Shown here: positions 1 to 64,000 of the stretch, piece by piece | How the letters are laid out: each line of letters starts with the position of its first letter | Position numbering within the stretch: position 1 is the first letter of the stretch | Notes under the pieces: model-generated | Database searches by the model: none | Told to the model about the DNA's origin: nothing | Seen by the model: the letters and a program-made list of their open reading frames with translations, nothing else | Source of the DNA: Cnuella takakiae | GTDB taxonomy: Bacteria; Bacteroidota; Bacteroidia; Chitinophagales; Chitinophagaceae | Assembly: GCF_001953305.1 (NCBI RefSeq) | Contig: NZ_MTFE01000010.1 | Location: 4,903,909 to 4,967,908, forward strand | Length of the DNA: 64,000 bases | Direction of reading: 5' to 3' | Translations under genes and position numbers: made by a program

Positions 1-800
1 TTATCGCTGCGCTGCTCATGCATCTTGCGCATCTGTTCGGCAACCAGGGTATCGGGCATTACATAGTTCATCGTTGTCATCACTTTATTCTTCAGTCCCG
101 ATACGATTTTATCATCCCCTTTCATCAGGGCTGCATAACCATCCTTCGCCACTTTTGCCGGATCGGACATGCTGTCTTTTTCCCTGATTTTAAGATCATC
201 GGGGAAATCGGCTTTTTCAAAGAAATCGGTATCGGTAACACCGGGTTGCAGTGCAGTGATGGTTACCGCCGAATCCTTCAGTTCATTTACCAGCGATTCG
301 GTAAAGGAAAGCACAAATGCCTTGGTGGCATGATACACGGCATGCAGGGGGCCGGGCACTTCGGAAGCAATAGATGCCACCTGCAGAATCTTGCCTTCAT
401 TACGCGATACCATGTCCTTTAAAAAATAATGGGTAAGTGCCACCAGCGAGGAAACATTCAGCTGAATGATCTCGAGCAGCCGGGGTAAATCCAATTCAAC
501 AAACAACCCGTAATTGCCCTGGCCTGCATCGTTTACCAGCACATCTACGGTCAATCCTTTCGATTGCACCTCGTCATAGATTTCCTGGGCCGCCATCGGG
601 TAAAACAAATCTTTTTCGATGGTGATTACCTCTACGCCGTGGGTGCCGGAAAGCTCGCCGGCTTTTTCCTGCAAGGTTTGTTTATCGCGGCCGATTAGGA
701 TCAGCGGGTAGCCGTCCGAAGCAAATAGCCTGGCCAGTTCGTATCCAATGCCACTGCTGGCACCGGTAATGAGCGCATAGCGCTTTTGTGCATTTTCCAT
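1..800 (-). CDS. SDR family NAD(P)-dependent oxidoreductase (C-terminus cut by window edge)
   Basis: The ATG is the complement of 798-800, and about 266 codons read left until the window edge, so the C-terminus is missing. The Rossmann glycine motif GASSGIG lies near residues 13-19. The usual NNAG appears as NDAG, and the catalytic Tyr-Lys pair is YHATK, preceded by a serine in ASIAS. This is a classical short-chain dehydrogenase/reductase of the cytosolic YqjQ/DltE-like type, which interconverts carbonyl and hydroxyl groups with NAD(P)H. The substrate cannot be read from the sequence. It diverges from the membrane-protein genes starting near 980. Confidence 0.85.
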   Translation of the reverse strand, partial: MENAQKRYALITGASSGIGYELARLFASDGYPLILIGRDKQTLQEKAGELSGTHGVEVITIEKDLFYPMAAQEIYDEVQSKGLTVDVLVNDAGQGNYGLFVELDLPRLLEIIQLNVSSLVALTHYFLKDMVSRNEGKILQVASIASEVPGPLHAVYHATKAFVLSFTESLVNELKDSAVTITALQPGVTDTDFFEKADFPDDLKIREKDSMSDPAKVAKDGYAALMKGDDKIVSGLKNKVMTTMNYVMPDTLVAEQMRKMHEQRSD

Positions 801-979
801 ATTGGGTTTATGGATAAATGCCAAAAGACTATGCCATACCCGGCAGTATTTGTTTCCAGGCCTTGTTCGCATGCTGCAAATTTCCGAAAGCTCAAGTACG
901 TACATGATGGCTGTCATTGTGAGGCCTGTATTGCACCAGCAATATTTGTAGCGATGCCCGGAGCAACAGGCTCAGGAGC

Positions 980-1501
980 ATGAACATTTTTAACCATTGC
1001 ACCATGAACGGCTTGAACGAAAATCTTACTCCTTACCTTATTGCGCAGGCAGTGGCCCTTTGTTTTTTACTGGCAGCCTGGAAAAATACCCGGCTGGCAC
1101 GCCTGCTCTTCTTTTTGCTATTCTCTGGGGCTGCAGGCATCAATGGTTACCTTGGACTTACCCACCCGGATAGCTACCTGGGCATTGCACAGTTTGCGCT
1201 TCCCTTTTATCGCAGGTTTATATTGGGCTGGTTCAGCAGGCACAACCACATCATGGTACCGGCAATTGCTTTTGGACAATTGCTTATTGCTTTCGGTATG
1301 CTGCTGCAGGGCTGGTGGGTGCGGTGGGCATGTATAGGAACCATGATCTTTCTTGCTGCCATCATCCCGCTGATGGTAGGTTCCGCTTTTCCTTTTTCGC
1401 TTATTGTGGGCTGGGCAGCATATATCGTTTATCGCCACGATGGCAAGGTGCTGTTATGGCACAAACAGCTTGCAGCTATACACCAAAAACAATGGGTATG
1501 A
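980..1501 (+). CDS. Small multi-pass membrane protein, unknown function
   Basis: The product has 173 residues and about four to five hydrophobic segments (around 18-35, 43-58, 90-112 and 118-150). I do not recognise the family. A second in-frame ATG at 1004 gives MNGLNENLT and may be the true start. The stop overlaps the next start as ATGA at 1498-1501, so the two genes are probably translationally coupled. It is the first of three consecutive membrane-protein genes. Confidence 0.6.
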   Translation: MNIFNHCTMNGLNENLTPYLIAQAVALCFLLAAWKNTRLARLLFFLLFSGAAGINGYLGLTHPDSYLGIAQFALPFYRRFILGWFSRHNHIMVPAIAFGQLLIAFGMLLQGWWVRWACIGTMIFLAAIIPLMVGSAFPFSLIVGWAAYIVYRHDGKVLLWHKQLAAIHQKQWV

Positions 1502-2337
1502 AAACACAATCATTCCCAGCCAGGCTGTTGGTATTTACCGGTAGCGCAGCCTTGCTGTCTGCACTTGCTTCAGGCCTGGGCATCGGTGTTCCGGGTGTAT
1601 ACCGCGACAATGCATTTGTACGCACAGCCTGGCTTGCCAATGACTGGGTAACCTTAGCGGTTGTACTGCCTGCATTGATACTTTCTGTTTACCTAAGTTT
1701 CAAAAAAAGTAAACTGGCACAAATGGTATGGACGGGCCTGATGGCTTACCTGGTATATAATTATGCCTTTTACCTTTTTGGCGCAGCCTTCAACAAGTTG
1801 TTTCTGCTTTATGTACTAGTTGTTATTTGCGGGCTGTACAGTCTCCTGCTGCTGGTACAGCATACCTGTGCGTTAAACATCCCATTATCTACATACAGCA
1901 GGCGGTATGCAATGGCCTACCTGCTGGTAATAGGCCTGATGCTGATCGGGGTGGAAACGCCCCCCATCTTTGCCTTTATCAATACAGGGAGGTTGCCGGC
2001 CATCATCCCGCAAACCGGGCACCCAACCGCCATTGTATATGCCCTGGACCTCACGCTGGTGGTCCCTTCCTGTCTTATTGCAGTACATGGTTTATGGCAC
2101 CGCCGCTATTGGGCTGCTACTGTAGCAACCATCATGCTTGTGAAAGGTGCTGCTTATGGATTGGTACTGGTGGCAGGCACCCTGCTCCTGGCTTCAGGAG
2201 GTGTGGCCCGCGACCCACTGCTTGCTTTTTATATTTTGATCACCCTGGGCGGTTTGGCTGGTCTTGCAGCAATAGGCAAGGCGATAAAAGGAGCAGTTCA
2301 TCTGGCTACAAAAAAGAAGGCCATACCGATGTCCTAA
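1498..2337 (+). CDS. Polytopic membrane protein, unknown function
   Basis: The open frame extends back to 1315, but the ATG at 1498 is preferred because it forms an ATGA overlap with the preceding stop. ATG 1492 is the alternative. The product has about 279 residues, roughly eight predicted transmembrane segments and a basic C-terminal tail (KKKAIP). No enzymatic motif is visible. Coupling to the upstream four-TM protein suggests a joint membrane function, but nothing in the sequence names a substrate. Confidence 0.65.
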   Translation: MKTQSFPARLLVFTGSAALLSALASGLGIGVPGVYRDNAFVRTAWLANDWVTLAVVLPALILSVYLSFKKSKLAQMVWTGLMAYLVYNYAFYLFGAAFNKLFLLYVLVVICGLYSLLLLVQHTCALNIPLSTYSRRYAMAYLLVIGLMLIGVETPPIFAFINTGRLPAIIPQTGHPTAIVYALDLTLVVPSCLIAVHGLWHRRYWAATVATIMLVKGAAYGLVLVAGTLLLASGGVARDPLLAFYILITLGGLAGLAAIGKAIKGAVHLATKKKAIPMS

Positions 2338-2378
2338 AGACTGGCTTCTTTGTTGCAACGCCTCCAGAAAACAAGATT

Positions 2379-2750
2379 ATGATTGGGATAAAAAGAAAAC
2401 AACACGGCATTGCTGATTATGCCTACGCTCCCCTTGTATGGCTTGCGCCCAGGCTGGCAGGCTTCAGTATGGTACCCCAGGCTAATGTGGCCTGCAAGGC
2501 GGCGGCTGTTGGCGCCCTTTCCTATGCACTGCTCACCGATGCAGAATGGGGTGCCGCCAAAGTGCTGCCCTATAAGGCCCACCTGGGTATTGACCTGGCC
2601 CTCGGTATCGCATCGGTTGCTGCGCCCTGGTTATTAAAAGTGCAAAACAATAAGCGGGCAAGAAATACCCTGTTGCTGATGGGTGCCGTATCGCTTACCG
2701 TTGGGGTACTTTCCTTGTTGGGCACCCGCAGAGACGCTGTTGAAAGCTAA
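2379..2750 (+). CDS. SPW-repeat-like small membrane protein
   Basis: The product has 123 residues from ATG 2379, 41 nt after the previous stop. Two similar halves each carry a pair of hydrophobic helices. The second half contains LGIASVAAPWLLK, which resembles the SPW repeat (a Ser/Ala-Pro-Trp turn between helices) of small bacterial membrane proteins. The function of SPW-repeat proteins is not established. It probably ends the operon that begins at 980, since a strong terminator follows at 2772. Confidence 0.6.
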   Translation: MIGIKRKQHGIADYAYAPLVWLAPRLAGFSMVPQANVACKAAAVGALSYALLTDAEWGAAKVLPYKAHLGIDLALGIASVAAPWLLKVQNNKRARNTLLLMGAVSLTVGVLSLLGTRRDAVES

Positions 2751-2771
2751 AAGGAATGGTTTCTATAAACC

Positions 2772-2805
2772 AAAAGCCCCGGAGTGCAATACTCCGGGGC
2801 TTTTC
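2772..2805 (+). terminator. Rho-independent terminator after the membrane-protein operon
   Basis: The stem AGCCCCGGAGT pairs with ACTCCGGGGCT across a short loop and is followed by TTTT. It lies 21 nt after the stop at 2750. Confidence 0.9.
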
Positions 2806-2962
2806 GTATCAGGAATGAATTACAGGTATCATTTACTTTATCTGGATCACTTTACCTCCGAGCAACCCGCAATTCCTTTCAATCCTTGCAAAAAATCCTG
2901 CACACCACAGGTGCAAGCTTTCAAAATGACTGCTGACCTAAGGCATACCACTCATTCCGGAT

Positions 2963-2980
2963 CATACAAATCTGCGGTTC
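2963..2980 (-). repeat. Dispersed 18-bp word abutting a stop codon (E-type word)
   Basis: The plus strand reads CATACAAATCTGCGGTTC, so on the sense strand of the neighbouring minus gene GAACCGCAGATTTGTATG follows directly after the stop codon at 2981. The same 18 bases occur at 55939-55956, and close variants occur at 11901, 46191 and 55731. Confidence 0.8.
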
Positions 2981-3955
2981 TTACCAACCGAGGATATAAG
3001 CAAACACCAGCGGCGCTACGATGGTAGCATCGCTTTCGATGATATACTTGGGTGTGTGGATGTCGAGCTTACCCCAGGTGATCTTTTCGTTGGGGTGTGC
3101 ACCCGAGTAAGAACCATAGGAAGTAGTAGAATCGGATATCTGGCAGAAATAGCTCCAGAAAGGAATTTCATGCATTTCCAGATCCTGGTACATCATGGGC
3201 ACAACGCAGATGGGGAAATCACCGGCAATACCACCGCCAATCTGGAAGAAACCAATGCCTTTACCGGCGCTGTTGTCTTTATAATAGTTGGCCAGCCACA
3301 CCATGTACTCGATACCGCTCTTCATGGTAGAAGCTTTCAGCTCGCCTTTGTACACGTAAGAAGCGAAGATGTTGCCCATGGTGCTGTCTTCCCAGCCGCC
3401 TACCACGATGGGCAGGTTCTTCTCGGCAGCGGCAATCATCCAACTGTCTTTTACATCAATCTGGTAGCTGTCCTTCATCGCGCCGCTGTTCAGCAGCTGG
3501 TACATAAACTCATGGGGAAAATAACGCTCACCCTTGTCATCCGCGTCTTTCCAGATTTTGTGGATGTGCTGCTGGATGGTACGGAAAGCCTCTTCTTCAG
3601 GAATACAGGTATCGGTAACCCGGTTGAGGCCACGCTCCAGGAGGTCCCACTCTTGCTGCGGCGTCAGGTCGCGCCAGTTGGGGATGCGCTCGTAATGGTT
3701 GTGGGCTACCAGGTTCATGATGTCTTCTTCCAGGTTGGCACCGGTACAGCTGATGCTGTGGATCTTGTCCTGGCGGATCATCTCGGCCAGTGACACACCC
3801 AGCTCCGCAGTACTCATCGCACCTGCCAGGGTTACCATCATCTTGCCACCTTCCATCAGGTGGGTTTCGTAACCTTTAGCCGCATCTACCAGGGCCGCCG
3901 CGTTGAAGTGGCGGTAATGGTGTTGTATAAATTGGGAAACAGGTCCTTTGCTCAT
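2981..3955 (-). CDS. Deoxyhypusine synthase-like protein
   Basis: The product has 324 residues. A GTG/ATG-rich extension reaches 3991, but a TATTTTTGC box at 3973-3981 places the transcript start downstream of it, which favours ATG 3955. The fold of the deoxyhypusine synthase family (PF01916) is clear: GAMSTAELG, CTGANLEED and, near the C-terminus, TWGKLD. In TWGKLD, Lys296 sits where eukaryotic enzymes have the catalytic lysine that carries the aminobutyl group from spermidine. Bacteria lack eIF5A, and some bacterial homologues act as homospermidine synthases, so the substrate here is open. It is transcribed alone. Confidence 0.85.
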   Translation of the reverse strand: MSKGPVSQFIQHHYRHFNAAALVDAAKGYETHLMEGGKMMVTLAGAMSTAELGVSLAEMIRQDKIHSISCTGANLEEDIMNLVAHNHYERIPNWRDLTPQQEWDLLERGLNRVTDTCIPEEEAFRTIQQHIHKIWKDADDKGERYFPHEFMYQLLNSGAMKDSYQIDVKDSWMIAAAEKNLPIVVGGWEDSTMGNIFASYVYKGELKASTMKSGIEYMVWLANYYKDNSAGKGIGFFQIGGGIAGDFPICVVPMMYQDLEMHEIPFWSYFCQISDSTTSYGSYSGAHPNEKITWGKLDIHTPKYIIESDATIVAPLVFAYILGW

Positions 3956-3972
3956 GTTGGAAAAATTGAGCG

Positions 3973-3981
3973 GCAAAAATA
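3973..3981 (-). promoter_or_regulatory. Bacteroidota -7 box (TATTTTTGC) for the deoxyhypusine-synthase-like gene
   Basis: It is a perfect match to TAnnTTTG on the minus strand, 17 nt upstream of ATG 3955 and inside the longer open frame. It decides the start codon. Confidence 0.6.
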
Positions 3982-4184
3982 AAGCATTCACATAGTAGCG
4001 CCGAAAACAGGCGTTAAATTTCTGTGCAGGCAGGCAAACATTAAGTATACCTTTTATGCCGCTCCGGCCGGCTATCTATAAATTGGCCTACCTAACCAGT
4101 CTGATTTCCAATTGCCGCTATCCGGCTACGCTGACAGCAGGAATATCCAGCTTTTATTCTTTACCATCCTGCACATCATTGGTC

Positions 4185-4220
4185 AAAAAAATCCCGCAAG
4201 GCACCCAGGCCTCGCGGGAT
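4185..4220 (-). terminator. Terminator of the PepSY-like gene
   Basis: On the minus strand ATCCCGC pairs with GCGGGAT and is followed by TTTTTTT. It lies 30 nt after the stop at 4250. Confidence 0.85.
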
Positions 4221-4249
4221 AACACACACAAGCAAAACAGCAGTTTTGG

Positions 4250-4690
4250 TTATTTTTCAATTCTTTGGTGACGCACCCAGCGGCTGGAGCCTTCCGATTT
4301 CAGAATAACCTTCTGGCTTCCGTCTTCCAGAGTGATATAGTAGTAGGTACCACTATCATCGGACACTTCAATAAGGTCAGAGATCCACTGTTTGGAATAA
4401 TCATTTTTAACCGTTGCCAGCAACACTACGGGCAGTTGCAGCGGGCTGATGTTGCGGGTGATTACTACCAGGTGACCATTGCTATCGTAAAAAGCATTGG
4501 CATGCTGCCCGGATACCTGAAAGGACACTTTGTACAGGTCTGCTTCCTGGCTCCATTGCACTTCGCGGGCACCGGCAAAAGAACGGTTGAAAGAACGTAC
4601 CGCGTGTGGCGATACTACTTCATTGTTGGCGTGGGATGCAGTAGCAAAAAAAGAACTTACTACGGTCATCAGGATGAATAAGGGTTTCAT
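4250..4690 (-). CDS. Secreted PepSY-like domain protein
   Basis: The product has 146 residues from ATG 4690, beginning MKPLFILMTVVSSFFATASHA, a clear Sec signal peptide. The mature part (FNRSFAGAREVQWSQ, YKVSFQVSG, NAFYDSNGHLV, GTYYYITLEDG) matches the putative beta-lactamase-inhibitor-like PepSY-like fold common in Bacteroidota periplasmic proteins, whose role is not established. The frame stays open to 4756, but a TAGTTTTG box at 4745-4752 puts the transcript start below that point. It is monocistronic. Confidence 0.7.
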   Translation of the reverse strand: MKPLFILMTVVSSFFATASHANNEVVSPHAVRSFNRSFAGAREVQWSQEADLYKVSFQVSGQHANAFYDSNGHLVVITRNISPLQLPVVLLATVKNDYSKQWISDLIEVSDDSGTYYYITLEDGSQKVILKSEGSSRWVRHQRIEK

Positions 4691-5062
4691 AACAAGTTGT
4701 TTATTGGTTTTGTATGTTTTGTTTATTTGTCTCTTTCGACGATTCAAAACTACCATCTGTTACACCCGGCATCAAGCAAATTGTGAAGGGCGGAAGCCGC
4801 TGTTAAAAGGTTTAACGATGGGACGAACGGAGACAAGCCACGCGCTGCAAACCCTTGCTGGCAGCAGGTTTGCGCACCAACTACAATTGAACCGACAATC
4901 ATCCTGATTCATGCTACAGGGGCAACAATCCATCGGCAGCAGCTTGTTTGTATTTGTTAGTGAAAAGCGGAAGAAGGCATTCCTGTTTTCTTTGCACAAG
5001 CTTAACCTGCAGCATCCATACACCATGATGAACGGTAAATGAACATGCAGTACCTTGAACCA
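4691..5062. other. Divergent intergenic region with one recognisable promoter
   Basis: 372 nt separate the PepSY-like gene and the ACP phosphodiesterase gene. A TAGTTTTG box at 4745-4752 (minus) fits the PepSY-like gene with about a 50-nt leader. On the plus side only a one-mismatch box (TTTCTTTGC near 4987) is visible. I see no RNA gene, repeat or conserved reading frame in the rest. Confidence 0.5.
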
Positions 5063-5677
5063 ATGAATTTTCTCGGACATGCATATCTTTCTTTTGGCCA
5101 TCCCGAAATACTGGTAGGCAATATGATCTCCGATTTTGTAAAAGGCAAAACGCAGTACCAGTATCCCGAAGACATACAAAAAGGCATCAAGCTGCACCGG
5201 CTGATTGATGATTATACCGACAGGCACCCCGCTACACTGGCAGCCAAAGAATTTTTCAGGCCTGCATACCGCCTGTATAGCGCACCTATTGTAGATGTGG
5301 TATACGACCACTTCCTTGCTTCCGATGAACAAACCCTAACGGATCAGGAACTAAGCGAACTGGCACAAAACACATATAACATACTGGACCAGTTTCATTA
5401 CCTGCTGCCATCGCCATTGGTAGCGATGTTGCCCTATATGAAAAGAGACAACTGGTTGTATAATTATAAATCGGAGCAGGGTATTTACCGCAGCCTGCAG
5501 GGACTGATGCGGCGTGCTTCCATAACCGATGACGGCAGTAAGGCTTTAGCGGTGTTGCTGGCAAACAAAGCAGACCTGGGCATCCAGTACCGGCACATGA
5601 TTGCGGATGTTAAACATTTTGCAAAAGGCGCCTTTGAAGAACTGATTGATCCTGCCAAATCGTTACCCAACAACTGA
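5063..5677 (+). CDS. Acyl carrier protein phosphodiesterase (DUF479/AcpH family)
   Basis: The product has 204 residues from ATG 5063. An upstream ATG at 5039 adds a peptide that does not look conserved. Family motifs (PF04336) are MNFLGHAYLSF at the start, ILVGNMISDFVKG, and the metal-binding segment GIKLHRLIDDYTDRHP. Characterised members remove the 4-phosphopantetheine group from holo-ACP using Mn2+. Length and motif order are normal for the family. It ends 31 nt before the DUF2911 gene and may be co-transcribed with it. Confidence 0.85.
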   Translation: MNFLGHAYLSFGHPEILVGNMISDFVKGKTQYQYPEDIQKGIKLHRLIDDYTDRHPATLAAKEFFRPAYRLYSAPIVDVVYDHFLASDEQTLTDQELSELAQNTYNILDQFHYLLPSPLVAMLPYMKRDNWLYNYKSEQGIYRSLQGLMRRASITDDGSKALAVLLANKADLGIQYRHMIADVKHFAKGAFEELIDPAKSLPNN

Positions 5678-5708
5678 TTCCTTAATTTTACGCCCCAATC
5701 CTTTACAC

Positions 5709-6323
5709 ATGAAGCGTGTTTTCTTTTCCCTTGCTATTGCCCTTTCTGGTGTGGGCGCCCAGGCACAAACAGAAGCTACTGCACCTGCCCCTACGCCAGT
5801 TGCCCTTAGTGTGGTAGCGCGTTTGCCCGAAGTGGACAAATCGCCGCTCGACATGTGTTATTATCCCGCCAATTACCCGGTACTCAAAATCCAGGACAAA
5901 GCCACGGAGCCTTTGGTTGCCCGTGTTATTTACAGCCGCCCCATGGCCAATAACCGCGCTGTTTTCGGCGAGTTGGTAGAGTGGAATAAAGTATGGCGCC
6001 TGGGTGCCAACGAAGCCACCGAACTGGAGTTGTACCGCGATGTAAAAATTGGCGGCAAGAAAATCATTAAAGGCAAGTATACTATTTACGCTATTCCCAG
6101 CACCGATGCCTGGACGCTGATCCTGAACAAGGACACCGACACCTGGGGCGCATTTAAATACGACGACAAAAAAGATGTGGTGCGGGTACAGGTGCCGGTG
6201 AAAAAAACAGGCGCACCGGTAAATGCATTTTCCATGATGTTTGAAAAGGGTTCAAACGATACGATCCTGTTGGACATAGCGTGGGAAAATGCCATGGTAG
6301 CACTTCCTATCGCATTGAAATAA
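5709..6323 (+). CDS. DUF2911 family secreted protein (copy 1)
   Basis: The product has 204 residues from ATG 5709, with a signal peptide ending near AQAQ at residue 20. Family core motifs are ARVIYSRPMANNRAVFGE, WRLGANEATE and GKYTIYAIP, which place it in DUF2911 (PF11138), a Bacteroidota family of unknown function exported to the periplasm. A paralogue sits 140 nt downstream with the same core motifs but a lipoprotein signal. A terminator separates them, so they may be regulated independently. Confidence 0.85.
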   Translation: MKRVFFSLAIALSGVGAQAQTEATAPAPTPVALSVVARLPEVDKSPLDMCYYPANYPVLKIQDKATEPLVARVIYSRPMANNRAVFGELVEWNKVWRLGANEATELELYRDVKIGGKKIIKGKYTIYAIPSTDAWTLILNKDTDTWGAFKYDDKKDVVRVQVPVKKTGAPVNAFSMMFEKGSNDTILLDIAWENAMVALPIALK

Positions 6324-6360
6324 GCATCGCATAAGCGGTGCACGTGCCTCTATTTGTATA

Positions 6361-6395
6361 GAAAGCCCGAAACAGCTTACTGTTCCGGGCTTTCT
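6361..6395 (+). terminator. Terminator after DUF2911 copy 1
   Basis: GAAAGCCCGGAACAG-type hairpin: GAAAGCCCG pairs with CGGGCTTTC, with a loop containing the paired ACAG/CTGT. Confidence 0.85.
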
Positions 6396-6463
6396 ATTTA
6401 CCACATACACACGCAATCATGTATCCTGCAAACCTTTATTACAAGAAGTCGTATTTTTTCGGC

Positions 6464-7090
6464 ATGAAAAACATGATTGTTGCGGGTATAGCTTTTCTGC
6501 TGGCATCCTGCATGGGCAGCAGCAACGAAAACAATACCCGCACCGATACCCTTCGACGGGACTCCCTGCTCAGTACCGTACAACCCGGCAATGCCCTTTC
6601 GCCCATCGACCGTTCTCCAATGGACATGATTTACTTCCCCGTTGATTATCCCATTCTTAAAACCTCGGGCAAGGCAGTAAACCCGCCCTTAGCCAGGGTA
6701 ATATACAGCCGCCCCCACCGGCAGGGCCGCACCATCTTTGGCAGCCTGGTTCCTTATGGCCAACCCTGGCGGCTGGGCGCCAACGAGGCCACCGAAATAG
6801 AACTGTTTGCCCCGGCAACCATTCAAAACAAGCCCGTAGCAAAAGGCCGCTATATCCTGTACTGTATTCCGCAACCAAAGGAATGGACCATTGTTTTCAA
6901 CAATAACCTGTACACCTGGGGCTTGCAAACCGACAGCACGCAGGATGCTTACCGGTTTACGATTCCGGTAGCACCCACCTCCAAACCTTTGGAAGATTTC
7001 ACCATGGTATTTATTGCGGCAGCAAATGGCGCAGAACTGCTGGTATCCTGGGAACAGGCGGAAGCCCGTTTGCCCATACAGTTTAAATAA
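6464..7090 (+). CDS. DUF2911 family lipoprotein (copy 2)
   Basis: The product has 208 residues from ATG 6464. This start gives MKNMIVAGIAFLLASC, a lipoprotein signal with LLAS before the acylated cysteine, whereas the frame open from 6419 would bury it. The core ARVIYSRP, WRLGANEATEIE and KGRYILYCIP matches the upstream DUF2911 protein, so the pair arose by tandem duplication and now differs in anchoring (lipoprotein against soluble). The function of the family is unknown. Confidence 0.85.
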   Translation: MKNMIVAGIAFLLASCMGSSNENNTRTDTLRRDSLLSTVQPGNALSPIDRSPMDMIYFPVDYPILKTSGKAVNPPLARVIYSRPHRQGRTIFGSLVPYGQPWRLGANEATEIELFAPATIQNKPVAKGRYILYCIPQPKEWTIVFNNNLYTWGLQTDSTQDAYRFTIPVAPTSKPLEDFTMVFIAAANGAELLVSWEQAEARLPIQFK

Positions 7091-7235
7091 GTGGAACGAT
7101 ACAAGCGCAAAGCACACCAAGGCGATATTTATTACCGGTTTGCAAGATGGATACCTGCCCAAGCTAACAGCCACCTTGGTATGCACAGCCCCTAACCTCC
7201 TTTTCGCTACATTCGTATCCCTTAAAACGATACGC

Positions 7236-8375
7236 ATGAAATTAGGTACCAAGTTCATACATGCCGGCGCTGAGCCCGATCCATCGACAGGCGCCATCTG
7301 GCCCCCCATTTATCAAACCTCAACCTTTGTACAGGCCGCTCCCGGCGACCACAAAGGCTATGAATATGCACGCTCGCAAAACCCTACCCGCTTTGCGCTT
7401 GAAGCGGCATTTGCAGGTATTGAAAACGCCCGGTTTGGACTGGCCTTTGGCAGTGGCGTGGCCGCTACCGATGCTGTGATCAAATTGTTGCAACCCGGCG
7501 ATGAAGTAATTGCAGGCGCCGATATGTACGGCGGCACCTACCGCCTGTTCTCAAAAGTATTTGCCCGTTTTGGCATCACTTTCCACTATGTGGATATGAC
7601 CAATGTGCAAAACGTGGCCGCCGTGGTGAATGAAAAAACAAAAATGATCTGGGCCGAAACGCCTACAAATCCTTTGATGAACATTGCCGATATCGAAGCG
7701 CTGTCGGCCATTGCCAAACAACACAAACTGATCCTGGTTGTAGACAACACTTTTGCATCACCTTACCTGCAAAATCCACTCGACCTCGGTGCGGATATCG
7801 TGATGCACTCTGCTACCAAATACCTCGGTGGCCACAGTGATGTAATCCAGGGTGCGCTCATGCTGAACGATCAGCAGTTGCGTGATGAACTGTACTTTAT
7901 TCAAAAAAGTTGTGGTGCCGTACCCGGCCCCATGGATTGCTTCCTGGTTTTGCGCGGCATCAAAACCTTGCATGTACGCATGCAGCGTCATTGCGAAAAT
8001 GGCCGCCAGATTGCGCACTTCCTGCGCAATCATCCTGCGGTTGAAAAAGTATACTGGTGCGGCTTTGAAGACCATCCTGGTTATGCCATTGCGAAAAAGC
8101 AAATGCGTGATTTTGGTGGCATGATGAGTTTTACCTTAAAAGATGACAGCGTGGAAAATGCACGCCGTGTACTATCCAGCACCAAACTATTTGCACTTGC
8201 GGAAAGCCTTGGTGGTGTAGAGTCGCTGATCAACCATCCTGCCTCAATGACCCATGCTTCCATACCCCGTGAAGAAAGGATTAAAAATGGCTTGACCGAT
8301 TCCCTTATCCGCCTTAGTGTGGGTATTGAAGATGCAGACGACCTGATTGAAGACCTGAACCAGGCGATTGGTTAA
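7236..8375 (+). CDS. Cystathionine gamma-synthase/lyase family PLP enzyme
   Basis: The product has 379 residues, the usual length for Cys/Met metabolism PLP enzymes (PF01053). ATG 7236 opens with [16 protein letters not shown], typical of the family. Visible active-site elements are YEYAR (Tyr44, Arg46, which contact the neighbouring subunit's PLP phosphate), DMYGG (Tyr98), VVDNTF (Asp170, which pairs with the PLP nitrogen) and [10 protein letters not shown] with PLP lysine 195. Sequence alone does not separate cystathionine gamma-synthase (MetB) from gamma-lyase or homocysteine-forming relatives. It is monocistronic, and a terminator follows at 8393. Confidence 0.9.
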
Positions 8376-8392
8376 AGGATCGAAAATTCGTT

Positions 8393-8430
8393 GCAAATGC
8401 CGGTGTTGTTCACACCGGCATTTGTTTTTA
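8393..8430 (+). terminator. Terminator after the PLP enzyme gene
   Basis: AAATGCCGGTGT pairs with ACACCGGCATTT and is followed by GTTTTT. Confidence 0.9.
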
Positions 8431-8477
8431 CAAGGAATTGTAACCAATGCTTTCCCGCCTGCGTCTGATGGGCTATC

Positions 8478-9407
8478 ATGAGCAAAACAACCTTACTGAA
8501 ACCCTTGACGCTGATTCTTGCCAGCCTGCTGTATTTAAGTTCCTTCGCTGTTGATTCCACTTTTTATTTTACCACATCCGACACGGTGCGCTTATATGTA
8601 CGGGTGGCCGGCAAAGGCAAACCCTGCCTGTTTGTACATGGCGGGCCGGGCTCTACCAGCTACTACTTTGAAGCCTTTCCCGGTGCGGCAATGATCGAAG
8701 AAAAGATGCGGATGATTTACTTCGATCAAAGAGGCAGCGGCCGCTCTGACTCGGCACACAATAAGAACTACTCATTGCAACGCATCGAAAAAGACCTGGA
8801 AGAAATACGCACTGCACTTGGATACAAACAGTGGGCGGTGATGGGGCATTCTTTCGGTGGCATAATCATCACCTCCTATGCCGCCCATCATCCCCGCACA
8901 GTAACGGAGTTGTACATGATTCACGGCACGGTAAACATGCAGGCATCCATGAGCAGCCACCTCGAATTTGGTTTACAGGAAATGGCCATTACTGACCAAA
9001 TTGCATTTCGCGATACCAACAAAGCACTCAACGAAAGAGTATGGGCAGTACATGATAAACTGAGCGAACGCAACCTCTGGTACAAATTAATGTTTCGCAA
9101 TGCTGCCGAAAAGATCATCAACGATTCGGTTACCCTAAGTGTTCCGCGCTACAACCGCGACTTTGCTTCCAGTGTATGGCAGGTACCCGAATACTGGAAT
9201 GATTTTGCACCGCTCACCGCCAATATAAAATGCCCCGTATTGGTGATTACCGGCAGGCAGGACTATGCCATCGGCATCCGGCATTATCAATCCTTCCACT
9301 TTCCCAAACAAACGACCGTACACTATATCGGCGGGCATGCTTCTTTCCAGGAAGAGCCGCAGTGGTTTGCCGAAAAAATCCTGGCCTTTGCTGCCCAACA
9401 TTCCTAA
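8478..9407 (+). CDS. Alpha/beta hydrolase, proline iminopeptidase-like, exported
   Basis: The product has 309 residues. The first 24 form a signal peptide (LTLILASLLYLSSFA). HGGPG at 54-58 is the oxyanion-hole motif of the proline iminopeptidase subgroup. The nucleophile elbow is GHSFGG with Ser125. Asp262 (TGRQDYAIG) and His287 (GGHASF) complete the triad. It therefore probably cleaves N-terminal proline peptides or small amides/esters outside the cytoplasm. The next start codon is only 44 nt after the stop, but that gene has its own promoter box. Confidence 0.85.
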   Translation: MSKTTLLKPLTLILASLLYLSSFAVDSTFYFTTSDTVRLYVRVAGKGKPCLFVHGGPGSTSYYFEAFPGAAMIEEKMRMIYFDQRGSGRSDSAHNKNYSLQRIEKDLEEIRTALGYKQWAVMGHSFGGIIITSYAAHHPRTVTELYMIHGTVNMQASMSSHLEFGLQEMAITDQIAFRDTNKALNERVWAVHDKLSERNLWYKLMFRNAAEKIINDSVTLSVPRYNRDFASSVWQVPEYWNDFAPLTANIKCPVLVITGRQDYAIGIRHYQSFHFPKQTTVHYIGGHASFQEEPQWFAEKILAFAAQHS

Positions 9408-9439
9408 ACCTCCAAAGCCCTGCCTCATCCGGCGGGGCT

Positions 9440-9448
9440 TATCTTTGC
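9440..9448 (+). promoter_or_regulatory. -7 box TATCTTTGC, 3 nt before a GTG start
   Basis: Perfect TAnnTTTGC. Only AGG separates it from GTG 9452, so the predicted transcript start coincides with the start codon (leaderless arrangement). No clear -33 element is visible. Confidence 0.55.
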
Positions 9449-9451
9449 AGG

Positions 9452-10225
9452 GTGGAACAAAGGGATTTCAAAACATTTCTGGACCGTAAAGTAGCAGAGT
9501 ACAATACGCCTGCATTTATCCTTTCCGATCCTATTTCCATTCCGCACCGTTTCAGTACCCAGCAGGACATTGAAATCTCCGGTTTGTTTGCAGCACTTTT
9601 TGCATGGGGCAACCGCACCATCATCATCAACAAAGCCACCCAACTGATGCAACTGATGGACAACGCTCCCTATGAGTTCATACAACAACACAGTGATGAT
9701 GACCTGCGCAAATTGCTACACTTCAAACACCGAACATTCAACACCACCGACCTGCTGTATTTTATTGAGTTCCTGCGGCACCATTACGAGCAACACGATA
9801 GCCTGGAAACTGCTTTTACCCGTGGCATGCAACCGGGCGATGAAAATATTGAAGGCGCACTGAATGGTTTTTACAGCTATTTCTTTTCGCTGCCCGATGC
9901 ACCATCCCGAACCGCCAAGCATGTGGCCGCACCTTTTAAAGGCTCTACCTGCAAACGCCTTAATATGTACCTGCGGTGGATGGTACGCAAGGACAAGCAA
10001 GGTGTGGATTTTGGCATTTGGAAAAAGATCAAACCTGCGCAACTTATTTGTCCTATTGATGTACACGTAGCGCGGGTAGCCAAACGATTCCAGTTGCTTG
10101 ACCGGAAACAGGTGGACTGGCTTTCAGGCATTGAACTAACGGCCAACCTTAAACGATATGATGCCAACGACCCGGCGAAGTATGACTTTGCCCTGTTTGG
10201 GCTGGGTGTAGTAGAAAAGTTTTAG
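9452..10225 (+). CDS. TIGR02757 family protein
   Basis: The product has 257 residues from GTG 9452 (reads VEQRDFKTFLDRK). The open frame to 9230 overlaps the upstream hydrolase and is not used. DIEISGLFAALFAWGNR, LRWMVRKDKQGVDFG and CPIDVHVARVA are characteristic of TIGR02757, a Bacteroidota-enriched family with helix-hairpin-helix-like content. Its biochemical role has not been established to my knowledge. The -7 box lies 3 nt before the start, so the mRNA is probably leaderless. Confidence 0.8.
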   Translation: MEQRDFKTFLDRKVAEYNTPAFILSDPISIPHRFSTQQDIEISGLFAALFAWGNRTIIINKATQLMQLMDNAPYEFIQQHSDDDLRKLLHFKHRTFNTTDLLYFIEFLRHHYEQHDSLETAFTRGMQPGDENIEGALNGFYSYFFSLPDAPSRTAKHVAAPFKGSTCKRLNMYLRWMVRKDKQGVDFGIWKKIKPAQLICPIDVHVARVAKRFQLLDRKQVDWLSGIELTANLKRYDANDPAKYDFALFGLGVVEKF

Positions 10226-10230
10226 AGAAG

Positions 10231-10322
10231 TTTCTCACAGATGGCACAGATAACACAGATATGTTTTCATACGAATGAACCTTCCGTTATTCACATCTGG
10301 GTCACCAGTGCTATCTGTGAGC
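10231..10322. repeat. Inverted pair of period-9 degenerate repeats
   Basis: The left arm 10231-10260 reads as nine-base units CTCACAGAT, GGCACAGAT, AACACAGAT. The right arm 10295-10322 is its imperfect reverse complement. It starts 5 nt after the stop at 10225. The same word family recurs at 53328-53618. Confidence 0.8.
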
Positions 10323-10369
10323 AAAGAATATAACAAAGGCTATTCCTCATTTAAGCAAACCCCAAAGCC

Positions 10370-10669
10370 ATGCAAGCAGATGCAGCACTTTCCATTTTAC
10401 AGAACCAACAGCGCAGCGCAGGTGATATAGACAAGCTGGCGGCCTTGTTGAATGCCCTGGTCTTGCACGACTTTGAAGGCCTGGTTTATTTTTTATACCG
10501 GGTAGATGTCCCGGAAAAGGAAGTGCGCAGCATACTGCAGCAGGCGCCACAGGAAGACGCAGGCCGTTTGCTGGCGGCACTGTTGCTGCGGCGGCAGGCA
10601 GCTAAGGAACAAAGCCGGCAACAGCTGCGTAAGGACGATACAGACATTCCTGAAGCGGACCGCTGGTGA
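10370..10669 (+). CDS. Small soluble protein, unknown function
   Basis: The product has 99 residues, mostly helical and charged, with an Ala/Leu/Arg-rich middle (LLAALLLRRQAAKEQ). No signal peptide, membrane segment or known motif is visible. The codon pattern looks like that of neighbouring genes, and it is bounded by a repeat upstream and a promoter box downstream at 10767, so it is probably a separate transcript. I do not recognise the family. Confidence 0.5.
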   Translation: MQADAALSILQNQQRSAGDIDKLAALLNALVLHDFEGLVYFLYRVDVPEKEVRSILQQAPQEDAGRLLAALLLRRQAAKEQSRQQLRKDDTDIPEADRW

Positions 10670-10766
10670 AACATGCACTTCATACCGCTCAGCGGCCATA
10701 CATGCAAAACAATTTGCCTGCAATCAATTAAATCCTGCAATCACCACCAATCCAACCATCCGCGAT

Positions 10767-10775
10767 TATTTTTGC
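10767..10775 (+). promoter_or_regulatory. -7 box TATTTTTGC, 3 nt before ATG
   Basis: Perfect TAnnTTTGC. Only GCT separates it from ATG 10779, so this is a second probable leaderless promoter. Confidence 0.55.
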
Positions 10776-10778
10776 GCT

Positions 10779-11900
10779 ATGAAGCTGGTGGAAGTAAATA
10801 GCAGACGCACAGAAGACGATTTCATCCAACTACCCAGGTCGATTTACCGCAACGATCGCAACTGGATCTGCCCTTTGGAGCAGGAAGTGCGTAATATTTT
10901 CCTGCCTGCCACCAACTCCTTCTTCTCCCATGGCACCTGCACCCGCTGGGTGTTGTATAACCAGGCAGGTAAGGCCATTGGCCGTATCGCTGCCTTTATC
11001 AACCACAAAAAAGTAGCCGCAGGACACCGCATGGGTGGTGTTGGTTTCTTTGAATGCATGTATAACAACGGTGCTGCGCACCTCCTGCTGGATACCGCGC
11101 GCAGCTGGATACAACAGCAAGGCCTCGAAGGCATGGAAGGCCCGATCAACTTTGGCGAGAATGACAAATTCTGGGGACTGCTGGTAGAAGGCTTCAAACC
11201 ACCCAGCATGGGCATGAACTACAACCCGCCCTACTACCAGGAGTTTTTTGAAGGATATGGCTTTACCAAGGCTTATGATCAGCTGACTAACTTCCTGGAT
11301 GCGACCAAGCCCCTGCCCGAACGCTTTACCAAAATTGCCAACTGGATCCGCAAAAAGCCAGGCTATGATTTCCGGCATTTTGATATCCGTCAGTTCGACA
11401 AGTTTGCAGCCGATTTCAGGGAGATTTACAACGATGCCTGGCAGGATTTTGAAAACTTCGTCCCCATTGATATGGGCAGCATCAAGGATTCATTTCGCGA
11501 GATGAAGCCCATCATGGATGAAAAGATCATCTGGTTTGCCTATCACAACGAAGCGCCTATTGCCTTTGTACTGTGCCTGCCTGATGTAAACCAGATTTTG
11601 CGTCATGTAAACGGCAAGCTCGACCTGTTGGGTAAACTGAAATTCCTGTGGTATAAAAACACCACGACCATCGACCGCCTCCGCATTATCATCATGGGCT
11701 GCAAAAAGAAATACCAGAACCATGGCGTTGAGTCGGCGCTGATCCAGTGCCTCCAACAGGAAGTGGTGCCCCGCGGCACCATCAAAGGCGTAGAACTGGC
11801 CTGGGTAGGCGATTTCAACGACAAGATGATGTCCATACACGAAGCAACCGGTGCGGTACGGGATAAGGTGCACCGGACGTACCGGTATACATTCGACTAG
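10779..11900 (+). CDS. GNAT-like acetyltransferase-fold protein
   Basis: The product has 373 residues from ATG 10779. The longer frame from 10506 runs through the preceding gene and past the promoter box. Motifs WICPLEQEVR, GRIAAFINHK, GVGFFECMYN, MEGPINFGEND and WVGDFNDKMMSIHEATGA are those of a widespread GNAT-related family of about 370 residues, usually annotated N-acetyltransferase or hypothetical. The NFGEN and late EATGA segments resemble the acetyl-CoA region of two-domain GNAT proteins. The substrate is unknown. Confidence 0.75.
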   Translation: MKLVEVNSRRTEDDFIQLPRSIYRNDRNWICPLEQEVRNIFLPATNSFFSHGTCTRWVLYNQAGKAIGRIAAFINHKKVAAGHRMGGVGFFECMYNNGAAHLLLDTARSWIQQQGLEGMEGPINFGENDKFWGLLVEGFKPPSMGMNYNPPYYQEFFEGYGFTKAYDQLTNFLDATKPLPERFTKIANWIRKKPGYDFRHFDIRQFDKFAADFREIYNDAWQDFENFVPIDMGSIKDSFREMKPIMDEKIIWFAYHNEAPIAFVLCLPDVNQILRHVNGKLDLLGKLKFLWYKNTTTIDRLRIIIMGCKKKYQNHGVESALIQCLQQEVVPRGTIKGVELAWVGDFNDKMMSIHEATGAVRDKVHRTYRYTFD

Positions 11901-11921
11901 GAACCGCAGATTTGCATGATC
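11901..11921 (+). repeat. E-type word directly after a stop codon
   Basis: GAACCGCAGATTTGCATG follows immediately after the TAG at 11898-11900. It is one mismatch from the 18-bp word at 2963 (read on the sense strand). Confidence 0.75.
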
Positions 11922-11976
11922 ATCGGTTCCGGTTGCTGGTACCATTTTTTTATGACTTCCGCCAAACAGGAATCAT

Positions 11977-13518
11977 ATGAAACGCGATGGCGCAACTACC
12001 AGCCTTTGGCAGCACAACCTTCCCGACTACCAGCCACAGAACAGTACCCTGCCTACCGATGTGGTGGATGTATTGATTGTAGGTGGTGGCATTACCGGTA
12101 TTACTACGGCCCTGCTGCTGCAACAGGGCGGGCTGCGTTGTGTGGTGGCCGAAGCCCAGACCCTTTGCTTTGGGACAACCGGCGGCACCACCTCGCATAT
12201 CAATTCCTTTTTTGACACCGACTACCATACCATCCGCCAGGACTTTGGGGTGGAGGGCGCCCAAACCGTGGCACGGGCTACCCGGCAGGCCATTGAGCTT
12301 TTTGCCCACCATGTAAAAACTTACAATATCGACTGTGAATTCAGCGAGCGGGATGCCTATGTGTATGCCCAAACCGACGAGCAGGTGAGCCAGTTAAATA
12401 AAATGATGGAAGCGTCGCTGGAAGCGGGTGCCTATGTAGCTTATGCCGACAGCATTCCTATTCCCACCGATTTCCAGAAAGCCATCGTATATCCCCGCAA
12501 TGCGCAGATCCATCCCACAAAGTATGTATTTGCATTAGCAAAGGAGTTTGAAGCCTTAGGCGGTGTTATTCTGCAAAACTGTACGGTTGGCCATGTTGGG
12601 GGCGACGAGCTGATGCTGGAAGCCGAAACCAGCATGGGTGTGATCAAAGCCAAGTACCTGGTGTATGCAACCCATATTCCGCCCGGCGGCATCAACCTGC
12701 TGCACTTCAGGGCACACCCCTACCGCAGCTATGCCATGGCGGTAACGCTGAACAACGAAAGCCAGTACCCCGAATCGCTGGCTTATAACATGTACGATCC
12801 TTACTATTACTACCGCACGCAGGAAACGGATGGCAGGCGTTACCTTATTGTAGGCGGCGAAGATCATAAAACGGCACACGAAGAAAATACCGAAGCCTGT
12901 TTCGACCGGCTGGAGGCACATGTGCGCCGCCATTACGATGTAAAGGAAATAGCATTCAAATGGTCCTCACAATACTTTGAGCCAAGTGATGGCCTTGCCT
13001 ATATCGGCCTCAACCCAGGCACCCACGACAACATCCTTGTGGCAGCAGGATATAGCGGCAATGGCATCACTTACAGCCATATTGCGGCCATTACGCTATC
13101 GCAGATGATCCTGCAAAAACAAAGCGAATACGCCACCCTCTTCAATCCAAGGAGGGTAAAGCCTATTGCAGGTTTTACCGAGTTTGTAAAAGAGAACGTA
13201 GATGTGGTGAAAGAGTTTTTCAGCAAGCGTTTTTCGCAGGAAGAAATAGCTGTGCTGGCCGATCTGGCACCCGGCGAAGCCAAAGTGGTAAAGTTTGAAG
13301 GCGAGTCCATTGCCCTGTATAAAGACGAAGCCGGGAAGCTACATGCCGTAGATCCGATCTGCCCGCACGCCAAGTGCGCCGTAGGCTGGAACCGCGCCGA
13401 AAAAAGCTGGGATTGCCCCTGTCATGGCTCGCGCTTTTCCCCCGATGGACAGCTGCTTACCGGACCGGCAAGGAAAGGGTTGGAGCCGATAGATTTGGCG
13501 AAATTGATGGAAAGCTAA
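11977..13518 (+). CDS. FAD-dependent oxidoreductase with C-terminal Rieske domain
   Basis: The product has 513 residues. The N-terminal DAO-type FAD domain has VLIVGGGITGITTALLL (GGGITG at 36-41). The C-terminal 85 residues form a Rieske domain with ligands C462-P-H464 and C480-P-C-H483. Such DadA-Rieske fusions form a known family thought to pass electrons from an oxidised amine or amino acid, through FAD, to the [2Fe-2S] cluster. The physiological substrate is unknown. No signal peptide is seen, so it is probably cytoplasmic. It is convergent with gldD across an inverted repeat. Confidence 0.9.
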   Translation: MKRDGATTSLWQHNLPDYQPQNSTLPTDVVDVLIVGGGITGITTALLLQQGGLRCVVAEAQTLCFGTTGGTTSHINSFFDTDYHTIRQDFGVEGAQTVARATRQAIELFAHHVKTYNIDCEFSERDAYVYAQTDEQVSQLNKMMEASLEAGAYVAYADSIPIPTDFQKAIVYPRNAQIHPTKYVFALAKEFEALGGVILQNCTVGHVGGDELMLEAETSMGVIKAKYLVYATHIPPGGINLLHFRAHPYRSYAMAVTLNNESQYPESLAYNMYDPYYYYRTQETDGRRYLIVGGEDHKTAHEENTEACFDRLEAHVRRHYDVKEIAFKWSSQYFEPSDGLAYIGLNPGTHDNILVAAGYSGNGITYSHIAAITLSQMILQKQSEYATLFNPRRVKPIAGFTEFVKENVDVVKEFFSKRFSQEEIAVLADLAPGEAKVVKFEGESIALYKDEAGKLHAVDPICPHAKCAVGWNRAEKSWDCPCHGSRFSPDGQLLTGPARKGLEPIDLAKLMES

Positions 13519-13633
13519 TTTGCTAATGTGCTAATTAGCCAATGTGCCAAAAATTTTGCTCTGATGCTAATGGAGTGACAAGTCAATGCCAGCACCCCTT
13601 AGCACATTATCACATTAGCTAATTAGCACATTA
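13514..13633. repeat. Inverted pair of period-8 degenerate repeats between convergent genes
   Basis: The left arm 13514-13548 reads as eight-base units GCTAATTT, GCTAATGT, GCTAATTA, GCCAATGT. The right arm 13601-13633 is its reverse complement, with TAATGTGCTAATTAGC matched exactly. The stop codons of both convergent genes lie inside the arms. Confidence 0.9.
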
Positions 13634-14230
13634 TTTTTTCCACTCCAATGTATTAATCAGCTGCTGCAAATCTCTACGCAGGAAATCATTTACCGGTTGC
13701 AAAGAATCGGCATTGGGCGTGGCGCTGAAGTAAAGGGCGCCGCGTAAAAAATGGCGGGTAGAGTCGGTGATAAAAAACTGGCTGGCTGTAGCGGTATTGC
13801 CTTTCAGATTGAAGAAAACTCCCGATAAGCCCTTAGGAGTCACAAATGGCTCGGGCTCGATGGCGGAGGCTTTATACGTGTGTTGTTTATACGAAAGGGT
13901 AAAGGCATCGTTTACCAGCGAATCAAAATTGTTTGGCTCCACTTCTTTGTAGCTGATATGGATGCGGCCGCCAAACTGCGGGAAATCGATATTGATCCAA
14001 TAGGGATTCTCGGGCCGGCTTTCGAAGAAGGTACTGTCTTTTACCACCACACCGTAAGCTGGGTACTGGAAAGTATAAGGGTAACCCTGCTGATTGAAGG
14101 TTTGGTACCGCTTATCGGGCATGCCGATTTTAAAATAACCGCGTGGCTTGGGTGTGTAATCGGAGTTGCAGGCAAGCAAAAACAGCACACAGGAAAAAAA
14201 CATCAAAAACCGGATACCCATACCGCTCAT
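13631..14230 (-). CDS. gldD: Gliding motility lipoprotein GldD
   Basis: The product has 199 residues. The lipoprotein signal ends FLLAC, followed directly by NSDYTPKPRGYFKIGMPDK. The TPKPRGYF-type motif is the hallmark of GldD. ATG 14221 is an alternative start, three codons in. GldD is one of the lipoproteins needed for gliding and for the type IX secretion apparatus in Flavobacterium johnsoniae. Here it follows gldE by 38 nt, the conserved order in the phylum. Its presence does not prove that the organism glides. Confidence 0.9.
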   Translation of the reverse strand: MSGMGIRFLMFFSCVLFLLACNSDYTPKPRGYFKIGMPDKRYQTFNQQGYPYTFQYPAYGVVVKDSTFFESRPENPYWINIDFPQFGGRIHISYKEVEPNNFDSLVNDAFTLSYKQHTYKASAIEPEPFVTPKGLSGVFFNLKGNTATASQFFITDSTRHFLRGALYFSATPNADSLQPVNDFLRRDLQQLINTLEWKK

Positions 14231-14233
14231 CAG

Positions 14234-14265
14234 ACTTTGAACTTTAAACTATGAACTAAGAACTG
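14234..14265. repeat. Short period-7 repeat inside the gldE-gldD gap
   Basis: The plus strand reads as seven-base units ACTTTGA, ACTTTAA, ACTATGA, ACTAAGA. It has the tandem-word architecture of the larger intergenic elements but no inverted partner. Confidence 0.6.
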
Positions 14266-14268
14266 CCC

Positions 14269-15603
14269 TCAGGCTTCCTCGCGTTGCGCAATGGTTACCT
14301 GTACGCTGCCGATGCGGTTGCGTTCCACATTCAGCACTTTAAACTGGAAATCGCCGGCGGTAAGCACTTCATTGGCTTGCGGAAACTCGCCTGCAATTTC
14401 CAGCACCAGCCCGCCAACGGAATCGCTTTCCCCTTTCACCTTATCAAAAGTATCCAGGCTAAGGCCAAGGTGCCGGCACATATCGTAAAGCATCATTTTG
14501 CCATCGATGATGTAGCTGTTGTCGGTGATCTTTTGGATTCCGCTTTCCTCTTCGTCAAACTCGTCATGGATATCGCCAATAATTTCTTCCAGGATGTCTT
14601 CCATGGTAACGATACCGCTGGTTCCGCCAAATTCATCTACCACAATAGCAAAGTGAATGCGTTTGTGCTGAAATTCCTGGAGGAGGTCTTTGATCAGTTT
14701 CGACTCGGGAACAAAGAAGGTCGGCCTGATCAGGCTGTGCCAATCGAAACTGGTGTTCTCCATATGGGGCACCAGGTCCTTGGTATTGATTACGCCAACA
14801 ATATCGTCCATGCTGCCCCGGTAAATAGGCAGGCGCGAATAATGCAACTCTTCCACCTTCCCAAGCAGTTCGGGAAAAGAGGTGCTGTATTCAATACCAT
14901 TCACATCAAGGCGGAAACGCATGATCTGCCGCACATTGATGTTGCCAAACTTCACAATGCCTTTAAGGATATTTTTTTCTTCATCGGTCGTTTCTACCGT
15001 ATTTACATCAATGGCCTCATCCAACTCACGCACACTGCGGGTTTGCTGCTGGTTGGCGCCACTCACCTGGCTGATGTTTTCGGCTATATCCACCATGCGC
15101 AGGGAGATGCGGCGCAATAAAAGGTGAATACCTTCTACTACAGCCGAAGTGCTGTAGGCAAAACGGAGATTGTTCTGGGTAGCCCAAACCTTGGGCAGGA
15201 TCTTGCCCAGCAGCACGATCACAAAGGCCATCACCAGAATTTTTACCAGCAGGTCGATGTTGATGGGAACGATGATGTGCACGGTACCCAACTGCAAAAC
15301 CGGGGTGAGCAGGTAATTGCCCAGGATGATGATACTGATATCGAAGATGGTTCCTGCCATCAGCAGGGAAGTGTATACCGCTTTCCGCTCATCGAGCAGG
15401 GTGGTGATGCGGCGGGCGGCGGCATGCTGCTTTGTTTTGAGCATGTTTACGTCCTTGGGGAGCAACGAAAACAAGGCGACCTCGGCGCCCGAAGCGATAA
15501 AACTCAACAGCAAAAGGATCAGCAACAACACCGCAAGAAAGACGGTACTCTGGGGGTTGATGGCTAAAAGGTGGAATCCATGACTGGCCGTACTGTGATC
15601 CAA
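14269..15603 (-). CDS. gldE: GldE, CNNM/CBS/CorC-type membrane protein
   Basis: The product has 444 residues. An N-terminal CNNM domain (DUF21; about four hydrophobic segments within 20-160) is followed by a CBS pair (VNVRQIMRFRLDVNG to FEGGTSGIVTMEDI-type motifs, with DEFGGTSGIVTMEDILEEI) and a CorC/HlyC C-terminal domain. It is related to magnesium/cobalt efflux proteins. GldE supports gliding together with GldD in F. johnsoniae. A TAA lies two codons upstream of the TTG at 15601-15603 and no in-frame ATG precedes the first membrane helix, so the start is TTG. Confidence 0.9.
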   Translation of the reverse strand: MDHSTASHGFHLLAINPQSTVFLAVLLLILLLLSFIASGAEVALFSLLPKDVNMLKTKQHAAARRITTLLDERKAVYTSLLMAGTIFDISIIILGNYLLTPVLQLGTVHIIVPINIDLLVKILVMAFVIVLLGKILPKVWATQNNLRFAYSTSAVVEGIHLLLRRISLRMVDIAENISQVSGANQQQTRSVRELDEAIDVNTVETTDEEKNILKGIVKFGNINVRQIMRFRLDVNGIEYSTSFPELLGKVEELHYSRLPIYRGSMDDIVGVINTKDLVPHMENTSFDWHSLIRPTFFVPESKLIKDLLQEFQHKRIHFAIVVDEFGGTSGIVTMEDILEEIIGDIHDEFDEEESGIQKITDNSYIIDGKMMLYDMCRHLGLSLDTFDKVKGESDSVGGLVLEIAGEFPQANEVLTAGDFQFKVLNVERNRIGSVQVTIAQREEA

Positions 15604-15628
15604 GCGTATTTATTTGGTGAAAAGTTAT

Positions 15629-15655
15629 TCAAAAGGCAGGTCTTTTAAACCTGCC
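15629..15655 (-). terminator. Hairpin between ssb and gldE
   Basis: On the minus strand GGCAGGT pairs with ACCTGCC and is followed by TTTTG. It could terminate or attenuate ssb read-through into gldE. A TAATTTTGC box at 15669-15677 just upstream could supply a separate gldE promoter. Confidence 0.6.
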
Positions 15656-15689
15656 TATGAACTTAAAAGCAAAATTATGTTTTATCCCG

Positions 15690-16127
15690 TCAAAAAGGTA
15701 TGTCGGGTGTAGGCTCCGGAATGGGCGCATCGGAGGAGGACATACCTTCCAGGCCACCTTCATGCGGCAGGGAGCCATGCTGGCCGCTGCCGTCGTGGCG
15801 CTTGTCCAGCATAATCAGGTTGTCACCTACTACTTCGGTGGCAAACTTCCGGTTGCCGTCCTTGTCTTCCCAGCTTCGGGTGCGCAGGCGGCCTTCAATG
15901 TACACCAAGCTGCCTTTATGCAGGTATTTGTGCGCCAGTTCGGCCAGGCCCCGCCACAATACCACGGTATGCCATTCGGTTTGCGATACCAGTTTGCCGC
16001 TGCGGTCCTTGAAAGTTTCGGTAGTCGCCAGCGGGAACTTCGCCACACCGATATTGCCCTCTAAAAATTGAATATCCGGATCCTTTCCCAAGTTGCCTAT
16101 AAGCATCACACGGTTAACGCCTCGCAT
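15690..16127 (-). CDS. ssb: Single-stranded DNA-binding protein
   Basis: The product has 145 residues. The OB-fold begins MRGVNRVMLIGNLGKDPDI, continues through TEWHTVVLWRGLAELA and YIEGRLRTRSW, and ends in a flexible tail with the acidic/hydrophobic tip PDIPF that recruits partner proteins. The length is short compared with E. coli SSB but normal for Bacteroidota. It binds ssDNA in replication and repair. It sits between mutY and gldE, a conserved arrangement. Confidence 0.95.
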   Translation of the reverse strand: MRGVNRVMLIGNLGKDPDIQFLEGNIGVAKFPLATTETFKDRSGKLVSQTEWHTVVLWRGLAELAHKYLHKGSLVYIEGRLRTRSWEDKDGNRKFATEVVGDNLIMLDKRHDGSGQHGSLPHEGGLEGMSSSDAPIPEPTPDIPF

Positions 16128-16488
16128 AAGATTCTGTTTATTCGGTAAGTGGAACGTTCGTCGAACAAATCGGCTTTCCTAAGTTAGAAAAGATTATCAA
16201 AAAAAGGGCCATTAACCCCTTTGTGTTTACGCCGGAATGCGGCGCCGGATAACCCCCGCCAGAATTAAGAAACCCGTTCTGATTTGTCGTTCATCCCATT
16301 CCGTGACAGCTGCAACTAATCATGGATCAACCTTTTACTAAAACTGCATTTCACCAACGCTTGGCTCGGTAAAACTGGTCTTGCGGGTAACCAAGCCTGC
16401 TGCATTGGCTGCACCGCGTCAATTGTGGCGCAGCCCGTAAAACTTTTTCGGGTGCACTACAGCGTGCCTGATATCGTCATGCAAAAGA
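16128..16488. other. Intergenic region between mutY and ssb
   Basis: 361 nt without a credible gene. On the minus strand AAAGGG pairs with CCCTTT and seven Ts follow (16199-16223), which looks like a terminator for mutY or for a short transcript within its 3-prime region. I see no period-7 repeat here. Confidence 0.5.
16199..16223 (-). terminator. Possible terminator downstream of mutY
   Basis: Minus strand: AAAGGG, loop GTTAATGG, CCCTTT and a T run. It lies 266 nt after the mutY stop, which is unusually far. Confidence 0.5.
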
Positions 16489-17580
16489 TCACAGTTCAGC
16501 GAGCACATATTCTTTAATGGCTTTTGGAAACGGGAAATTTTCCAGTGCAGCTTTATCTGCCCATTGCAATTGGGGCAGCTCAATTGTATGGTTTAGGGCC
16601 AACCGTTCAAAAGAAAGGTGTACCAGTTGGTGTGTCAGTCTTTGTTTGACCACATAACGGGTACCAACCCGCTGGTAGCTTTCGGGCGATAGCCCCCAGG
16701 CATGTTCCAGTTCGGCGGCTACCAATTGCCAGCTGGCGGGTTCCGGGGTTTCTATAAGCAAAAACTCAAAAAGGTCCAGCCAGATATCTTTTGCCTGACG
16801 CTGCCGCACCGCCACCTTTCCTTCGTGCTCCAGCACCAGGTAAAAAAAGAAGCGGTCCGACACCTGCAACTGCTTTTCCTTAATGGGCAGCGCCAGCTGT
16901 CTGCCGGTTTGAAAGGCCACACAATCGTCGGCAAAAAAACAGGTACTGCACTCGGGCAGGGGCTTACACACCGTAGCGCCAAAATCCATGATGCCCTGGT
17001 TGTAAGCGGCGGCCTTCCCATCAGGCAATTGCGCCTGCGCCAGGGTAGTAAATAAGTTTTTCCCTACGGCGCTATCGGTAGGTGTTCCGATGCCATGTAT
17101 GCGGCTGAGCACCCGGTATACATTGCCATCCAGCACGGCATGGTGCAGGTTGTAGGCAAATGAGGCAATGGCCGCGGCAGTATAGGGTCCCACGCCTTTC
17201 AAGGCCAGGATATCTTCATATTTATTGGGAAAAATGCCATCCAGCTCATAGGCAATATAGCGGGCTGTTGCCAGCAGGTTGCGGCAGCGGCTGTAGTAGC
17301 CAAGCCCTTCCCACAGCTTAAACACTTCCTGGTCGGGTGCATCGGCAAGCTGGCGGATGGTGGGGTAGGCAGCAATGAATTTTTCAAAATAGGGCAGCCC
17401 CTGCTCCACGCGGGTTTGCTGGAGCATGATCTCGGAAAGCCAGATCTTATACGGGTCTTTTTCACCCTTCCAGGGCATCTGCCGCTTATTGTCGTGGCTG
17501 TTCCAGGCCAGGAGTTCCTGTCCAAACCGGTACCCTCTTTCCAGCAGCTGAGCATTATCCATTACCGTTTCTTTCTTCAT
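16489..17580 (-). CDS. mutY: A/G-specific adenine glycosylase MutY
   Basis: The product has 363 residues from ATG 17580 (a TTG two codons earlier is also open). The endonuclease III domain has LSEIMLQQTRVEQ with the catalytic Glu, the helix-hairpin-helix ALKGVGPYTAAAIASFAYN, and VLDGNVYRVLSR with the catalytic Asp. The iron-sulfur loop reads CKPLPECSTCFFADDC, one residue shorter than the usual C-x6-C. The C-terminal NUDIX-like domain recognises 8-oxoguanine. It removes adenine opposite oxidised guanine. It diverges from HU. Confidence 0.93.
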   Translation of the reverse strand: MKKETVMDNAQLLERGYRFGQELLAWNSHDNKRQMPWKGEKDPYKIWLSEIMLQQTRVEQGLPYFEKFIAAYPTIRQLADAPDQEVFKLWEGLGYYSRCRNLLATARYIAYELDGIFPNKYEDILALKGVGPYTAAAIASFAYNLHHAVLDGNVYRVLSRIHGIGTPTDSAVGKNLFTTLAQAQLPDGKAAAYNQGIMDFGATVCKPLPECSTCFFADDCVAFQTGRQLALPIKEKQLQVSDRFFFYLVLEHEGKVAVRQRQAKDIWLDLFEFLLIETPEPASWQLVAAELEHAWGLSPESYQRVGTRYVVKQRLTHQLVHLSFERLALNHTIELPQLQWADKAALENFPFPKAIKEYVLAEL

Positions 17581-17686
17581 AGCCAACGGCGGTTTAAACA
17601 GTTCAGCCGATAATATTGTTGTATTGTATTGACAATCACTTATTTTAGTTTTATATTGCTTTCATCAAAAAAACGTAAACCCGATT

Positions 17687-17980
17687 ATGAGAAAAGCAGA
17701 CCTGGTCAATCAGATATCCGAAAAGACAGGCATTCCCAAGGTGGACGTACTCGTTACCCTTGAGTCAATGTTCAAGGAGATCAAGGACTCTCTTTCCAAG
17801 GGCGAAAACATTTACATCCGGGGCTTTGGCTCTTTCGTTACCAAGAAGCGTGCTGCCAAAATCGGACGCAACATTAAGAAAAACGTAGCCGTGCACATCC
17901 CCGAGCACCACATCCCTGCTTTCAAACCCGCCAAGGAGTTTGTAGCTGAGATCAAGAAAGTTAGTGCCGTACAGGACTAA
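17687..17980 (+). CDS. HU-family DNA-binding protein
   Basis: The product has 97 residues. MRKADLVNQISEKTGI opens the HU/IHF dimerisation helices. The beta-arm region has IYIRGFGSFVTKKRAAKIGRN, followed by the DNA-contact segment, where IPEHHIPAFKPAKEF stands for the usual IPAHNVPAFKPGK. It is a histone-like architectural protein. It diverges from mutY, as in many Bacteroidota. Upstream, TTGACA near 17629 and a TATATTGC-like box near 17652 may be its promoter. Confidence 0.93.
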   Translation: MRKADLVNQISEKTGIPKVDVLVTLESMFKEIKDSLSKGENIYIRGFGSFVTKKRAAKIGRNIKKNVAVHIPEHHIPAFKPAKEFVAEIKKVSAVQD

Positions 17981-18005
17981 GCCCCCAGTTGCTGCCGTGC
18001 AAAAA

Positions 18006-18084
18006 ATTATTGATTACTGATTATTGATTATTGCGTTTACACTTCACCTGTAGCCAATAATCAATAATCCAATAATTAATAATC
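18006..18084. repeat. Inverted pair of period-7 degenerate repeats
   Basis: The left arm 18006-18034 is ATTATTG, ATTACTG, ATTATTG, ATTATTG. The right arm 18053-18084 is its near reverse complement. It begins 26 nt after the HU stop. Confidence 0.85.
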
Positions 18085-18163
18085 CGCATTCCTATTCCCG
18101 CTACTTTCCCCGTCAATATTTAGCCAATTCTCCTGTTGCAGGCTTCCGAGCCCTGCTGGCTGC

Positions 18164-18172
18164 TATCTTTGC
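18164..18172 (+). promoter_or_regulatory. -7 box TATCTTTGC upstream of the TPR gene
   Basis: Perfect TAnnTTTGC, 13 nt before GTG 18186. Confidence 0.6.
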
Positions 18173-18185
18173 CAAAATTTTTTTC

Positions 18186-19067
18186 GTGAACAAAAGCCAG
18201 TGGATTACAGCCGGCGCCGCCCTCCTGCTTACCCTAGGATTGTACGCCGCTACACAGGATTCTATTTTTGGGGCCAATAAGCTCTCGCACGAAGGCCACG
18301 ACCATGCAGCCGAAGCGGCGGCTCCTGCTGCTGCCGGCGGTGCTGCCGAAGCGCTTTCAACCGATACCGTGCTGGCCCGTGCCCGTCAAACCCTTAGCCC
18401 TGACCGTGCTGCCCGCATCGCCATGCTGGAGCAAAGCATTACCCGCGGCGATGTACAGGAGCAAAAAATTCACCTCTATCACCAGCTCTCCCGCTTCTGG
18501 TACGACACCGGTCGTGTGTTTGAACCTTATGCTTTTTATAAGGCAGAAGAAGCCCGGTTGGAAAATTCAGAAAATTCCCTCACCTTTGCTGCCCATTTGT
18601 TTTTAAACAACCTGCGCGCCGAAGAGGATCCTGCTCTCAAGCAATGGAAAGCCCTCCAGGCCCGCGACCTGTTTGAACGTTCTTTGAAACTGAACCCGGC
18701 AAACGACTCCTCCGAAGTAGGATTGGGTGCAACCCTCCTCTACGGTGGCATCGGCGCCACCCCCATGGAAGGCATTGGCCGCATCCGCAAGGTGGTAGAA
18801 CGCAATGCCAACAATGTGTATGCCCAGCTAACCCTGGGTCATGCATCGCTGGTATCGGGTCAGATGGATAAAGCTATTGAACGCTTCCAGAACGTGTGGA
18901 AACAAGATCCCAAGAACCTGGAAGCCGTACTTTCGCTGGCCGATGTATATGAACGGAAAGGTGATAAAGCCAATGCCATTGTATGGTACAAGCAAAGCCT
19001 ACCGCTGATACCGGCTCCTGAATTAAAGACAGAAGTGGCACAAAGAATTGCTGAACTGAGCAAATAA
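18186..19067 (+). CDS. Membrane-anchored TPR protein
   Basis: The product has 293 residues from GTG 18186, the only start below the promoter box. The N-terminus MNKSQWITAGAALLLTLGLYA is an uncleaved anchor or signal. A His/Ala-rich linker follows (HEGHDHAAEAAAP). At least three tetratricopeptide repeats lie between about 150 and 290 (NNVYAQLTLGHASLVSGQ, PKNLEAVLSLADVYERKG). TPR proteins scaffold complexes, and the partner is unknown. It lies just before the mini-gene for a ribosomal protein and RNase E/G. Confidence 0.8.
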   Translation: MNKSQWITAGAALLLTLGLYAATQDSIFGANKLSHEGHDHAAEAAAPAAAGGAAEALSTDTVLARARQTLSPDRAARIAMLEQSITRGDVQEQKIHLYHQLSRFWYDTGRVFEPYAFYKAEEARLENSENSLTFAAHLFLNNLRAEEDPALKQWKALQARDLFERSLKLNPANDSSEVGLGATLLYGGIGATPMEGIGRIRKVVERNANNVYAQLTLGHASLVSGQMDKAIERFQNVWKQDPKNLEAVLSLADVYERKGDKANAIVWYKQSLPLIPAPELKTEVAQRIAELSK

Positions 19068-19098
19068 TAAATTGGTAATCTTAAACTGTTAACAGAAT

Positions 19099-19191
19099 AT
19101 GCCTTGTGGTAAAAAAAGAAAGCGTCATAAGATCGCTACGCATAAGCGTAAAAAGAGATTGAGAAAGAACCGTCATAAGAAGAAGAAATAA
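19099..19191 (+). CDS. 30-residue basic protein, COX24/AURKAIP1 (mS38-like) family
   Basis: The short frame starts at ATG 19099, 31 nt after the TPR gene. The product begins MPCGKKRKRHKIATHKRKKR and is almost entirely Lys/Arg/His. This matches the COX24 C-terminal domain family (PF08213), which includes mitochondrial ribosomal protein mS38 and small bacterial ribosome-associated peptides. By homology it should insert into the decoding region of the 30S subunit. It is too short for most gene finders. A terminator follows at 19211. Confidence 0.88.
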   Translation: MPCGKKRKRHKIATHKRKKRLRKNRHKKKK

Positions 19192-19210
19192 GACAGGTTC
19201 TTCACAGCAT

Positions 19211-19246
19211 ACCGGAAGCCCGCAAAGCTTCCGGTATCCTTTTTTC
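19211..19246 (+). terminator. Terminator after the COX24-type mini-gene
   Basis: ACCGGAAGC pairs with GCTTCCGGT and is followed by a T-rich run. Confidence 0.9.
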
Positions 19247-19393
19247 TGCTAATAGGCGCGAGTGCGTGCCATTGCAAACCTGCCCCCATTATTTGCTCCC
19301 GCCAACCAACCTCATTCTGGTTCCTGCAGCAACGCGGCACCGTCGCATACCCATTAGCGCCCACAAGTTGTACGTTCGTAAAGGTGGAGTAAT

Positions 19394-20947
19394 GTGAACA
19401 AAGAACTAATTATCAATGCGGCCACGCATGGCGTGGATATCGCATTACTGGAAGACAAGAAGCTCGTAGAACTGCACACAGAGAAAAACGATGCCCGCTT
19501 TGCCGTGGGTGATCTGTATTTGGGCAAGGTTAAGAAACTCATTCCCGGACTGAACGCAGCATTTGTAGATGTAGGCTTTGAGAAAGATGCCTTTCTGCAC
19601 TATACCGACCTCAGCCCCTATGCCCGCTCCCTGCTCAAATTCACCCAGATGGCTATCAGCGATAAAACGCCGGGTGGAATGGATTTTTCGCAGTTCCAGG
19701 TAGAAGCCGAGATCATCAAGACCGGCAAGATCAACGAAGTACTCAACGGCAAGCCCAACATCCTGGTACAGATCCTCAAGGAACCCATTGCGGCCAAAGG
19801 CCCGCGACTGAGTTGCGAGATCTCCCTGCCGGGTCGTTTTGTAGTGCTCACGCCTTTTAACGACATCGTTGCCGTTTCGCGCAAGATCCACTCTTCGGAA
19901 GAGCGCAAGCGCCTGCAACGTATTGTTGAAAGCATCAAGGGTAAAAACTTTGGCGTCATTGTGCGCACCGCCGCCGAAGGCAAGAACACCGCCGAACTAC
20001 ACGAAGACCTTACCGAATTGCAGAACACCTGGAAGGTGATCCAGCAAAACCTGCATGGCGCCAACCCGCCCCACAAAATCCTCAGCGAGCAAACCAAGAC
20101 CACCAGCATGCTGCGTGACCTGCTCAATGCCGATTTCAACAAAATTGTGGTGAACGATAAGACCATCTATGCCGATGCCAAGGCTTATATCCAGCGCATC
20201 GCACCCGAAAAGGCAGAAATTGTGCAACTGCACAACAACCCGCTGCCCATTTTCGACCAGTATGGTATTACCAAGCAGGTAAAAGGATCTTTCGGCAAAA
20301 CGGTCAACCTCAACTCCGGCGCCTACCTCATTATTGAGCACACCGAAGCCCTCCACGTGATCGACGTGAACAGCGGTTACAAAAGTGTAAGCAATAACCA
20401 GGAGCAAAACGCACTGGAAACCAACCTGGAGGCAGCCGAAGAAATCGCCCGCCAGCTCCGTTTGCGCGATATCGGCGGTATCATCGTGGTGGACTTCATC
20501 GATATGAAGCTGCCCGACAATAAAAAGAAATTAATGGAGGCCATGGAAGGCTTTATGCGTGGCGACCGTGCCAAGCATGCCGTGCTGCCCATCTCCAAGT
20601 TCGGACTCATGCAGATCACCCGTCAGCGCATGAAGCCCGAAATGAACATCAACACCCAGGAAGTATGTCCTTCCTGTAACGGTACCGGAAAAATTTCTTC
20701 TACCCTTATCCTGGAAGACGAGATTGAAAAGAACCTGGGCTACCTCTTTACCCACAAGCACAGCAACCTCACCATCGTGGTGCACCCCATTGTGTACGCC
20801 TATCTTACCAAGGGCTGGCTGTGGAACTCGAAAGTGGCCAAATGGAAACGTAAGTACAAACAGGCCATCACCGTTAAATCGGACAATAACTACATGCTTA
20901 CCGAATTCCGTTTTTACGATGCGAATGGGGAAGAGATTAAAATGTAG
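19394..20947 (+). CDS. rng: Ribonuclease E/G family protein
   Basis: The product has 517 residues from GTG 19394. An N-terminal S1-like RNA-binding region (VGDLYLGKVKKLIPGLNAAFVDVG) is followed by the catalytic domain, with the two metal-binding aspartates in HVIDVNSG and VVDFIDM and the zinc-link CPSCNGTGK. Its length is that of RNase G rather than of full RNase E, because no long C-terminal scaffold is present. It processes rRNA and degrades mRNA. Its place next to the HU-mutY-ssb-gldE-gldD block is conserved in the phylum. Confidence 0.92.
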   Translation: MNKELIINAATHGVDIALLEDKKLVELHTEKNDARFAVGDLYLGKVKKLIPGLNAAFVDVGFEKDAFLHYTDLSPYARSLLKFTQMAISDKTPGGMDFSQFQVEAEIIKTGKINEVLNGKPNILVQILKEPIAAKGPRLSCEISLPGRFVVLTPFNDIVAVSRKIHSSEERKRLQRIVESIKGKNFGVIVRTAAEGKNTAELHEDLTELQNTWKVIQQNLHGANPPHKILSEQTKTTSMLRDLLNADFNKIVVNDKTIYADAKAYIQRIAPEKAEIVQLHNNPLPIFDQYGITKQVKGSFGKTVNLNSGAYLIIEHTEALHVIDVNSGYKSVSNNQEQNALETNLEAAEEIARQLRLRDIGGIIVVDFIDMKLPDNKKKLMEAMEGFMRGDRAKHAVLPISKFGLMQITRQRMKPEMNINTQEVCPSCNGTGKISSTLILEDEIEKNLGYLFTHKHSNLTIVVHPIVYAYLTKGWLWNSKVAKWKRKYKQAITVKSDNNYMLTEFRFYDANGEEIKM

Positions 20948-21150
20948 CTGTTAGCCTTTAGCTGTTGGCTGCTAGCATCTGGCTTCTGCTTCTGGCCAAG
21001 TTTATAAAGTAAAATGCCTCCTGAACGGGAGGCATTTTACTTATACGAACATCTAAGCGGGTTTCATTTCCTAAAAAAAGTACCAGAATCAATTGACTAA
21101 TAACCAAAAGCTGTATTCACTAACCGCCAACAGCTAAGAGCCAATAGCTT
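20944..21150. repeat. Inverted period-7 repeats between convergent genes
   Basis: The left arm 20944-20995 reads TAGCTGT, TAGCCTT, TAGCTGT, TGGCTGC, TAGCATC, TGGCTTC, and the first TAG is the stop codon of the RNase gene. The right arm 21106-21150 is the imperfect reverse complement, ending 7 nt before the SusD stop. A strong terminator is nested inside. Confidence 0.85.
21009..21040. terminator. Bidirectional terminator between RNase G and SusD
   Basis: GTAAAATGCCTCC pairs perfectly with GGAGGCATTTTAC. The T runs serve both strands. Confidence 0.9.
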
Positions 21151-21156
21151 CTCCCG

Positions 21157-22662
21157 TCAATACCCCGGATTCTGCTGCTGGCTGGCATTTGCCCGTACAA
21201 CAGTTTCAGGAATGGGGAGCGCCCATTCCCTTGCGGTAGGCTCCAGCGTACAATCACCAGAGGGCGAAAGATCGGTGCCACAAACCTGGCCCCGCTGAAT
21301 AGTACGGGTAGTACGTTTCAGGTCAAAAAAGCGATGCCCCTCGGCTATAAGTTCCCTTCTTCTTTCGTTGGCAATAGCATCCAGCAATGCCTGCCCACTC
21401 AGGTTTTCAGCAACATAACCAGCAATGCGGTTGGCACGCAGTGTATTCAAATCCTGCATGGCCGGACCTGCCTGCCCACTTCTTGCCAGGGCCTCTGACC
21501 TGATCAGGTACATTTCTCCGGTACGGAGTACGGGAAAATTGGCGTTGCCATCCGAAACATTTGCGCCCTTACCGCGGTACTTGGTGATGGCCAAGCCCCG
21601 CGAGTTGTTGTCGCTGATGGGTGAGAAGTAGGCAGTATAGCGCACATCATTGTTGCGGATCAGTCCTGTAGTTCCAAGCGTATCGGCTACTTCGGGTGCC
21701 GGGCGGAAATAACTGCGCCTGTTGGTAGCAAAGTAAGTGAGAAAGGTAGGTCCGCTTTGCCCCGACTCAAACTGCACGTTCCAGATGATCTCACCGGCAT
21801 TGGTTTCATTGTACATACCAGCAAATGCGGCAGGGTTGGTTACCCCATTTACCAGCGGCCGCAGGTTAATGGCATTAGTAGCGGCAGTAGCTGCTTCCGC
21901 CCATTGCCCTGCGTACAGATTGGTACGAGCCTGTATGGCATACACCCCAGCCAGGTCTATATAAGGCCGGGTTAAAGCCCCGGCAGGATTGATCGGCTGG
22001 TCCACATCGGCCAGCAGGGTCGCTGCCTGGCCCAGGTCGGCAAACAGGTTATCATAAAAATCCTTGTTTGTCATCCGGGGCGGCTGCACCGCATTGGGGG
22101 AAGGCAGTACAAACTCCTCTACATAAGCCACTGCAGGCGTGGTGCCGTTCCGGTCGTAGTTGATGGCAAAATACCGGAACAGGTCGAAATGCGCCTGCGC
22201 CCTGATGGCCAGTGCCTGTCCTTTGAGGCGGTTGGCCCGGCCCTGGTTGGCAGTGGTGGTATACTTGTCTATATCACGAAGCACCAGGTTGGCATTGGCT
22301 ATAACCGCATACGGCACCGAGTAAAAAGAACTTACCTGGCCGGTATTCTGGTTATAGGTCCAGTCGGCCATGGTGCGCGAGTTGGCCAGCGTGGAGCGGG
22401 TTTCATACAGGTTGTCGCTCATCACATCGGGCATCATCGACCAGCCGCCGCCGGTACCGCTACCCGAACCATAATAGTTGGCATCGCGAAAACGGGCATA
22501 AGCACCCAACAGCACCTGCTCTACCTGGTCGATATTGGCTGGGCTTTGCAGGCCTTCCAGTGTAAACTCGGGTTCCAGTTCCAGCACATCGTCCTTGGTA
22601 CAGGCCTGCATGGTGGCCAGTGCGGCAAGGCCCAACACAGCAATTTTTATTGTACGTAGCAT
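21157..22662 (-). CDS. SusD/RagB family nutrient-binding lipoprotein (pair 1)
   Basis: The product has 501 residues. The lipoprotein signal ends at Cys21 (LATMQAC). SusD hallmarks are TPR-like helices in the first half, LRDIDKY, RLKGQALAIRAQAHFDLFRYFA, LRTGEMYLIRSEAL, NERRRELIAEGHRFFDLKRT and the terminal QQNPGY. SusD caps the SusC channel on the cell surface and captures glycan or peptide ligands. It follows its SusC by 18 nt and is surely co-transcribed. No linked hydrolase indicates the ligand. Confidence 0.95.
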   Translation of the reverse strand: MLRTIKIAVLGLAALATMQACTKDDVLELEPEFTLEGLQSPANIDQVEQVLLGAYARFRDANYYGSGSGTGGGWSMMPDVMSDNLYETRSTLANSRTMADWTYNQNTGQVSSFYSVPYAVIANANLVLRDIDKYTTTANQGRANRLKGQALAIRAQAHFDLFRYFAINYDRNGTTPAVAYVEEFVLPSPNAVQPPRMTNKDFYDNLFADLGQAATLLADVDQPINPAGALTRPYIDLAGVYAIQARTNLYAGQWAEAATAATNAINLRPLVNGVTNPAAFAGMYNETNAGEIIWNVQFESGQSGPTFLTYFATNRRSYFRPAPEVADTLGTTGLIRNNDVRYTAYFSPISDNNSRGLAITKYRGKGANVSDGNANFPVLRTGEMYLIRSEALARSGQAGPAMQDLNTLRANRIAGYVAENLSGQALLDAIANERRRELIAEGHRFFDLKRTTRTIQRGQVCGTDLSPSGDCTLEPTAREWALPIPETVVRANASQQQNPGY

Positions 22663-22680
22663 AACAATTCTTCTTTTTAA

Positions 22681-25600
22681 TTAAAAGCCTAACGAGAGAC
22701 CAAGAGTGGTTTGCACCAGTGCAGGGTACTGCGCTCCTACCAGCGAGGTGCCGGCAATTTCGGGATCAAAGCTCCGGTACTTGGTAGCCGTCCACCAGTT
22801 CTGGCCCTGCACAAACACCCTTGCCGTGCGCAGTTTGGCCTTACTAATAATGTTTCCGGGCAGGGTATAGCTCAGCGTCACGTTGCGCAGGCGCCAGAAG
22901 CTGGCATCTTCCAGGAAGCGGGTAGTGTTGGATTGATAAGGATTCACCGGCGCACCGGTAGCCGCAACGGCGCCCGACCCAGGCCTTGGGATATTGGTGA
23001 TATCACCCGGCTGGCGCCATTCGCGCAACATCTCGGCGGCCATATTGTCGAAATAATAAGTAGGGTTGGCCACGTTGTTCAGCTCGTTGTTGTACACCTG
23101 GCGGTCCAAAAAGAAGTTGAGTTGCGCACTCAGCTCCAGGCCCTTGTACCCTACCGAAGTAGAGATGCCACCAAACCAGGGCGCATCGGGCGTACCAACA
23201 TAAATGCGGTCGTTGACACTAAACACTGGCGTAGCCACCTTGTCGCGGGAATAATACAATGCATTACCGGTAGCGGGATCCACACCAGCATAATCAACCA
23301 GGAACAGGGCATTGATGGGATGACCTTCGGCAAGGAAAGTAGTGCCACTGGTAGCAATGGAGTCCTGCGGCAGGTCAACAATCCGGTTGCGGTTGTAGGT
23401 GATATTACCCTGGAGGTTCCAGTTGAAGTTGCGGGTTTTAACCACATCGCCACGCAGCATCAGTTCCACACCCCGGTTGCGCACCTGTCCAAAATTGCTG
23501 GGAAACTGGGTATAGCCATTGCCTGAAGGGTCGCGGGGAACATCGTAGAACAAACCACCCCGGTCTTTACCGCCGGTAAGCCGGTCGTAAAATTCAACGG
23601 TACCGTTCAACCTGCGGTTGAGGATGGTAAAGTCAAGACCCAGGTTGATGGTGCGCTGTTGCTCCCAGGTATAATCAAGGTTGCCCGGCTGGCCCACACC
23701 CTGTCCCGCACCCCAGCCCGTTACACCGGCATAAGAAACGCGGCCAAAAGTTGGAATGGGAAAATCACCGGCAGGCGGCGAGGTTTGGTTACCCGTGGTA
23801 CCAATGCTGGCACGGATGCGCAGGTCGTCGAAAAACTCCTGCTTTTCCATAAATGCCTCCTCGGTGGGCACCCAGGTAAAACCAACCGAACCAAAATTGG
23901 CAAAACGGCGGTTTACACCAAAACGGGAAGAACCATCGCGGCGGCCGACGAGGGTAACATAATACCGGTCGCCATAGCCATAGTTGATAATGGAAAAGTA
24001 AGACAACAGGCCATTGGCAGTACCATTACCACCCACTACGGGTATATAGTTGGGATTGGTGGCACTGCCCGGTGTAATACCGGATTCATTGGTAAAGCCA
24101 TTGGTAAGGCCATAACCGGTAAAGCCCAGGTTGCGGAACTGGCTTTTTACCACTTCGTAAAAAATACCGGCATCCAGGTCGTGCTCGCCAAAGGTGCGTT
24201 TGAAGTTGAGCGAGGTAGTACCGGTATAACGGAACGTACGGTCATAGGTCCGGTTGAGGATACCCTGGCGGGCAATACCTACCGATGTACGGGGGCTGGT
24301 AAAGTTGGAACCTTCGTTCTGGGTATAATCTACGCCCCAGTTAGAGCGGGCCGATAAACCGGAAAGAAAAGGAAACTGGAACTCCACGTAGGAAGTGGCA
24401 ATCCCCTTCAACTGGTTTGTCCAGTTATTATTCAGAAATAATTCCATGGCCGGGTTGGGTTGCCCCGAAGCCAGCGAACCCGTACCGGCGCCACCGGTTT
24501 CCTGGTAATCGCCGGTAGTGGGATTGATATCCCGCTCGTAAGGATTGGCCCAGCGAATGGCGTTGAGCGGTGAATTCAGGAAGGTATTGCCTTCGGCGGT
24601 GCGGCTGATACGGGAAAAGCCACCCTGCAGGTTGATACCCAACCGGAAATTACCCAAGGTATTATCTGAGTTGATCCGGGCGGTATAGCGCTTGAGGCCT
24701 GTAGTTTTTACAATACCCTGCTGGTCCATAAAAGACAGCGAGGCAAACACCCGGCTGTTTTGCGAACCACCCGATGCACTCAGCATATGCTGGTGGGTCA
24801 TGGCCGTACGGAAGAGGGCATCTTTCCAGTTGAAATTTACATTCCGCAGGCTGTCGGCTTCGGCGGTGCCCCATCCGTACGGATTGCCCCGCTGCAGTTC
24901 ATAATCAATTTTCTGGCGGCTGTTCATCACCTCCAAACGGTCTTTGGGCAGCTCACTAAATCCTACCTGAGCGTCGTAGTTCAATTGCAGTGCGCCGGCA
25001 CGGCCCCTGCGTGTAGTGATCACAATCACACCGTTGGAGCCCCTGGAACCGTACTGGGCGGTGGCTGCAGCGTCTTTCAGCACTTCCACCCTTTCAAAAT
25101 CGCCCTGGTTAAGACTTGAAAAATCGGCGGCCTTGATCTCTATACCATCCAGGATGTAGAGCGGCTCATTACCACCATTGATGGAACCAACACCCCGGAT
25201 GCGCACCTGGGCCGCTGCACCGGGCTGGCCGCTATTGGCCACTACCGAAATACCAGCTGCCTGTCCCTGCAGTGCCTGGTCGAAAGACCCAAATGGCTGA
25301 CGCCGCACTTCGCTGGGCGGCACCGAAGCAATGGCACCGGCATATTTTTTCCGCTGTACGGTGGTATAACCCGTTACCACTACCTCACTCAAACTGTTTT
25401 CCTGGGGCTGCAACCGCACCGTCAGCGGGCTTGCGGTGGCAGTCACTTCTACGTTGCGAAAGCCTACATAACTGATAACAAGGGTAGCATTGACCGGCGC
25501 ATTGATGGAAAAACTGCCATCGGCACCCGACACGGTAGATACATTTTCATTCCGCACTTTGATGGTAGCTCCTGCAACCGGCTGGTCGCTGGGGTCTACA

Positions 25601-25686
25601 ACTTTGCCGGTAACGGCATTCTGTGCCCAGAGGGCATGGGCAATCAACAGCATGCCCATTAGCAAGAACAGCTTCACATTTCGCAT
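22681..25686 (-). CDS. SusC/RagA TonB-linked outer-membrane transporter (pair 1)
   Basis: The product has 1001 residues. The signal peptide ends ALWAQ. A carboxypeptidase-D-like regulatory domain spans about 24-95 (VTGKVVDPSDQPVAGATI). LSEVVVTGY marks the linker before the plug, which contains IRGVGSINGGNEPLYILDG and ERVEVLKDAAATAQYGSRG. The remainder is a 22-strand barrel ending LSLGF. It lacks an STN domain, so direct trans-envelope sigma signalling is unlikely. It imports a ligand using TonB energy. It is the first gene of the pair and lies 266 nt below the terminator of the other pair. Confidence 0.95.
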   Translation of the reverse strand: MRNVKLFLLMGMLLIAHALWAQNAVTGKVVDPSDQPVAGATIKVRNENVSTVSGADGSFSINAPVNATLVISYVGFRNVEVTATASPLTVRLQPQENSLSEVVVTGYTTVQRKKYAGAIASVPPSEVRRQPFGSFDQALQGQAAGISVVANSGQPGAAAQVRIRGVGSINGGNEPLYILDGIEIKAADFSSLNQGDFERVEVLKDAAATAQYGSRGSNGVIVITTRRGRAGALQLNYDAQVGFSELPKDRLEVMNSRQKIDYELQRGNPYGWGTAEADSLRNVNFNWKDALFRTAMTHQHMLSASGGSQNSRVFASLSFMDQQGIVKTTGLKRYTARINSDNTLGNFRLGINLQGGFSRISRTAEGNTFLNSPLNAIRWANPYERDINPTTGDYQETGGAGTGSLASGQPNPAMELFLNNNWTNQLKGIATSYVEFQFPFLSGLSARSNWGVDYTQNEGSNFTSPRTSVGIARQGILNRTYDRTFRYTGTTSLNFKRTFGEHDLDAGIFYEVVKSQFRNLGFTGYGLTNGFTNESGITPGSATNPNYIPVVGGNGTANGLLSYFSIINYGYGDRYYVTLVGRRDGSSRFGVNRRFANFGSVGFTWVPTEEAFMEKQEFFDDLRIRASIGTTGNQTSPPAGDFPIPTFGRVSYAGVTGWGAGQGVGQPGNLDYTWEQQRTINLGLDFTILNRRLNGTVEFYDRLTGGKDRGGLFYDVPRDPSGNGYTQFPSNFGQVRNRGVELMLRGDVVKTRNFNWNLQGNITYNRNRIVDLPQDSIATSGTTFLAEGHPINALFLVDYAGVDPATGNALYYSRDKVATPVFSVNDRIYVGTPDAPWFGGISTSVGYKGLELSAQLNFFLDRQVYNNELNNVANPTYYFDNMAAEMLREWRQPGDITNIPRPGSGAVAATGAPVNPYQSNTTRFLEDASFWRLRNVTLSYTLPGNIISKAKLRTARVFVQGQNWWTATKYRSFDPEIAGTSLVGAQYPALVQTTLGLSLGF

Positions 25687-25900
25687 GGTAATTGGGTTTT
25701 CTCAGTTCCTAAAACGCAGATCAGAAAATTGTTCAGAGGGTAGCAGCTTTCTTTCGGTTTATCGGTAGGTATTGGAGGTGGCCGAAAATCAATAGCCGGA
25801 TAAACCCAAGCTGTATCAGAAGGCAAAGCAACTACTACAAATCAAAGGCCGCAGATGCCAGCACTCTGCACTTTTTTATTTATTCTGTTTATTAACACAA

Positions 25901-25938
25901 ATAAGAAAGCCTCCCGGTTGGGAGGCTTTCTTATTTTT
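25901..25938 (-). terminator. Terminator between the two SusCD pairs
   Basis: AAGAAAGCCTCCC pairs with GGGAGGCTTTCTT, with T runs on both sides. It lies 15 nt after the SusD-2 stop. Confidence 0.9.
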
Positions 25939-25952
25939 TACAATCAGCAGTA

Positions 25953-27380
25953 CTAATATCCGGGGTTCTGGGTGATGACACCACTGGTGGCATCTACCTC
26001 ACGTGCAGGAATGGGCATCACCAGGATGTCGGCATTCCAGGCATAAGTACCTACCGATCCACCCAACCTTCGGATGTCGTGGATGCGATGGCCTTCAAAA
26101 GCAAGTTCCAACTGCCGTTCGTTCAACACATCGGCCAGTGTTGGATTTACAATGGAAGGCAGGTTGGTACGAATGGGGTTTCTTACCTGTGCCAGGTCCT
26201 GTTCGGGGGTGGCTCCTACCGCTGTACCCAGGCGCAGGTTGCATTCGGCGCGGTTGAGGTACATTTCTGCCAGGCGAATCACCGGCAGGTTCTGGCTGAA
26301 GGATTTCCATTTGCCCGAATAACGGTTCAGCACACCATTGGCAGGATCGGCAGGACGAGCGCCGGTGCCCAGGTAGTACCACTCCCGCTTGCGCAGGTCG
26401 TTATCGTTATACAGGTTGTAAAAGCCATTGCTGATCCGCACATCGGCGCGGCCGATGCCGGGCAGGCTGGCGTAAAAAGTAGCCATACCATCGTTGGACT
26501 GGCCGGCATTGTTCTGATCATTTTGCTGGATCTCAAAAATAGATTCAGCGGTGTTCCGGTTGCTGAACACTGCCGCTACCGAAGCGTTGAGGCTGTATTT
26601 ACCACTGGCAATTACTGCATTGGCAGCATCGCGGGCAGCAGCAAAATTGCCTTGCTGCAGGTACACACGACTCAGGTAGGCCTGGGCGGTGCTGGCATTA
26701 AAGCGGGTGCCGTTGCTGGCAGGCAGCTTGCCTACGGCAGCGGTCATATCGGCAAGTACAGCGGCATAAACGGCGGCAACGGTTGCACGGGGCTTGGCGG
26801 CCGCGGCGGCTTCATCTTTATTATTGGAAGCAGTGGTTTGAATTACCACACCTGCCTGGCTGTTGTTAGGGGTAGCGCCCCAGGGCAGGGCAAACAAACG
26901 AACCAGTTCAAAATGCATCACCCCGCGAATCAGCAGGGCTTCGCCCTCTAGTCGGTTGCGCTCGGCAACGTCGGTAACCTTATCCAGGTTTTGCAATACC
27001 AAGTTGGCATTGTTGATGGTGCGGTAAGCCGCAATCCAGGTGCGGGAAGCTTCCGAGTTGTCGCGGGTCATTTGTTTCCGGAAAGCCTGGCGCTGCCCCT
27101 GAAAGGTGCCTACCCAGGTGGCATAGCGGGCCGCAGCAGCTGCGCCGGCGTTGAAATCGGAACCCAGCAGGTCGGGCAACAGGAACAGGTTGGTGCCATA
27201 AAGCTGGCCCGTACCCATGAGGGAATAACTACCGATCACCAGCTGGTTAACATCATCGGCCGTTTGGATGGCGGTAAGCGCATCGATGCTTTGCTGGGGC
27301 GCCACATCCAGCACCTTGGTACAGGCGGTGGAAAGGCTGCCGGCAGTAAGCAGTACTATAGCAAATTGTTTCAATTTCAT
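25953..27380 (-). CDS. SusD/RagB family lipoprotein (pair 2)
   Basis: The product has 475 residues. The lipoprotein signal has its Cys near residue 20 (LSTACTKVLDV). Family motifs are LVLQNLDKVTD, RLEGEALLIRGVMHFELVRLFA, PVIRLAEMYLNRAECNLRLG, NERQLELAFEGHRIHDIRRLGG and the terminal ITQNPGY. It is the surface-exposed partner of the SusC encoded 18 nt upstream. Compared with pair 1 it is shorter and clearly divergent, so the two pairs probably bind different ligands. Confidence 0.95.
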   Translation of the reverse strand: MKLKQFAIVLLTAGSLSTACTKVLDVAPQQSIDALTAIQTADDVNQLVIGSYSLMGTGQLYGTNLFLLPDLLGSDFNAGAAAAARYATWVGTFQGQRQAFRKQMTRDNSEASRTWIAAYRTINNANLVLQNLDKVTDVAERNRLEGEALLIRGVMHFELVRLFALPWGATPNNSQAGVVIQTTASNNKDEAAAAAKPRATVAAVYAAVLADMTAAVGKLPASNGTRFNASTAQAYLSRVYLQQGNFAAARDAANAVIASGKYSLNASVAAVFSNRNTAESIFEIQQNDQNNAGQSNDGMATFYASLPGIGRADVRISNGFYNLYNDNDLRKREWYYLGTGARPADPANGVLNRYSGKWKSFSQNLPVIRLAEMYLNRAECNLRLGTAVGATPEQDLAQVRNPIRTNLPSIVNPTLADVLNERQLELAFEGHRIHDIRRLGGSVGTYAWNADILVMPIPAREVDATSGVITQNPGY

Positions 27381-27398
27381 CTTAAATGCATTTATAGG

Positions 27399-30365
27399 TT
27401 AGAGACCAATGTTTACACCTACAGAAATAGTACGGGCCTGGGGTGGTGTATAAAAGTCGTGGCCCAGGTTGAGGTTGCCTACATAAGTAGTATTTACTTC
27501 CGGATCGTAACCTTTGTACTTGGTAAAGGTGAACAGGTTTTGAGCAGCTACATATACCCTTGCCGATTCGATCTTGGCATTGCGCAAAACGTTGCGGGGG
27601 ATATTGTAACCCAAATTCACGCTTTTAATACGGAGGTAAGAACCATCCTGTACCCAGCGGCTGCTTTTGCCAGCGCCATTACCTGCATACAAACGAGGCT
27701 GGGGAATGCTGGTGATATCACCGGGGTTTTTCCAGTAGTTAAGCTGGTCAACAGTCTGGTTATCAAAGTAGTCGCCGTTTACGCTCTGGAAGAAACCGGC
27801 TACGTTGTATACATCGTTGCCGCTTACAAACTGGGCCTGTACATCCAGGTCAAATCCTTTGTAAGAGAACCGGTTGTTCCAGCCACCATAAAAGTCTGGG
27901 TTGGGATCACCCAATATGGTATCGACGCCCAGGTTGTAATCGTTGGTTGTTTTACCATCGGCAGCCAGGTAGAGCGCATCACCATTTTCGGGGTTAACAC
28001 CCATATACTTGCGGCCATAAAACTGGCCGTAAGGCTGGCCTACCGCCAGGCGGCCAAGGGTGCGCTGCCCGGGCGTGATGGGGCTCACCAGTCGGGTTAC
28101 CTCGTTGCGGTAGGTAGAAATATTGAACGAAGAGGTCCAGCGGAAAGCACCACCCTGCAGGATATTGGCATTGAGCACAAACTCAAAGCCCTTGTTGGTC
28201 ATATCGCCAATGTTTTGGGTAATGGCGGTAAAACCACTGGTAGCAGGCAGCGGGCGGCTCAGCAGCAGGTCCTTGGTGTTCTTGTTGAAATAATCGAGCT
28301 CACCGGTGATGCGGTTGTTGAGAAAACCAAAGTCCAAACCAATATCAAACTGGTCTGTGCTTTCCCAACTTAATGCGGGGTCGGCAATCTGGCTGGTGAT
28401 CAAACCGGCAATATCGGCATAAGGCAGGCTGGTGTACAGGGGCAACGCAGAGAAGTTACCAATCTCAGCGTTACCGGTACGGCCATAGCTGCTGCGCAGT
28501 TTCAGGAAAGAAACGGTATTGCTGTTTTTCAGGAAGTTTTCTTCACTCAGCACCCAGCCGGCACTAACGGCAGGGAAGAAACCATAGCGGTTATCCTTAC
28601 CAAAGCGGCTCGATCCATCGGTACGGGCACTAACACCCACCAGGTAGCGGTCGTTGATCTTGTAGTTGGCACGGGCGAAATAAGAAACAAAGCGAAACTC
28701 TGTTTCCGAAGAAGAGCCATTGGAAATAATGGCGGCGTTCTGAATCCGGGTAAAACGGTCGGAAGGAAAGGCGCGGCCTTCAACACTGGCACCACGGCTC
28801 AAACCTTTCTGGTATTCGATACCAGCCAGGGCATCGATATTACCACTGCCGCCAACACTTTTATTGTAGTTCAGGGTATTGGTGGTGGTAAAAATGGTGC
28901 TGGTCACCTGGTTGTCGAAACTATAACCGGTAGGTGCGCCATCGAGGGTGCGACGGCCCAAAAACTGGCTCTCCTGGAAGTTGGTAAAATCGATACCATT
29001 CTGGCTGCGGAAACGCAGGCCCGGTGCAATAGCATACTCCAGGAAGGCGCTGCTGATGGTACGGTAGGTTTTGTTCAGGTTGCGGTTATTGCCTTCCAGC
29101 TCAATCAGGTTATTGTAATACAGAGTATTACGGTTGTTGAGGCCATCTGCTGCCTTTAGTGCCTGGATGGGCGGCAGTGCATTCAGCTGGATGGGGTTGG
29201 AAAAAGCGTTATCGCTGGGCACACGGTAGTTGTTGCTTTGGCTCAGCGAGATATTGGTACCTACCCTGAACCGCTGCGACAGGTTGTGATCGATATTGAT
29301 ACGGGCAGTACCGCGGGTGAGGCGGTTGCCGATCAGGATACCTTTCTGGTCGTTATAGCTACCGCTGATCAGGAAACGGGTGCGGGCGTCGCCACCCGTT
29401 GCAGATGCGGTGTACTGCTGGATCGATCCTTTTTGAAAAGCCTGGTCAGCCCAATTGGTATTGTTGGTGCTGTTCCAGTCGTCGGTACCGGTTTCGAAGG
29501 CAAACTCTTCTGCGGCATCATACCCTTCGTTTTCCGCGGCAGCGGTAAACAGCTCGCGGTACTGGGTGGCATTAAGGAACTTGGCTTTGCGGGTAGGTTC
29601 GCTCCAGCCATAGTAAGCACCGGCAGATACCTTGGTACGGCCCTGCTTACCACTTTTTGTAGTTACCAGCAGTACACCATTGGAGGCACGGGCACCATAA
29701 ATGGCAGCGGCGGCAGCGTCTTTCAGCACTTCGATGGATTCAATATCATCGGGGTTGATGGTTGCCAGCGGGTTGTCGGGCTCGGTAGCCGAACCCAGCG
29801 ACTGGCTTACCACGGGCACACCGTCAATAACCACAAAGGGCTGCTGGCTGGCAGAGATGGAGGAAATACCCCGAACCCTGATGTTCAGGGCCTGGCCCAG
29901 TTTACCACTACCGCTGTTGATAAACACACCGGCAGCACGGCCCTGCAGGGCCTGCTCAAAGGAAGGGAGGGGCAGGTTCTCAAAATCGCGGGCAGAAACC
30001 TTGGCAACTGAGCTGGTTACATCGCGCTTGAGCTTGGTACCATAACCCACAACCACAACTTCATTCAGCGAGTTGTCGCCGGGTACCAGGCGCACGCTGA
30101 TGGGGCTGGAAGATGCGGGCACTTCCTGTGGGCGAAAACCAACATAGGAAACCACGAGGGTGACATTCTGCGGAACATTGATGGTGAAATTGCCGTCTGC
30201 ATTGGTTACGGCGTTGGCGGTTCCGTTTTTAACGGAGATGGTAGCACCGGCAATACCGGTACCCGTTCTTTCTTCAGTAACACGACCGGTCACCGAGATT
30301 TGTGCCCAAAGCACCTGTACGGATAATAACAGGGCCATGAGCAACATGGGCTTCAATTTTCTCAT
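27399..30365 (-). CDS. SusC/RagA TonB-linked outer-membrane transporter (pair 2)
   Basis: The product has 988 residues from ATG 30365. The frame extends to 30416, but ATG 30365 gives MRKLKPMLLMALLLSVQVLWAQ, a proper signal peptide. The order is a carboxypeptidase-D-like domain (ISVTGRVTEERTGTGIAGAT), LNEVVVVGYGT, a plug with NIRVRGISSISASQQPFVVID and IESIEVLKDAAAAAIYGARAS, and a barrel ending TISVGVNIGL. There is no STN domain. It heads a two-gene operon with susD pair 2. The substrate is unknown. Confidence 0.95.
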   Translation of the reverse strand: MRKLKPMLLMALLLSVQVLWAQISVTGRVTEERTGTGIAGATISVKNGTANAVTNADGNFTINVPQNVTLVVSYVGFRPQEVPASSSPISVRLVPGDNSLNEVVVVGYGTKLKRDVTSSVAKVSARDFENLPLPSFEQALQGRAAGVFINSGSGKLGQALNIRVRGISSISASQQPFVVIDGVPVVSQSLGSATEPDNPLATINPDDIESIEVLKDAAAAAIYGARASNGVLLVTTKSGKQGRTKVSAGAYYGWSEPTRKAKFLNATQYRELFTAAAENEGYDAAEEFAFETGTDDWNSTNNTNWADQAFQKGSIQQYTASATGGDARTRFLISGSYNDQKGILIGNRLTRGTARINIDHNLSQRFRVGTNISLSQSNNYRVPSDNAFSNPIQLNALPPIQALKAADGLNNRNTLYYNNLIELEGNNRNLNKTYRTISSAFLEYAIAPGLRFRSQNGIDFTNFQESQFLGRRTLDGAPTGYSFDNQVTSTIFTTTNTLNYNKSVGGSGNIDALAGIEYQKGLSRGASVEGRAFPSDRFTRIQNAAIISNGSSSETEFRFVSYFARANYKINDRYLVGVSARTDGSSRFGKDNRYGFFPAVSAGWVLSEENFLKNSNTVSFLKLRSSYGRTGNAEIGNFSALPLYTSLPYADIAGLITSQIADPALSWESTDQFDIGLDFGFLNNRITGELDYFNKNTKDLLLSRPLPATSGFTAITQNIGDMTNKGFEFVLNANILQGGAFRWTSSFNISTYRNEVTRLVSPITPGQRTLGRLAVGQPYGQFYGRKYMGVNPENGDALYLAADGKTTNDYNLGVDTILGDPNPDFYGGWNNRFSYKGFDLDVQAQFVSGNDVYNVAGFFQSVNGDYFDNQTVDQLNYWKNPGDITSIPQPRLYAGNGAGKSSRWVQDGSYLRIKSVNLGYNIPRNVLRNAKIESARVYVAAQNLFTFTKYKGYDPEVNTTYVGNLNLGHDFYTPPQARTISVGVNIGL

Positions 30366-30720
30366 GTCGGATGGTTTTAATCTAAATTTAGATTCTTTTA
30401 ACAGAAGACAACCCAATAAGGATGAGATGCTGCATTGTGTTCCTCTAAGTCAAACAATCATATTTTTAAATATATATTGCCTTACAAGGAATACAGCCCC
30501 ATTTTATCGCGAAATCCTGCGCAAAAAAACAAAAGCTCCTGACTTTCAGGAGCTTTTATTCAATTTAAATCAACCAACTGAGTTAATCAGGTTTAATCTA
30601 CCATTTTATCCACCTGCGCCTGTCAAGCTTTTATAATACATTAAAGCTTAGCAGGCAGCGAATTTTGCATAGAGCAATTAACCCAACCATTACTTTTCCA
30701 CACCATGCTGAACTTTTAGG
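30366..30720. other. Intergenic region upstream of SusCD pair 2
   Basis: 355 nt. It is AT-rich near 30455-30480 (ATATTTTTAAATATATATT), which could hold the SusC promoter on the minus strand, although no perfect TAnnTTTG box is visible. A terminator for the peptidase gene lies at 30531-30557. No gene is seen. Confidence 0.5.
30531..30557 (-). terminator. Terminator downstream of the zinc metallopeptidase
   Basis: AAAAGCTCCTGA pairs with TCAGGAGCTTTT. It lies 164 nt after the stop at 30721. Confidence 0.75.
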
Positions 30721-31413
30721 TTAGTCGCGGTTGCGGGCACCCATAAAGATCATTACGTACTGCAACAGGGTTACCACCGCAGCCAGGGCAGCTACTACAT
30801 AAGTCATTGCAGCCCAGGTCAGTGCATTTTTGGCCTTAGGGTACTCCGAAGCTGTGGTTACATTGGTCCGCTGCAGCCAGGAAAGTGCCCTGCGGCTGGC
30901 ATCAAACTCCACGGGCAGGGTAATCAACGAGAAAAGTACCGAAAGGGCAAACAGGCAAATACCTACCAGGAGCAGGGTTGAATTGCCGGATGCCGCCATC
31001 AATACACCAATCAACAGTACGATGTTTACCAGACCGGAGCTGAACTGCACGGCAGGCACCAGGCGGCTGCGAAGCATCAGCCAGGTATAAGCAGTAGCGT
31101 GCTGAACGGCATGCCCCGTTTCGTGGGCGGCCACGGCTGCCGCCGAAATGCTGTACCCGCTGTACACATCAGGGCTCAGGTTAATGGTCTTATTCATGGG
31201 ATTGTAGTGATCGGACAGAAAACCCTGCACCGACACCACCTGTACATCATAGATTCCATTTTCCCGCAGCATGCGCTCTGCCACTTCCTTGCCGGTGAGG
31301 CGGGCAGCCAGGGGAATTTTGCTGAAGGTGTTGAACTTGCTTTTCAACACCGCGGAAACCAGCATACTGATTCCAATAAAAATCAGCGAGACTAGCATAA
31401 TGGAAGGTGTCAT
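30721..31413 (-). CDS. Membrane zinc metallopeptidase (YugP-like, Zn_peptidase_2)
   Basis: The product has 230 residues. An N-terminal transmembrane helix is followed by the zinc motif AAHETGHAVQHA near residues 95-106 and further membrane segments after about 120. This is the Zn_peptidase_2 family (PF04298), represented by B. subtilis YugP. The substrate is not known. HETGH supplies two zinc ligands and the general-base Glu. It is transcribed divergently from radA, with a long gap between them. Confidence 0.9.
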   Translation of the reverse strand: MTPSIMLVSLIFIGISMLVSAVLKSKFNTFSKIPLAARLTGKEVAERMLRENGIYDVQVVSVQGFLSDHYNPMNKTINLSPDVYSGYSISAAAVAAHETGHAVQHATAYTWLMLRSRLVPAVQFSSGLVNIVLLIGVLMAASGNSTLLLVGICLFALSVLFSLITLPVEFDASRRALSWLQRTNVTTASEYPKAKNALTWAAMTYVVAALAAVVTLLQYVMIFMGARNRD

Positions 31414-31892
31414 ATTTCTTTACGGTTTAGATCTTTAAGACATCAAATCTATGACCAAAGCATACAAAATACGCTTGGTCAGCCCATCTTTAACTTTCCT
31501 GTCCCGGTTTTGTCAGTAAGCCGGTCCAGATGCACCGGGCTCCTGACAGTTTAACAGGAACAAATTTTTTATTGAAGATAATCACACTTTGTAACCATTT
31601 ATAGTTCAGCATTTTGCATCGAAATTCCACTTACATGTTTTTTGCTAAAGCCCTGCAAAACTTATCAACAGGAGCAAAAATTTATTTTGTAATGTGGGGC
31701 ACTTTTGTAATTTAGTGTCAGAATTTAATGGGTTAGTAAGTAAAAGGGTCGGTCTTCGGGTCGGCCCTTTTTACTTTGTATCTTTCGCCCGATTTGCAGG
31801 ATGTGCACCGCTGGTCATACTACAAGGCATACTACAATTCATCTGCCCCTTGCTCCCGCAAGTACTGCTTTACCTGATCTTATCCATCCATA
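31414..31892. other. Long divergent intergenic region with an internal terminator
   Basis: 479 nt between the peptidase and radA. The left part is AT-rich. At 31742-31772 a hairpin with a T run stands upstream of radA and in its orientation, although no gene precedes it. This suggests a small transcript ending there or an attenuator in the radA leader. A TATCTTTCG box (one mismatch to TAnnTTTG) at 31779 may be the radA promoter. Confidence 0.5.
31742..31772 (+). terminator. Terminator-like hairpin upstream of radA
   Basis: AAAAGGGTCG pairs with CGGCCCTTTT (one G-U) and TTT follows. No upstream gene on this strand accounts for it. Confidence 0.7.
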
Positions 31893-33275
31893 ATGTCCAA
31901 AGTAAAAACAAGCTATTTCTGTCAGAACTGTGGCTATGAAAGCCCGAAGTGGCTGGGCAAATGTCCCAGCTGCCAGCAATGGAATACGTTCGTAGAAGAA
32001 CTGATTCAAAAGGAAACAAAAAAGACCAACGCATCGGCCGACTGGAAAGAATACAACGGCGAAACAGGATTGAAAAAAACTGTGTCGCTGCAGGAAGTTG
32101 TTACCAAAGACACCCCCCGAATCATCACTGCCGATCCCGAACTAAATAGGGTGCTGGGTGGTGGCATTGTTCCCGGAAGTATTGTGTTGGTAGCGGGCGA
32201 ACCAGGCATCGGTAAATCCACCTTGTTTTTACAAATGGGATTGAACCTGCTGGGCCTAACCACGCTATATATAAGTGGAGAAGAAAGCGCACAACAAATC
32301 AAGATGCGTGCAGACCGTTTGCAAATTCAGAACGGTGATTTTTTCCTGCTTACAGAAACCAGCACACAAACAATTTTCGCTGAAATCAAGAAGCTCAAAC
32401 CCGAACTGATCATCGTCGATTCCATTCAAACATTGGAGTCACCATTTATTGAATCCTCCTCCGGCAGTGTATCGCAGATACGCGAGTGTGCGGCGGAGTT
32501 CCAGCAGTTTGCCAAAGAAACCAATACCCCTGTTTTCATGATCGGGCATATTACCAAGGAAGGCAGCATTGCAGGCCCCAAGGTATTGGAACATATGGTA
32601 GATACGGTATTGCAATTTGAAGGCGACCGCCATTATGCTTACCGCATTTTGCGCACCTTGAAAAACCGCTTTGGTTCTACTGCCGAAATAGGCATTTACC
32701 AAATGAATGAAGGGGGCATGACCGCAGTACTTAACCCAAGCGAAATCCTGATCACCCAAAAGGAAGATTCGCTGAGTGGCATTGCCATTGCTGCCACCCT
32801 GGAAGGACAAAGACCCTTGCTGATTGAAGTGCAGGCACTGGTCACACAATCGGTATATGGTACACCGCAACGAACTGTTAGTGGTTTCGACCTGCGCCGC
32901 ATGCAACTGCTGCTGGCAGTACTGGAAAAACGGGGTGGTTTTCACTTTGGTGTAAAAGATGTATTTCTCAACATCGCAGGTGGACTGAAAGTTGAAGACC
33001 CTTCTATTGACCTGGCGGTGTTGGTTGCGCTGCTATCCTCTTACGAAGACCAGGCCGTGCCGCATAATATCTGCTTTGCCGGCGAGGTAGGATTAAGTGG
33101 TGAAATCCGCGCTGTGAACCGCATCGAACAACGCATTGCCGAAGCGGAGAAACTGGGTTTTGAAAAGATCATCGTATCGCGTTATAATAAAGGTATCAGC
33201 AAGAACAAGTACGCCATAGAAGTGGTGCAAATGGGCCAGGTGGCCGAAGTGTACCAGTATTTGTTTCAAAGCTAA
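31893..33275 (+). CDS. radA: DNA repair protein RadA
   Basis: The product has 460 residues. The N-terminal zinc finger is CQNCGYESPKWLGKCPSC. The RecA-like ATPase has Walker A GEPGIGKST and the RadA signature KNRFGSTAEIG. The C-terminal Lon-protease-like domain contains GGLKVEDPSIDLAVLVALLSS. RadA is a branch-migration helicase acting in recombinational repair. The length and all motifs are complete. A strong terminator at 33328 follows a GC-rich dispersed repeat. Confidence 0.97.
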   Translation: MSKVKTSYFCQNCGYESPKWLGKCPSCQQWNTFVEELIQKETKKTNASADWKEYNGETGLKKTVSLQEVVTKDTPRIITADPELNRVLGGGIVPGSIVLVAGEPGIGKSTLFLQMGLNLLGLTTLYISGEESAQQIKMRADRLQIQNGDFFLLTETSTQTIFAEIKKLKPELIIVDSIQTLESPFIESSSGSVSQIRECAAEFQQFAKETNTPVFMIGHITKEGSIAGPKVLEHMVDTVLQFEGDRHYAYRILRTLKNRFGSTAEIGIYQMNEGGMTAVLNPSEILITQKEDSLSGIAIAATLEGQRPLLIEVQALVTQSVYGTPQRTVSGFDLRRMQLLLAVLEKRGGFHFGVKDVFLNIAGGLKVEDPSIDLAVLVALLSSYEDQAVPHNICFAGEVGLSGEIRAVNRIEQRIAEAEKLGFEKIIVSRYNKGISKNKYAIEVVQMGQVAEVYQYLFQS

Positions 33276-33276
33276 A

Positions 33277-33594
33277 CCTCCCCCCTGTACCCCTGAAGGG
33301 GGAACTTAGGCCGGAGTGCCTTTTTGATCCGCCATCTCTCCGGGAGATGGCGGATTTGTTTTTGGAAAAGCTACCAGTTAAGAGCAGCAAGCAACAAGCA
33401 TTAGCGCCAGGTATTTATGGGTCGCTGCATAACACTAACCCACAATTAATTGCACCGGTAACACAAAGCATAAACTATTTGTTGCCCTTGCCAAACCCCT
33501 ACCCTCTTTTGTACCTTACACAAAAGACCTCTTGTGGCAACCAAAAACATCTTCGGCCTAAGTGCCTCCTTCAGGGGGGCAGGGGGTGCCCTCC
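33277..33594. repeat. GC-rich dispersed element, inverted pair 1 (REP-like)
   Basis: The left half 33277-33320 and right half 33554-33594 are inverted copies of a sequence that on the right strand reads CGGCCTAAGT, then C-rich, then G-rich (AGGGGGGCAGGGGGT). The outer ACTCCGGCCTAAGTTCCCCC is shared with the pair at 48531-48813. The right half lies inside the start of comF. Confidence 0.85.
33328..33365 (+). terminator. radA terminator
   Basis: TCCGCCATCTC pairs perfectly with GAGATGGCGGA and is followed by a TTTGTTTTT run. Confidence 0.92.
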
Positions 33595-34262
33595 TCCACC
33601 TCGCCTTTCCGCACCTTTGTGCGGGTTGCGGCAGCGATGTATTGTCAAAAGACCAGCAGCTTTGCACGGTTTGTTTTGAACAACTGCCGGCCACATCATT
33701 TGAGCACCATGCTGCCAATCCTGTTGAAAAGATTTTCTGGGGCAGGCTGGCCTTGCGCTATGGCACTGCACAATACTTTTTCACCAAGGGCTCGGTAATA
33801 CAGGAGTTGATGCACCAACTCAAATACAAAGGCAATAAAGACCTGGGGCTGGTATTGGGAAAAATCATGGGCAGCCAGCTGGCAGCAACCAACCGTTTCC
33901 GCGAGGTGGATGCACTGGTGCCCCTACCGCTTTACCCCGAAAAGGAACACAAACGCGGGTACAACCAGGCACAGGTGCTGTGCCAAGGCATCGCTGAAAC
34001 CTTAGGTAAACCGGTACTAAGTAAAGCAGTGATCCGCACCCACCATACCGAAAGCCAAACTAAAAAATCAAGGGTAGAACGCTGGCAAAATATGGAAGGC
34101 CGGTTCCTGCTGCAGGATGAAAAAACAGTGCAAGGCAAACACCTTTTATTAGTAGATGATGTAGTAACTACCGGCGCCACGCTGGAAGCTTGTGGCCGGG
34201 AGCTATTGGAAGTACCCGGTACCACTTTGAGCATCGCTACCCTTTGCTGTGCCTTCAACTGA
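33534..34262 (+). CDS. ComF family phosphoribosyltransferase-like protein
   Basis: The product has 242 residues from GTG 33534. The zinc-finger part has LCAGCG and CTVCFEQLP. The phosphoribosyltransferase fold has VDALVPLPLYPEKEHKRGYNQAQ, KKSRVERWQN and the PRPP motif LLLVDDVVTTGAT. ComF proteins are linked to DNA uptake or to nucleotide salvage from taken-up DNA, but their reaction is not settled. The first 20 or so codons (LSASFRGAGGA) are encoded by the right half of a dispersed intergenic element, so the N-terminus is atypical. Confidence 0.85.
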   Translation: MATKNIFGLSASFRGAGGALLHLAFPHLCAGCGSDVLSKDQQLCTVCFEQLPATSFEHHAANPVEKIFWGRLALRYGTAQYFFTKGSVIQELMHQLKYKGNKDLGLVLGKIMGSQLAATNRFREVDALVPLPLYPEKEHKRGYNQAQVLCQGIAETLGKPVLSKAVIRTHHTESQTKKSRVERWQNMEGRFLLQDEKTVQGKHLLLVDDVVTTGATLEACGRELLEVPGTTLSIATLCCAFN

Positions 34263-34553
34263 GGAAGCAGGTTGCCGCTTACCGGATACATGCCACTTGA
34301 AACAGTTGATTGGAGGTAAAAAGAAGCCAGGAATGACCAATTGCTTATCGGGTAAAGCCCAAAACATAAGTACCCATCGTCCTTCAATACCCGCAGTTCA
34401 TAATCGGTCAATAAACCTGCTTCATCCCATTAACTCCTTTAATCTGCGATCCAAACAGCCATTCATCTGTGAAAACCTTACAAATCTCTTTATCTGTGGT
34501 CCAACTTCTTTAGCTTTACTTTGTTACCTACACATCAAACCATAACATAAATC

Positions 34554-35069
34554 ATGAAAACCTTATTGCTGGCTATGACCCTTGCCGCTTTTGCTATGGC
34601 CGCTTCCATTTACGAATTCAAGGTACCCGGCCTCGAAGGCAACGAAATTGATTTTGCCCAGTACAAAGGCAAAAAGATCCTGATTGTGAACACCGCTTCC
34701 AAGTGTGGCTACACCCCCCAGTACGAAGAGCTGGAAGCCCTCCACAAGAAGTACAAGGACAAACTGGTGATTGTAGGTTTCCCCGCCAATAATTTCGGTG
34801 GACAGGAGCCCGGTTCCAACACCGAGATCAAGGAGTTCTGCAAACGCAACTACGGTGTAACCTTCACCATGGCCGAGAAGGTATCGGTAAAAGGTGAAGA
34901 CATCCACCCCCTGTTTAAATACCTGACAGCTGAAGCTGCCAAGCTGGGTGTTCAGGATCCCGTGAAGTGGAATTTCACCAAGTTCCTGCTGGATGAAAAA
35001 GGCAAACTGATTGCCGTATTCCCCAGCAAGGTGAAACCCCTGAGCGAAGAGCTGACCGCCAAGCTGTAA
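34554..35069 (+). CDS. Glutathione peroxidase family protein, exported
   Basis: The product has 171 residues. A short N-terminal hydrophobic stretch (LLLAMTLAAFAMAA) looks like a signal peptide, which is unusual for bacterial Gpx. The active-site triad is Cys in NTASKCGYTPQY, Gln in NNFGGQEPGS and Trp in VKWNFTKFL. The cysteine (not selenocysteine) form usually works with thioredoxin. It detoxifies hydroperoxides, here perhaps in the periplasm. A terminator follows 23 nt after the stop. Confidence 0.9.
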   Translation: MKTLLLAMTLAAFAMAASIYEFKVPGLEGNEIDFAQYKGKKILIVNTASKCGYTPQYEELEALHKKYKDKLVIVGFPANNFGGQEPGSNTEIKEFCKRNYGVTFTMAEKVSVKGEDIHPLFKYLTAEAAKLGVQDPVKWNFTKFLLDEKGKLIAVFPSKVKPLSEELTAKL

Positions 35070-35091
35070 TACTACGGTAACTGCTATACCG

Positions 35092-35123
35092 GAAAGCCGC
35101 CCACTTTGGGCGGCTTTTGTTTT
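35092..35123 (+). terminator. Terminator after the glutathione peroxidase gene
   Basis: AAAGCCGCCCA pairs with TGGGCGGCTTT and is followed by TGTTTT. Confidence 0.92.
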
Positions 35124-35229
35124 GGGTACCGTGCCGCCGCTACCGATATTTGCAGCCCGTTGCGCTGGAGCAGGCAACCCGCCCACTGTCCTGCGCACTG
35201 GTTTCAAATCCACCGTTCAATTTCCTGCC

Positions 35230-36456
35230 ATGCTGTTTTCGGATGTTATTGGTCAACAAGCAACAAAGCAACACCTTGTTGAAATGGTGCAGCACAACCG
35301 CCTGAGCCATGCCCTGCTTTTCTTGGGCAGGGAAGGCAGCGGTGCCCTGCCCCTGGCCCTTGCTTTTGCCCAGTATATTTCGAGCCTGCCGCAGGACGGC
35401 AACCGGATGCCGGTAGCAGATTCGCTCTTTGGTGGCGACACCCCGCCTCCTACCCTGCCGGCCACCCCCGAGGCGGCCGATGCCTGGATGCAGCAACAGC
35501 CTTCTTTTTCCAAGGCACAGCAGATGGTGCACCCCGACATTCACTATTCTTATCCGGTTATTACCAAAAAAGCGGGCAGCCCGCCCCTGAGCGTTGACTA
35601 TATCGCCGAATGGCGGGAGTTTATACAGCAGTATCCTTACGGCAATGCCTACGACTGGCTCCAGTTTATCAATGCCGAAAACAAACAGGGCAATATTTCG
35701 GCACACGAATGCAACGACATCATCCGCAAGCTCAACCTCAAAAGCTTTGAGAGCGGCTACAAAGTGCTGGTGATGTGGATGCCCGAATACCTGGGCAAGG
35801 AAGGCAATAAGCTGCTCAAACTGATCGAGGAGCCGCCGGCAAACACCCTCTTCATACTGGTAGCCGAAAGTGAAGCGGCCATCCTCAGTACCATCCTGAG
35901 CCGCTGCCAGCTGGTGAAAGTGCCGGCCATTGAAGTTGTGGATGTAGAAAACGCCCTTGTGCGCCGCAACAATACGCCCGCCGACCAGGCCCGTCGCATC
36001 GCCAATATTTCAGAAGGAAACTACCGGGAAGCCTTATCGCTGGTGCAGCATGCCGACGAGGACTATACGGCCCTGCTGCGCGAATGGCTGAATGCCACTG
36101 TTAAGTACCAGCCCGTGGCGCAGGTAAAATGTATTGACGAACTGGCTCGCCTGGGCCGGGAAAACCAAAAGCAGTTCTTGCGCTTTTTCCAACACCTGCT
36201 GGAACTGGCCCTGCGCATGCGGGTGCTGGATGCCGCCGGGCAGGAGCGCCTCGAACAGACTATGTCGGACAGCGAACGCGATTTTGCGGGCAAGCTCAAC
36301 AAGATCTGCACCATCGAACAGCAGGAAGCCATTTCCATCGAACTGGACAATGCCGCCTATTATATCGAGCGCAATGCCAACGCCAAAATGCTGTTTCATG
36401 CCGTGACCATCAAGATGTTCTATATTTTAAGGAATAACGTGGTGGTGGAGCTGTGA
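35230..36456 (+). CDS. holB: DNA polymerase III delta-prime subunit
   Basis: The product has 408 residues from ATG 35230, where MLFSDVIGQQATKQHLVEMV is the conserved start. The AAA+ fold has a degenerate P-loop (GREGSGAL, no Lys), as expected for delta-prime. LGKEGNKLLKLIEEPPANTLFIL and STILSRCQLV are the diagnostic clamp-loader segments. The four-cysteine zinc module normally inserted after the P-loop is absent. Residues 50-100 are Pro/Ala/Gln-rich without cysteine. It loads the sliding clamp in replication. Confidence 0.92.
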   Translation: MLFSDVIGQQATKQHLVEMVQHNRLSHALLFLGREGSGALPLALAFAQYISSLPQDGNRMPVADSLFGGDTPPPTLPATPEAADAWMQQQPSFSKAQQMVHPDIHYSYPVITKKAGSPPLSVDYIAEWREFIQQYPYGNAYDWLQFINAENKQGNISAHECNDIIRKLNLKSFESGYKVLVMWMPEYLGKEGNKLLKLIEEPPANTLFILVAESEAAILSTILSRCQLVKVPAIEVVDVENALVRRNNTPADQARRIANISEGNYREALSLVQHADEDYTALLREWLNATVKYQPVAQVKCIDELARLGRENQKQFLRFFQHLLELALRMRVLDAAGQERLEQTMSDSERDFAGKLNKICTIEQQEAISIELDNAAYYIERNANAKMLFHAVTIKMFYILRNNVVVEL

Positions 36457-36710
36457 ATGGGCAATGGTGAATAGTGAATCGGCAATAACAACCTCCACAT
36501 GTTTTGAAATCTGTAACGTAAAGTTCTAATAACAGAGGTTGTCATGCCGAAACAAGTCCGGCATAGCAACTTCCGAGGCCAAGATGTTATTCAGGCTTAT
36601 GAAGATGTTTATTTTCAAGCTTCAATTACCCCTGATTTGCCTGGTTCGATTGTCATTTCACGTTTGACGATTCCCGATTCCATATTCCCCATTCACGATT
36701 CACGTTTCGG
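36453..36710. repeat. Inverted period-7 repeats after holB
   Basis: The left arm 36453-36486 reads GTGAATG, GGCAATG, GTGAATA, GTGAATC, GGCAATA and contains the holB stop codon. The right arm 36660-36708 is its imperfect reverse complement. A separate hairpin at 36543-36564 (ATGCCG/CGGCAT) lies between them. Confidence 0.85.
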
Positions 36711-36724
36711 CCCCTAAAAAAATT

Positions 36725-36733
36725 TATATTTGC
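36725..36733 (+). promoter_or_regulatory. -7 box TATATTTGC before the RicT/PSP1 leader
   Basis: Perfect TAnnTTTGC. The next start codon is 266 nt away, which gives an unusually long leader. Confidence 0.6.
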
Positions 36734-36736
36734 CCC

Positions 36737-36975
36737 ACACCGCCCCGGCGGTGCCCGAAATATAAACCCGTGTGGTAGGACCGTGAAGAGTGTTTGCTAA
36801 AGCTTTTGCTTTCTCTATATACCCGGCCGCTAACAGATAGTGGCCGCTCCCAAATAGTGATTTTACCTGGTTTTCGCTTGCCGGAAAGCTGCCTTTAGCG
36901 CTGCCCGCCGCACTGCGAGTACCGGCCAAAAGTGTGCATCCCGCTTCGCCATCCCCACGCATTTTGATGAACCTT
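36737..36975 (+). ncRNA. Candidate structured RNA or long 5-prime leader of the RicT gene
   Basis: The region follows directly after a perfect -7 box and has several self-complementary stretches. CCACAC near the start pairs with GTGTGG about 35 nt on, enclosing CCGCC/GGCGG. AAAGC/GCTTT follows. GGCCGCTA pairs with TAGTGGCC. GCCGG pairs with CCGGC around AAAG/CTTT. It has no convincing reading frame. It matches no RNA family that I can recognise by eye (not RNase P, tmRNA or the SRP tetraloop motif). It may be a cis-regulator of the gene at 37000 or an independent RNA. Confidence 0.4.
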
Positions 36976-36999
36976 TAAATGTGGTAGTACCATTATAAT

Positions 37000-38523
37000 A
37001 TGGGATGTGGAAACTGTGGTACCGGTAAACCCAACGGCTGCAAAAGCAATGGCGGATGCAGCACCGGCGGTTGCAACCGGATGAACACGCACGACTGGCT
37101 TGCCAACCTCCCCATCAGCGACGCCGAACTGGCGTGCCGCGTGGTGGAAGTAAGTTTTAACCAGGGCAGCCGAAAAGATTTTTACCGGAACAATACGGTA
37201 CAGCAATTTGAAAAAGGCGAGCTCATCGCCGTAGAAGGCGTTGCCGGTTTCGACGTGGGAGAGGTATCGCTCACCGGCGAGATCGTACGCCTGCAACTGA
37301 AAAAGAAAGGGGTGGACGAGTTTCACCCCGAAATGAAACGCATTTTGCGCCGTGCCTCGGACCGCGATGTGGACCTGCTGCGGCAGAACAAAGCCCGCGA
37401 AGCCGAAGCCATCATCCGCAGCCGCGCCATCGCCCGCCAGCTAAAGCTGAACATGAAGATCAGCGAAGTGGAAATCCAGGCCGACGGCAAGAAGGCGACC
37501 TTCTATTATATTGCCGACGACCGTGTGGATTTTCGCGAGCTGATCAAGATTTATGCAGGCGAGTTCAAGGTAAAGGTGGAAATGCGCCAGATCGGCGCCC
37601 GCCAGGAAAGCTCCAAGGTAGGCGGTATCGGGTCCTGCGGCCGCGAGCTGTGTTGCGCCACCTGGCTTACCGAGTTCAAATCGGTAAACACCGCCGCTGC
37701 CCGCTACCAGAACCTGAGCATCAACCAAACCAAGCTCAGCGGCCAGTGCGGACGCCTGAAATGCTGTCTCAATTACGAGTTGGATACTTACCTGGATGCT
37801 TTGCAGGGTTTCCCTGAAAACTGCGATATGCTGCAGGTAGCCGCCGGTACGGCCACCCTCATCAAGAAGGATATCTTCAAAAACCTGATGTGGTACGTGC
37901 TGCCCAACAGCACCAAGCACTACCCCGTGGCCATTGAAAGGGTACGCAAAATCAAGGCGCTGAACATGAAAAACGAGATTCCCGACGAACTGGAAGCCGT
38001 TGATGTTACCAGCACCAAGGTAAAGGAAGCGGAACCCGAGTTTGTGGATGTGGTAGGGCATATTACCCTGCGCAGCCTGGAGAAGGCCGACAAAAAACGC
38101 AAGCAACAGCGCCAGGGCGATCGGCCAGCCAACAATCGCGGCGGCCAGCAGCAACCCGGCCGTCAGCGCCAGCCCGAAGGCAATGCTACCCCGGCACCTG
38201 CCAAACCGCAGCAAGGCCGTGGCCCGCAGCGCGAGAAAGGAACACCCAAACCCCAACAGCAGGGTGGTGCGCCCCGACCCCAGCAGCCGCAGGGACCCAA
38301 ACCGGCACAGCCCCAAAGGCCGCAACAACCCCGTCCTGAAGGGCAAAACGGCAGCCAGCCGCAAGGCCAGCGCAGGGGTGGCGATAACAAGCCAAGGCAA
38401 CAAGGCCAACCCGGGCAGCAGGGTGGCGGCCAACAGCAACCCCGCGAACCCCGCCCGCCACGTGAGCCCCGGCCACCGCGTCAGCAACGTCCGCCAGAGG
38501 AAGGTGGAAAGAGTGAAAATTAA
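37000..38523 (+). CDS. PSP1 domain protein, RicT-like, with disordered C-terminal tail
   Basis: The product has 507 residues. A Cys/Gly-rich N-terminus (CGNCGTGKPNGCK, GGCSTGGC) precedes the PSP1 domain (residues about 40-290), which has IGARQESSKVGGIGSCGREL, CCATWL and GQCGRLKCCLNYELD. The last 140 residues are Gln/Pro/Arg/Gly-rich and probably disordered. B. subtilis RicT belongs to an iron-sulfur complex that promotes RNase Y-dependent RNA processing. Bacteroidota homologues usually lie after holB, as here. gldH often follows in relatives but is replaced here by a TlpA gene. Confidence 0.88.
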   Translation: MGCGNCGTGKPNGCKSNGGCSTGGCNRMNTHDWLANLPISDAELACRVVEVSFNQGSRKDFYRNNTVQQFEKGELIAVEGVAGFDVGEVSLTGEIVRLQLKKKGVDEFHPEMKRILRRASDRDVDLLRQNKAREAEAIIRSRAIARQLKLNMKISEVEIQADGKKATFYYIADDRVDFRELIKIYAGEFKVKVEMRQIGARQESSKVGGIGSCGRELCCATWLTEFKSVNTAAARYQNLSINQTKLSGQCGRLKCCLNYELDTYLDALQGFPENCDMLQVAAGTATLIKKDIFKNLMWYVLPNSTKHYPVAIERVRKIKALNMKNEIPDELEAVDVTSTKVKEAEPEFVDVVGHITLRSLEKADKKRKQQRQGDRPANNRGGQQQPGRQRQPEGNATPAPAKPQQGRGPQREKGTPKPQQQGGAPRPQQPQGPKPAQPQRPQQPRPEGQNGSQPQGQRRGGDNKPRQQGQPGQQGGGQQQPREPRPPREPRPPRQQRPPEEGGKSEN

Positions 38524-38551
38524 ACCAGATTAGTATTTTATTTAATAGCTT

Positions 38552-38589
38552 AGAAAGCTGACAGCGCCAACTGTCAGCTTTCTTTTTTT
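38552..38589 (+). terminator. Terminator after the RicT/PSP1 gene
   Basis: AGAAAGCTGACAG pairs with CTGTCAGCTTTCT and is followed by seven Ts. Confidence 0.93.
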
Positions 38590-38605
38590 ACCAAGAACCA
38601 AAGCC

Positions 38606-40090
38606 ATGAAACGCCTAACCTTGTTGCTAAACCTGCTGTTTGCTGCAACAGCTTTTTCCCAACCGGTACGTATTGGCGGCCAATTGCAACCCGGGCTGGT
38701 GAATGAAAATTTTATTCTCTTTCGTTTGGGCGATACGCCACTGCAAACCAAACTCCTTCCGGGAAGGCCTTTTTCCTTGCAGACAGATAGCCTTGAAGCA
38801 GGTTTTTACCAAACCAATATTGCCGGATTACTTTACCTCAAGCCCGGTTTCCGATTGCAACTCAAGCCCTTTGGCGCTAACGAGTACGCTTTTAGCGGCA
38901 CCGGCGCTTTGGAAAACAATTGCCTGCGCCAGGCCCGCCAGCAACTTGCCCGTTACATTCCGGCAGAACCCAGTGGAAAATTGAAACAGCAAGCCTACCT
39001 GATGGAAGCGCAAAGTTTTGTGGCCGGCATCGACTCCTTCCTTGCTGCTGGTAAAAAGATTGTAGCAAAAAGCAACGACAGCCTTTATGTTCGATATGCC
39101 ACCATGGATCTGGAACTGTTGAGCCGGAAGCTGTTCTCCAATTACCTGGCCAATGCAGGCATGAATGTAAAAAAGCAGGAAGCAGCCTTTGCTGCACTCG
39201 AACATAATAGCGATGATGCTTCCCGATTTCTGAAGCTTGCCGATTCGGTGATGCAAATCGCCCGCATCAGGCAGTTAAGCCCTGAAGAACGGGCCTTGGT
39301 AGCAAAGCGGGTTAACACTTCTTTTAATTTTAATGACGGCGTTGCTTACCAGCTGTTGCCTGCCTACCGAAACGAGGTGGAGCAACTGATAAGCCGGAAT
39401 ATGAGTTGGAACCTTGCTTCGCTAAAACCACCTTTCACCCAAGAGATTTTGCTAATCGCCAAACGCAAAACCATCGACAAAAACATCAAAGACAGCAGCA
39501 TCCGGGCTTACCTCCATTTTGAAAATACCAAGGACCTGATTGGCGCCACCCGTGATTCGGCCAAGTTGGAACAGTACCTTACCGAATACCAGGCCTCCAA
39601 CCCCGAACCGCGGCACCTGGCTAAGGTGGCATCCGTTTACCAGCGCTCGCTGGCAACAGCCAACAACCGGCTGGCGCCGGATTTTGACTATACCGATATC
39701 AGCGGCAAAAAACACCGCCTTTCCGACCTTAAGGGGCAATATGTGTACATCGATGTATGGGCCACCTGGTGCGCACCCTGCATTCGCGAAATACCCGAAC
39801 TGAAAAAGCTTGCAGCCGATTATGCGGGAAAGAACATCCAGTTTGTCAGTATATCGGTTGACCTGCCGGAAAATAAAGCTACCTGGAAAGGATTTGTAAA
39901 AGCCAAACAACTGGGCGGCCTGCAACTAATAGCCGACAAAGCCTTCCAATCTGAGTTTAAAGATGCCTTCCAGGTCAGTGCTATTCCGCGCTTCCTGCCC
40001 ATCGGCCCGGAAGGCCGGATTGTATCGGGTGATGCTGCACGGCCATCAGATGCGACTTTACGCGAGCAACTCGCAAGTCTCAATTTATAA
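38606..40090 (+). CDS. TlpA-type thioredoxin-domain protein, exported
   Basis: The product has 494 residues. The signal peptide ends AFSQ near residue 19. Residues 20-340 are a helical Bacteroidota-specific N-terminal region (DUF4369-like start, then unknown). The C-terminal 140 residues are a TlpA/ResA thioredoxin fold with VWATWCAPCIREIP, the reduced CxxC active site. The cis-Pro loop AIPRF is present. It is expected to act as a periplasmic disulfide reductase. The preceding terminator suggests its own promoter. Confidence 0.9.
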   Translation: MKRLTLLLNLLFAATAFSQPVRIGGQLQPGLVNENFILFRLGDTPLQTKLLPGRPFSLQTDSLEAGFYQTNIAGLLYLKPGFRLQLKPFGANEYAFSGTGALENNCLRQARQQLARYIPAEPSGKLKQQAYLMEAQSFVAGIDSFLAAGKKIVAKSNDSLYVRYATMDLELLSRKLFSNYLANAGMNVKKQEAAFAALEHNSDDASRFLKLADSVMQIARIRQLSPEERALVAKRVNTSFNFNDGVAYQLLPAYRNEVEQLISRNMSWNLASLKPPFTQEILLIAKRKTIDKNIKDSSIRAYLHFENTKDLIGATRDSAKLEQYLTEYQASNPEPRHLAKVASVYQRSLATANNRLAPDFDYTDISGKKHRLSDLKGQYVYIDVWATWCAPCIREIPELKKLAADYAGKNIQFVSISVDLPENKATWKGFVKAKQLGGLQLIADKAFQSEFKDAFQVSAIPRFLPIGPEGRIVSGDAARPSDATLREQLASLNL

Positions 40091-40129
40091 AAGAAGAAGG
40101 CTAACCTGGAGGTTAGCCTTCTTCTTTTA
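40089..40129. terminator. Bidirectional terminator between the TlpA and NTF2-like genes
   Basis: AAAAGAAGAAGGCTAACC pairs perfectly with GGTTAGCCTTCTTCTTTT across a TGGA loop. It begins at the TlpA stop codon. Confidence 0.95.
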
Positions 40130-40516
40130 TACCGCAGCTTGTGCTTCCGGCCGTTTCATCATACCCATCTGGGTGAGTAAGTCCATAGTATCGGCAAAAA
40201 GCCAGTGTTGCACAATCTTTCCGTCTTCAATGTGGTACATCATCATAAAAGGCACTTCCACCGTGCGGCCGCTGGCAGGTATGCCATTGAAGTTGCCGGT
40301 GTGGGTACCATGAAAACGGGCCCGCAGTACAATCCTGTTGCCTTCCTCCACAATATCTTCAATCGCTACCCGGTACAATGGAAATCCAGCTTCAAATGAA
40401 TCTACATGCTCCAGGAGTGTCTCGTCGGCAACAAAAGGTTCCAGCAGTGCTCTTGTTTTGGCCTTGCCGTTGATGGCATTTTCGTAAAAGTCGTGGATGA
40501 ATGCTCTGAGTGACAT
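40127..40516 (-). CDS. SnoaL/NTF2-like domain protein
   Basis: The product has 129 residues. A curved alpha+beta cone fold is suggested by the initial helix (LRAFIHDFYENAINGK), RVAIEDIVEEGNRIVLRARFHGTHTG, GRTVEVPFMMMYHIEDGKIVQHW and a terminal helix. These match the SnoaL-like ester-cyclase family, many of whose members are uncharacterised stress or ligand-binding proteins. The conserved His/Trp in IVQHW are typical. The stop codon overlaps the shared terminator stem. Confidence 0.8.
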   Translation of the reverse strand: MSLRAFIHDFYENAINGKAKTRALLEPFVADETLLEHVDSFEAGFPLYRVAIEDIVEEGNRIVLRARFHGTHTGNFNGIPASGRTVEVPFMMMYHIEDGKIVQHWLFADTMDLLTQMGMMKRPEAQAAV

Positions 40517-40731
40517 GTTACTTGGTTTTATGGTGAAAAAATAAAAGCAGGGTTCACCATTCTCAGAAAGTACGCAGGGCTTTCAAAAGGGAAACATTAA
40601 AGTAAGCATTGGGGCGTGCAAATCCAATTGCACCAACTGAAGCAAGCCCCTAATTGTTGTGCCAAGCCCTAGCATTGGTTTTGCATTTAGAAGTAATGAA
40701 ACCTTAGGTATTCACTTTTAAAACAAAAAAC

Positions 40732-40917
40732 ATGACCCTGATAAATGTCGTTATCATCCTGATTGTTGTAGGCGTGCTCCTGTGGCTGATCAACCGTTTT
40801 ATCCCGATGGATGGTAAAATCAAGCAGATCCTGAACATCGTTGTCGTGATCGCTGTAATCCTTTGGCTGCTCCGCGCCTTTGGTATCTGGGGCGGTGGCG
40901 GCATCGACCTTGACTAA
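40732..40917 (+). CDS. Thivi_2564 family small membrane protein
   Basis: The product has 61 residues with two transmembrane helices (VVIILIVVGVLLWLI and ILNIVVVIAVILWLL) joined by the conserved loop PMDGKIKQ. This matches the Thivi_2564 family of tiny inner-membrane proteins found across Proteobacteria and Bacteroidota. The function is unknown. It is a single gene with a very strong terminator 69 nt downstream. Confidence 0.85.
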   Translation: MTLINVVIILIVVGVLLWLINRFIPMDGKIKQILNIVVVIAVILWLLRAFGIWGGGGIDLD

Positions 40918-40985
40918 GCTTGGTGCTCACATGGTCATGCCTCATTGATAAACACAATCTTACACCATGCGTGTCGTACCTTTTG

Positions 40986-41033
40986 CTTATTAACACAAAA
41001 GCCGCTCTGGGAGCGGCTTTTGTGTTAATAAGC
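40986..41033. terminator. Very long bidirectional terminator
   Basis: A perfect 22-bp stem: CTTATTAACACAAAAGCCGC followed by TC pairs with its reverse complement across a TGG loop. It lies between the convergent Thivi_2564 and GH3 genes. Confidence 0.95.
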
Positions 41034-41035
41034 GA

Positions 41036-43999
41036 TCAGGGAAAATTTGTGTTTACCTGTGCCCCGGGTGCCGGAATGGGCGTTTCCTGCAAGGCCTTCT
41101 TCGTTTCCCCATATTCTATTGCCTTGTAAATGGCTTCCTGTATCCTTCCCCGGATCCGCAACTCCGACAGCAGGTTATTGTCGCGGGTATTGTACACCCG
41201 GTTACTCAGGAAAATGTACACCAGTTCCTTTTCGGGGTCCACCCACACACAGGTGCCGGTAAAGCCCGTATGCCCATAGGTTTTGGGCGACACATAACGA
41301 GCGGGGTAAGGGTCGGGGCGGGTGGCATTGTCCTTTTCGGGTTTGTCGAAGCCCAGCCCGCGGCGGCTGATGGCGCTGTGGTAATCGGTGAAATACGCAA
41401 TCGTTTCTGGCTTTAAGTAACGTTTGCCATTCCACTCGCCGCCCTGCAGCAACATCTGGTACAGCACCGATAGGTCGTAGGCATTAGAAAACAGGCCGGC
41501 ATGACCCGAAATACCGCCGAAAAGCGAAGCGCCTTCATCGTGCACCGTACCCCGCAGCATCTGCCGGCGAAACCATTTTTCGTTTTCTGTAGGCACCACC
41601 CTTTCCACGCCATAGCGCTCGCCGGCACGGAAGGAAGTAGTGGTCATTCCCATGGGTTTGTAAAAAGTGTTGTAGGTATACTGGTCCAGGCGCTGGCCGC
41701 TTACGGCTTCCACGATCTTTCCCAACAGGATGAAATCATTGTCGCTGTACACATATTTGTCCTGCGGGCCCAGTTTGCTTTGCATGATGCGGAGCATCAT
41801 GGTATCGTTCCAGTCGTTGCGGAGGTAGAGGTTGCGGGCAACAGGAATGGTGAAGTTGGGCTCAATGGCCGTGCGGTACAGGGAGTCGGAAGGTTTGCCG
41901 GTGGCCGGGTCAATGGTTTCTTTATAAAAAGAAATAAAGGGATTTAACCCCGCCTGGTGGAGCAGGATATTGCGGAGCGTCAAACCTTGCTTGTCGGTTC
42001 CGCGGGTGATGGGCAGGTAGTCGCCCAAAGTCTTGTCGATATCAATTTTTCCTTCTTCATACAGCTTCATCACCGCCACCGTAGTAGCTGAGGTCTTGGT
42101 AACCGAAGCCAGGTCGTAAATGTGGTCGAAAGTCACGGTCTGGCTGGACTCGTCAAATTCCAGCCGGCCAAAGGTTTTGTGGTACACGATCCGGCCCTTG
42201 TGCAGGGCAATAACCTGCGCACCGGGATAGGCGCGGCGCTCCAGCCCCCAGCGGGCAATGCTGTCGATGGCCAGCCACTGCGGCGCAAAGCCTACGGCAA
42301 AGAGGTTGCTCACCGATAGACCGGACCCCGGCTTGAAGCCGCAAACCGTTACCGGCAGCCTGCCCTTGGTGGCGTATTTACCGATCATAAAATCGGCAAT
42401 GGCTTCATGGGTAATGCTGTCGTCCTGGTAGGCAGCCGCCAGGTTGCGGGCAGTACAGAAGTTTTTGGCCGCATATACATTGCCAAACAGCACGGTAGCC
42501 GTAGTGGTGTCTTTGCTCAGGCGGTTCCAGAGTTGCAGGGAGGCAGCGCTCAATCCAAAGTTGCCGGAAGGCCGCAGGCTGTAGTTGTGCACGCCAACAA
42601 TGATGGCGGCATACTTCGTGGTATCCAGTTGCGCCATCAGGCTGTCGGCGCCGGCAGTACTGCCTTTTGCAGGAAAATAATAAGCATCTACACCAAGGTC
42701 GGTTTTTAGCCTGTCGCCAAAAACCGTGGGAGCAACGGCGCCAATACCCACATAGGCCAGCTTTTTATTCCCCATGCGAGCGATGGGAAATGCATTGTCT
42801 TCGTTGCGCAGCACGGTAAAGGCATTGCGGGCCACCAGGTCGTTGATGCGGGCCGTTTCTTTATTGAGGTCGGCCAGCAGGTTGGTGGTCTCCACCACCT
42901 GCGGCTGGGCCAGTCCAAGCTGGTACTTGGCTTCCAGCACCCGGCGCACCCGTTCGTCAATGTCTTTCCACTTCAGCTTTTTCTTTTTTACCGCTGTTTC
43001 CACGGCACTGATGGCGGCAGGCACATCTTCGGGCAGGCAAAGCATATCGTTGCCCGCCAGCAAGGATTCCACCGCAGCAGCACCGGCAGGGAAGAACTTG
43101 GTAAGGCCCTTCATTTCCATACCATCGGTAAAGATGAGGCCTTTGAAACCCAGCTCATCCCGGAGGATTTTTGTTACGGCGTTATGCGACAGTGAAGTAG
43201 GGCGGTTAGGACGGTTATCGATGGAAGGGATAAAAAGGTGACCCACCATCACGCTGCCCACGCCGGCTTTCAGCAGTTCGCGGAAAGGATAGAGCTCCAG
43301 CGAATCGAGCTGTGCGCGGCTTTTGTTGATCACCGGCAGATCGTAGTGCGAGTCCACTTCGGTGTCGCCATGGCCCGGGAAGTGTTTGGCAGTAGCCATG
43401 ATGCCCGCTCCCTGCATGCCCCGCATATAGGCGATGCCCATACGGGCCACCTGCTCCTTATTTTCGCCAAAAGAGCGGAAACCAATTACAGGATTATTGG
43501 GATTATTGTTGACATCCACGGTAGGTGCATAGTTCACATGCACCCCGATGCGTTTCATCTGTCGGCCAACGGCACCGCCCATTTCATACACCAAAGCGGT
43601 ATCGGTAAGGGCACCCAGGGTAGCCTGGTATGGAAAACGGGTCACGCTGTCGAGGCGCATACCCAGCCCCCATTCGCCATCGATGGTTACCAGCAGCGGC
43701 GTTTGGGCAAGGGCCTGGTACCGGTTGGTAAGGTTAGCCTGCCGAACGGGTCCGCCCTGGAAAAAACAAAGGGCGCCCACATTGTACTTGCGTATCAGGC
43801 CTTCAACACCAGCTATATGGTCGGAACCCAGGTTACTATGGGCCCGGATCACCATCAACTGGGCAATCTTTTGCTGCGGGGTGAGCGACTTGAATACACT
43901 GTCTACCCAGGCTTTCTGTGGCAGGTTGCTGCCGCGCTGGGCCAGTACTGCCGTAAAGCTTGCAAGCGACAACAGGGCCGTGGTTAATACCTTCCTCAT
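41036..43999 (-). CDS. GH3 beta-N-acetylglucosaminidase fused to a serine beta-lactamase-like hydrolase
   Basis: The product has 987 residues from ATG 43999; the GTG three codons earlier is less likely. The signal peptide ends VLAQ. The GH3 N-terminal domain (about 30-370) has the NagZ loop KHFPGHGDTEVDSHYD (Lys205, His210, Asp212) and nucleophile Asp292 in FTDGMEMKG. A GH3 C-terminal-like segment follows. From about 590 comes a class-C beta-lactamase fold with SVTK (Ser632, Lys635), YSDND and HTG from His910. The fusion suggests peptidoglycan turnover: release of GlcNAc from muropeptides plus a peptidase or esterase step. Confidence 0.92.
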   Translation of the reverse strand: MRKVLTTALLSLASFTAVLAQRGSNLPQKAWVDSVFKSLTPQQKIAQLMVIRAHSNLGSDHIAGVEGLIRKYNVGALCFFQGGPVRQANLTNRYQALAQTPLLVTIDGEWGLGMRLDSVTRFPYQATLGALTDTALVYEMGGAVGRQMKRIGVHVNYAPTVDVNNNPNNPVIGFRSFGENKEQVARMGIAYMRGMQGAGIMATAKHFPGHGDTEVDSHYDLPVINKSRAQLDSLELYPFRELLKAGVGSVMVGHLFIPSIDNRPNRPTSLSHNAVTKILRDELGFKGLIFTDGMEMKGLTKFFPAGAAAVESLLAGNDMLCLPEDVPAAISAVETAVKKKKLKWKDIDERVRRVLEAKYQLGLAQPQVVETTNLLADLNKETARINDLVARNAFTVLRNEDNAFPIARMGNKKLAYVGIGAVAPTVFGDRLKTDLGVDAYYFPAKGSTAGADSLMAQLDTTKYAAIIVGVHNYSLRPSGNFGLSAASLQLWNRLSKDTTTATVLFGNVYAAKNFCTARNLAAAYQDDSITHEAIADFMIGKYATKGRLPVTVCGFKPGSGLSVSNLFAVGFAPQWLAIDSIARWGLERRAYPGAQVIALHKGRIVYHKTFGRLEFDESSQTVTFDHIYDLASVTKTSATTVAVMKLYEEGKIDIDKTLGDYLPITRGTDKQGLTLRNILLHQAGLNPFISFYKETIDPATGKPSDSLYRTAIEPNFTIPVARNLYLRNDWNDTMMLRIMQSKLGPQDKYVYSDNDFILLGKIVEAVSGQRLDQYTYNTFYKPMGMTTTSFRAGERYGVERVVPTENEKWFRRQMLRGTVHDEGASLFGGISGHAGLFSNAYDLSVLYQMLLQGGEWNGKRYLKPETIAYFTDYHSAISRRGLGFDKPEKDNATRPDPYPARYVSPKTYGHTGFTGTCVWVDPEKELVYIFLSNRVYNTRDNNLLSELRIRGRIQEAIYKAIEYGETKKALQETPIPAPGAQVNTNFP

Positions 44000-44210
44000 A
44001 CTAAGCACAAGTTAGGGATATATGCGTTTTTGCTGCCTTGCTTATCGATGTGTATAAGTTAAAGCAGCAGGGCAAAGGCAACAGGCACCTTGGCTGTCAA
44101 GGCACCCGCATTAGGGCAAACGATTGTCCAGGCGTGGTATGGAATGGTTAAATACGGCCGTGGATAAGTTGGCAGGAGGCTTTGCGGCCGCCAAATCCCT
44201 GCCTTATGCC

Positions 44211-44219
44211 TATTTTTGA
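44211..44219 (+). promoter_or_regulatory. -7 box TATTTTTGA upstream of mutL
   Basis: It matches TAnnTTTG and lies 21 nt before GTG 44241. Confidence 0.5.
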
Positions 44220-44240
44220 AGCTTAAGGAATTGTGTAATT

Positions 44241-46190
44241 GTGGCAGACAAAATCTTATTACTTCCCGATAATATCGCCAACCAGATCGCCGCAGGCGAA
44301 GTGATCCAGCGTCCGGCAAGCGCCGTTAAGGAATTGCTGGAAAATGCCGTGGATGCTGGCGCTACCGAAATAAAGCTCATCATCAACGATGCGGGCAAGG
44401 CCCTCGTGCAGGTAATCGACAATGGTTCGGGCATGAGCGAAACCGATGCTCGCATGGCTTTCGAAAGGCATGCCACTTCCAAGATCCGCAACATCGACGA
44501 CCTCTTTCATATCCGCACCATGGGTTTCCGGGGCGAGGCGCTGGCCTCCATTGCTGCCGTTGCTCAGGTGGAACTGCGCACCCGACGCGCCGAAGATGAG
44601 GTGGGCACTTGCCTCGATATCGAGAACAGCATGGTGGTAAACCAGCAGCCTGTGGCGGCACCTGTGGGTACCAGCATCAGCATGAAGAACCTCTTCTTCA
44701 ACGTGCCGGCACGCCGCAATTTCCTTAAAAGCAATCCCGCAGAGATGCGCCACATCGTGGACGAGTTCATGCGGGTGGCACTTGCTTTTCCGGCTATCTT
44801 CTTTTCGCTCCACAGCAACGGGCAGCAGCTCTTCCACCTGGAAGCAGGCTCGCTCAAGCAGCGCATCGTGCAACTGCTCGGCAACCATTACAACCATAAA
44901 CTGGTATCGGTTAAAGAAGAGACCGACTACCTGAACATACAGGGTTTTGTGGGTAAACCCGAAACGGCCAAAAAGACCCGGGGCGACCAGTTCTTTTTTG
45001 TCAACAACCGGTTTATCCGCAGCGCCTACCTCAACCACGCGGTACAGAATGCCTACCAGGAACTGATTCCTGCCGATGCCTTCCCGATGTACGTGCTCTT
45101 TATCGACCTCGACCCCACGCAGGTGGACGTGAACGTACACCCCACCAAGCAGGAGATCAAGTTTGAAGACGAAAAGATTGTGTATGCTTTTGTGCAGGCG
45201 GCGGTAAAACACGCACTGGCGCAGTTCAGCATCACGCCTACTTTGGACTTTGACCTCGATGCGTCCATCCAAAGTCTTGACTCGGTCCAAAAGCCCTATA
45301 CCGAAGAGCAGAAGTCGGCGGCAAGCGGCACTTCGCTGTTCCAGGCATTTACTTCGGCCGGACAAGCCCACAAGATTGAACCCAGCCGCAGCAGCGGTGG
45401 CGGTTTTCCCAGCCTGCGCGATTTCAGCAGCGGCACACCGGCACCTTCTGTTAGCAGCGGTCTTGTTTCACCCGAAGAAGACCTGAAACCCGAACCCGGG
45501 TTCAGCAGCCTGCTGGCAGCCGCCATGGAAACCGTTCCGGAAACGCAGCCGACAGTTGAAACAGCACCGGTGCAAAGCAGCTTTACCAGCCACAGCCAGT
45601 TCACCAGTGCCCCTTCCGGCATCACCGAAGTCAAGCTGACCCAACTTTTTGGTACCTATATCCTGATGCCTGCCGCGCAAAAGTTCCTGCTCATTCACCA
45701 GCAGGCGGCGCATGAGCGCATACTCTACGACCGCCTGGTGCAAAGCATTCAGGGCAAGCCCATCGCCACGCAACGCAGCCTCTTCCCGGCTACCATCGAG
45801 CTGAGCACAGCCGATGCCATGCTATTGGGCGAGCTGGTCCCAGACCTCAACCAGATGGGTTATACCATCGAGCCCTTTGGCAAGAACAGCTTCGTGGTGC
45901 AGGGCACGCCTGCCGATATCACCAGCGGCAACGAACGCATTATCCTGGAACGCATCCTGGAACAGTACAAGCATTTCAACAGCGAACTCAAACTCACCAG
46001 GCGGGAGATGCTGCTCCGCTCCGTAGCCTGGCAACAGGCCATCAAGGCGGGCACTTCATTGAGTGAACGCGAAATGCAGCAGTTGGTAGCCGACCTATTT
46101 GCCTGTGCCACACCCAATGCCACGCCTACCGGAAGGCCCACTTATATGGAGTTCAAGAAGGAGAATCTGGATAAGCAGTTCGGCCGGTAA
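44241..46190 (+). CDS. mutL: DNA mismatch repair protein MutL
   Basis: The product has 649 residues from GTG 44241. The GHKL ATPase has IANQIAAGEVIQRPASAVKE, ENAVDAGAT, DNGSGM and TMGFRGEALASI. A Ser/Pro-rich linker spans about 350-460. In the C-terminal dimerisation domain the endonuclease-type motif DQHA-x2-E-x4-E appears as HQQAAHERILYD (from His486), and the last segment is ATPNATPTGRPTYMEF. MutL couples MutS mismatch recognition to strand incision. Whether this copy is an active nuclease is uncertain. Confidence 0.95.
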   Translation: MADKILLLPDNIANQIAAGEVIQRPASAVKELLENAVDAGATEIKLIINDAGKALVQVIDNGSGMSETDARMAFERHATSKIRNIDDLFHIRTMGFRGEALASIAAVAQVELRTRRAEDEVGTCLDIENSMVVNQQPVAAPVGTSISMKNLFFNVPARRNFLKSNPAEMRHIVDEFMRVALAFPAIFFSLHSNGQQLFHLEAGSLKQRIVQLLGNHYNHKLVSVKEETDYLNIQGFVGKPETAKKTRGDQFFFVNNRFIRSAYLNHAVQNAYQELIPADAFPMYVLFIDLDPTQVDVNVHPTKQEIKFEDEKIVYAFVQAAVKHALAQFSITPTLDFDLDASIQSLDSVQKPYTEEQKSAASGTSLFQAFTSAGQAHKIEPSRSSGGGFPSLRDFSSGTPAPSVSSGLVSPEEDLKPEPGFSSLLAAAMETVPETQPTVETAPVQSSFTSHSQFTSAPSGITEVKLTQLFGTYILMPAAQKFLLIHQQAAHERILYDRLVQSIQGKPIATQRSLFPATIELSTADAMLLGELVPDLNQMGYTIEPFGKNSFVVQGTPADITSGNERIILERILEQYKHFNSELKLTRREMLLRSVAWQQAIKAGTSLSEREMQQLVADLFACATPNATPTGRPTYMEFKKENLDKQFGR

Positions 46191-46450
46191 CCGCAGATTT
46201 GTAAGATTAAAAATGGTTTCTATGAACTATAAAGCAAGTGCCCTACAACTTTGTGGGGCACTTGCTTTTGGAAGCATTCATAACATCCGGTTGGATTTTT
46301 TAAACGCCACCTGAAGTTTCAAGTATCACTTTCTTATCGGAAGCAATTCCTCTGCGCTCTCTGCTCCTCTGCGGCCTCGGCGTGAAACAAAAGGGTTTGC
46401 ACAACTTTAAGATCATACAAGTCATTTCCAATCATATAAATCAGCTGTTC
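46190..46450. repeat. Inverted E-type degenerate repeats after mutL
   Basis: The left arm 46190-46226 begins at the last base of the stop codon with CCGCAGATTTGTAAG. The right arm 46408-46450 is its imperfect reverse complement. A terminator is nested inside. The middle (46348-46390) contains another run of CTCTGCG-type words. Confidence 0.8.
46230..46269 (+). terminator. mutL terminator
   Basis: AAAGCAAGTGCCC pairs with GGGCACTTGCTTT, with a TTTT tail. Confidence 0.9.
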
Positions 46451-46489
46451 CATTTAACTTAGAGCCTCTTTAAAAACGGATCGTTCAAC

Positions 46490-48520
46490 ATGAGAAAACT
46501 AGCTACGACCCTTGCGGCAGGTGTTGCCGTGGCCGGCATGCTGGCTTTTGCGCCTCCCGGCGATAAGAAGCCCACAAAGTATATCGACAAGGCCAATATG
46601 GACCTATCTGTAAAGCCCGGCGATAACTTTTACCTCTATGCCAACGGTGCCTGGCTGAAAGCCAACCCCGTTCCCGGCAGCAAAACCCGCTGGGGCTCTT
46701 TTGATGTGCTGCGCGAGGAAAGCTCCAAGCGCCTGCAGACCCTGCTCACCGAAGCATCGAAGAAGACTTCCGATGCCAAAATGCAGCAGATCGGCGACCT
46801 TTACCTGAGTGGTATGGATACCGTGGCCATTGACAAAATGGGCTACCAGCCCATTGCCGCCGACCTGAAGCGCATCGATGCCATCCAGAACGTGGACGGC
46901 CTGCTCAACGAGATCGCCTATGCCCGCACCCAGGGTATCAGCAGTGCCTTGTTTGGCTTCTTTGTTTCGCAGGACCGCAAGGATGTGACCAAATACATTC
47001 CCCAACTCTCGCAGGGCGGTACCACCCTGCCCGACCGTGATTATTACCTGAAGGCTGACAACCGCAGCACCACCATCCGCAATGCCTATGCACAACACCT
47101 GAACAAGATGTTTGCCCTGGTGGGTGAAAATGCCGCCACCGCAGCCGCCCACGCCGATGCCGTACTCCGCATCGAAACGGCGCTTGCAAAAGCACAAATG
47201 AGCCGCGTGGAAATGCGCGACCCTTATAAGACCTATAACAAGTTTGCGGTAAAAGATTTCAGCGCTACCACGCCTTCCATCAACTGGAACGGCATGCTGG
47301 GCAACCTGCAACTGAAAGGCGCCGACAGCCTGGTGGTCAACAACCCTTCTTTCTTTAAAACCGTTGATGCCCTGCTCACAGCAGTGCCGCTCAGCGACTG
47401 GAAGACTTACCTAAAATGGCGTGTGATCGACAACAACGCCGCCTACCTGGCCAAGCCTTTTGCGCAGCAGAACTTTGCCATGACCCAGGTGCTTACCGGC
47501 CAGAAGGAAATGTCGCCACGCTGGCAGTTTGTGTCGGGCATCATCGACAACCAGTTGGGCGACCTGCTGGGACAGCTTTATGTAAGCAAGTACTTCAAGC
47601 CCGAAGCCAAGGTGCGGATGCAGGAACTGGTAAAAAACCTGGAAACCACCTTTGCCGGCCGTATCCAGCGCCTCGACTGGATGAGCGATGAAACCAAGGT
47701 GAAAGCGCTGGAAAAACTCAATGCCTTTACCAAGAAGATCGGCTATCCCGATGTTTGGAAAGACTACGCATCCATCAAGATCGACCGAAATGATTTTGTG
47801 GGCAACCTGCGCCGCGCCAGCCAGTGGGCTTACAACGACATGGTGACCCGCTACGGTCAGCCTGTTGACAAAACCCGCTGGGGCATGACACCGCCCACCA
47901 TCAATGCCTATTACAGCCCCTCCAATAACGAGATCGCTTTCCCTGCCGGTATCCTGCAGTTCCCGTTTTTCGATTTTGGTGCCGATGACGCCATCAACTA
48001 TGGTGGCATTGGTGCGGTGATCGGTCACGAAATCACCCACGGCTTTGACGACAACGGCGCCCAGTACGCCGCCGACGGCAACCTGAAGAACTGGTGGACC
48101 AAGGAAGACGAGGCCAAGTTCAAGAGCCGCGCCAACCAGGTGGTGGAGCAGTACAATGCTTTTACCGTACTGGACACCATCCATGTAAACGGCAAGCTCA
48201 CCCTGGGTGAAAACATCGCCGACCTGGGTGGCCTGAACATGGCCTATGAGGCCTTTACCAAGACCAAGCAATTTAAAGAAGGCAAGAAGATCGACGGCTT
48301 TACGCCCGCCCAGCGCTTCTTTCTCAACTGGGCACAGGTATGGCGTTCCAATGCCCTGCCCGAAACACAGGCCCAACTGATCCTCACCGATCCCCACTCG
48401 CCCGGTATGGCCCGCGCCAACGGCCCGGTAACCAATATCGATGCGTGGTATGAAGCCTTCAACATCCAGCCTGGAGATAAGATGTATGTAGCGCCGGAGA
48501 AGAGGATTAAGATCTGGTAA
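46490..48520 (+). CDS. M13 family (neprilysin-like) zinc metallopeptidase, exported
   Basis: The product has 676 residues. A signal peptide of about 21 residues has no obvious lipobox. The catalytic motif HEITH is at 513-517, the third zinc ligand is Glu574 in GENIADLGG, and the substrate-binding NAYYSPSNNEIAFPAGIL lies upstream. It ends KIW, near the conserved C-terminal Trp of M13 enzymes. Neprilysin-type enzymes cleave oligopeptides before hydrophobic residues. The likely site is the periplasm. It forms a monocistronic unit, convergent with the arginase-fold gene. Confidence 0.95.
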   Translation: MRKLATTLAAGVAVAGMLAFAPPGDKKPTKYIDKANMDLSVKPGDNFYLYANGAWLKANPVPGSKTRWGSFDVLREESSKRLQTLLTEASKKTSDAKMQQIGDLYLSGMDTVAIDKMGYQPIAADLKRIDAIQNVDGLLNEIAYARTQGISSALFGFFVSQDRKDVTKYIPQLSQGGTTLPDRDYYLKADNRSTTIRNAYAQHLNKMFALVGENAATAAAHADAVLRIETALAKAQMSRVEMRDPYKTYNKFAVKDFSATTPSINWNGMLGNLQLKGADSLVVNNPSFFKTVDALLTAVPLSDWKTYLKWRVIDNNAAYLAKPFAQQNFAMTQVLTGQKEMSPRWQFVSGIIDNQLGDLLGQLYVSKYFKPEAKVRMQELVKNLETTFAGRIQRLDWMSDETKVKALEKLNAFTKKIGYPDVWKDYASIKIDRNDFVGNLRRASQWAYNDMVTRYGQPVDKTRWGMTPPTINAYYSPSNNEIAFPAGILQFPFFDFGADDAINYGGIGAVIGHEITHGFDDNGAQYAADGNLKNWWTKEDEAKFKSRANQVVEQYNAFTVLDTIHVNGKLTLGENIADLGGLNMAYEAFTKTKQFKEGKKIDGFTPAQRFFLNWAQVWRSNALPETQAQLILTDPHSPGMARANGPVTNIDAWYEAFNIQPGDKMYVAPEKRIKIW

Positions 48521-48530
48521 TACCTCGTTC

Positions 48531-48813
48531 ACACCCCCTGTCCCCCTAGAGGGGGAACTTAGGTCACACATAACTTTAAACAACAACGCCCCTCTGCAGC
48601 AGAGGGGCGTTGTTGTTTTCTATAAAACCCAATTTGTTTTTTCTTTTTGATTTCGGAATGGGAACGCGGATTGAACGGTTGAAACGGATATCTGTTCCCA
48701 TCTGTTCCATCCGTTTCATCTGTGTTCCCATCAAAACTTAATCTGCAAGACACTATCTAATACCCTCAGCCACTCCGGCCTAAGTTCCCCCTCTAGGGGG
48801 ACAGGGGGTATTA
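48531..48813. repeat. GC-rich dispersed element, inverted pair 2, enclosing further repeats
   Basis: The left half 48531-48568 and right half 48775-48813 are nearly perfect inverted copies of GGCCTAAGTTCCCCCT with the following AGGGGGACAGGGGGT. Each half abuts the stop codon of one of the two convergent genes. Nested inside are a terminator (48581-48618) and an inverted degenerate repeat (48658-48732) built from TGGGAAC, AACGG and CATCTGTTCC words. Confidence 0.9.
48581..48618. terminator. Bidirectional terminator between the M13 and arginase-fold genes
   Basis: CAACAACGCCCCTCTGC pairs perfectly with GCAGAGGGGCGTTGTTG, and TTTT follows. Confidence 0.92.
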
Positions 48814-49941
48814 TGGTCTTTCCAAATACCGCAGATACCTTTCCGGATACTCATTCTGCGCTGCCACCTGGTAATCGCGGTAGGAGCAGGAAATAAACTT
48901 CTTGTTGGGCATCTGCATCCACCAGCGGCCGGTGCGTTTGCTTTGCAAAAAGGTGGTGGCTACATCCGAAAAGGTGGTATGGAATTCATTAAACGATTCG
49001 CGCTCCGTAATATGCGCCTCGCGCAGGCCACGGCTGCGGCCATCCACGAGGTACCACAGCATCTGGCTGATCTGGCGGGCAGTGAGGTTGTCGCGGTCCT
49101 GCTCGGGACGGAAGCCATAGATACCGATGTTGCGCATATGGGTGCTCATACCGGCATACTGCATGATTACGCAGGCATCTTCACCGGTAAGGCCGTTGGG
49201 CGAAAAGGTGTTGGCTGGCGCATATGCATTGGCAATGGCGGTGATATCAAATGAAAGGATATGACTGCCCCGGATGGATGGTTCTATTTCATCGATCTTT
49301 TCGCGTACATGCCCTACCCGGTAACAGTCGAAGCGGAGCTTGTCCATGGTTTCCAGCATGCGCGGGTGTACAAAAAAGCTCTGGAATGCCAAGTGGCTAT
49401 AGTGGCCCATAAAGTTGGGCTCGGCGGTAAGAATGTCGAGCAGGAACTTCTCCGACTTCAGCGGCGACTCTATGTGAATGTCTACAACAGCATCAACTCC
49501 TACAGCATCAATCTGCTGTTTATCGTCGGCAAAACAATGATATTGGGCCAGGGTCAGGTCGTGCGAACCACCCAGTACCACCACCAGCTTTCCGCTTTCG
49601 TTCAGTTCGTGCAGCACCATTTTCAGGGCGGCATAGGTATCGGCTACGGTTTTGCCGGTGCGGATATTGCCCAGGTCGGCAATCTGAATATCGTGGTGCC
49701 AATAGTAAAGGTTATAAAACTCCTGGCGGATGGCATCAGCGGCGGTATTATCGTGGAGCAGGCCGGCACCCCGTTGCTCGGTGCAGCCTACCAGCACAAT
49801 ATCGGCATGCTCAAAATCAGGCAAGCCTTCATCTTCATGCGCCAGGATGGTGTAGCCAATCTGCCCTTCGCGGTAACCCATGTCCTCGGAGATCATCATC
49901 TTGTCGATGGGGAGCAGCAGCTCGGAAAGTGTATCGTACAT
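48811..49941 (-). CDS. Arginase/formimidoylglutamase-fold protein with altered metal site
   Basis: The product has 376 residues. The ureohydrolase fold is recognisable from VVLGGSHDLTLAQY (GGSHD 124-128). The usual DAHxD appears as DIHIE (154-158), and SxDxD appears as SFDIT (Ser230-Thr234), so two or three of the six manganese ligands differ. It is usually annotated formimidoylglutamase or arginase in Bacteroidota, which fits the overall length, but catalysis of guanidino hydrolysis is doubtful. ATG 49941 lies 6 nt after a TAATTTTGC box. No other histidine- or arginine-degradation gene is nearby. Confidence 0.8.
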   Translation of the reverse strand: MYDTLSELLLPIDKMMISEDMGYREGQIGYTILAHEDEGLPDFEHADIVLVGCTEQRGAGLLHDNTAADAIRQEFYNLYYWHHDIQIADLGNIRTGKTVADTYAALKMVLHELNESGKLVVVLGGSHDLTLAQYHCFADDKQQIDAVGVDAVVDIHIESPLKSEKFLLDILTAEPNFMGHYSHLAFQSFFVHPRMLETMDKLRFDCYRVGHVREKIDEIEPSIRGSHILSFDITAIANAYAPANTFSPNGLTGEDACVIMQYAGMSTHMRNIGIYGFRPEQDRDNLTARQISQMLWYLVDGRSRGLREAHITERESFNEFHTTFSDVATTFLQSKRTGRWWMQMPNKKFISCSYRDYQVAAQNEYPERYLRYLERP

Positions 49942-49947
49942 AAGGCC

Positions 49948-49956
49948 GCAAAATTA
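49948..49956 (-). promoter_or_regulatory. -7 box TAATTTTGC close to the arginase-fold start
   Basis: Perfect TAnnTTTGC on the minus strand, 6 nt before ATG 49941. The leader is at most a few bases. Confidence 0.55.
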
Positions 49957-50094
49957 GCAGCAGCCATCCGCATTGAACCGCAAAACAGGCCCAGGCTAAA
50001 AGCTTAATTTATCCCCATTACCAAAATGGCATTGCAAGGCATCTTGGGTGAGTTATAAACAATACGGTGCCTGGTACACCATGTATGGAAAAGG

Positions 50095-51306
50095 TCATGC
50101 ATTCATATCTCGTTCATGGACATCAAAAAACACAAAGCCTGTATTCTGCACCAGGTCCTGTTTTTCCTGCAACCTTTTCTTCACCTGCCTGGCCCCGCTC
50201 AGCCTGCAATAAATGGTCAGGGCCTGTAGCCGGTAAAACTTATGAAAAAGAAAATCCAGGTGATCCCACTGGTTAAACTGCTCAAACCAACGCCGGTACT
50301 TTTCAGGGTCGCGCTCATGCAGGGCGATATGCCGTACTACTTCCCACGCTTCTAGGTATCCCTGTTCTATAACATACTTGTTGCCATAGGTAGGCACAAA
50401 GGAGGCTACTACCTGATGGCTGTCGGCAAACAGCCCTGCCAGGTTCAGGTAGTCGGCAATCATAAAATGAAAATAGGGGAACCGCCAGAAGCCAACCTTT
50501 TCGGGCACCCCGGTATGTTTGGCAAGCCGGTGCACCTGCTCCAGTTCCGCTGAGTAGTCTTCACCCGAATACAGCTTTTTGTACAGGATCAGCGATCCCA
50601 GCCTTCTTGCGGTAATAAAATGGTGCATCCCGGGTGGGCAAACGATCCCTGCTATCCTGTTGATTGCTGCGGCAGCATTTGCCTGGTTATTGCACAAAAG
50701 GGCCGAAAGAAAAAGCAGGCTATTGCCAAACAGTTGCGCCTCGCGGGTACGCTTGTATTGCAGGTACAGCCTTATCCCCCTTTGGTAATAAGGAGCGGCC
50801 AGCCCGTCGGGCCATGGAAAACGTTCGTAAAAAAATACCTGTGCCGTTTTGTGCATGGCAAGCGGCTCCGCCAGTTTATTGAACAGGGGCTCACTAGCCA
50901 GTATGCGCTTTGCAATTTTGCGGCAGGCATTGTGGTAGTTGATATCACCTTCATGTTTTACTTCTATTCCAAAAAAATCGAGGTAAAACAAGGCATCCTG
51001 AAAAATGGGTTCAACAGGAAACTTTTCGTTCCTTCCGGTGTCTACCAGCAGTTCCCAGCTATCGTACCCACAATACCGGGCTAAAATACCTTTGGAATGC
51101 AAGCTTGGCCCGCCCTTCGTTTCCAGGAAACCAAAGATCCGCCGCAAGGTGTTGGGAGAAATAGATTGCCCGGTTACCTGGACAATATGGCTATGCAGTC
51201 GTTCGCAATCGGCCGAGATATTGATACGCCGGCCCCAGGTATGCTCTATACGCTGTTTCAGAAGGGCTAATTGGTGCTCAGGGATAGCAGGCAGGTTCCG
51301 ACTCAC
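50095..51306 (-). CDS. Unknown protein with N-terminal HTH-like motif and helical C-terminal domain
   Basis: The product has 403 residues from GTG 51306; no upstream ATG is in frame. The N-terminus (LLKQRIEHTWGRRI, SISPNTLRRIFGFLETK, LARYCGYDSWELLV) follows a pattern seen in many uncharacterised Bacteroidota proteins: a helix-turn-helix-like segment, then a GYxSW motif. From about 100 to 380 the protein is alpha-helical, rich in Tyr/Phe/His and TPR-like in spacing. No signal peptide or membrane segment is seen. It could be a transcription-associated sensor, but that is inference. Confidence 0.6.
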   Translation of the reverse strand: MSRNLPAIPEHQLALLKQRIEHTWGRRINISADCERLHSHIVQVTGQSISPNTLRRIFGFLETKGGPSLHSKGILARYCGYDSWELLVDTGRNEKFPVEPIFQDALFYLDFFGIEVKHEGDINYHNACRKIAKRILASEPLFNKLAEPLAMHKTAQVFFYERFPWPDGLAAPYYQRGIRLYLQYKRTREAQLFGNSLLFLSALLCNNQANAAAAINRIAGIVCPPGMHHFITARRLGSLILYKKLYSGEDYSAELEQVHRLAKHTGVPEKVGFWRFPYFHFMIADYLNLAGLFADSHQVVASFVPTYGNKYVIEQGYLEAWEVVRHIALHERDPEKYRRWFEQFNQWDHLDFLFHKFYRLQALTIYCRLSGARQVKKRLQEKQDLVQNTGFVFFDVHERDMNA

Positions 51307-51668
51307 CCAGGCAATTTAAGAAGATGGAAGAACTTGGTAGTTTTTATACTACAATACTTACGGAATATTGCAGGACAACCAAAACTAACTTTTATCCCGC
51401 CTTTATGCTGCAACCTGTCCGGAGCAAGCTATTTATAAATACCAAAATTTAAAAACAACTATTACTACTGCTCATTAACCTGTTCCTTTTGTAATCAAGC
51501 AACATTAATTACGAAACAACTGTATAATTATTTATTTGCTTTGGACGTGCACAGCAAAGCTGCTTTCCCCCGGAATAGCCGCTTTGTTATTTAAGCCCAT
51601 GCTGCTTAAAAAAAAGGGCTGCACATAAAGGCAGCCCTTTTCAGGTAAATTGAACAGCAGCTTGCTGT
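51307..51668. other. AT-rich intergenic region
   Basis: 362 nt before the GTG of the HTH-like gene and after the oxidoreductase gene. Apart from a terminator at 51610-51641, I see no gene, repeat pair or perfect promoter box. Confidence 0.5.
51610..51641 (-). terminator. Terminator of the 2-oxoacid oxidoreductase beta gene
   Basis: On the minus strand AAGGGCTGCC pairs with the GGCTGCACA-side GCAGCCCTT, followed by a T run. It lies 28 nt after the stop. Confidence 0.88.
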
Positions 51669-52709
51669 TTATACGATGTTCCAGGTTTCGTTACCCCGCA
51701 GCAGTTTATCCAGGTCGGCCACTTTCTTTTCCTTGGCCACGGCAATCTGCTCAATCAGCACATCTTCGTAGCAGGGGCGCTCTGCGGCATAAAACACACC
51801 AAACGGACGGGGCAGGTGGCCCTCAATACGCGGATCATCAAAAATGCGGGTAAGGATCTGGGCCTTGATCAGGTCGGTCTCGTCATGGATCCACAGGTCG
51901 TCGGCAGAGAAGCCGTCAGCAAGGCGCACCACTTCAGGCTTGAAACCATTGATGCGGATACCCTTGTCGCGGTTGGCACCAAAAACCAGGGGCTGACCAT
52001 GCTCCAGGAATAGGGTCTCTTCGCTTTTGGAACCTTTTTCGGTAAACACCTCGAAAGCACCATCGTTGAAGATGTTACAGTTCTGGTAGATTTCCAGGAA
52101 AGAGGCGCCCTTGTGCCCGTGCGAACGCAGCAACATGGCCTGCAGGTGCTTCGGATCGCGGTCCATGCTGCGGGCAATAAACGTAGCATCGGCACCCAAG
52201 GCCAGCGCCAGCGGGTTGAAGGGGTGGTCGATCGAACCCATAGGGGTTGACTTGGTCACCTTCTGCTCTTCGGAGGTAGGCGAATACTGTCCCTTGGTCA
52301 AACCATAGATCTGGTTGTTGAACAGCATGATGTTCACATCGAAGTTGCGGCGCAGCAGGTGTATGGTATGGTTACCACCAATACTCAGGCCGTCACCGTC
52401 GCCGGTAACGATCCAAACGCTCAGTTCGGGGCGGGCAGCCTTCAGGCCACTGGCCACCGCTGTGGCGCGGCCATGGATCGAGTGCATGCCATAGGTATTC
52501 ATATAATACGGGAACCGGCTGCTACAGCCAATACCCGAAATGATAGCGATGTTTTCGCGGGCAATACCCAACGTAGGCATGATCTTCTGAACCTGCGCCA
52601 AAATAGAATAGTCGCCACAACCGGGGCACCAGCGTACTTCCTGGTCGGTAGCGAAATCCTTGGGGGTTAAAGAAGGTATGGTTGGAGCCGATATAGTTGC
52701 AGTTGACAT
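51669..52709 (-). CDS. 2-oxoacid:ferredoxin oxidoreductase, beta (TPP) subunit
   Basis: The product has 346 residues from ATG 52709; the frame open to 52760 starts above the promoter box. RWCPGCGDYSILAQVQ near the start holds the cluster cysteines. GIGCSSRFPYYMNTYG, VWIVTGDGDGLSIGGNHTIHLLRRN (TPP-binding GDG) and NNQIYGLTKGQYSPTS are diagnostic of the KorB/PorB type. The complex decarboxylates pyruvate or 2-oxoglutarate and reduces ferredoxin. The alpha/gamma subunit gene that normally precedes it is not in this window. Confidence 0.92.
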   Translation of the reverse strand: MSTATISAPTIPSLTPKDFATDQEVRWCPGCGDYSILAQVQKIMPTLGIARENIAIISGIGCSSRFPYYMNTYGMHSIHGRATAVASGLKAARPELSVWIVTGDGDGLSIGGNHTIHLLRRNFDVNIMLFNNQIYGLTKGQYSPTSEEQKVTKSTPMGSIDHPFNPLALALGADATFIARSMDRDPKHLQAMLLRSHGHKGASFLEIYQNCNIFNDGAFEVFTEKGSKSEETLFLEHGQPLVFGANRDKGIRINGFKPEVVRLADGFSADDLWIHDETDLIKAQILTRIFDDPRIEGHLPRPFGVFYAAERPCYEDVLIEQIAVAKEKKVADLDKLLRGNETWNIV

Positions 52710-52728
52710 ATTGATTTTCTTTCGGACC

Positions 52729-52737
52729 GCAAAGATA
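52729..52737 (-). promoter_or_regulatory. -7 box TATCTTTGC of the oxidoreductase beta gene
   Basis: Perfect TAnnTTTGC on the minus strand, 19 nt upstream of ATG 52709. It supports that start and independent transcription. Confidence 0.65.
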
Positions 52738-52943
52738 CCCCCATATGGGGGGCCGGACAAGTGATTTCCATCACAGGAATGTTATAAATCGCTGTGAGGG
52801 TCAATCAGCTGCGCATCTTTATGATCTTGTATAGAAAGGCCGCTCATCCCTGCTGCAACATTCTGGCGTTGCAACAGGGATCGGCAGCAATTGCCCAGTT
52901 GGAACCAACGAACCGGCAAAAAGTTGCATCATGTCACTGCTTC

Positions 52944-53288
52944 TTACTGGGCCGACAGCTCTTCCCAGTATTCGGCGGCGCGGCGGGTATGCGGAATTAC
53001 GATGGTGCCTCCGACGATATTGGCAACGGCAAACACCTCGTACAGTTCGGCGGTGGTTACCCCTTCTTCGTGTGCTTTGCCCAGGTGGTACTTGATGCAA
53101 TCGTCACAACGCAGTACCATGGAAGCCACCAGGCCCAGCATTTCCTTGGTCTTGGTGTCCAGGGCGCCCGCCTCGTAGGTATTGGTATCCAGGTTCCAGA
53201 GTCTTTTCATCACCAGGTTGTTCTTGCTCAGAATAACCTCGTTCATCCGTGCACGGTAATCGTTGAATTCCTGTATCAGGTTAGCCAT
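52944..53288 (-). CDS. Carboxymuconolactone decarboxylase (AhpD-like) family protein
   Basis: The product has 114 residues. The AhpD-like all-helical fold has the redox/proton-relay motif VLRCDDCIKYHLGKA (CxxC with a nearby His), followed by ELYEVFAVANIVGGTIVIPHTRRA. The CxxCxxH-type pattern suggests a peroxidase-reductase-like activity rather than a true decarboxylase. A TACCTTTGC box lies 18 nt upstream of ATG 53288, so it is its own transcript. Confidence 0.88.
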   Translation of the reverse strand: MANLIQEFNDYRARMNEVILSKNNLVMKRLWNLDTNTYEAGALDTKTKEMLGLVASMVLRCDDCIKYHLGKAHEEGVTTAELYEVFAVANIVGGTIVIPHTRRAAEYWEELSAQ

Positions 53289-53306
53289 AATGTTTTTGTT
53301 TGGGAG

Positions 53307-53315
53307 GCAAAGGTA
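53307..53315 (-). promoter_or_regulatory. -7 box TACCTTTGC of the AhpD-like gene
   Basis: Perfect TAnnTTTGC on the minus strand, 18 nt before ATG 53288. Confidence 0.65.
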
Positions 53316-53327
53316 AGGTGGGGTGTG

Positions 53328-53618
53328 TTTCTCACAGATAACACGGATAGCACGGATGAGTGTAATGGTGGAGAAATTATTTGATAGGCGTTAACATAGG
53401 CTTCGGGGCATTGGTAAATTGTAGCAACCAGGAATGGTGATGGCTTTTGGTTGGAACCACAGCTTCAGCCGGAATGAGATTTAAAACGGAATCCAGCCAA
53501 CACAATCCTATGAAGCTATCATCCTTTCCTCCTGAAACTTCTGGAACTCCTAAAACCTTTTAAACCCATTGAACTCAGTTTCCAAACATCCGTGTCATCC
53601 GTATTATCTGTGAGAACC
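53328..53618. repeat. Inverted period-9 repeats in a divergent promoter region
   Basis: The left arm 53328-53360 reads CTCACAGAT, AACACGGAT, AGCACGGAT. The right arm 53586-53618 is its imperfect reverse complement. Between them, 53529-53576 is another period-9 run (TCCTGAAAC, TTCTGGAAC, TCCTAAAAC, CTTTTAAAC, CCATTGAAC). This is one of the few copies not anchored at a stop codon. Confidence 0.85.
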
Positions 53619-53674
53619 TTCCTACCTATTGGGTGCTGTTTATTTTTAATACATTCAATACAAAATCACCCGCC

Positions 53675-54160
53675 ATGAAAAAATCATCTCTTGTAGTGGG
53701 TTTGTTTACTGCCCTGATTGCGGCCGCTTTCGCTTTTAGTCCCGCCGAAGACGCCCAATACAAAAACCTCAAGGTATTGCCCAAAAACACCACGAAGGCA
53801 CAGATGGATGTCATTATGAAACATTTCGCCGCCTCGCTGGGTGTAAAGTGCAACTATTGCCATGTGTTCAACCAGGAGCAAAAGGCCATGGACTTTGCCT
53901 CCGATGCCAACGAGCACAAAGGCATTGCCCGCAACATGATGAAGATGACCCAGCGCATCAACAAAAAATACTTCGACTGGCACAAGGACTGGACCGGACT
54001 GCAAAACAAACTGGAAGTAACCTGCTACACCTGTCATGGCGGCAAAAAAGAACCCTCCTCCTGGCCGCAAATCCAACAGCAACCCGCACCCCCCCCCTCC
54101 GCCAGCAACAAAATGAGCGGCGCCGATGGGTCGAATCAGTTCGATAGGTGCCATGCCTAG
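53675..54160 (+). CDS. Di-haem c-type cytochrome (reaction-centre cytochrome-like)
   Basis: The product has 161 residues from ATG 53675, which gives MKKSSLVVGLFTALIAAAFAF as signal peptide. Two haem sites are present, CNYCH and CYTCH, spaced as in the CytoC_RC-type cytochromes common in Bacteroidota. A conserved Met-rich helix (NMMKMTQRIN) could supply an axial ligand. It acts in periplasmic electron transfer. The final residues (GSNQFDRCHA) are encoded by the left arm of an intergenic inverted repeat, so the tail is probably not functional. Confidence 0.85.
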   Translation: MKKSSLVVGLFTALIAAAFAFSPAEDAQYKNLKVLPKNTTKAQMDVIMKHFAASLGVKCNYCHVFNQEQKAMDFASDANEHKGIARNMMKMTQRINKKYFDWHKDWTGLQNKLEVTCYTCHGGKKEPSSWPQIQQQPAPPPSASNKMSGADGSNQFDRCHA

Positions 54161-54287
54161 GCAACCTTCAATGGACGGGTGCGGAATTTGCAAATAGCCT
54201 CATGCGGACTCAAACCGTGGTGGCTTTGAACCGCATTGACCAGTAGAACCCATTATACACATGGCACCTATTGAACTAGTTGAACGA
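54128..54287. repeat. Inverted repeat linking the cytochrome 3-prime end and the gnd upstream region
   Basis: The left arm 54128-54158 and right arm 54257-54287 share AGTTCAATAGGTGCCATG (one mismatch) in inverted orientation. The right side continues as nine-base units TATTGAACT, AGTTGAACG, AATTGAACC. Confidence 0.8.
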
Positions 54288-54320
54288 ATTGAACCCCTTA
54301 AACAAACCTCCTCCCCCACC

Positions 54321-55742
54321 ATGCCCCAACAATACGACTTTGGCATGATTGGCCTGGGTGTGATGGGCAGCAACCTGCTGCTCAACCTCGCCGATCACGG
54401 ATATGCAACGATAGGCTATGACCTCAACCCCGAACGCATGCAGGCGCTGGAAGAAGCCGCCCATCCCGGCACGACCGTAAAAGGTGCCGCGGCACTGGCC
54501 GATATGGTGCTGGCACTGAAAAAACCCCGTAAACTGATGATGCTGGTGCCTGCCGGCAAAGCGGTGGATGCGGCGATCACCTCGGTACTACCTTACCTGG
54601 AAGCCGGCGACATCCTGATAGACGGCGGCAACTCGTTTTTTAAAGACACCCTCCACCGTATTGCCTACCTGCAGGACCAGGGCATCCACTTCTTTGGTAT
54701 GGGCATATCGGGTGGTGAGCTGGGTGCCCGCCTCGGTCCCAGCATGATGCCGGGTGGCGACAAGGAAGCCTACCAATACCTCAAACCCTTATTGGAAGCC
54801 GTTGCTGCCAAAACCGACGGCAAGCCCTGTGTTGCCTATATGGGTAGTGGCGCGGCAGGGCACTATGTGAAAATGGTGCACAATGGTATCGAGTATGCCA
54901 TGATGCAGCTTATAGCGGAAGCCTACGACCTGCTGCACCGCGGTGCCGGTTATACCAACGAACAGTTGCAACCCCTTTTCCAGCAATGGAATGAAGGGCC
55001 CCTTCAATCTTTCCTGATTGATATCACCGCAGATATTTTCCGCACCATCGATGCCGAAACCGGCAAGCATGTGGTGGACATCATCCTGGATGAAGCAGGC
55101 TCCAAGGGTACCGGCCGCTGGACCACACAAGAGGCGCTCAACCTGCCCGTTGCCATTCCCTCCATTGATGCAGCCGTGGCTGCCCGCACCATTTCGGGGG
55201 TACGCAGCCAAAGGCTGAAAGCTACCGGGCTGTACCAGCAAGGCAATAACAGCATCGCCAATACCGAAAGCCTGACCCGCGACCTGGAAAGTGCCCTCGT
55301 GGTAGCTTTCCTCTGCGCCTACGCACAAGGCTTGAGCATGATAGCCATGGCCTCCGAAGAAGAAGCCATGCAGATTCCCCTGCCCTCTGTAGTACAGGTT
55401 TGGAAAGGTGGCTGCATCATCCGCTCGGCGCTGCTGGGCAGTTTTGAACAGGCCTTTGCTCAGGATGCCCAACTGCCGAATATTTTGTTGGATGCAAACA
55501 TTGCGGCCCTGGTGCAGCAATACGAGCAGGGCTTGCGCAATACGGTTACGCAGGCCATTGCGGCACGCATACCGGTACCCGCTTTTGCCAGCGCGCTTGC
55601 TTATATCGACAGCTTCCGTAGTGCACAACTGCCTACCAACCTGGTGCAGGCACAAAGGGATTATTTTGGAGCCCACACTTACCGAAGAATAGATAAGGAC
55701 GGCGTGTTTCACACCGAGTGGAACGCAGAAGCCGCAGATTAG
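54321..55742 (+). CDS. gnd: 6-phosphogluconate dehydrogenase (decarboxylating)
   Basis: The product has 473 residues, the standard length. ATG 54321 gives MPQQYDFGMIGLGVMGSNLL, the NADP-binding start. The ATG at 54261 only adds repeat-encoded residues. LIDGGNSFFKDT, GMGISGGELGARLGPSMMPGG, HYVKMVHNGIEYAMMQLIAE and the C-terminal AQRDYFGAHTYRR are diagnostic. It converts 6-phosphogluconate to ribulose 5-phosphate plus CO2 and NADPH. zwf follows, making an oxidative pentose-phosphate pair. No 6-phosphogluconolactonase gene lies beside them. Confidence 0.97.
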   Translation: MPQQYDFGMIGLGVMGSNLLLNLADHGYATIGYDLNPERMQALEEAAHPGTTVKGAAALADMVLALKKPRKLMMLVPAGKAVDAAITSVLPYLEAGDILIDGGNSFFKDTLHRIAYLQDQGIHFFGMGISGGELGARLGPSMMPGGDKEAYQYLKPLLEAVAAKTDGKPCVAYMGSGAAGHYVKMVHNGIEYAMMQLIAEAYDLLHRGAGYTNEQLQPLFQQWNEGPLQSFLIDITADIFRTIDAETGKHVVDIILDEAGSKGTGRWTTQEALNLPVAIPSIDAAVAARTISGVRSQRLKATGLYQQGNNSIANTESLTRDLESALVVAFLCAYAQGLSMIAMASEEEAMQIPLPSVVQVWKGGCIIRSALLGSFEQAFAQDAQLPNILLDANIAALVQQYEQGLRNTVTQAIAARIPVPAFASALAYIDSFRSAQLPTNLVQAQRDYFGAHTYRRIDKDGVFHTEWNAEAAD

Positions 55743-55985
55743 AAGGATTAGAAATGATTTGTATGACCTAAAGACCACAAGCTTGCTTTTGCACCAGGAG
55801 TGATCAATAAAGCCGAGGTCTTTTTTTGAACCAAAGTTGAAGTACGAGCAAGCAGCAAATTTTTTGTCATACATATAAACTATAGAACATTGAAATCATA
55901 CTAATCATTTCTAATCCTACTAATCTGCGGTTCCAGTTCATACAAATCTGCGGTTCACTTTAAATCATACAAATCTGTGGTTATC
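55731..55985. repeat. Inverted E-type repeats between gnd and zwf
   Basis: The left arm 55731-55767 (CCGCAGATT, AGAAGGATT, AGAAATGATT) contains the gnd stop codon. The right arm 55894-55934 is nearly its perfect reverse complement. Two further copies of CATACAAATCTGCGGTTC follow (55939-55956 exact; 55965-55982 with CTGTGGTTA). The last one contains the zwf start codon. Confidence 0.9.
55770..55827 (+). terminator. Possible gnd terminator with a large loop
   Basis: AAAGACC pairs with GGTCTTT across about 40 nt and seven Ts follow. The loop is larger than usual. Confidence 0.4.
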
Positions 55986-57464
55986 ATCTTCATCTTCGGC
56001 GGCACCGGCGACCTCGCACAACGCAAGCTCCTGCCCGCACTGTTCAACCTCTACCTCGACGGGCACCTGCCCGAGCAGTTTTATATTGCCGGTTTGAGCC
56101 GCAACAAAATGACGCCTGCCGCCTACCGCGACCTCATTAAAAAAGGCATCGACGAACATGCCCGACGCAACGAAGCTTTAAAGGAACATTGGGAGGATTT
56201 TTCAAAACACGTCGACTACCTGCAGGTAGACGCTACCAAAGAACAGGGCTATAAAGCCATGGTGAAAAAAGTGGCAGCACTGGAAGGCGAGTGGAAAGCA
56301 CCCGCCACCATTATGTACTACCTGTCGGTGGCACCGCAGCTGGCACCCACCATTGCGGAACTGTTGTGCAAAAACGGCCTGGCAAATGATGCCCAACGCC
56401 ACCGCCTGGTATTTGAAAAACCTTTTGGCCACGACCTGCAAAGTGCCAAAGAACTCAACGTCCTGCTGCGTAAATATTTTGCCGAAGAACAGATCTTCCG
56501 CATCGATCACTTCCTGGGTAAGGAAACGGTGCAGAACATCCTGGCGCTTCGTTTTGCCAATGCCCTGTTTGAACCCATCTGGAACCACCGCTATGTGGAC
56601 CACATACAGATAAGCGCAACCGAAACCGTAGGGGTGCTGGACCGTGGGGCTTACTACGAAGGCGCCGGCGCCCTCCGCGACATGGTGCAAAACCACATGC
56701 TCCAGCTGCTGTGTATGGTGGCCATGGAAGCACCGGTTTCTTTTGACGCCAATGAAGTGCGCAACAAGAAACACGATGTGCTGAAAGCCATCCGCCGCTA
56801 CCGCCGCGAAGAAGTACATAGCCATGCCGTGCGGGGCCAATACGCTTCGGGATGGGTGGAAGGAAAGAAGATGCAAACCTACCGTGAAGAGAAAAGCGTA
56901 GATCCACATTCGGGTGTGGAAACCTATGCCGCGGTAAAGCTTTTTGTAGACAACTGGCGCTGGAACGGCGTGCCTTTTTATATCCGTACCGGCAAAAGCC
57001 TGGCAGAAAAGACCACGCACATCGCCATCCAGTTCAAGAACGCACCCAGCTATGCTTTCCCGCCGGAGGCCACCGACACCTGGCGCCCCAACCGGCTGCT
57101 CATCAACATATCGCCACAGCTGGATATACGCCTTCGTTTCCAGGCCAAACAACCCGGCCCGCATATGGCGCTGCAACCTGTGGATATGGTGTTCAACTAT
57201 TTCAACAACACATCCGAAACACAGCCCGAAGCATATGAAACCTTATTGCAGGATGTGATTGAAGGCAATGCTACTTTGTTTATGCGTGCCGACCAGGTGG
57301 AAGCCGCATGGGCCATCATCGATCCCATTATGGAAGTGTGGGGCAATAAGCCACCTGTTGATTTTCCCAACTATGCTGCCGGTTCCTGGGGCCCCGAAGA
57401 TGCCGAAGCACTGATTGCAAGGGATGGCAACCATTGGGCTACGCTGCCCCTCAATGGGGGTTGA
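55977..57464 (+). CDS. zwf: Glucose-6-phosphate 1-dehydrogenase
   Basis: The product has 495 residues from GTG 55977. The NADP fold IFIFGGTGDLAQRKLLPALF begins within four residues of the start, so no longer N-terminus is needed. RIDHFLGKETVQNILALRFAN is the substrate-binding signature with the catalytic His region. YEGAGALRDMVQNHMLQLL and WRWNGVPFYIRTGKSL complete the family. It oxidises glucose 6-phosphate to the lactone. The start codon sits in an intergenic repeat unit. Confidence 0.96.
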   Translation: MVIIFIFGGTGDLAQRKLLPALFNLYLDGHLPEQFYIAGLSRNKMTPAAYRDLIKKGIDEHARRNEALKEHWEDFSKHVDYLQVDATKEQGYKAMVKKVAALEGEWKAPATIMYYLSVAPQLAPTIAELLCKNGLANDAQRHRLVFEKPFGHDLQSAKELNVLLRKYFAEEQIFRIDHFLGKETVQNILALRFANALFEPIWNHRYVDHIQISATETVGVLDRGAYYEGAGALRDMVQNHMLQLLCMVAMEAPVSFDANEVRNKKHDVLKAIRRYRREEVHSHAVRGQYASGWVEGKKMQTYREEKSVDPHSGVETYAAVKLFVDNWRWNGVPFYIRTGKSLAEKTTHIAIQFKNAPSYAFPPEATDTWRPNRLLINISPQLDIRLRFQAKQPGPHMALQPVDMVFNYFNNTSETQPEAYETLLQDVIEGNATLFMRADQVEAAWAIIDPIMEVWGNKPPVDFPNYAAGSWGPEDAEALIARDGNHWATLPLNGG

Positions 57465-57550
57465 TGCAGCAGGTAGCTGACAAGCGTAAACAGGAGAAGC
57501 GAAGCGTGTAAGTGCCGTTCGCTTCCCCTGTTTTTACAATACTTTTTCCT

Positions 57551-57670
57551 GGCATCCTGAGCGCAGCGAAGGGTCTGGGTTGTATCGTTAAATGCAAATG
57601 CGTAACCGAACACTGGTTGCGCATTTGCATTTGATTTATAGTCCAGGTCCCTTGCCGCGCTCAGGATGCC
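57551..57670. repeat. Nested inverted repeat between convergent zwf and ACT-domain genes
   Basis: The left arm 57551-57578 (GGCATCCTGAGCGCAGCGAA) pairs with the right arm 57643-57670. An inner stem TAAATGCAAATGCG/CGCATTTGCATTT with GTAACC/GGTT spans 57590-57632. The CATCCTGAGCG word is widely seen between genes in this phylum. Confidence 0.8.
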
Positions 57671-57732
57671 AAGGCAGGCGTAACTGTACTTGGGAAGAAA
57701 GTTGATTGCATTGTCTTGGTCGAAACATTCAA

Positions 57733-58131
57733 CTACCCTGTTCTCGCCAGCTCCTCCAACACCTTTACGGCCCTGCCTCCTTCTGCCAATGGCACAAACA
57801 AATGATCATGGTAATAACCGGCCACCACGTTACAGGAAACGCCCGCTGTTGTAAGGGCCGTGGCAACAGCAGCAGTCAAGCCCACCGCATCAAGCGCAGA
57901 ATGCACCTGCAGGGTGATCCATGCCGCCACAAAGCTATAAGGCAACCCAAACTGTTGGGCTACCGCTTCGGTAACAATTACCGTTATGCCCTCCTGTTCC
58001 CTGAAAATCATCAGCGCTTCAGGGGCCAGCATGGGCGGCAATTGAACCAGGGTACAAAAAACATAACTACCCGGCTGTTGCATGGGTTGCATGGTCCGGA
58101 TCAGTTCCGAAAGATTGGCTATCGGTGGCAT
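57733..58131 (-). CDS. ACT-domain protein (COG3602-like)
   Basis: The product has 132 residues made of two short ACT-like halves. TYVFCTL-type GSYVFCTLVQLPPM opens the first, and LQVHSALDAVGLTAAVATAL followed by GVSCNVVAGYYHDHLFVP is the diagnostic stretch of the COG3602 group. ACT domains bind small ligands such as amino acids, and no catalytic domain is attached. It is a single gene, convergent with zwf. Confidence 0.85.
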   Translation of the reverse strand: MPPIANLSELIRTMQPMQQPGSYVFCTLVQLPPMLAPEALMIFREQEGITVIVTEAVAQQFGLPYSFVAAWITLQVHSALDAVGLTAAVATALTTAGVSCNVVAGYYHDHLFVPLAEGGRAVKVLEELARTG

Positions 58132-58434
58132 AGTTATTTGAATAAATGCAACGCAGGATTGTTTGCAATTTTTTTATTGCCCCCCTATTTCAGCAGCAGC
58201 AACAGGTGCACGAGTGGTGACAGTGTTGAACGAGTAGATATGCTACAAGCGAACAGGTGCCAGCCTTGCATACAGTTAAGCCATAATTATGCACTCCATA
58301 ACCCCAAAAATTCAACCAACACCCCCAACAAAAAAATTTACGCAATGTAAAACCGAAGGTTGTATTGCTTACGTACCTAATTGCAAACACCCGGAACACG
58401 AAAACCAAATTCACAAACCTTAATCACTAAAATC
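58132..58434. other. Divergent intergenic region, nothing recognised
   Basis: 303 nt between the ACT-domain gene and the first ferritin-like gene. It contains short CAG/CAA-rich runs and an A-rich stretch. I see no perfect -7 box, hairpin terminator or period-7 repeat. Confidence 0.5.
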
Positions 58435-59148
58435 ATGGAAATCATCAATGGACGGAAGCGCGAGCTTTCCGAACAGCCCCTCAATGCCAGTTCCGTATCC
58501 CGCAGGAATTTTCTGCGCTTCACCGGCATGGCAGGTGCTTCGGCGGCACTCATTATCACCGGCTGTGGCAAAACCGACAACGGCGAAGGCGAAATGGGCA
58601 ATAGCGGCGTAAACCTGGGCAGCAGCGATGTGGGCATCCTCAACTATGCCTATGCACTGGAGCAACTGGAAGCAGCTTTTTATACACAGGTGGCACTAAC
58701 TCCTTACAGTGGTATTTCGGCCATGGAGCAGCAATACCTCAACGAAATCCGCGACCACGAAATAGCGCACCGCGAGTTCTTTAAAAATGCACTGGGCACC
58801 AATGCTATCCCCGGCCTTGAGGTAGATTTCACCTCCATCAATTTCAGTAGCCGCGACTCGGTGCTGGCTACCGCCAAGACTTTTGAAGACCTGGGTGTAT
58901 CGGCTTACAACGGTGCAGGCAAACTGCTCACCAACCCCGACTACCTGTTGCTGGCAGGCAAGATCGTATCGGTGGAAGCAAGGCATGCCGCCACCATCCG
59001 TGACCTGATTTCCAACGGCACTTTTGCCGACAATACCGTGATTGATGCCAACGGCCTCGACAAGAGCCGCTCACCCATGGAAGTGCTGCAGGCTGCCGCA
59101 ACTTATATCAAAACAAAGATCAACGCCAGCAACCTGCCTACTGATTAA
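58435..59148 (+). CDS. Tat-exported ferritin-like domain protein (copy 1)
   Basis: The product has 237 residues from ATG 58435. VSRRNFLRFTGMAG is a twin-arginine signal followed by a hydrophobic stretch ending in IITGCG, so it may be a Tat lipoprotein. The ferritin_2-like four-helix bundle (PF13668) has the metal-ligand motifs ALEQLEAAFYTQ, EIRDHEIAHREFF, KTFEDLGVSAYN and VSVEARHAATIR. Tat export fits folding and metal loading in the cytoplasm. The function is unknown. Related proteins include plant desiccation-related PCC13-62. Confidence 0.88.
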   Translation: MEIINGRKRELSEQPLNASSVSRRNFLRFTGMAGASAALIITGCGKTDNGEGEMGNSGVNLGSSDVGILNYAYALEQLEAAFYTQVALTPYSGISAMEQQYLNEIRDHEIAHREFFKNALGTNAIPGLEVDFTSINFSSRDSVLATAKTFEDLGVSAYNGAGKLLTNPDYLLLAGKIVSVEARHAATIRDLISNGTFADNTVIDANGLDKSRSPMEVLQAAATYIKTKINASNLPTD

Positions 59149-59151
59149 GCA

Positions 59152-59183
59152 GACCATTGTCCATGGTCCATCGACCATGGTCC
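59152..59183. repeat. Period-7 palindromic repeat between the ferritin-like genes
   Basis: Seven-base units ACCATTG, TCCATGG, TCCATCG, ACCATGG. CCATGGTC pairs with GACCATGG. It starts 3 nt after the stop codon. Confidence 0.75.
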
Positions 59184-59217
59184 GTAACTACACTCACAAT
59201 CTTAAACTACTCCCTTT

Positions 59218-60039
59218 ATGAATCTCCATAATATTATCGACCAGTTCGAAAAGGTAGACCCGGAAGTATACGACCGGCTGGATGGCCGCAGGGCTGCCCT
59301 GAAAAAGTTCTCTTCTTTTGCCGGTAAGGTAGCCCTGGCAGCCGTGCCCATGGCCATGGGTTCGATGTTCAAAAAAGCATATGGACAAAGCGTTACCAGC
59401 ATCCTGGATGTGCTCAACTATGCCCTAACCCTCGAGTACCTGGAAGCGGAGTATTACACCATGGGTGCCGCTGCTGCAGGCCTGGTACCTGCGGGTGACG
59501 CTGCTGGCGCCATTGCCACCATCCGCGATCACGAAGTGGCCCACGTCAACTTCCTGAAAACCGCCATACAGGGTGCCGGCGGCACACCGGTAGCCAAGCC
59601 CAATTTTGACTTTACCGCCAAAGGTGCTTTCGCAGATGTGTTCTCCAATTACGATACGTTCCTGGCCGTTGCACAGGCTTTTGAGGACACCGGCGTGCGG
59701 GCCTATAAAGGACAGGCAGCCAAGCTTATTTCCAACAACGATGTGCTGACTGCCGCACTGAATATCCATTCCGTGGAAGCACGTCACGCAGCGCATATCC
59801 GCTCCATGCGCCGTGCCCGTGGTGCCGATGTAAAACCCTGGATCACCAACAACGATTTGGGAGGCCTGCCTCCTGCAACAGCACCCATCTATGCAGGTGA
59901 AGAAAATGTAACCCAGGCAGGTGTTGCCATTACCAGCATCAATGGCCTGGACATTTCCACCAGCGACGCTTCGGAAGCATTCGACGAACCCCTTACCGAA
60001 CAGCAGGTGCTGGCAATTGTAACACCCTTCCTCGCATAG
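59218..60039 (+). CDS. Ferritin-like domain protein (copy 2)
   Basis: The product has 273 residues. GRRAALKKFSSFAGKVALAAV resembles a weak Tat or anchor signal (RR followed by a hydrophobic run). The bundle motifs repeat those of copy 1: TLEYLEAEYYTMG, TIRDHEVAHVNFL, AQAFEDTGVRAYKG and HSVEARHAAHIRSMRR. About 60 extra C-terminal residues follow the bundle. It is a tandem duplicate in one operon with copy 1 (70 nt apart). It probably binds a di-iron or similar centre outside the cytoplasm. Confidence 0.87.
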   Translation: MNLHNIIDQFEKVDPEVYDRLDGRRAALKKFSSFAGKVALAAVPMAMGSMFKKAYGQSVTSILDVLNYALTLEYLEAEYYTMGAAAAGLVPAGDAAGAIATIRDHEVAHVNFLKTAIQGAGGTPVAKPNFDFTAKGAFADVFSNYDTFLAVAQAFEDTGVRAYKGQAAKLISNNDVLTAALNIHSVEARHAAHIRSMRRARGADVKPWITNNDLGGLPPATAPIYAGEENVTQAGVAITSINGLDISTSDASEAFDEPLTEQQVLAIVTPFLA

Positions 60040-60111
60040 TTTTCCGGGTGAATAATTTTTGGCTGGGTTTAGACGCCAGTCTGTTTTTAGGCAGTGATAC
60101 TTATGGTTAAC

Positions 60112-60148
60112 AAAAAGCCCGCATATTCCTATGCGGGCTTCGTTTTTT
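60112..60148 (+). terminator. Terminator of the ferritin-like operon
   Basis: AAAAAGCCCGCATA pairs with TATGCGGGCTT, with a TTTTTT tail. Confidence 0.93.
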
Positions 60149-60150
60149 GT

Positions 60151-60300
60151 ACGGCAATGGGGAATGGGCAATCGTGAATAGGGGATCGTAAAACGTGAAA
60201 CGGCAAACGTGAATATGGGATGTCCGTAGCTTTTACTTACCACCCCATTCCTAATACCCAATACCTAATCACTAATCACCATTCACTATTCACCATTCCC
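60151..60300. repeat. Inverted period-7 repeats between convergent genes
   Basis: The left arm 60151-60222 runs about ten seven-base units (GGCAATG, GGGAATG, GGCAATC, GTGAATA, GGGGATC and others). The right arm 60241-60300 is the reverse-complement type (CCTAATA, CCCAATA, CCTAATC, ACTAATC, ACCATTC). It ends 3 nt before the stop of the alcohol dehydrogenase gene. Confidence 0.9.
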
Positions 60301-60302
60301 TT

Positions 60303-61346
60303 CTACAACGTCTTCATATCAATCACAAACCTGTATCGCACATCGCCTTTAATCATGCGGTCGTAAGCTTCGTTCACGTCTTTTGCAGCAATCACTTCCA
60401 CGTCGGAGGTGATGTTGTGCTCGGCGCAGAAGTCCAGCATCTCCTGTGTTTCCTTGATACCACCAATCAGCGAACCGCCGATCTTGCGGCGACCGAAAAT
60501 GAGTGAGAAAGCAGAGATCTGTGCCGGTGTGGGCGGTGCCCCTACGCAGATAAGGGTACCATCCACGTTCAGCATGTTGAGGTACATGCCATAGTCGTGC
60601 TCGGCAGATACCGTGTCGATGATAAAATCAAAGTAGCTGTTGAGGCCTTTCAGTTGCTCGGGGTCCTTGGTGAGGGCAAAGCGGTGGGCACCCAGGCGCT
60701 TGGCATCAGCTTCCTTGGAAGGCGAGGTGCTCAGCATGGTAACTTCGGCACCAAAGGCCACGGCAAATTTCACGGCCATATGACCCAGTCCGCCCAATCC
60801 CAACACACCTACTTTATGGCCTTTGCCCACACCCCAATGGCGCAGGGGCGAGTAGGTAGTGATACCGGCACACAGCAGGGGTGCCACGCCTTCCAGCGGC
60901 AGGCTTTCTGCTACTTTCAGCACAAACTCCTGGCGTACCACGATCTGGTTGGAATATCCACCCTGGTTGGGCGTTTTATCAATACGGTCGTAACCGCCAT
61001 AGGTACCGCTCATACCTTCCACGCAAAACTGCTCGAGGTCGCGTTTGCAGTTGGGGCAGCCCTGGCAGCTGTCTACCATGCAACCCACACCCACCAGGTC
61101 GCCCTGCTTGTAGCGGGTAACGGCAGGCCCTACATTGGTAACACGGCCCACAATTTCATGACCGGGCACATGGGGGTAATAGGTAGGCCCCCACTCGCCA
61201 CGCACGGTGTGGATGTCGGAGTGGCACACACCACAGTAAATAATTTCGATCTGTACATCATTTTCGCGGAGCTCGCGGCGGTCGAACTCCCAGGGCGCCA
61301 GGGGCTCGGTAGCACTATAGGCAGCGTAAGCTTTTGTATGAATCAT
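60303..61346 (-). CDS. Zinc-dependent alcohol dehydrogenase (NADPH-preferring, YahK/CAD-like)
   Basis: The product has 347 residues. Catalytic zinc ligands: Cys38 (CGVCHSDIH), His63-Glu64 (PGHEIVG) and the later Cys in APLLCAGIT. Structural zinc cysteines are in CQGCPNCKRDLEQFC. The cofactor motif is GLGGLGHMAVKFA. The order and spacing match the cinnamyl-alcohol/YahK group, which reduces aldehydes with NADPH. It is monocistronic and diverges from the DUF3109 gene. Confidence 0.93.
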   Translation of the reverse strand: MIHTKAYAAYSATEPLAPWEFDRRELRENDVQIEIIYCGVCHSDIHTVRGEWGPTYYPHVPGHEIVGRVTNVGPAVTRYKQGDLVGVGCMVDSCQGCPNCKRDLEQFCVEGMSGTYGGYDRIDKTPNQGGYSNQIVVRQEFVLKVAESLPLEGVAPLLCAGITTYSPLRHWGVGKGHKVGVLGLGGLGHMAVKFAVAFGAEVTMLSTSPSKEADAKRLGAHRFALTKDPEQLKGLNSYFDFIIDTVSAEHDYGMYLNMLNVDGTLICVGAPPTPAQISAFSLIFGRRKIGGSLIGGIKETQEMLDFCAEHNITSDVEVIAAKDVNEAYDRMIKGDVRYRFVIDMKTL

Positions 61347-61450
61347 TGGTTTCTGTTTTTGGGCTCAAAACTAATCACCTGTACTTTGAAAGTCCTCTTT
61401 ATTTTATCACTTATATCTATGCTGCCGAGGTAGGTAGCAGGTGGCGGGAA

Positions 61451-61523
61451 GGACAACTGACGACGGACGACGGACAACAGACGACTCCTGGATCCGTAGT
61501 CGGTCGTCTGTTGTCCGTCGTCA
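61451..61523. repeat. Inverted period-7 repeat in a divergent region
   Basis: Units GGACAAC, TGACGAC, GGACGAC, GGACAAC, AGACGAC. GACGACGGACAACAGACGAC (61466-61485) has a perfect 20-bp inverted copy at 61503-61522 around a TCC-rich loop. Confidence 0.9.
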
Positions 61524-61618
61524 CCTGAACAAAACCATCCTGATCACAAGAAACCGAATCACTCGCTCAAGCTGGTACTTTTCCTTTAAATCCCTCCAAA
61601 ATCCTGTTCATCACTGGT

Positions 61619-61627
61619 TACCTTTGC
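61619..61627 (+). promoter_or_regulatory. -7 box TACCTTTGC, 3 nt before ATG
   Basis: Perfect TAnnTTTGC, separated from ATG 61631 by ACT only. This is the third case of the same spacing in the window, so the mRNA is probably leaderless. Confidence 0.55.
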
Positions 61628-61630
61628 ACT

Positions 61631-62224
61631 ATGATTCAGATCGATAATGTGGTACTGGCCGACGAGGTGGTGGAAGCCAAATTTGTGTGTGACCTTGCCA
61701 AGTGCAAGGGCGGTTGCTGCGAAGACGGCGATGCCGGCGCACCCGTAACCGAGGAGGAAATGGAAATAGTGCGCAAAAACCTGGCAGCCATCCTGCCCTA
61801 CCTCACCGCTGAAGGGCGCCTGGAGCTGGAGCGCCAGGGCCTGTTTACCCACGACGATGAGTTTGGCTACGTAACCCCCGTTATGAAGGACGGTCTTTGC
61901 GCCTATGGCACCCGCGATGCGGCAGGTATTATCAAGTGCGGCATCGAAGCGGCCTACAATGATGGCAAGCTGGGATGGAAAAAACCCATCTCCTGTCACC
62001 TGTTTCCCATACGCCTCATCGAGACCAGTGGTTATACCATGGCCAACTACGAGCCACGCGATGTATTGTGCAAACCAGCCTGTGCTTTTGGCAAAAAACT
62101 AAAAGTTCCGGTATACCAGTTCTTAAAAGAGCCATTGGTCCGTAAATTCGGACAGGAGTTCTACGACACCCTCCACCAGATAGCAGTGGAACATTTTGAC
62201 ATAACCACACCAAACCGGAAATAA
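61631..62224 (+). CDS. DUF3109 family cysteine-rich protein
   Basis: The product has 197 residues. VCDLAKCKGGCCEDGDAGAP near residue 20, the middle Cys in GLCAYG and KCGIEAAY, then SCHLFPIR and CKPACAFGKK give the cysteine pattern of DUF3109, resembling the YkgJ/CxxCxxCC zinc-iron chelatase-like proteins. The biochemical role is unknown. It starts next to its -7 box and ends 4 nt before the LutB-like gene, so the two form an operon and may share an iron-sulfur role. Confidence 0.87.
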   Translation: MIQIDNVVLADEVVEAKFVCDLAKCKGGCCEDGDAGAPVTEEEMEIVRKNLAAILPYLTAEGRLELERQGLFTHDDEFGYVTPVMKDGLCAYGTRDAAGIIKCGIEAAYNDGKLGWKKPISCHLFPIRLIETSGYTMANYEPRDVLCKPACAFGKKLKVPVYQFLKEPLVRKFGQEFYDTLHQIAVEHFDITTPNRK

Positions 62225-62228
62225 TACT

Positions 62229-63602
62229 ATGGCCGAACAAGCCGCCACCTTTATAGCCAAGAGCACCATCAAGGCTTCCGACCGCGAGCACCGCCGCAAG
62301 ATCAACTTCAACATTTCGAAGTACAATGCCGTGGTGCCTGTGGGCAAAAAGCAGTTTACCGATGTGGAAGCAGCCCGCCGCATTGCCAAGATGCGCAAGT
62401 GGGAAGCCATCGAGACCTTGGACCAACAGCTCGAAACTTTTGAACGCCAGATCACCAGCCGCGGTGCCAAAGTGCTGTGGGCCGAAACCACTGAGCAGGC
62501 GCTTGCGGAAATAGGAAAGATCTGTGCGGCCAAGGCCTGCAAGACGGTGGTGAAGAGCAAGAGCATGGTGACGGAGGAAATCCACCTCAATGCCTATCTG
62601 GAAAAGCAGGGCATCGAAAGCGTGGAGACCGACCTCGGCGAGTACATACAGCAACTGGATGGCGAAGCGCCTTACCATATTGTAACGCCCGCCATGCACA
62701 AGAGCAAGGAAGACGTTGCCCGCCTCTTTCACGAAAAGCTAGGTACCGACATTAACCTCACACCCAGCGAGCTCACCCTTGTTGCCCGCGACAAGCTGCG
62801 GGCCAAGTACGCCGCTGCCGAAGTAGGTGTAACCGGCGCCAACTTTATCGTTGCCGATGTGGGTGGTATTGCCGTTACCGAAAATGAAGGCAATGCCCGC
62901 CTGAGTTGCTCCTACCCCAAAACGCATATCGTTATTGTGGGTATCGAAAAGGTCATTCCTTCCATCAACGACCTGCCCCTGTTCTGGCCCCTGCTGGCCA
63001 CCTTTGGTACGGGCCAGAAAGTGACGGTGTACAACACCCTTGTTACCGGCCCGCGCCAGCCCGGTGAAGTGGACGGACCCGAAGAGATGTACGTGATCCT
63101 GCTGGACAATGGCCGCACCAACCTGCTGGCCAATCCCAAGAGCCGCGAGGCGCTGTACTGCATCCGTTGTGGTGCCTGTCTCAACGCCTGCCCGGTGTAT
63201 AAAAATATTGGCGGACACGCATACGAAACTACCTACAGCGGTCCCATCGGATCCGTGATCACACCCCACCTGCGGGGAATGGACAGCTGGAAGCACCTGA
63301 GCTACGCCTCCTCGCTTTGCGGCAACTGTACCGAAGTGTGCGCCGTAAAGATCAACCTCCACGAGTTGCTGCTGGAAAACCGCCACGAAGCGGTGGAAGA
63401 AGGCGCGTCCACCGTGGCCGAACGTACGGCATGGAAATTATGGAAACAGGCTATGATGCACCGCACCCTGATGAACCTGGCACCCGGCAACCTGAAAGGT
63501 TGGGTAATCAACAGGTTTGTGACGGAATGGAAGGCCCACCGTGGCGAACTGGACTTCCCGAAGAAAAGCTTCAACCAGTTGTGGCGGGAAGGGAAGAGAT
63601 GA
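62229..63602 (+). CDS. LutB/LldF-type iron-sulfur protein (LUD domain)
   Basis: The product has 457 residues. The LUD domain spans about 60-300 (VVKSKSMVTEEI, GVTGANFIVADVGGIAVTENEGN). A ferredoxin-like region follows, with CIRCGACLNACPVYKNIGGHAY and CGNCTEVCAVKI, where the usual Pro after the fourth Cys is Ala. LutB is the iron-sulfur subunit of the LutABC L-lactate-oxidising complex. LutA and LutC are not adjacent here, so participation in lactate oxidation is inferred only from family membership. It ends 168 nt before the next gene. Confidence 0.9.
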   Translation: MAEQAATFIAKSTIKASDREHRRKINFNISKYNAVVPVGKKQFTDVEAARRIAKMRKWEAIETLDQQLETFERQITSRGAKVLWAETTEQALAEIGKICAAKACKTVVKSKSMVTEEIHLNAYLEKQGIESVETDLGEYIQQLDGEAPYHIVTPAMHKSKEDVARLFHEKLGTDINLTPSELTLVARDKLRAKYAAAEVGVTGANFIVADVGGIAVTENEGNARLSCSYPKTHIVIVGIEKVIPSINDLPLFWPLLATFGTGQKVTVYNTLVTGPRQPGEVDGPEEMYVILLDNGRTNLLANPKSREALYCIRCGACLNACPVYKNIGGHAYETTYSGPIGSVITPHLRGMDSWKHLSYASSLCGNCTEVCAVKINLHELLLENRHEAVEEGASTVAERTAWKLWKQAMMHRTLMNLAPGNLKGWVINRFVTEWKAHRGELDFPKKSFNQLWREGKR

Positions 63603-63737
63603 GTAAGGAGTGATAAGTGAATGGTGATTGGTGATTAGGTATTGGGTATTTAGTATCCATGAACAAATGTCACCTTATATGCATGTTTGACGTTTGACGT
63701 TTCACCGTTCACGATTCACCATTCATCACTCACCATC
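63602..63737. repeat. Inverted period-7 repeats after the LutB-like gene
   Basis: The left arm 63602-63658 (GAGTAAG, GAGTGAT, GGTGATT, GGTGATT, AGGTATT, GGGTATT) starts at the stop codon. The right arm 63685-63737 (TGTTTGA, CGTTTGA, CGTTTCA, CCGTTCA, CGATTCA, CCATTCA, TCACTCA) is the inverted type. Confidence 0.88.
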
Positions 63738-63770
63738 GGTGCCATTTGCCACCAGTAAAAACAAAAGCCT

Positions 63771-64000
63771 GTGCTCCTGTACGCCCATTCCATTACACCA
63801 AGACTGAAGTATGTTGCCGATTTCCTGACCCGGTACTATGGTCACCCATTTAAGGTGATGGCCAATGAAACAGCCTACCTTGATTCCACTGATCCCAGGA
63901 TCAACTACTCGCACCAGCGGATGAGTGATGGTGAGCTGTACATCAAACCCAGCCCCCTGTTGTCGGAAAGCGAGAAGCGCCGTTTCAACCTGCATGCGGT
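63771..64000 (+). CDS. Probable polysaccharide deacetylase family protein, N-terminal part (cut by window edge)
   Basis: GTG 63771 opens a frame that runs off the window (76 codons seen). LLYAHSITPRLKYVADFL and GELYIKPSPLL resemble the N-terminal domain (DUF7033-type) found before the NodB deacetylase domain in Bacteroidota proteins. The catalytic domain would lie beyond the window, so the call rests on the N-terminus only. Confidence 0.55.
   Translation, partial: MLLYAHSITPRLKYVADFLTRYYGHPFKVMANETAYLDSTDPRINYSHQRMSDGELYIKPSPLLSESEKRRFNLHA

What the first reader, a model, noticed from the sequence alone, without database searches (positions are those of the whole stretch)
10231..63737. Family of intergenic inverted repeats with arms built from degenerate 7-, 8- or 9-base tandem words
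At least a dozen gaps (10231, 13514, 18006, 20944, 36453, 46190, 53328, 54128, 55731, 60151, 61451, 63602 and others) each hold two inverted arms. Every arm is a run of near-identical short units: GTGAATG-type at 36453, ATTATTG-type at 18006, GGACAAC-type at 61451, GCTAATNN (period 8) at 13514, CACAGATNN (period 9) at 10231. Words differ between loci but period, inversion and position recur, and within an arm units vary at one or two positions. Seven or more begin on or within about 12 nt of a stop codon. They are not simple terminators, because separate T-tailed terminators are nested inside or beside several. This points to a common generating or selective process, such as slippage-prone replication hairpins, mRNA 3-prime stabilisers or targets of a protein. 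I know of no described system that fits, but I could not search.
Basis: seen in the sequence. Interest (0 to 1): 0.8.

Follow-up and report, generated by a model that had tools for sequence, protein, structure and literature searches.

The report
Paired short-word arrays edging gene gaps
Many gaps between genes in this bacterium are bordered by two facing runs of short, near-identical DNA words; related species often have such runs in the same gap but sometimes with different words, and their function is unknown.

Summary
All 12 named loci hold inverted arms beyond shuffled sequence; one (54128) has no tandem words. In 864 kb of this genome, 84 of 559 gaps carry long-loop inverted repeats against 0 of 559 shuffled, and arm self-similarity peaks at 7, 8 and 9 nt. 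It is not one family but a species vocabulary: one 8-nt class, picked from this genome, matches 124 times here and 0-18 times in 17 same-genus genomes. Arms hug stop codons, not starts (weakly in a second genome). Words have a fixed handedness: of 97 gaps with both orientations 92 simply face inward, 1 outward. Between two relatives (72 orthologous gaps) occupancy is shared beyond chance (odds ratio 8.25), yet at 4 gaps both arms have unrelated words. Concerted changes are rare (2 of 20 changed columns, 4 loci). I favour dispersing arrays, written as facing pairs and turning over quickly in dispensable DNA; a transcript-boundary role is the main rival. Closest precedent: paired tandem 7/8-mers of Geobacter metallireducens, called putative regulator-binding sites.

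The parts
10231..10263 (+). left arm, CACAGATNN (period 9)
10292..10324 (-). right arm
13514..13546 (+). left arm, TAATGTGC/GCTAATNN (period 8), begins inside the 3' end of 11977-13518
   Evidence: word class has 124 matches genome-wide
13599..13633 (-). right arm, reaches the stop codon of the gldD-like gene 13631-14230
18006..18033 (+). left arm, ATTATTG (period 7)
18055..18083 (-). right arm
20946..20975 (+). left arm, AGCTGTTAGC words, overlaps the RNase E/G-family stop codon
21120..21149 (-). right arm, 7 nt from the stop of the convergent gene; a T-tailed hairpin lies between the arms
36453..36486 (+). left arm, GTGAATG (period 7)
36664..36708 (-). right arm
46189..46234 (+). left arm, CCGCAGATTTGTATGATT family, overlaps the stop of the mutL-like gene
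46405..46449 (-). right arm
53329..53358 (+). left arm, CACGGATAN (period 9)
53587..53616 (-). right arm
55728..55766 (+). left arm, CCGCAGATT..GATT family, overlaps the stop codon of the 6PGD-like gene (55742)
55896..55933 (-). right arm
60151..60186 (+). left arm, GTGAATGG-type words; a T-tailed hairpin lies upstream, outside the arms
60242..60300 (-). right arm, ends next to the stop of the convergent gene 60303-61346
61451..61485 (+). left arm, GGACAAC (period 7), divergent gap
61496..61523 (-). right arm
63602..63656 (+). left-arm region, GTGAATGGTGATTGG words, begins at the stop of 62229-63602
63685..63736 (-). right-arm region, GTTTGAC then TTCACCA words
33281..33586 (.). different class: CCCCCTGTCCCCCTNNAGGGGGAACTTAGG inverted pair (arms 33281-33316, 33551-33586)
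48533..48809 (.). same CCCCCTGTCCCCCT class (arms 48533-48563, 48779-48809)

Best explanation
These are dispersing, fast-turning-over arrays rather than one element family. Shown: many gaps carry two short arrays of degenerate 7-, 8- or 9-nt words that face inward and are drawn from a word pool typical of the species; arrays differ between relatives by whole units; at some gaps both arms, at one gap one arm, differ in word between relatives while the gap stays occupied. Inferred: new arrays are copied into gaps from existing ones by non-allelic recombination or template switching, written as inverted pairs, lengthened by slippage, and survive only in dispensable DNA, which runs from the upstream stop codon to the leader of the next gene. 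Handedness would be kept because the pair is copied as a unit and because leaders here are poor in G. No sequence-specific function is required, though a weak role at transcript ends may help retention.
For: Species word pool: TTAGCACATTNNCNNATTAGC (up to 1 mismatch; picked from this genome, so some excess here is expected) matches 124 times here, 0-18 in 17 same-genus genomes, reversed-pattern control 0; GTGAATGG words 87 here. Arrays: 263 of 266 intergenic. Handedness: cross-locus arm matches same-handed 204, reversed 6. Turnover in the 83%-identical pair G006/G014, by reading: unit-step differences (106237, 73221), both arms with unrelated words (4273, 18055, 40001, 91526), one arm alone different (76656). 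In four homologous arm pairs 15 of 20 changed columns are one-sided, 2 concerted. Spacers of tandem-word loci are hardly related between loci (5 of 20 hits, 81 spacers). On stop sides 33 of 92 arms overlap the stop codon or gene end; on start sides 2 of 80 reach 1-3 nt into the gene and none farther. Arm-free start sides read outward are richer in G than C, i.e. leaders are G-poor.
Against: Occupancy of orthologous gaps is shared beyond chance (11 both, 6 and 10 single, 45 neither; odds ratio 8.25, P 0.0005; gap length not controlled, some weak A/T-rich repeats included), which suggests selection or a hot spot. Median distance to a stop is 5 nt in this genome, tighter than random survival predicts. 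No copying event was seen; the closest pair compared had 83% identity. Own arms score better than cross-locus arms in all 13 families of three or more loci, but arms were chosen for their own pairing, so this is partly by construction and does not prove that pairs are written together. No machinery was identified.
Confidence: 0.4

Rival explanations
1. Selected transcript-boundary elements: facing arrays act as bidirectional fail-safe terminators or RNA 3'-end barriers; the exact word does not matter, so words drift while positions stay. In a Rho version the second arm read in either direction is G-poor with C at 7-9 nt steps, like a Rho loading site.
For: Shared occupancy with changing words; stop sides within 12 nt 67 of 98 vs 8 of 70 start sides; convergent 25 of 80, tandem 48 of 384, divergent 11 of 95 gaps; YC share of C on the G-poor strand 0.566 vs shuffled 0.525 +- 0.010.
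Against: Arms also on start sides and in divergent gaps; intrinsic terminators neither enriched nor depleted; the YC excess is small and the core of the TAATGTGC word lacks YC; adjacency is weak in G006 C21 (8 of 19 vs 4 of 17 within 12 nt). Rho spacing is recalled and comes from no call.
Confidence: 0.3
2. Binding arrays for one or more proteins that read tandem words, as proposed for Geobacter metallireducens; words change with the reader.
For: Fixed word handedness (204 vs 6; 92 vs 1 gaps); species word pools; similar anatomy was so interpreted in PMC2700814 (passages).
Against: Ten tandem-word families of three or more loci in 864 kb (13 families, less three palindromic ones) would need many readers; no reader was searched for and no regulon test was made.
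Confidence: 0.15
3. Miniature inverted-repeat or REP/REPIN-type mobile units moved by a transposase.
For: Inverted ends and dispersed copies; the CCCCCTGTCCCCCT class has related spacers, and one G014 copy faces a short gap without it in G006.
Against: Tandem-word loci share almost no spacer homology; no PF01797 match in G005 and G008, yet G008 (84% complete) has arms after RNase G by reading and G005 one periodic pair; one arm can differ alone.
Confidence: 0.08
4. Scars of double-strand-break repair with snap-back or telomere-like end extension: each end gets the same words, the C-poor strand being the new 3' strand, then the ends are joined.
For: C-poor strands facing inward at both edges; the core fails to align in 4 of 67 measured gaps, 3 of which are gaps where, by reading, both species carry arms with different words.
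Against: No Ku and no RVT_1 match in this 99.68% complete, arm-rich genome, though most same-genus relatives have Ku (15 of 17) and some have RVT_1; one word shared by many loci needs a genomic template; spacers scored as homologous in 12 of 21 tests.
Confidence: 0.05

Closest known systems
Paired tandem-repeat sites, classes 1-3, of Geobacter metallireducens (PMC2700814; passages read; supplements not seen)
   Same: Tandem octa- or heptanucleotides (GTTGCTYN, TCTCCGTS[Y], MTYCTGA) in sites mostly paired on opposite strands, at variable distance for classes 1 and 2; 24, 21 and 8 pairs. A fourth class is said to resemble multicopy sequences in many genomes.
   Different: Here many more word classes in one genome, stop-codon adjacency, a handedness rule and word change at shared positions; the passages read describe none of these. 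Function there is a proposal (unknown regulator, or IHF/HU).
TAACTGA direct repeats of marine Beggiatoaceae, Cyanobacteria and five Bacteroidetes (PMC4679880; abstract and passages read)
   Same: Intergenic tandem heptamers, also in Bacteroidota; some sets split by related 7-mers.
   Different: One word; direct repeats (one indirect case); mostly just upstream of start codons in the main genome.
Long simple sequence repeats of 5-11 nt (Mrazek 2007, as described in PMC4679880; original not read)
   Same: Heptanucleotides commonest in most genomes; polymerase slippage proposed.
   Different: No inverted pairing mentioned in the passage read.
REP-type repeats (PMC3733652, search listing only) and the P. 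gingivalis BrickBuilt MITE (PMC4596501, abstract)
   Same: Intergenic, dispersed; BrickBuilt combines a tandem repeat with inverted ends.
   Different: One palindromic or 23-nt unit per family; here arms are degenerate 7-9-mer arrays with unrelated spacers.
Template-switch origin of inverted repeats (Ladoukakis and Eyre-Walker, as cited in PMC4060949, passages)
   Same: Proposes that imperfect inverted repeats are corrected by template switching.
   Different: Concerns short repeats in coding sequence; concerted changes were rare here.

Membership tests
Geobacter metallireducens paired tandem-repeat sites | arrays of tandem 7- or 8-nt units | tested here: met
Geobacter metallireducens paired tandem-repeat sites | pairs on opposite strands at variable distance | tested here: met
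Geobacter metallireducens paired tandem-repeat sites | bound by a global regulator (proposed only) | not testable with these tools
   no binding data
REP/REPIN with RAYT | dependence on a Y1 (RAYT) transposase | tested here: not met
   no PF01797 match in G005 and G008, which carry arms; G008 is 84% complete
REP/REPIN with RAYT | GTAG/CGTC-tagged palindrome | not tested
   tag not scanned; feature known from a search listing (PMC3733652)
MITE | related interior between copies | tested here: not met
   20 hits among 81 spacers, 15 within the CCCCCT class, 5 elsewhere
MITE | target-site duplication | not tested
   no test made
Intrinsic terminator | short loop and T-run | tested here: not met
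   arms were required to have loops >=16 and reach several hundred nt; T-tailed hairpins are separate features
Rho utilisation site | regularly spaced YC on G-poor RNA | tested here: inconclusive
   YC share 0.566 vs 0.525 +- 0.010 shuffled; spacing itself not tested
Known structured RNA | Rfam covariance match | tested here: not met
   0 matches in the window at gathering scores

The most novel reading that the evidence does not exclude
Intergenic gaps act as addresses at which the cell repeatedly writes a matched, inward-facing pair of word arrays; the address persists across species while the word is swapped for another from a species vocabulary, as if a fast-evolving reader or writer recognised handed tandem 7/8-mers at gene borders. 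The same grammar (period 7-8, facing, C-poor strand first) appears in two Chloroflexi contigs and one Methylacidimicrobium contig.
Probability: 0.13. Interest if true: 0.9.

Novelty: new variant of a known kind. Interest (0 to 1): 0.6.

Why it matters
About one gap in seven of the sampled sequence (84 of 559) carries such a long-loop inverted repeat, most of them built of tandem words. The pattern gives testable rules (period, handedness, stop-side placement, word change at shared addresses) and links scattered notes on heptamer repeats to one phenomenon. If the addresses are selected, they mark transcript or domain boundaries in distant bacteria; if not, they expose a mutation process that writes inverted tandem words.

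Tried and rejected
Single dispersed element: disfavoured for tandem-word loci, since spacers are unrelated. RAYT requirement: no PF01797 match in G005 and G008. Ku or reverse-transcriptase requirement: no match in this genome. Terminator association: none. Base-pair maintenance: 2 concerted of 20 changed columns in only 4 loci.

Polarity as a hallmark was tempered by a control. Arms lean G>C inward (71 vs 12, 4 ties, of 87), but arm-free gap edges lean the same way (stop side 182 vs 117 of 322; start side 300 vs 79 of 406), as do weak real repeats (84 vs 55, 19 ties), while short-loop hairpins (79 vs 74) and repeats of shuffled gaps (69 vs 68) do not. The arms' excess is clear on stop sides (72 vs 16 of 94) and modest on start sides (67 vs 7 of 80). 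Over all 84 gaps at score >=34 it is 63 vs 18, 3 ties. In relatives the 38 periodic pairs give 31 vs 5, 2 ties, in G006 C21 9 vs 2. Of 32 families, 23 lean G>C and 9 C>G; of the 16 with two or more loci, 15 lean G>C. One search tested '16 of 17' by mistake; that p value is not used.

Limits: one search dropped 23 of 110 loci by hand-picked palindromic strings before the 87-locus counts, and some ordinary palindromes remain; one search lost one more locus (86). The array search used arms of paired loci as queries, so lone arrays are undercounted. Gene calls are mine and rough; some divergent gaps may be miscalled and short samples yield few genes. One search ended in an error in its last part, redone. 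An earlier count said that all 12 lone arrays of convergent gaps adjoin a stop; the list shows 9 of 12 within 19 nt of the stop they read away from, so that entry is superseded. Word comparisons were made by eye.

Literature searches: (open PMC papers only). No listing showed a paper on facing pairs with handedness and turnover; this is not proof of absence.
Full report
Setting. The window is part of a 5.7 Mb genome, 99.68% complete. Rfam gives no match in the window and ARAGORN no tRNA.

Observation. I took 864 kb of contiguous sequence ending with the window, called genes with a simple codon-pair model (675 genes), and scored long-loop inverted repeats in 559 gaps. Score >=34: 84 gaps, shuffled 0; >=30: 110, shuffled 0. 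Arm autocorrelation is 0.38 at lag 7, 0.34 at 8, 0.31 at 9, 0.36 at 14 and 0.31 at 16, against 0.24-0.27 at the other lags from 3 to 18. 47 of 110 loci have individually periodic arms at p<=0.02, 2.2 expected; periods 7 (29), 8 (10), 9 (7), 11 (1). In samples of 20 related genomes, 86 of 873 gaps score >=30 against 1 of 873 shuffled; the 38 periodic ones have period 7 (26), 8 (11) or 11 (1). A further 400 kb of G006 gives 18 of 256 vs 0, with 11 periodic (7: 5; 8: 6). Density differs: 9 of 57 gaps in G010 but 2 of 53 in G013.

Anatomy. Arms sit next to stop codons in this genome: 67 of 98 stop sides within 12 nt (median 5), 8 of 70 start sides (median 54). With longer flanks (86 loci), 33 of 92 stop-side arms overlap the stop codon or gene end and 4 more start right after it; of 80 start-side arms 2 reach 1-3 nt into the gene and none farther. 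G006 C21 shows this only weakly: 8 of 19 vs 4 of 17 within 12 nt. Frequency is 25 of 80 convergent, 48 of 384 tandem and 11 of 95 divergent gaps; in G006 C21 3 of 45, 13 of 157 and 2 of 54.

Handedness. Comparing arms between loci, 204 strong matches are same-handed and 6 reversed; within families, reversals appear only in two palindromic classes. Mapping arrays by arm similarity found 266, of which 3 lie in called genes. Of 144 gaps with arrays, 97 have both orientations: 92 simply face inward, 1 is back-to-back, 4 are compound. Lone arrays mostly fit: in tandem gaps 9 read away from the stop and lie within 29 nt of it, and 21 have the other orientation, 16 of them nearer the start than the stop; in convergent gaps 9 of 12 lie within 19 nt of the stop they read away from. 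The inward strand is C-poor (C 0.121, G 0.281). A control shows arm-free gap edges lean the same way more weakly, so composition alone is no hallmark; fixed word orientation is.

Vocabulary. One 8-nt class has 61 forward and 63 reverse matches here, 0-18 in 17 same-genus genomes and 0-2 in the other 20 relatives, control 0; the pattern was picked from this genome. GTGAATGG words: 87 here, and matches in 13 of 98 other genomes drawn across the phylum; two genomes of one distant family match the reversed control 35 and 68 times, which suggests other words in use there. Among 78 contigs over 5 kb from many phyla (1.43 Mb), period 7-9 pairs occur in four: L071 and L111 (Chloroflexi), L125 (Methylacidimicrobium) and L084 (Zipacnadia, compound blocks); the first three have the C-poor strand first.

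Turnover. After gldD and after the RNase E/G gene some relatives have arms with other words, for example GTGAGTGG words in G014 and GACGTCAGACG words in G009 after gldD, GATGTCTGAT words in G016 and G012 after RNase G; others have none there (by eye). G006 and G014 share 107 kb at 83% identity, 96 reciprocal best hits at 88% and 72 orthologous gaps; with the plain threshold of 30, 3 gaps have repeats in both, 14 in one. With a per-gap shuffle test both have a pair in 11, one in 16, neither in 45 (Fisher P 0.0005; weak A/T-rich repeats included, gap length not controlled). By reading, words are unrelated in both arms at 4273, 18055, 40001 and 91526; at 76656 only the left arm differs, leaving arms that no longer pair in G014 but keep handedness; at 49310 G014 has two different words in its two arms; at 73221 and 106237 unit numbers differ. 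The core aligns in 40 of 41 arm-free gaps; it fails in 4 of 67 overall, including 18055, 40001 and 91526. In 21 tests, spacer, left arm and right arm were homologous to the orthologous gap in 12, 12 and 11. In four homologous arm pairs, 15 of 20 changed columns break a pair in one species and 2 are concerted.

Mechanism. The data fit arrays that spread between gaps, are laid down as facing pairs, change by units and are tolerated in dispensable DNA. Copying itself is inferred. That own arms match better than cross-locus arms in all 13 families of three or more loci is partly by construction, because arms were chosen for their own pairing; the better evidence for coupling is that both arms carry the same new word at four gaps. 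Shared occupancy and tight stop adjacency could instead mean selection for a transcript boundary; I give that 0.3. A Rho reading gains only slight support (YC 0.566 vs 0.525). A moving single element is disfavoured by unrelated spacers, except for the CCCCCTGTCCCCCT class, which has related spacers and one copy in G014 facing a short gap in G006. No Ku or RVT_1 match exists in this genome, although 15 of 17 same-genus relatives have Ku.

Comparison. Closest is G. metallireducens: 24, 21 and 8 pairs of sites built of tandem octa- or heptanucleotides on opposite strands, proposed to bind unknown regulators or IHF/HU (PMC2700814, passages). The present case adds a large vocabulary, handedness, stop placement and turnover. 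Hence a new variant of a known but barely studied kind.

Noticed in passing
33281-33586 and 48533-48809: A 31-nt word ACCCCCTGTCCCCCTNNAGGGGGAACTTAGG forms inverted pairs in 12 gaps of 864 kb, some with related spacers; a G014 copy faces a short gap without it in G006. A separate, MITE-like class.
   Followed up: partly
57550-57671: Inverted pair TGGCATCCTGAGCGCAGCGAAGGG / CCCTTGCCGCGCTCAGGATGCCA around an inner AAATGCAAATGCG hairpin; REP-like, not tandem-word.
   Followed up: no
864 kb segment, window offsets -71736 and -329847: Other palindromic repeats: TGTCATGCCGAACTTGTTTCGGCATCTCC and AAACCGTTGAAACGGTTT with CCCACGGTTAAAACCGTGGG.
   Followed up: no
G048 and G053: The reversed control of the GTGAATGG pattern matches 35 and 68 times, suggesting a different tandem-word vocabulary in that family.
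   Followed up: no
L084; window 46349-46382: Zipacnadia contig with alternating CTCTGTGTTCTCGGTG and CACAGAGACACCGAG blocks, resembling the CCTCTGCG words of the window and the class 2 consensus of Geobacter.
   Followed up: no
arm-free gap edges: Leaders in this genome are G-poor in the sense strand (start side read outward: G 0.259, C 0.169).
   Followed up: partly
54138-54277: An 18-nt inverted pair lies in the end of one reading frame (cytochrome-like) and the start of the next (6PGD-like).
   Followed up: no
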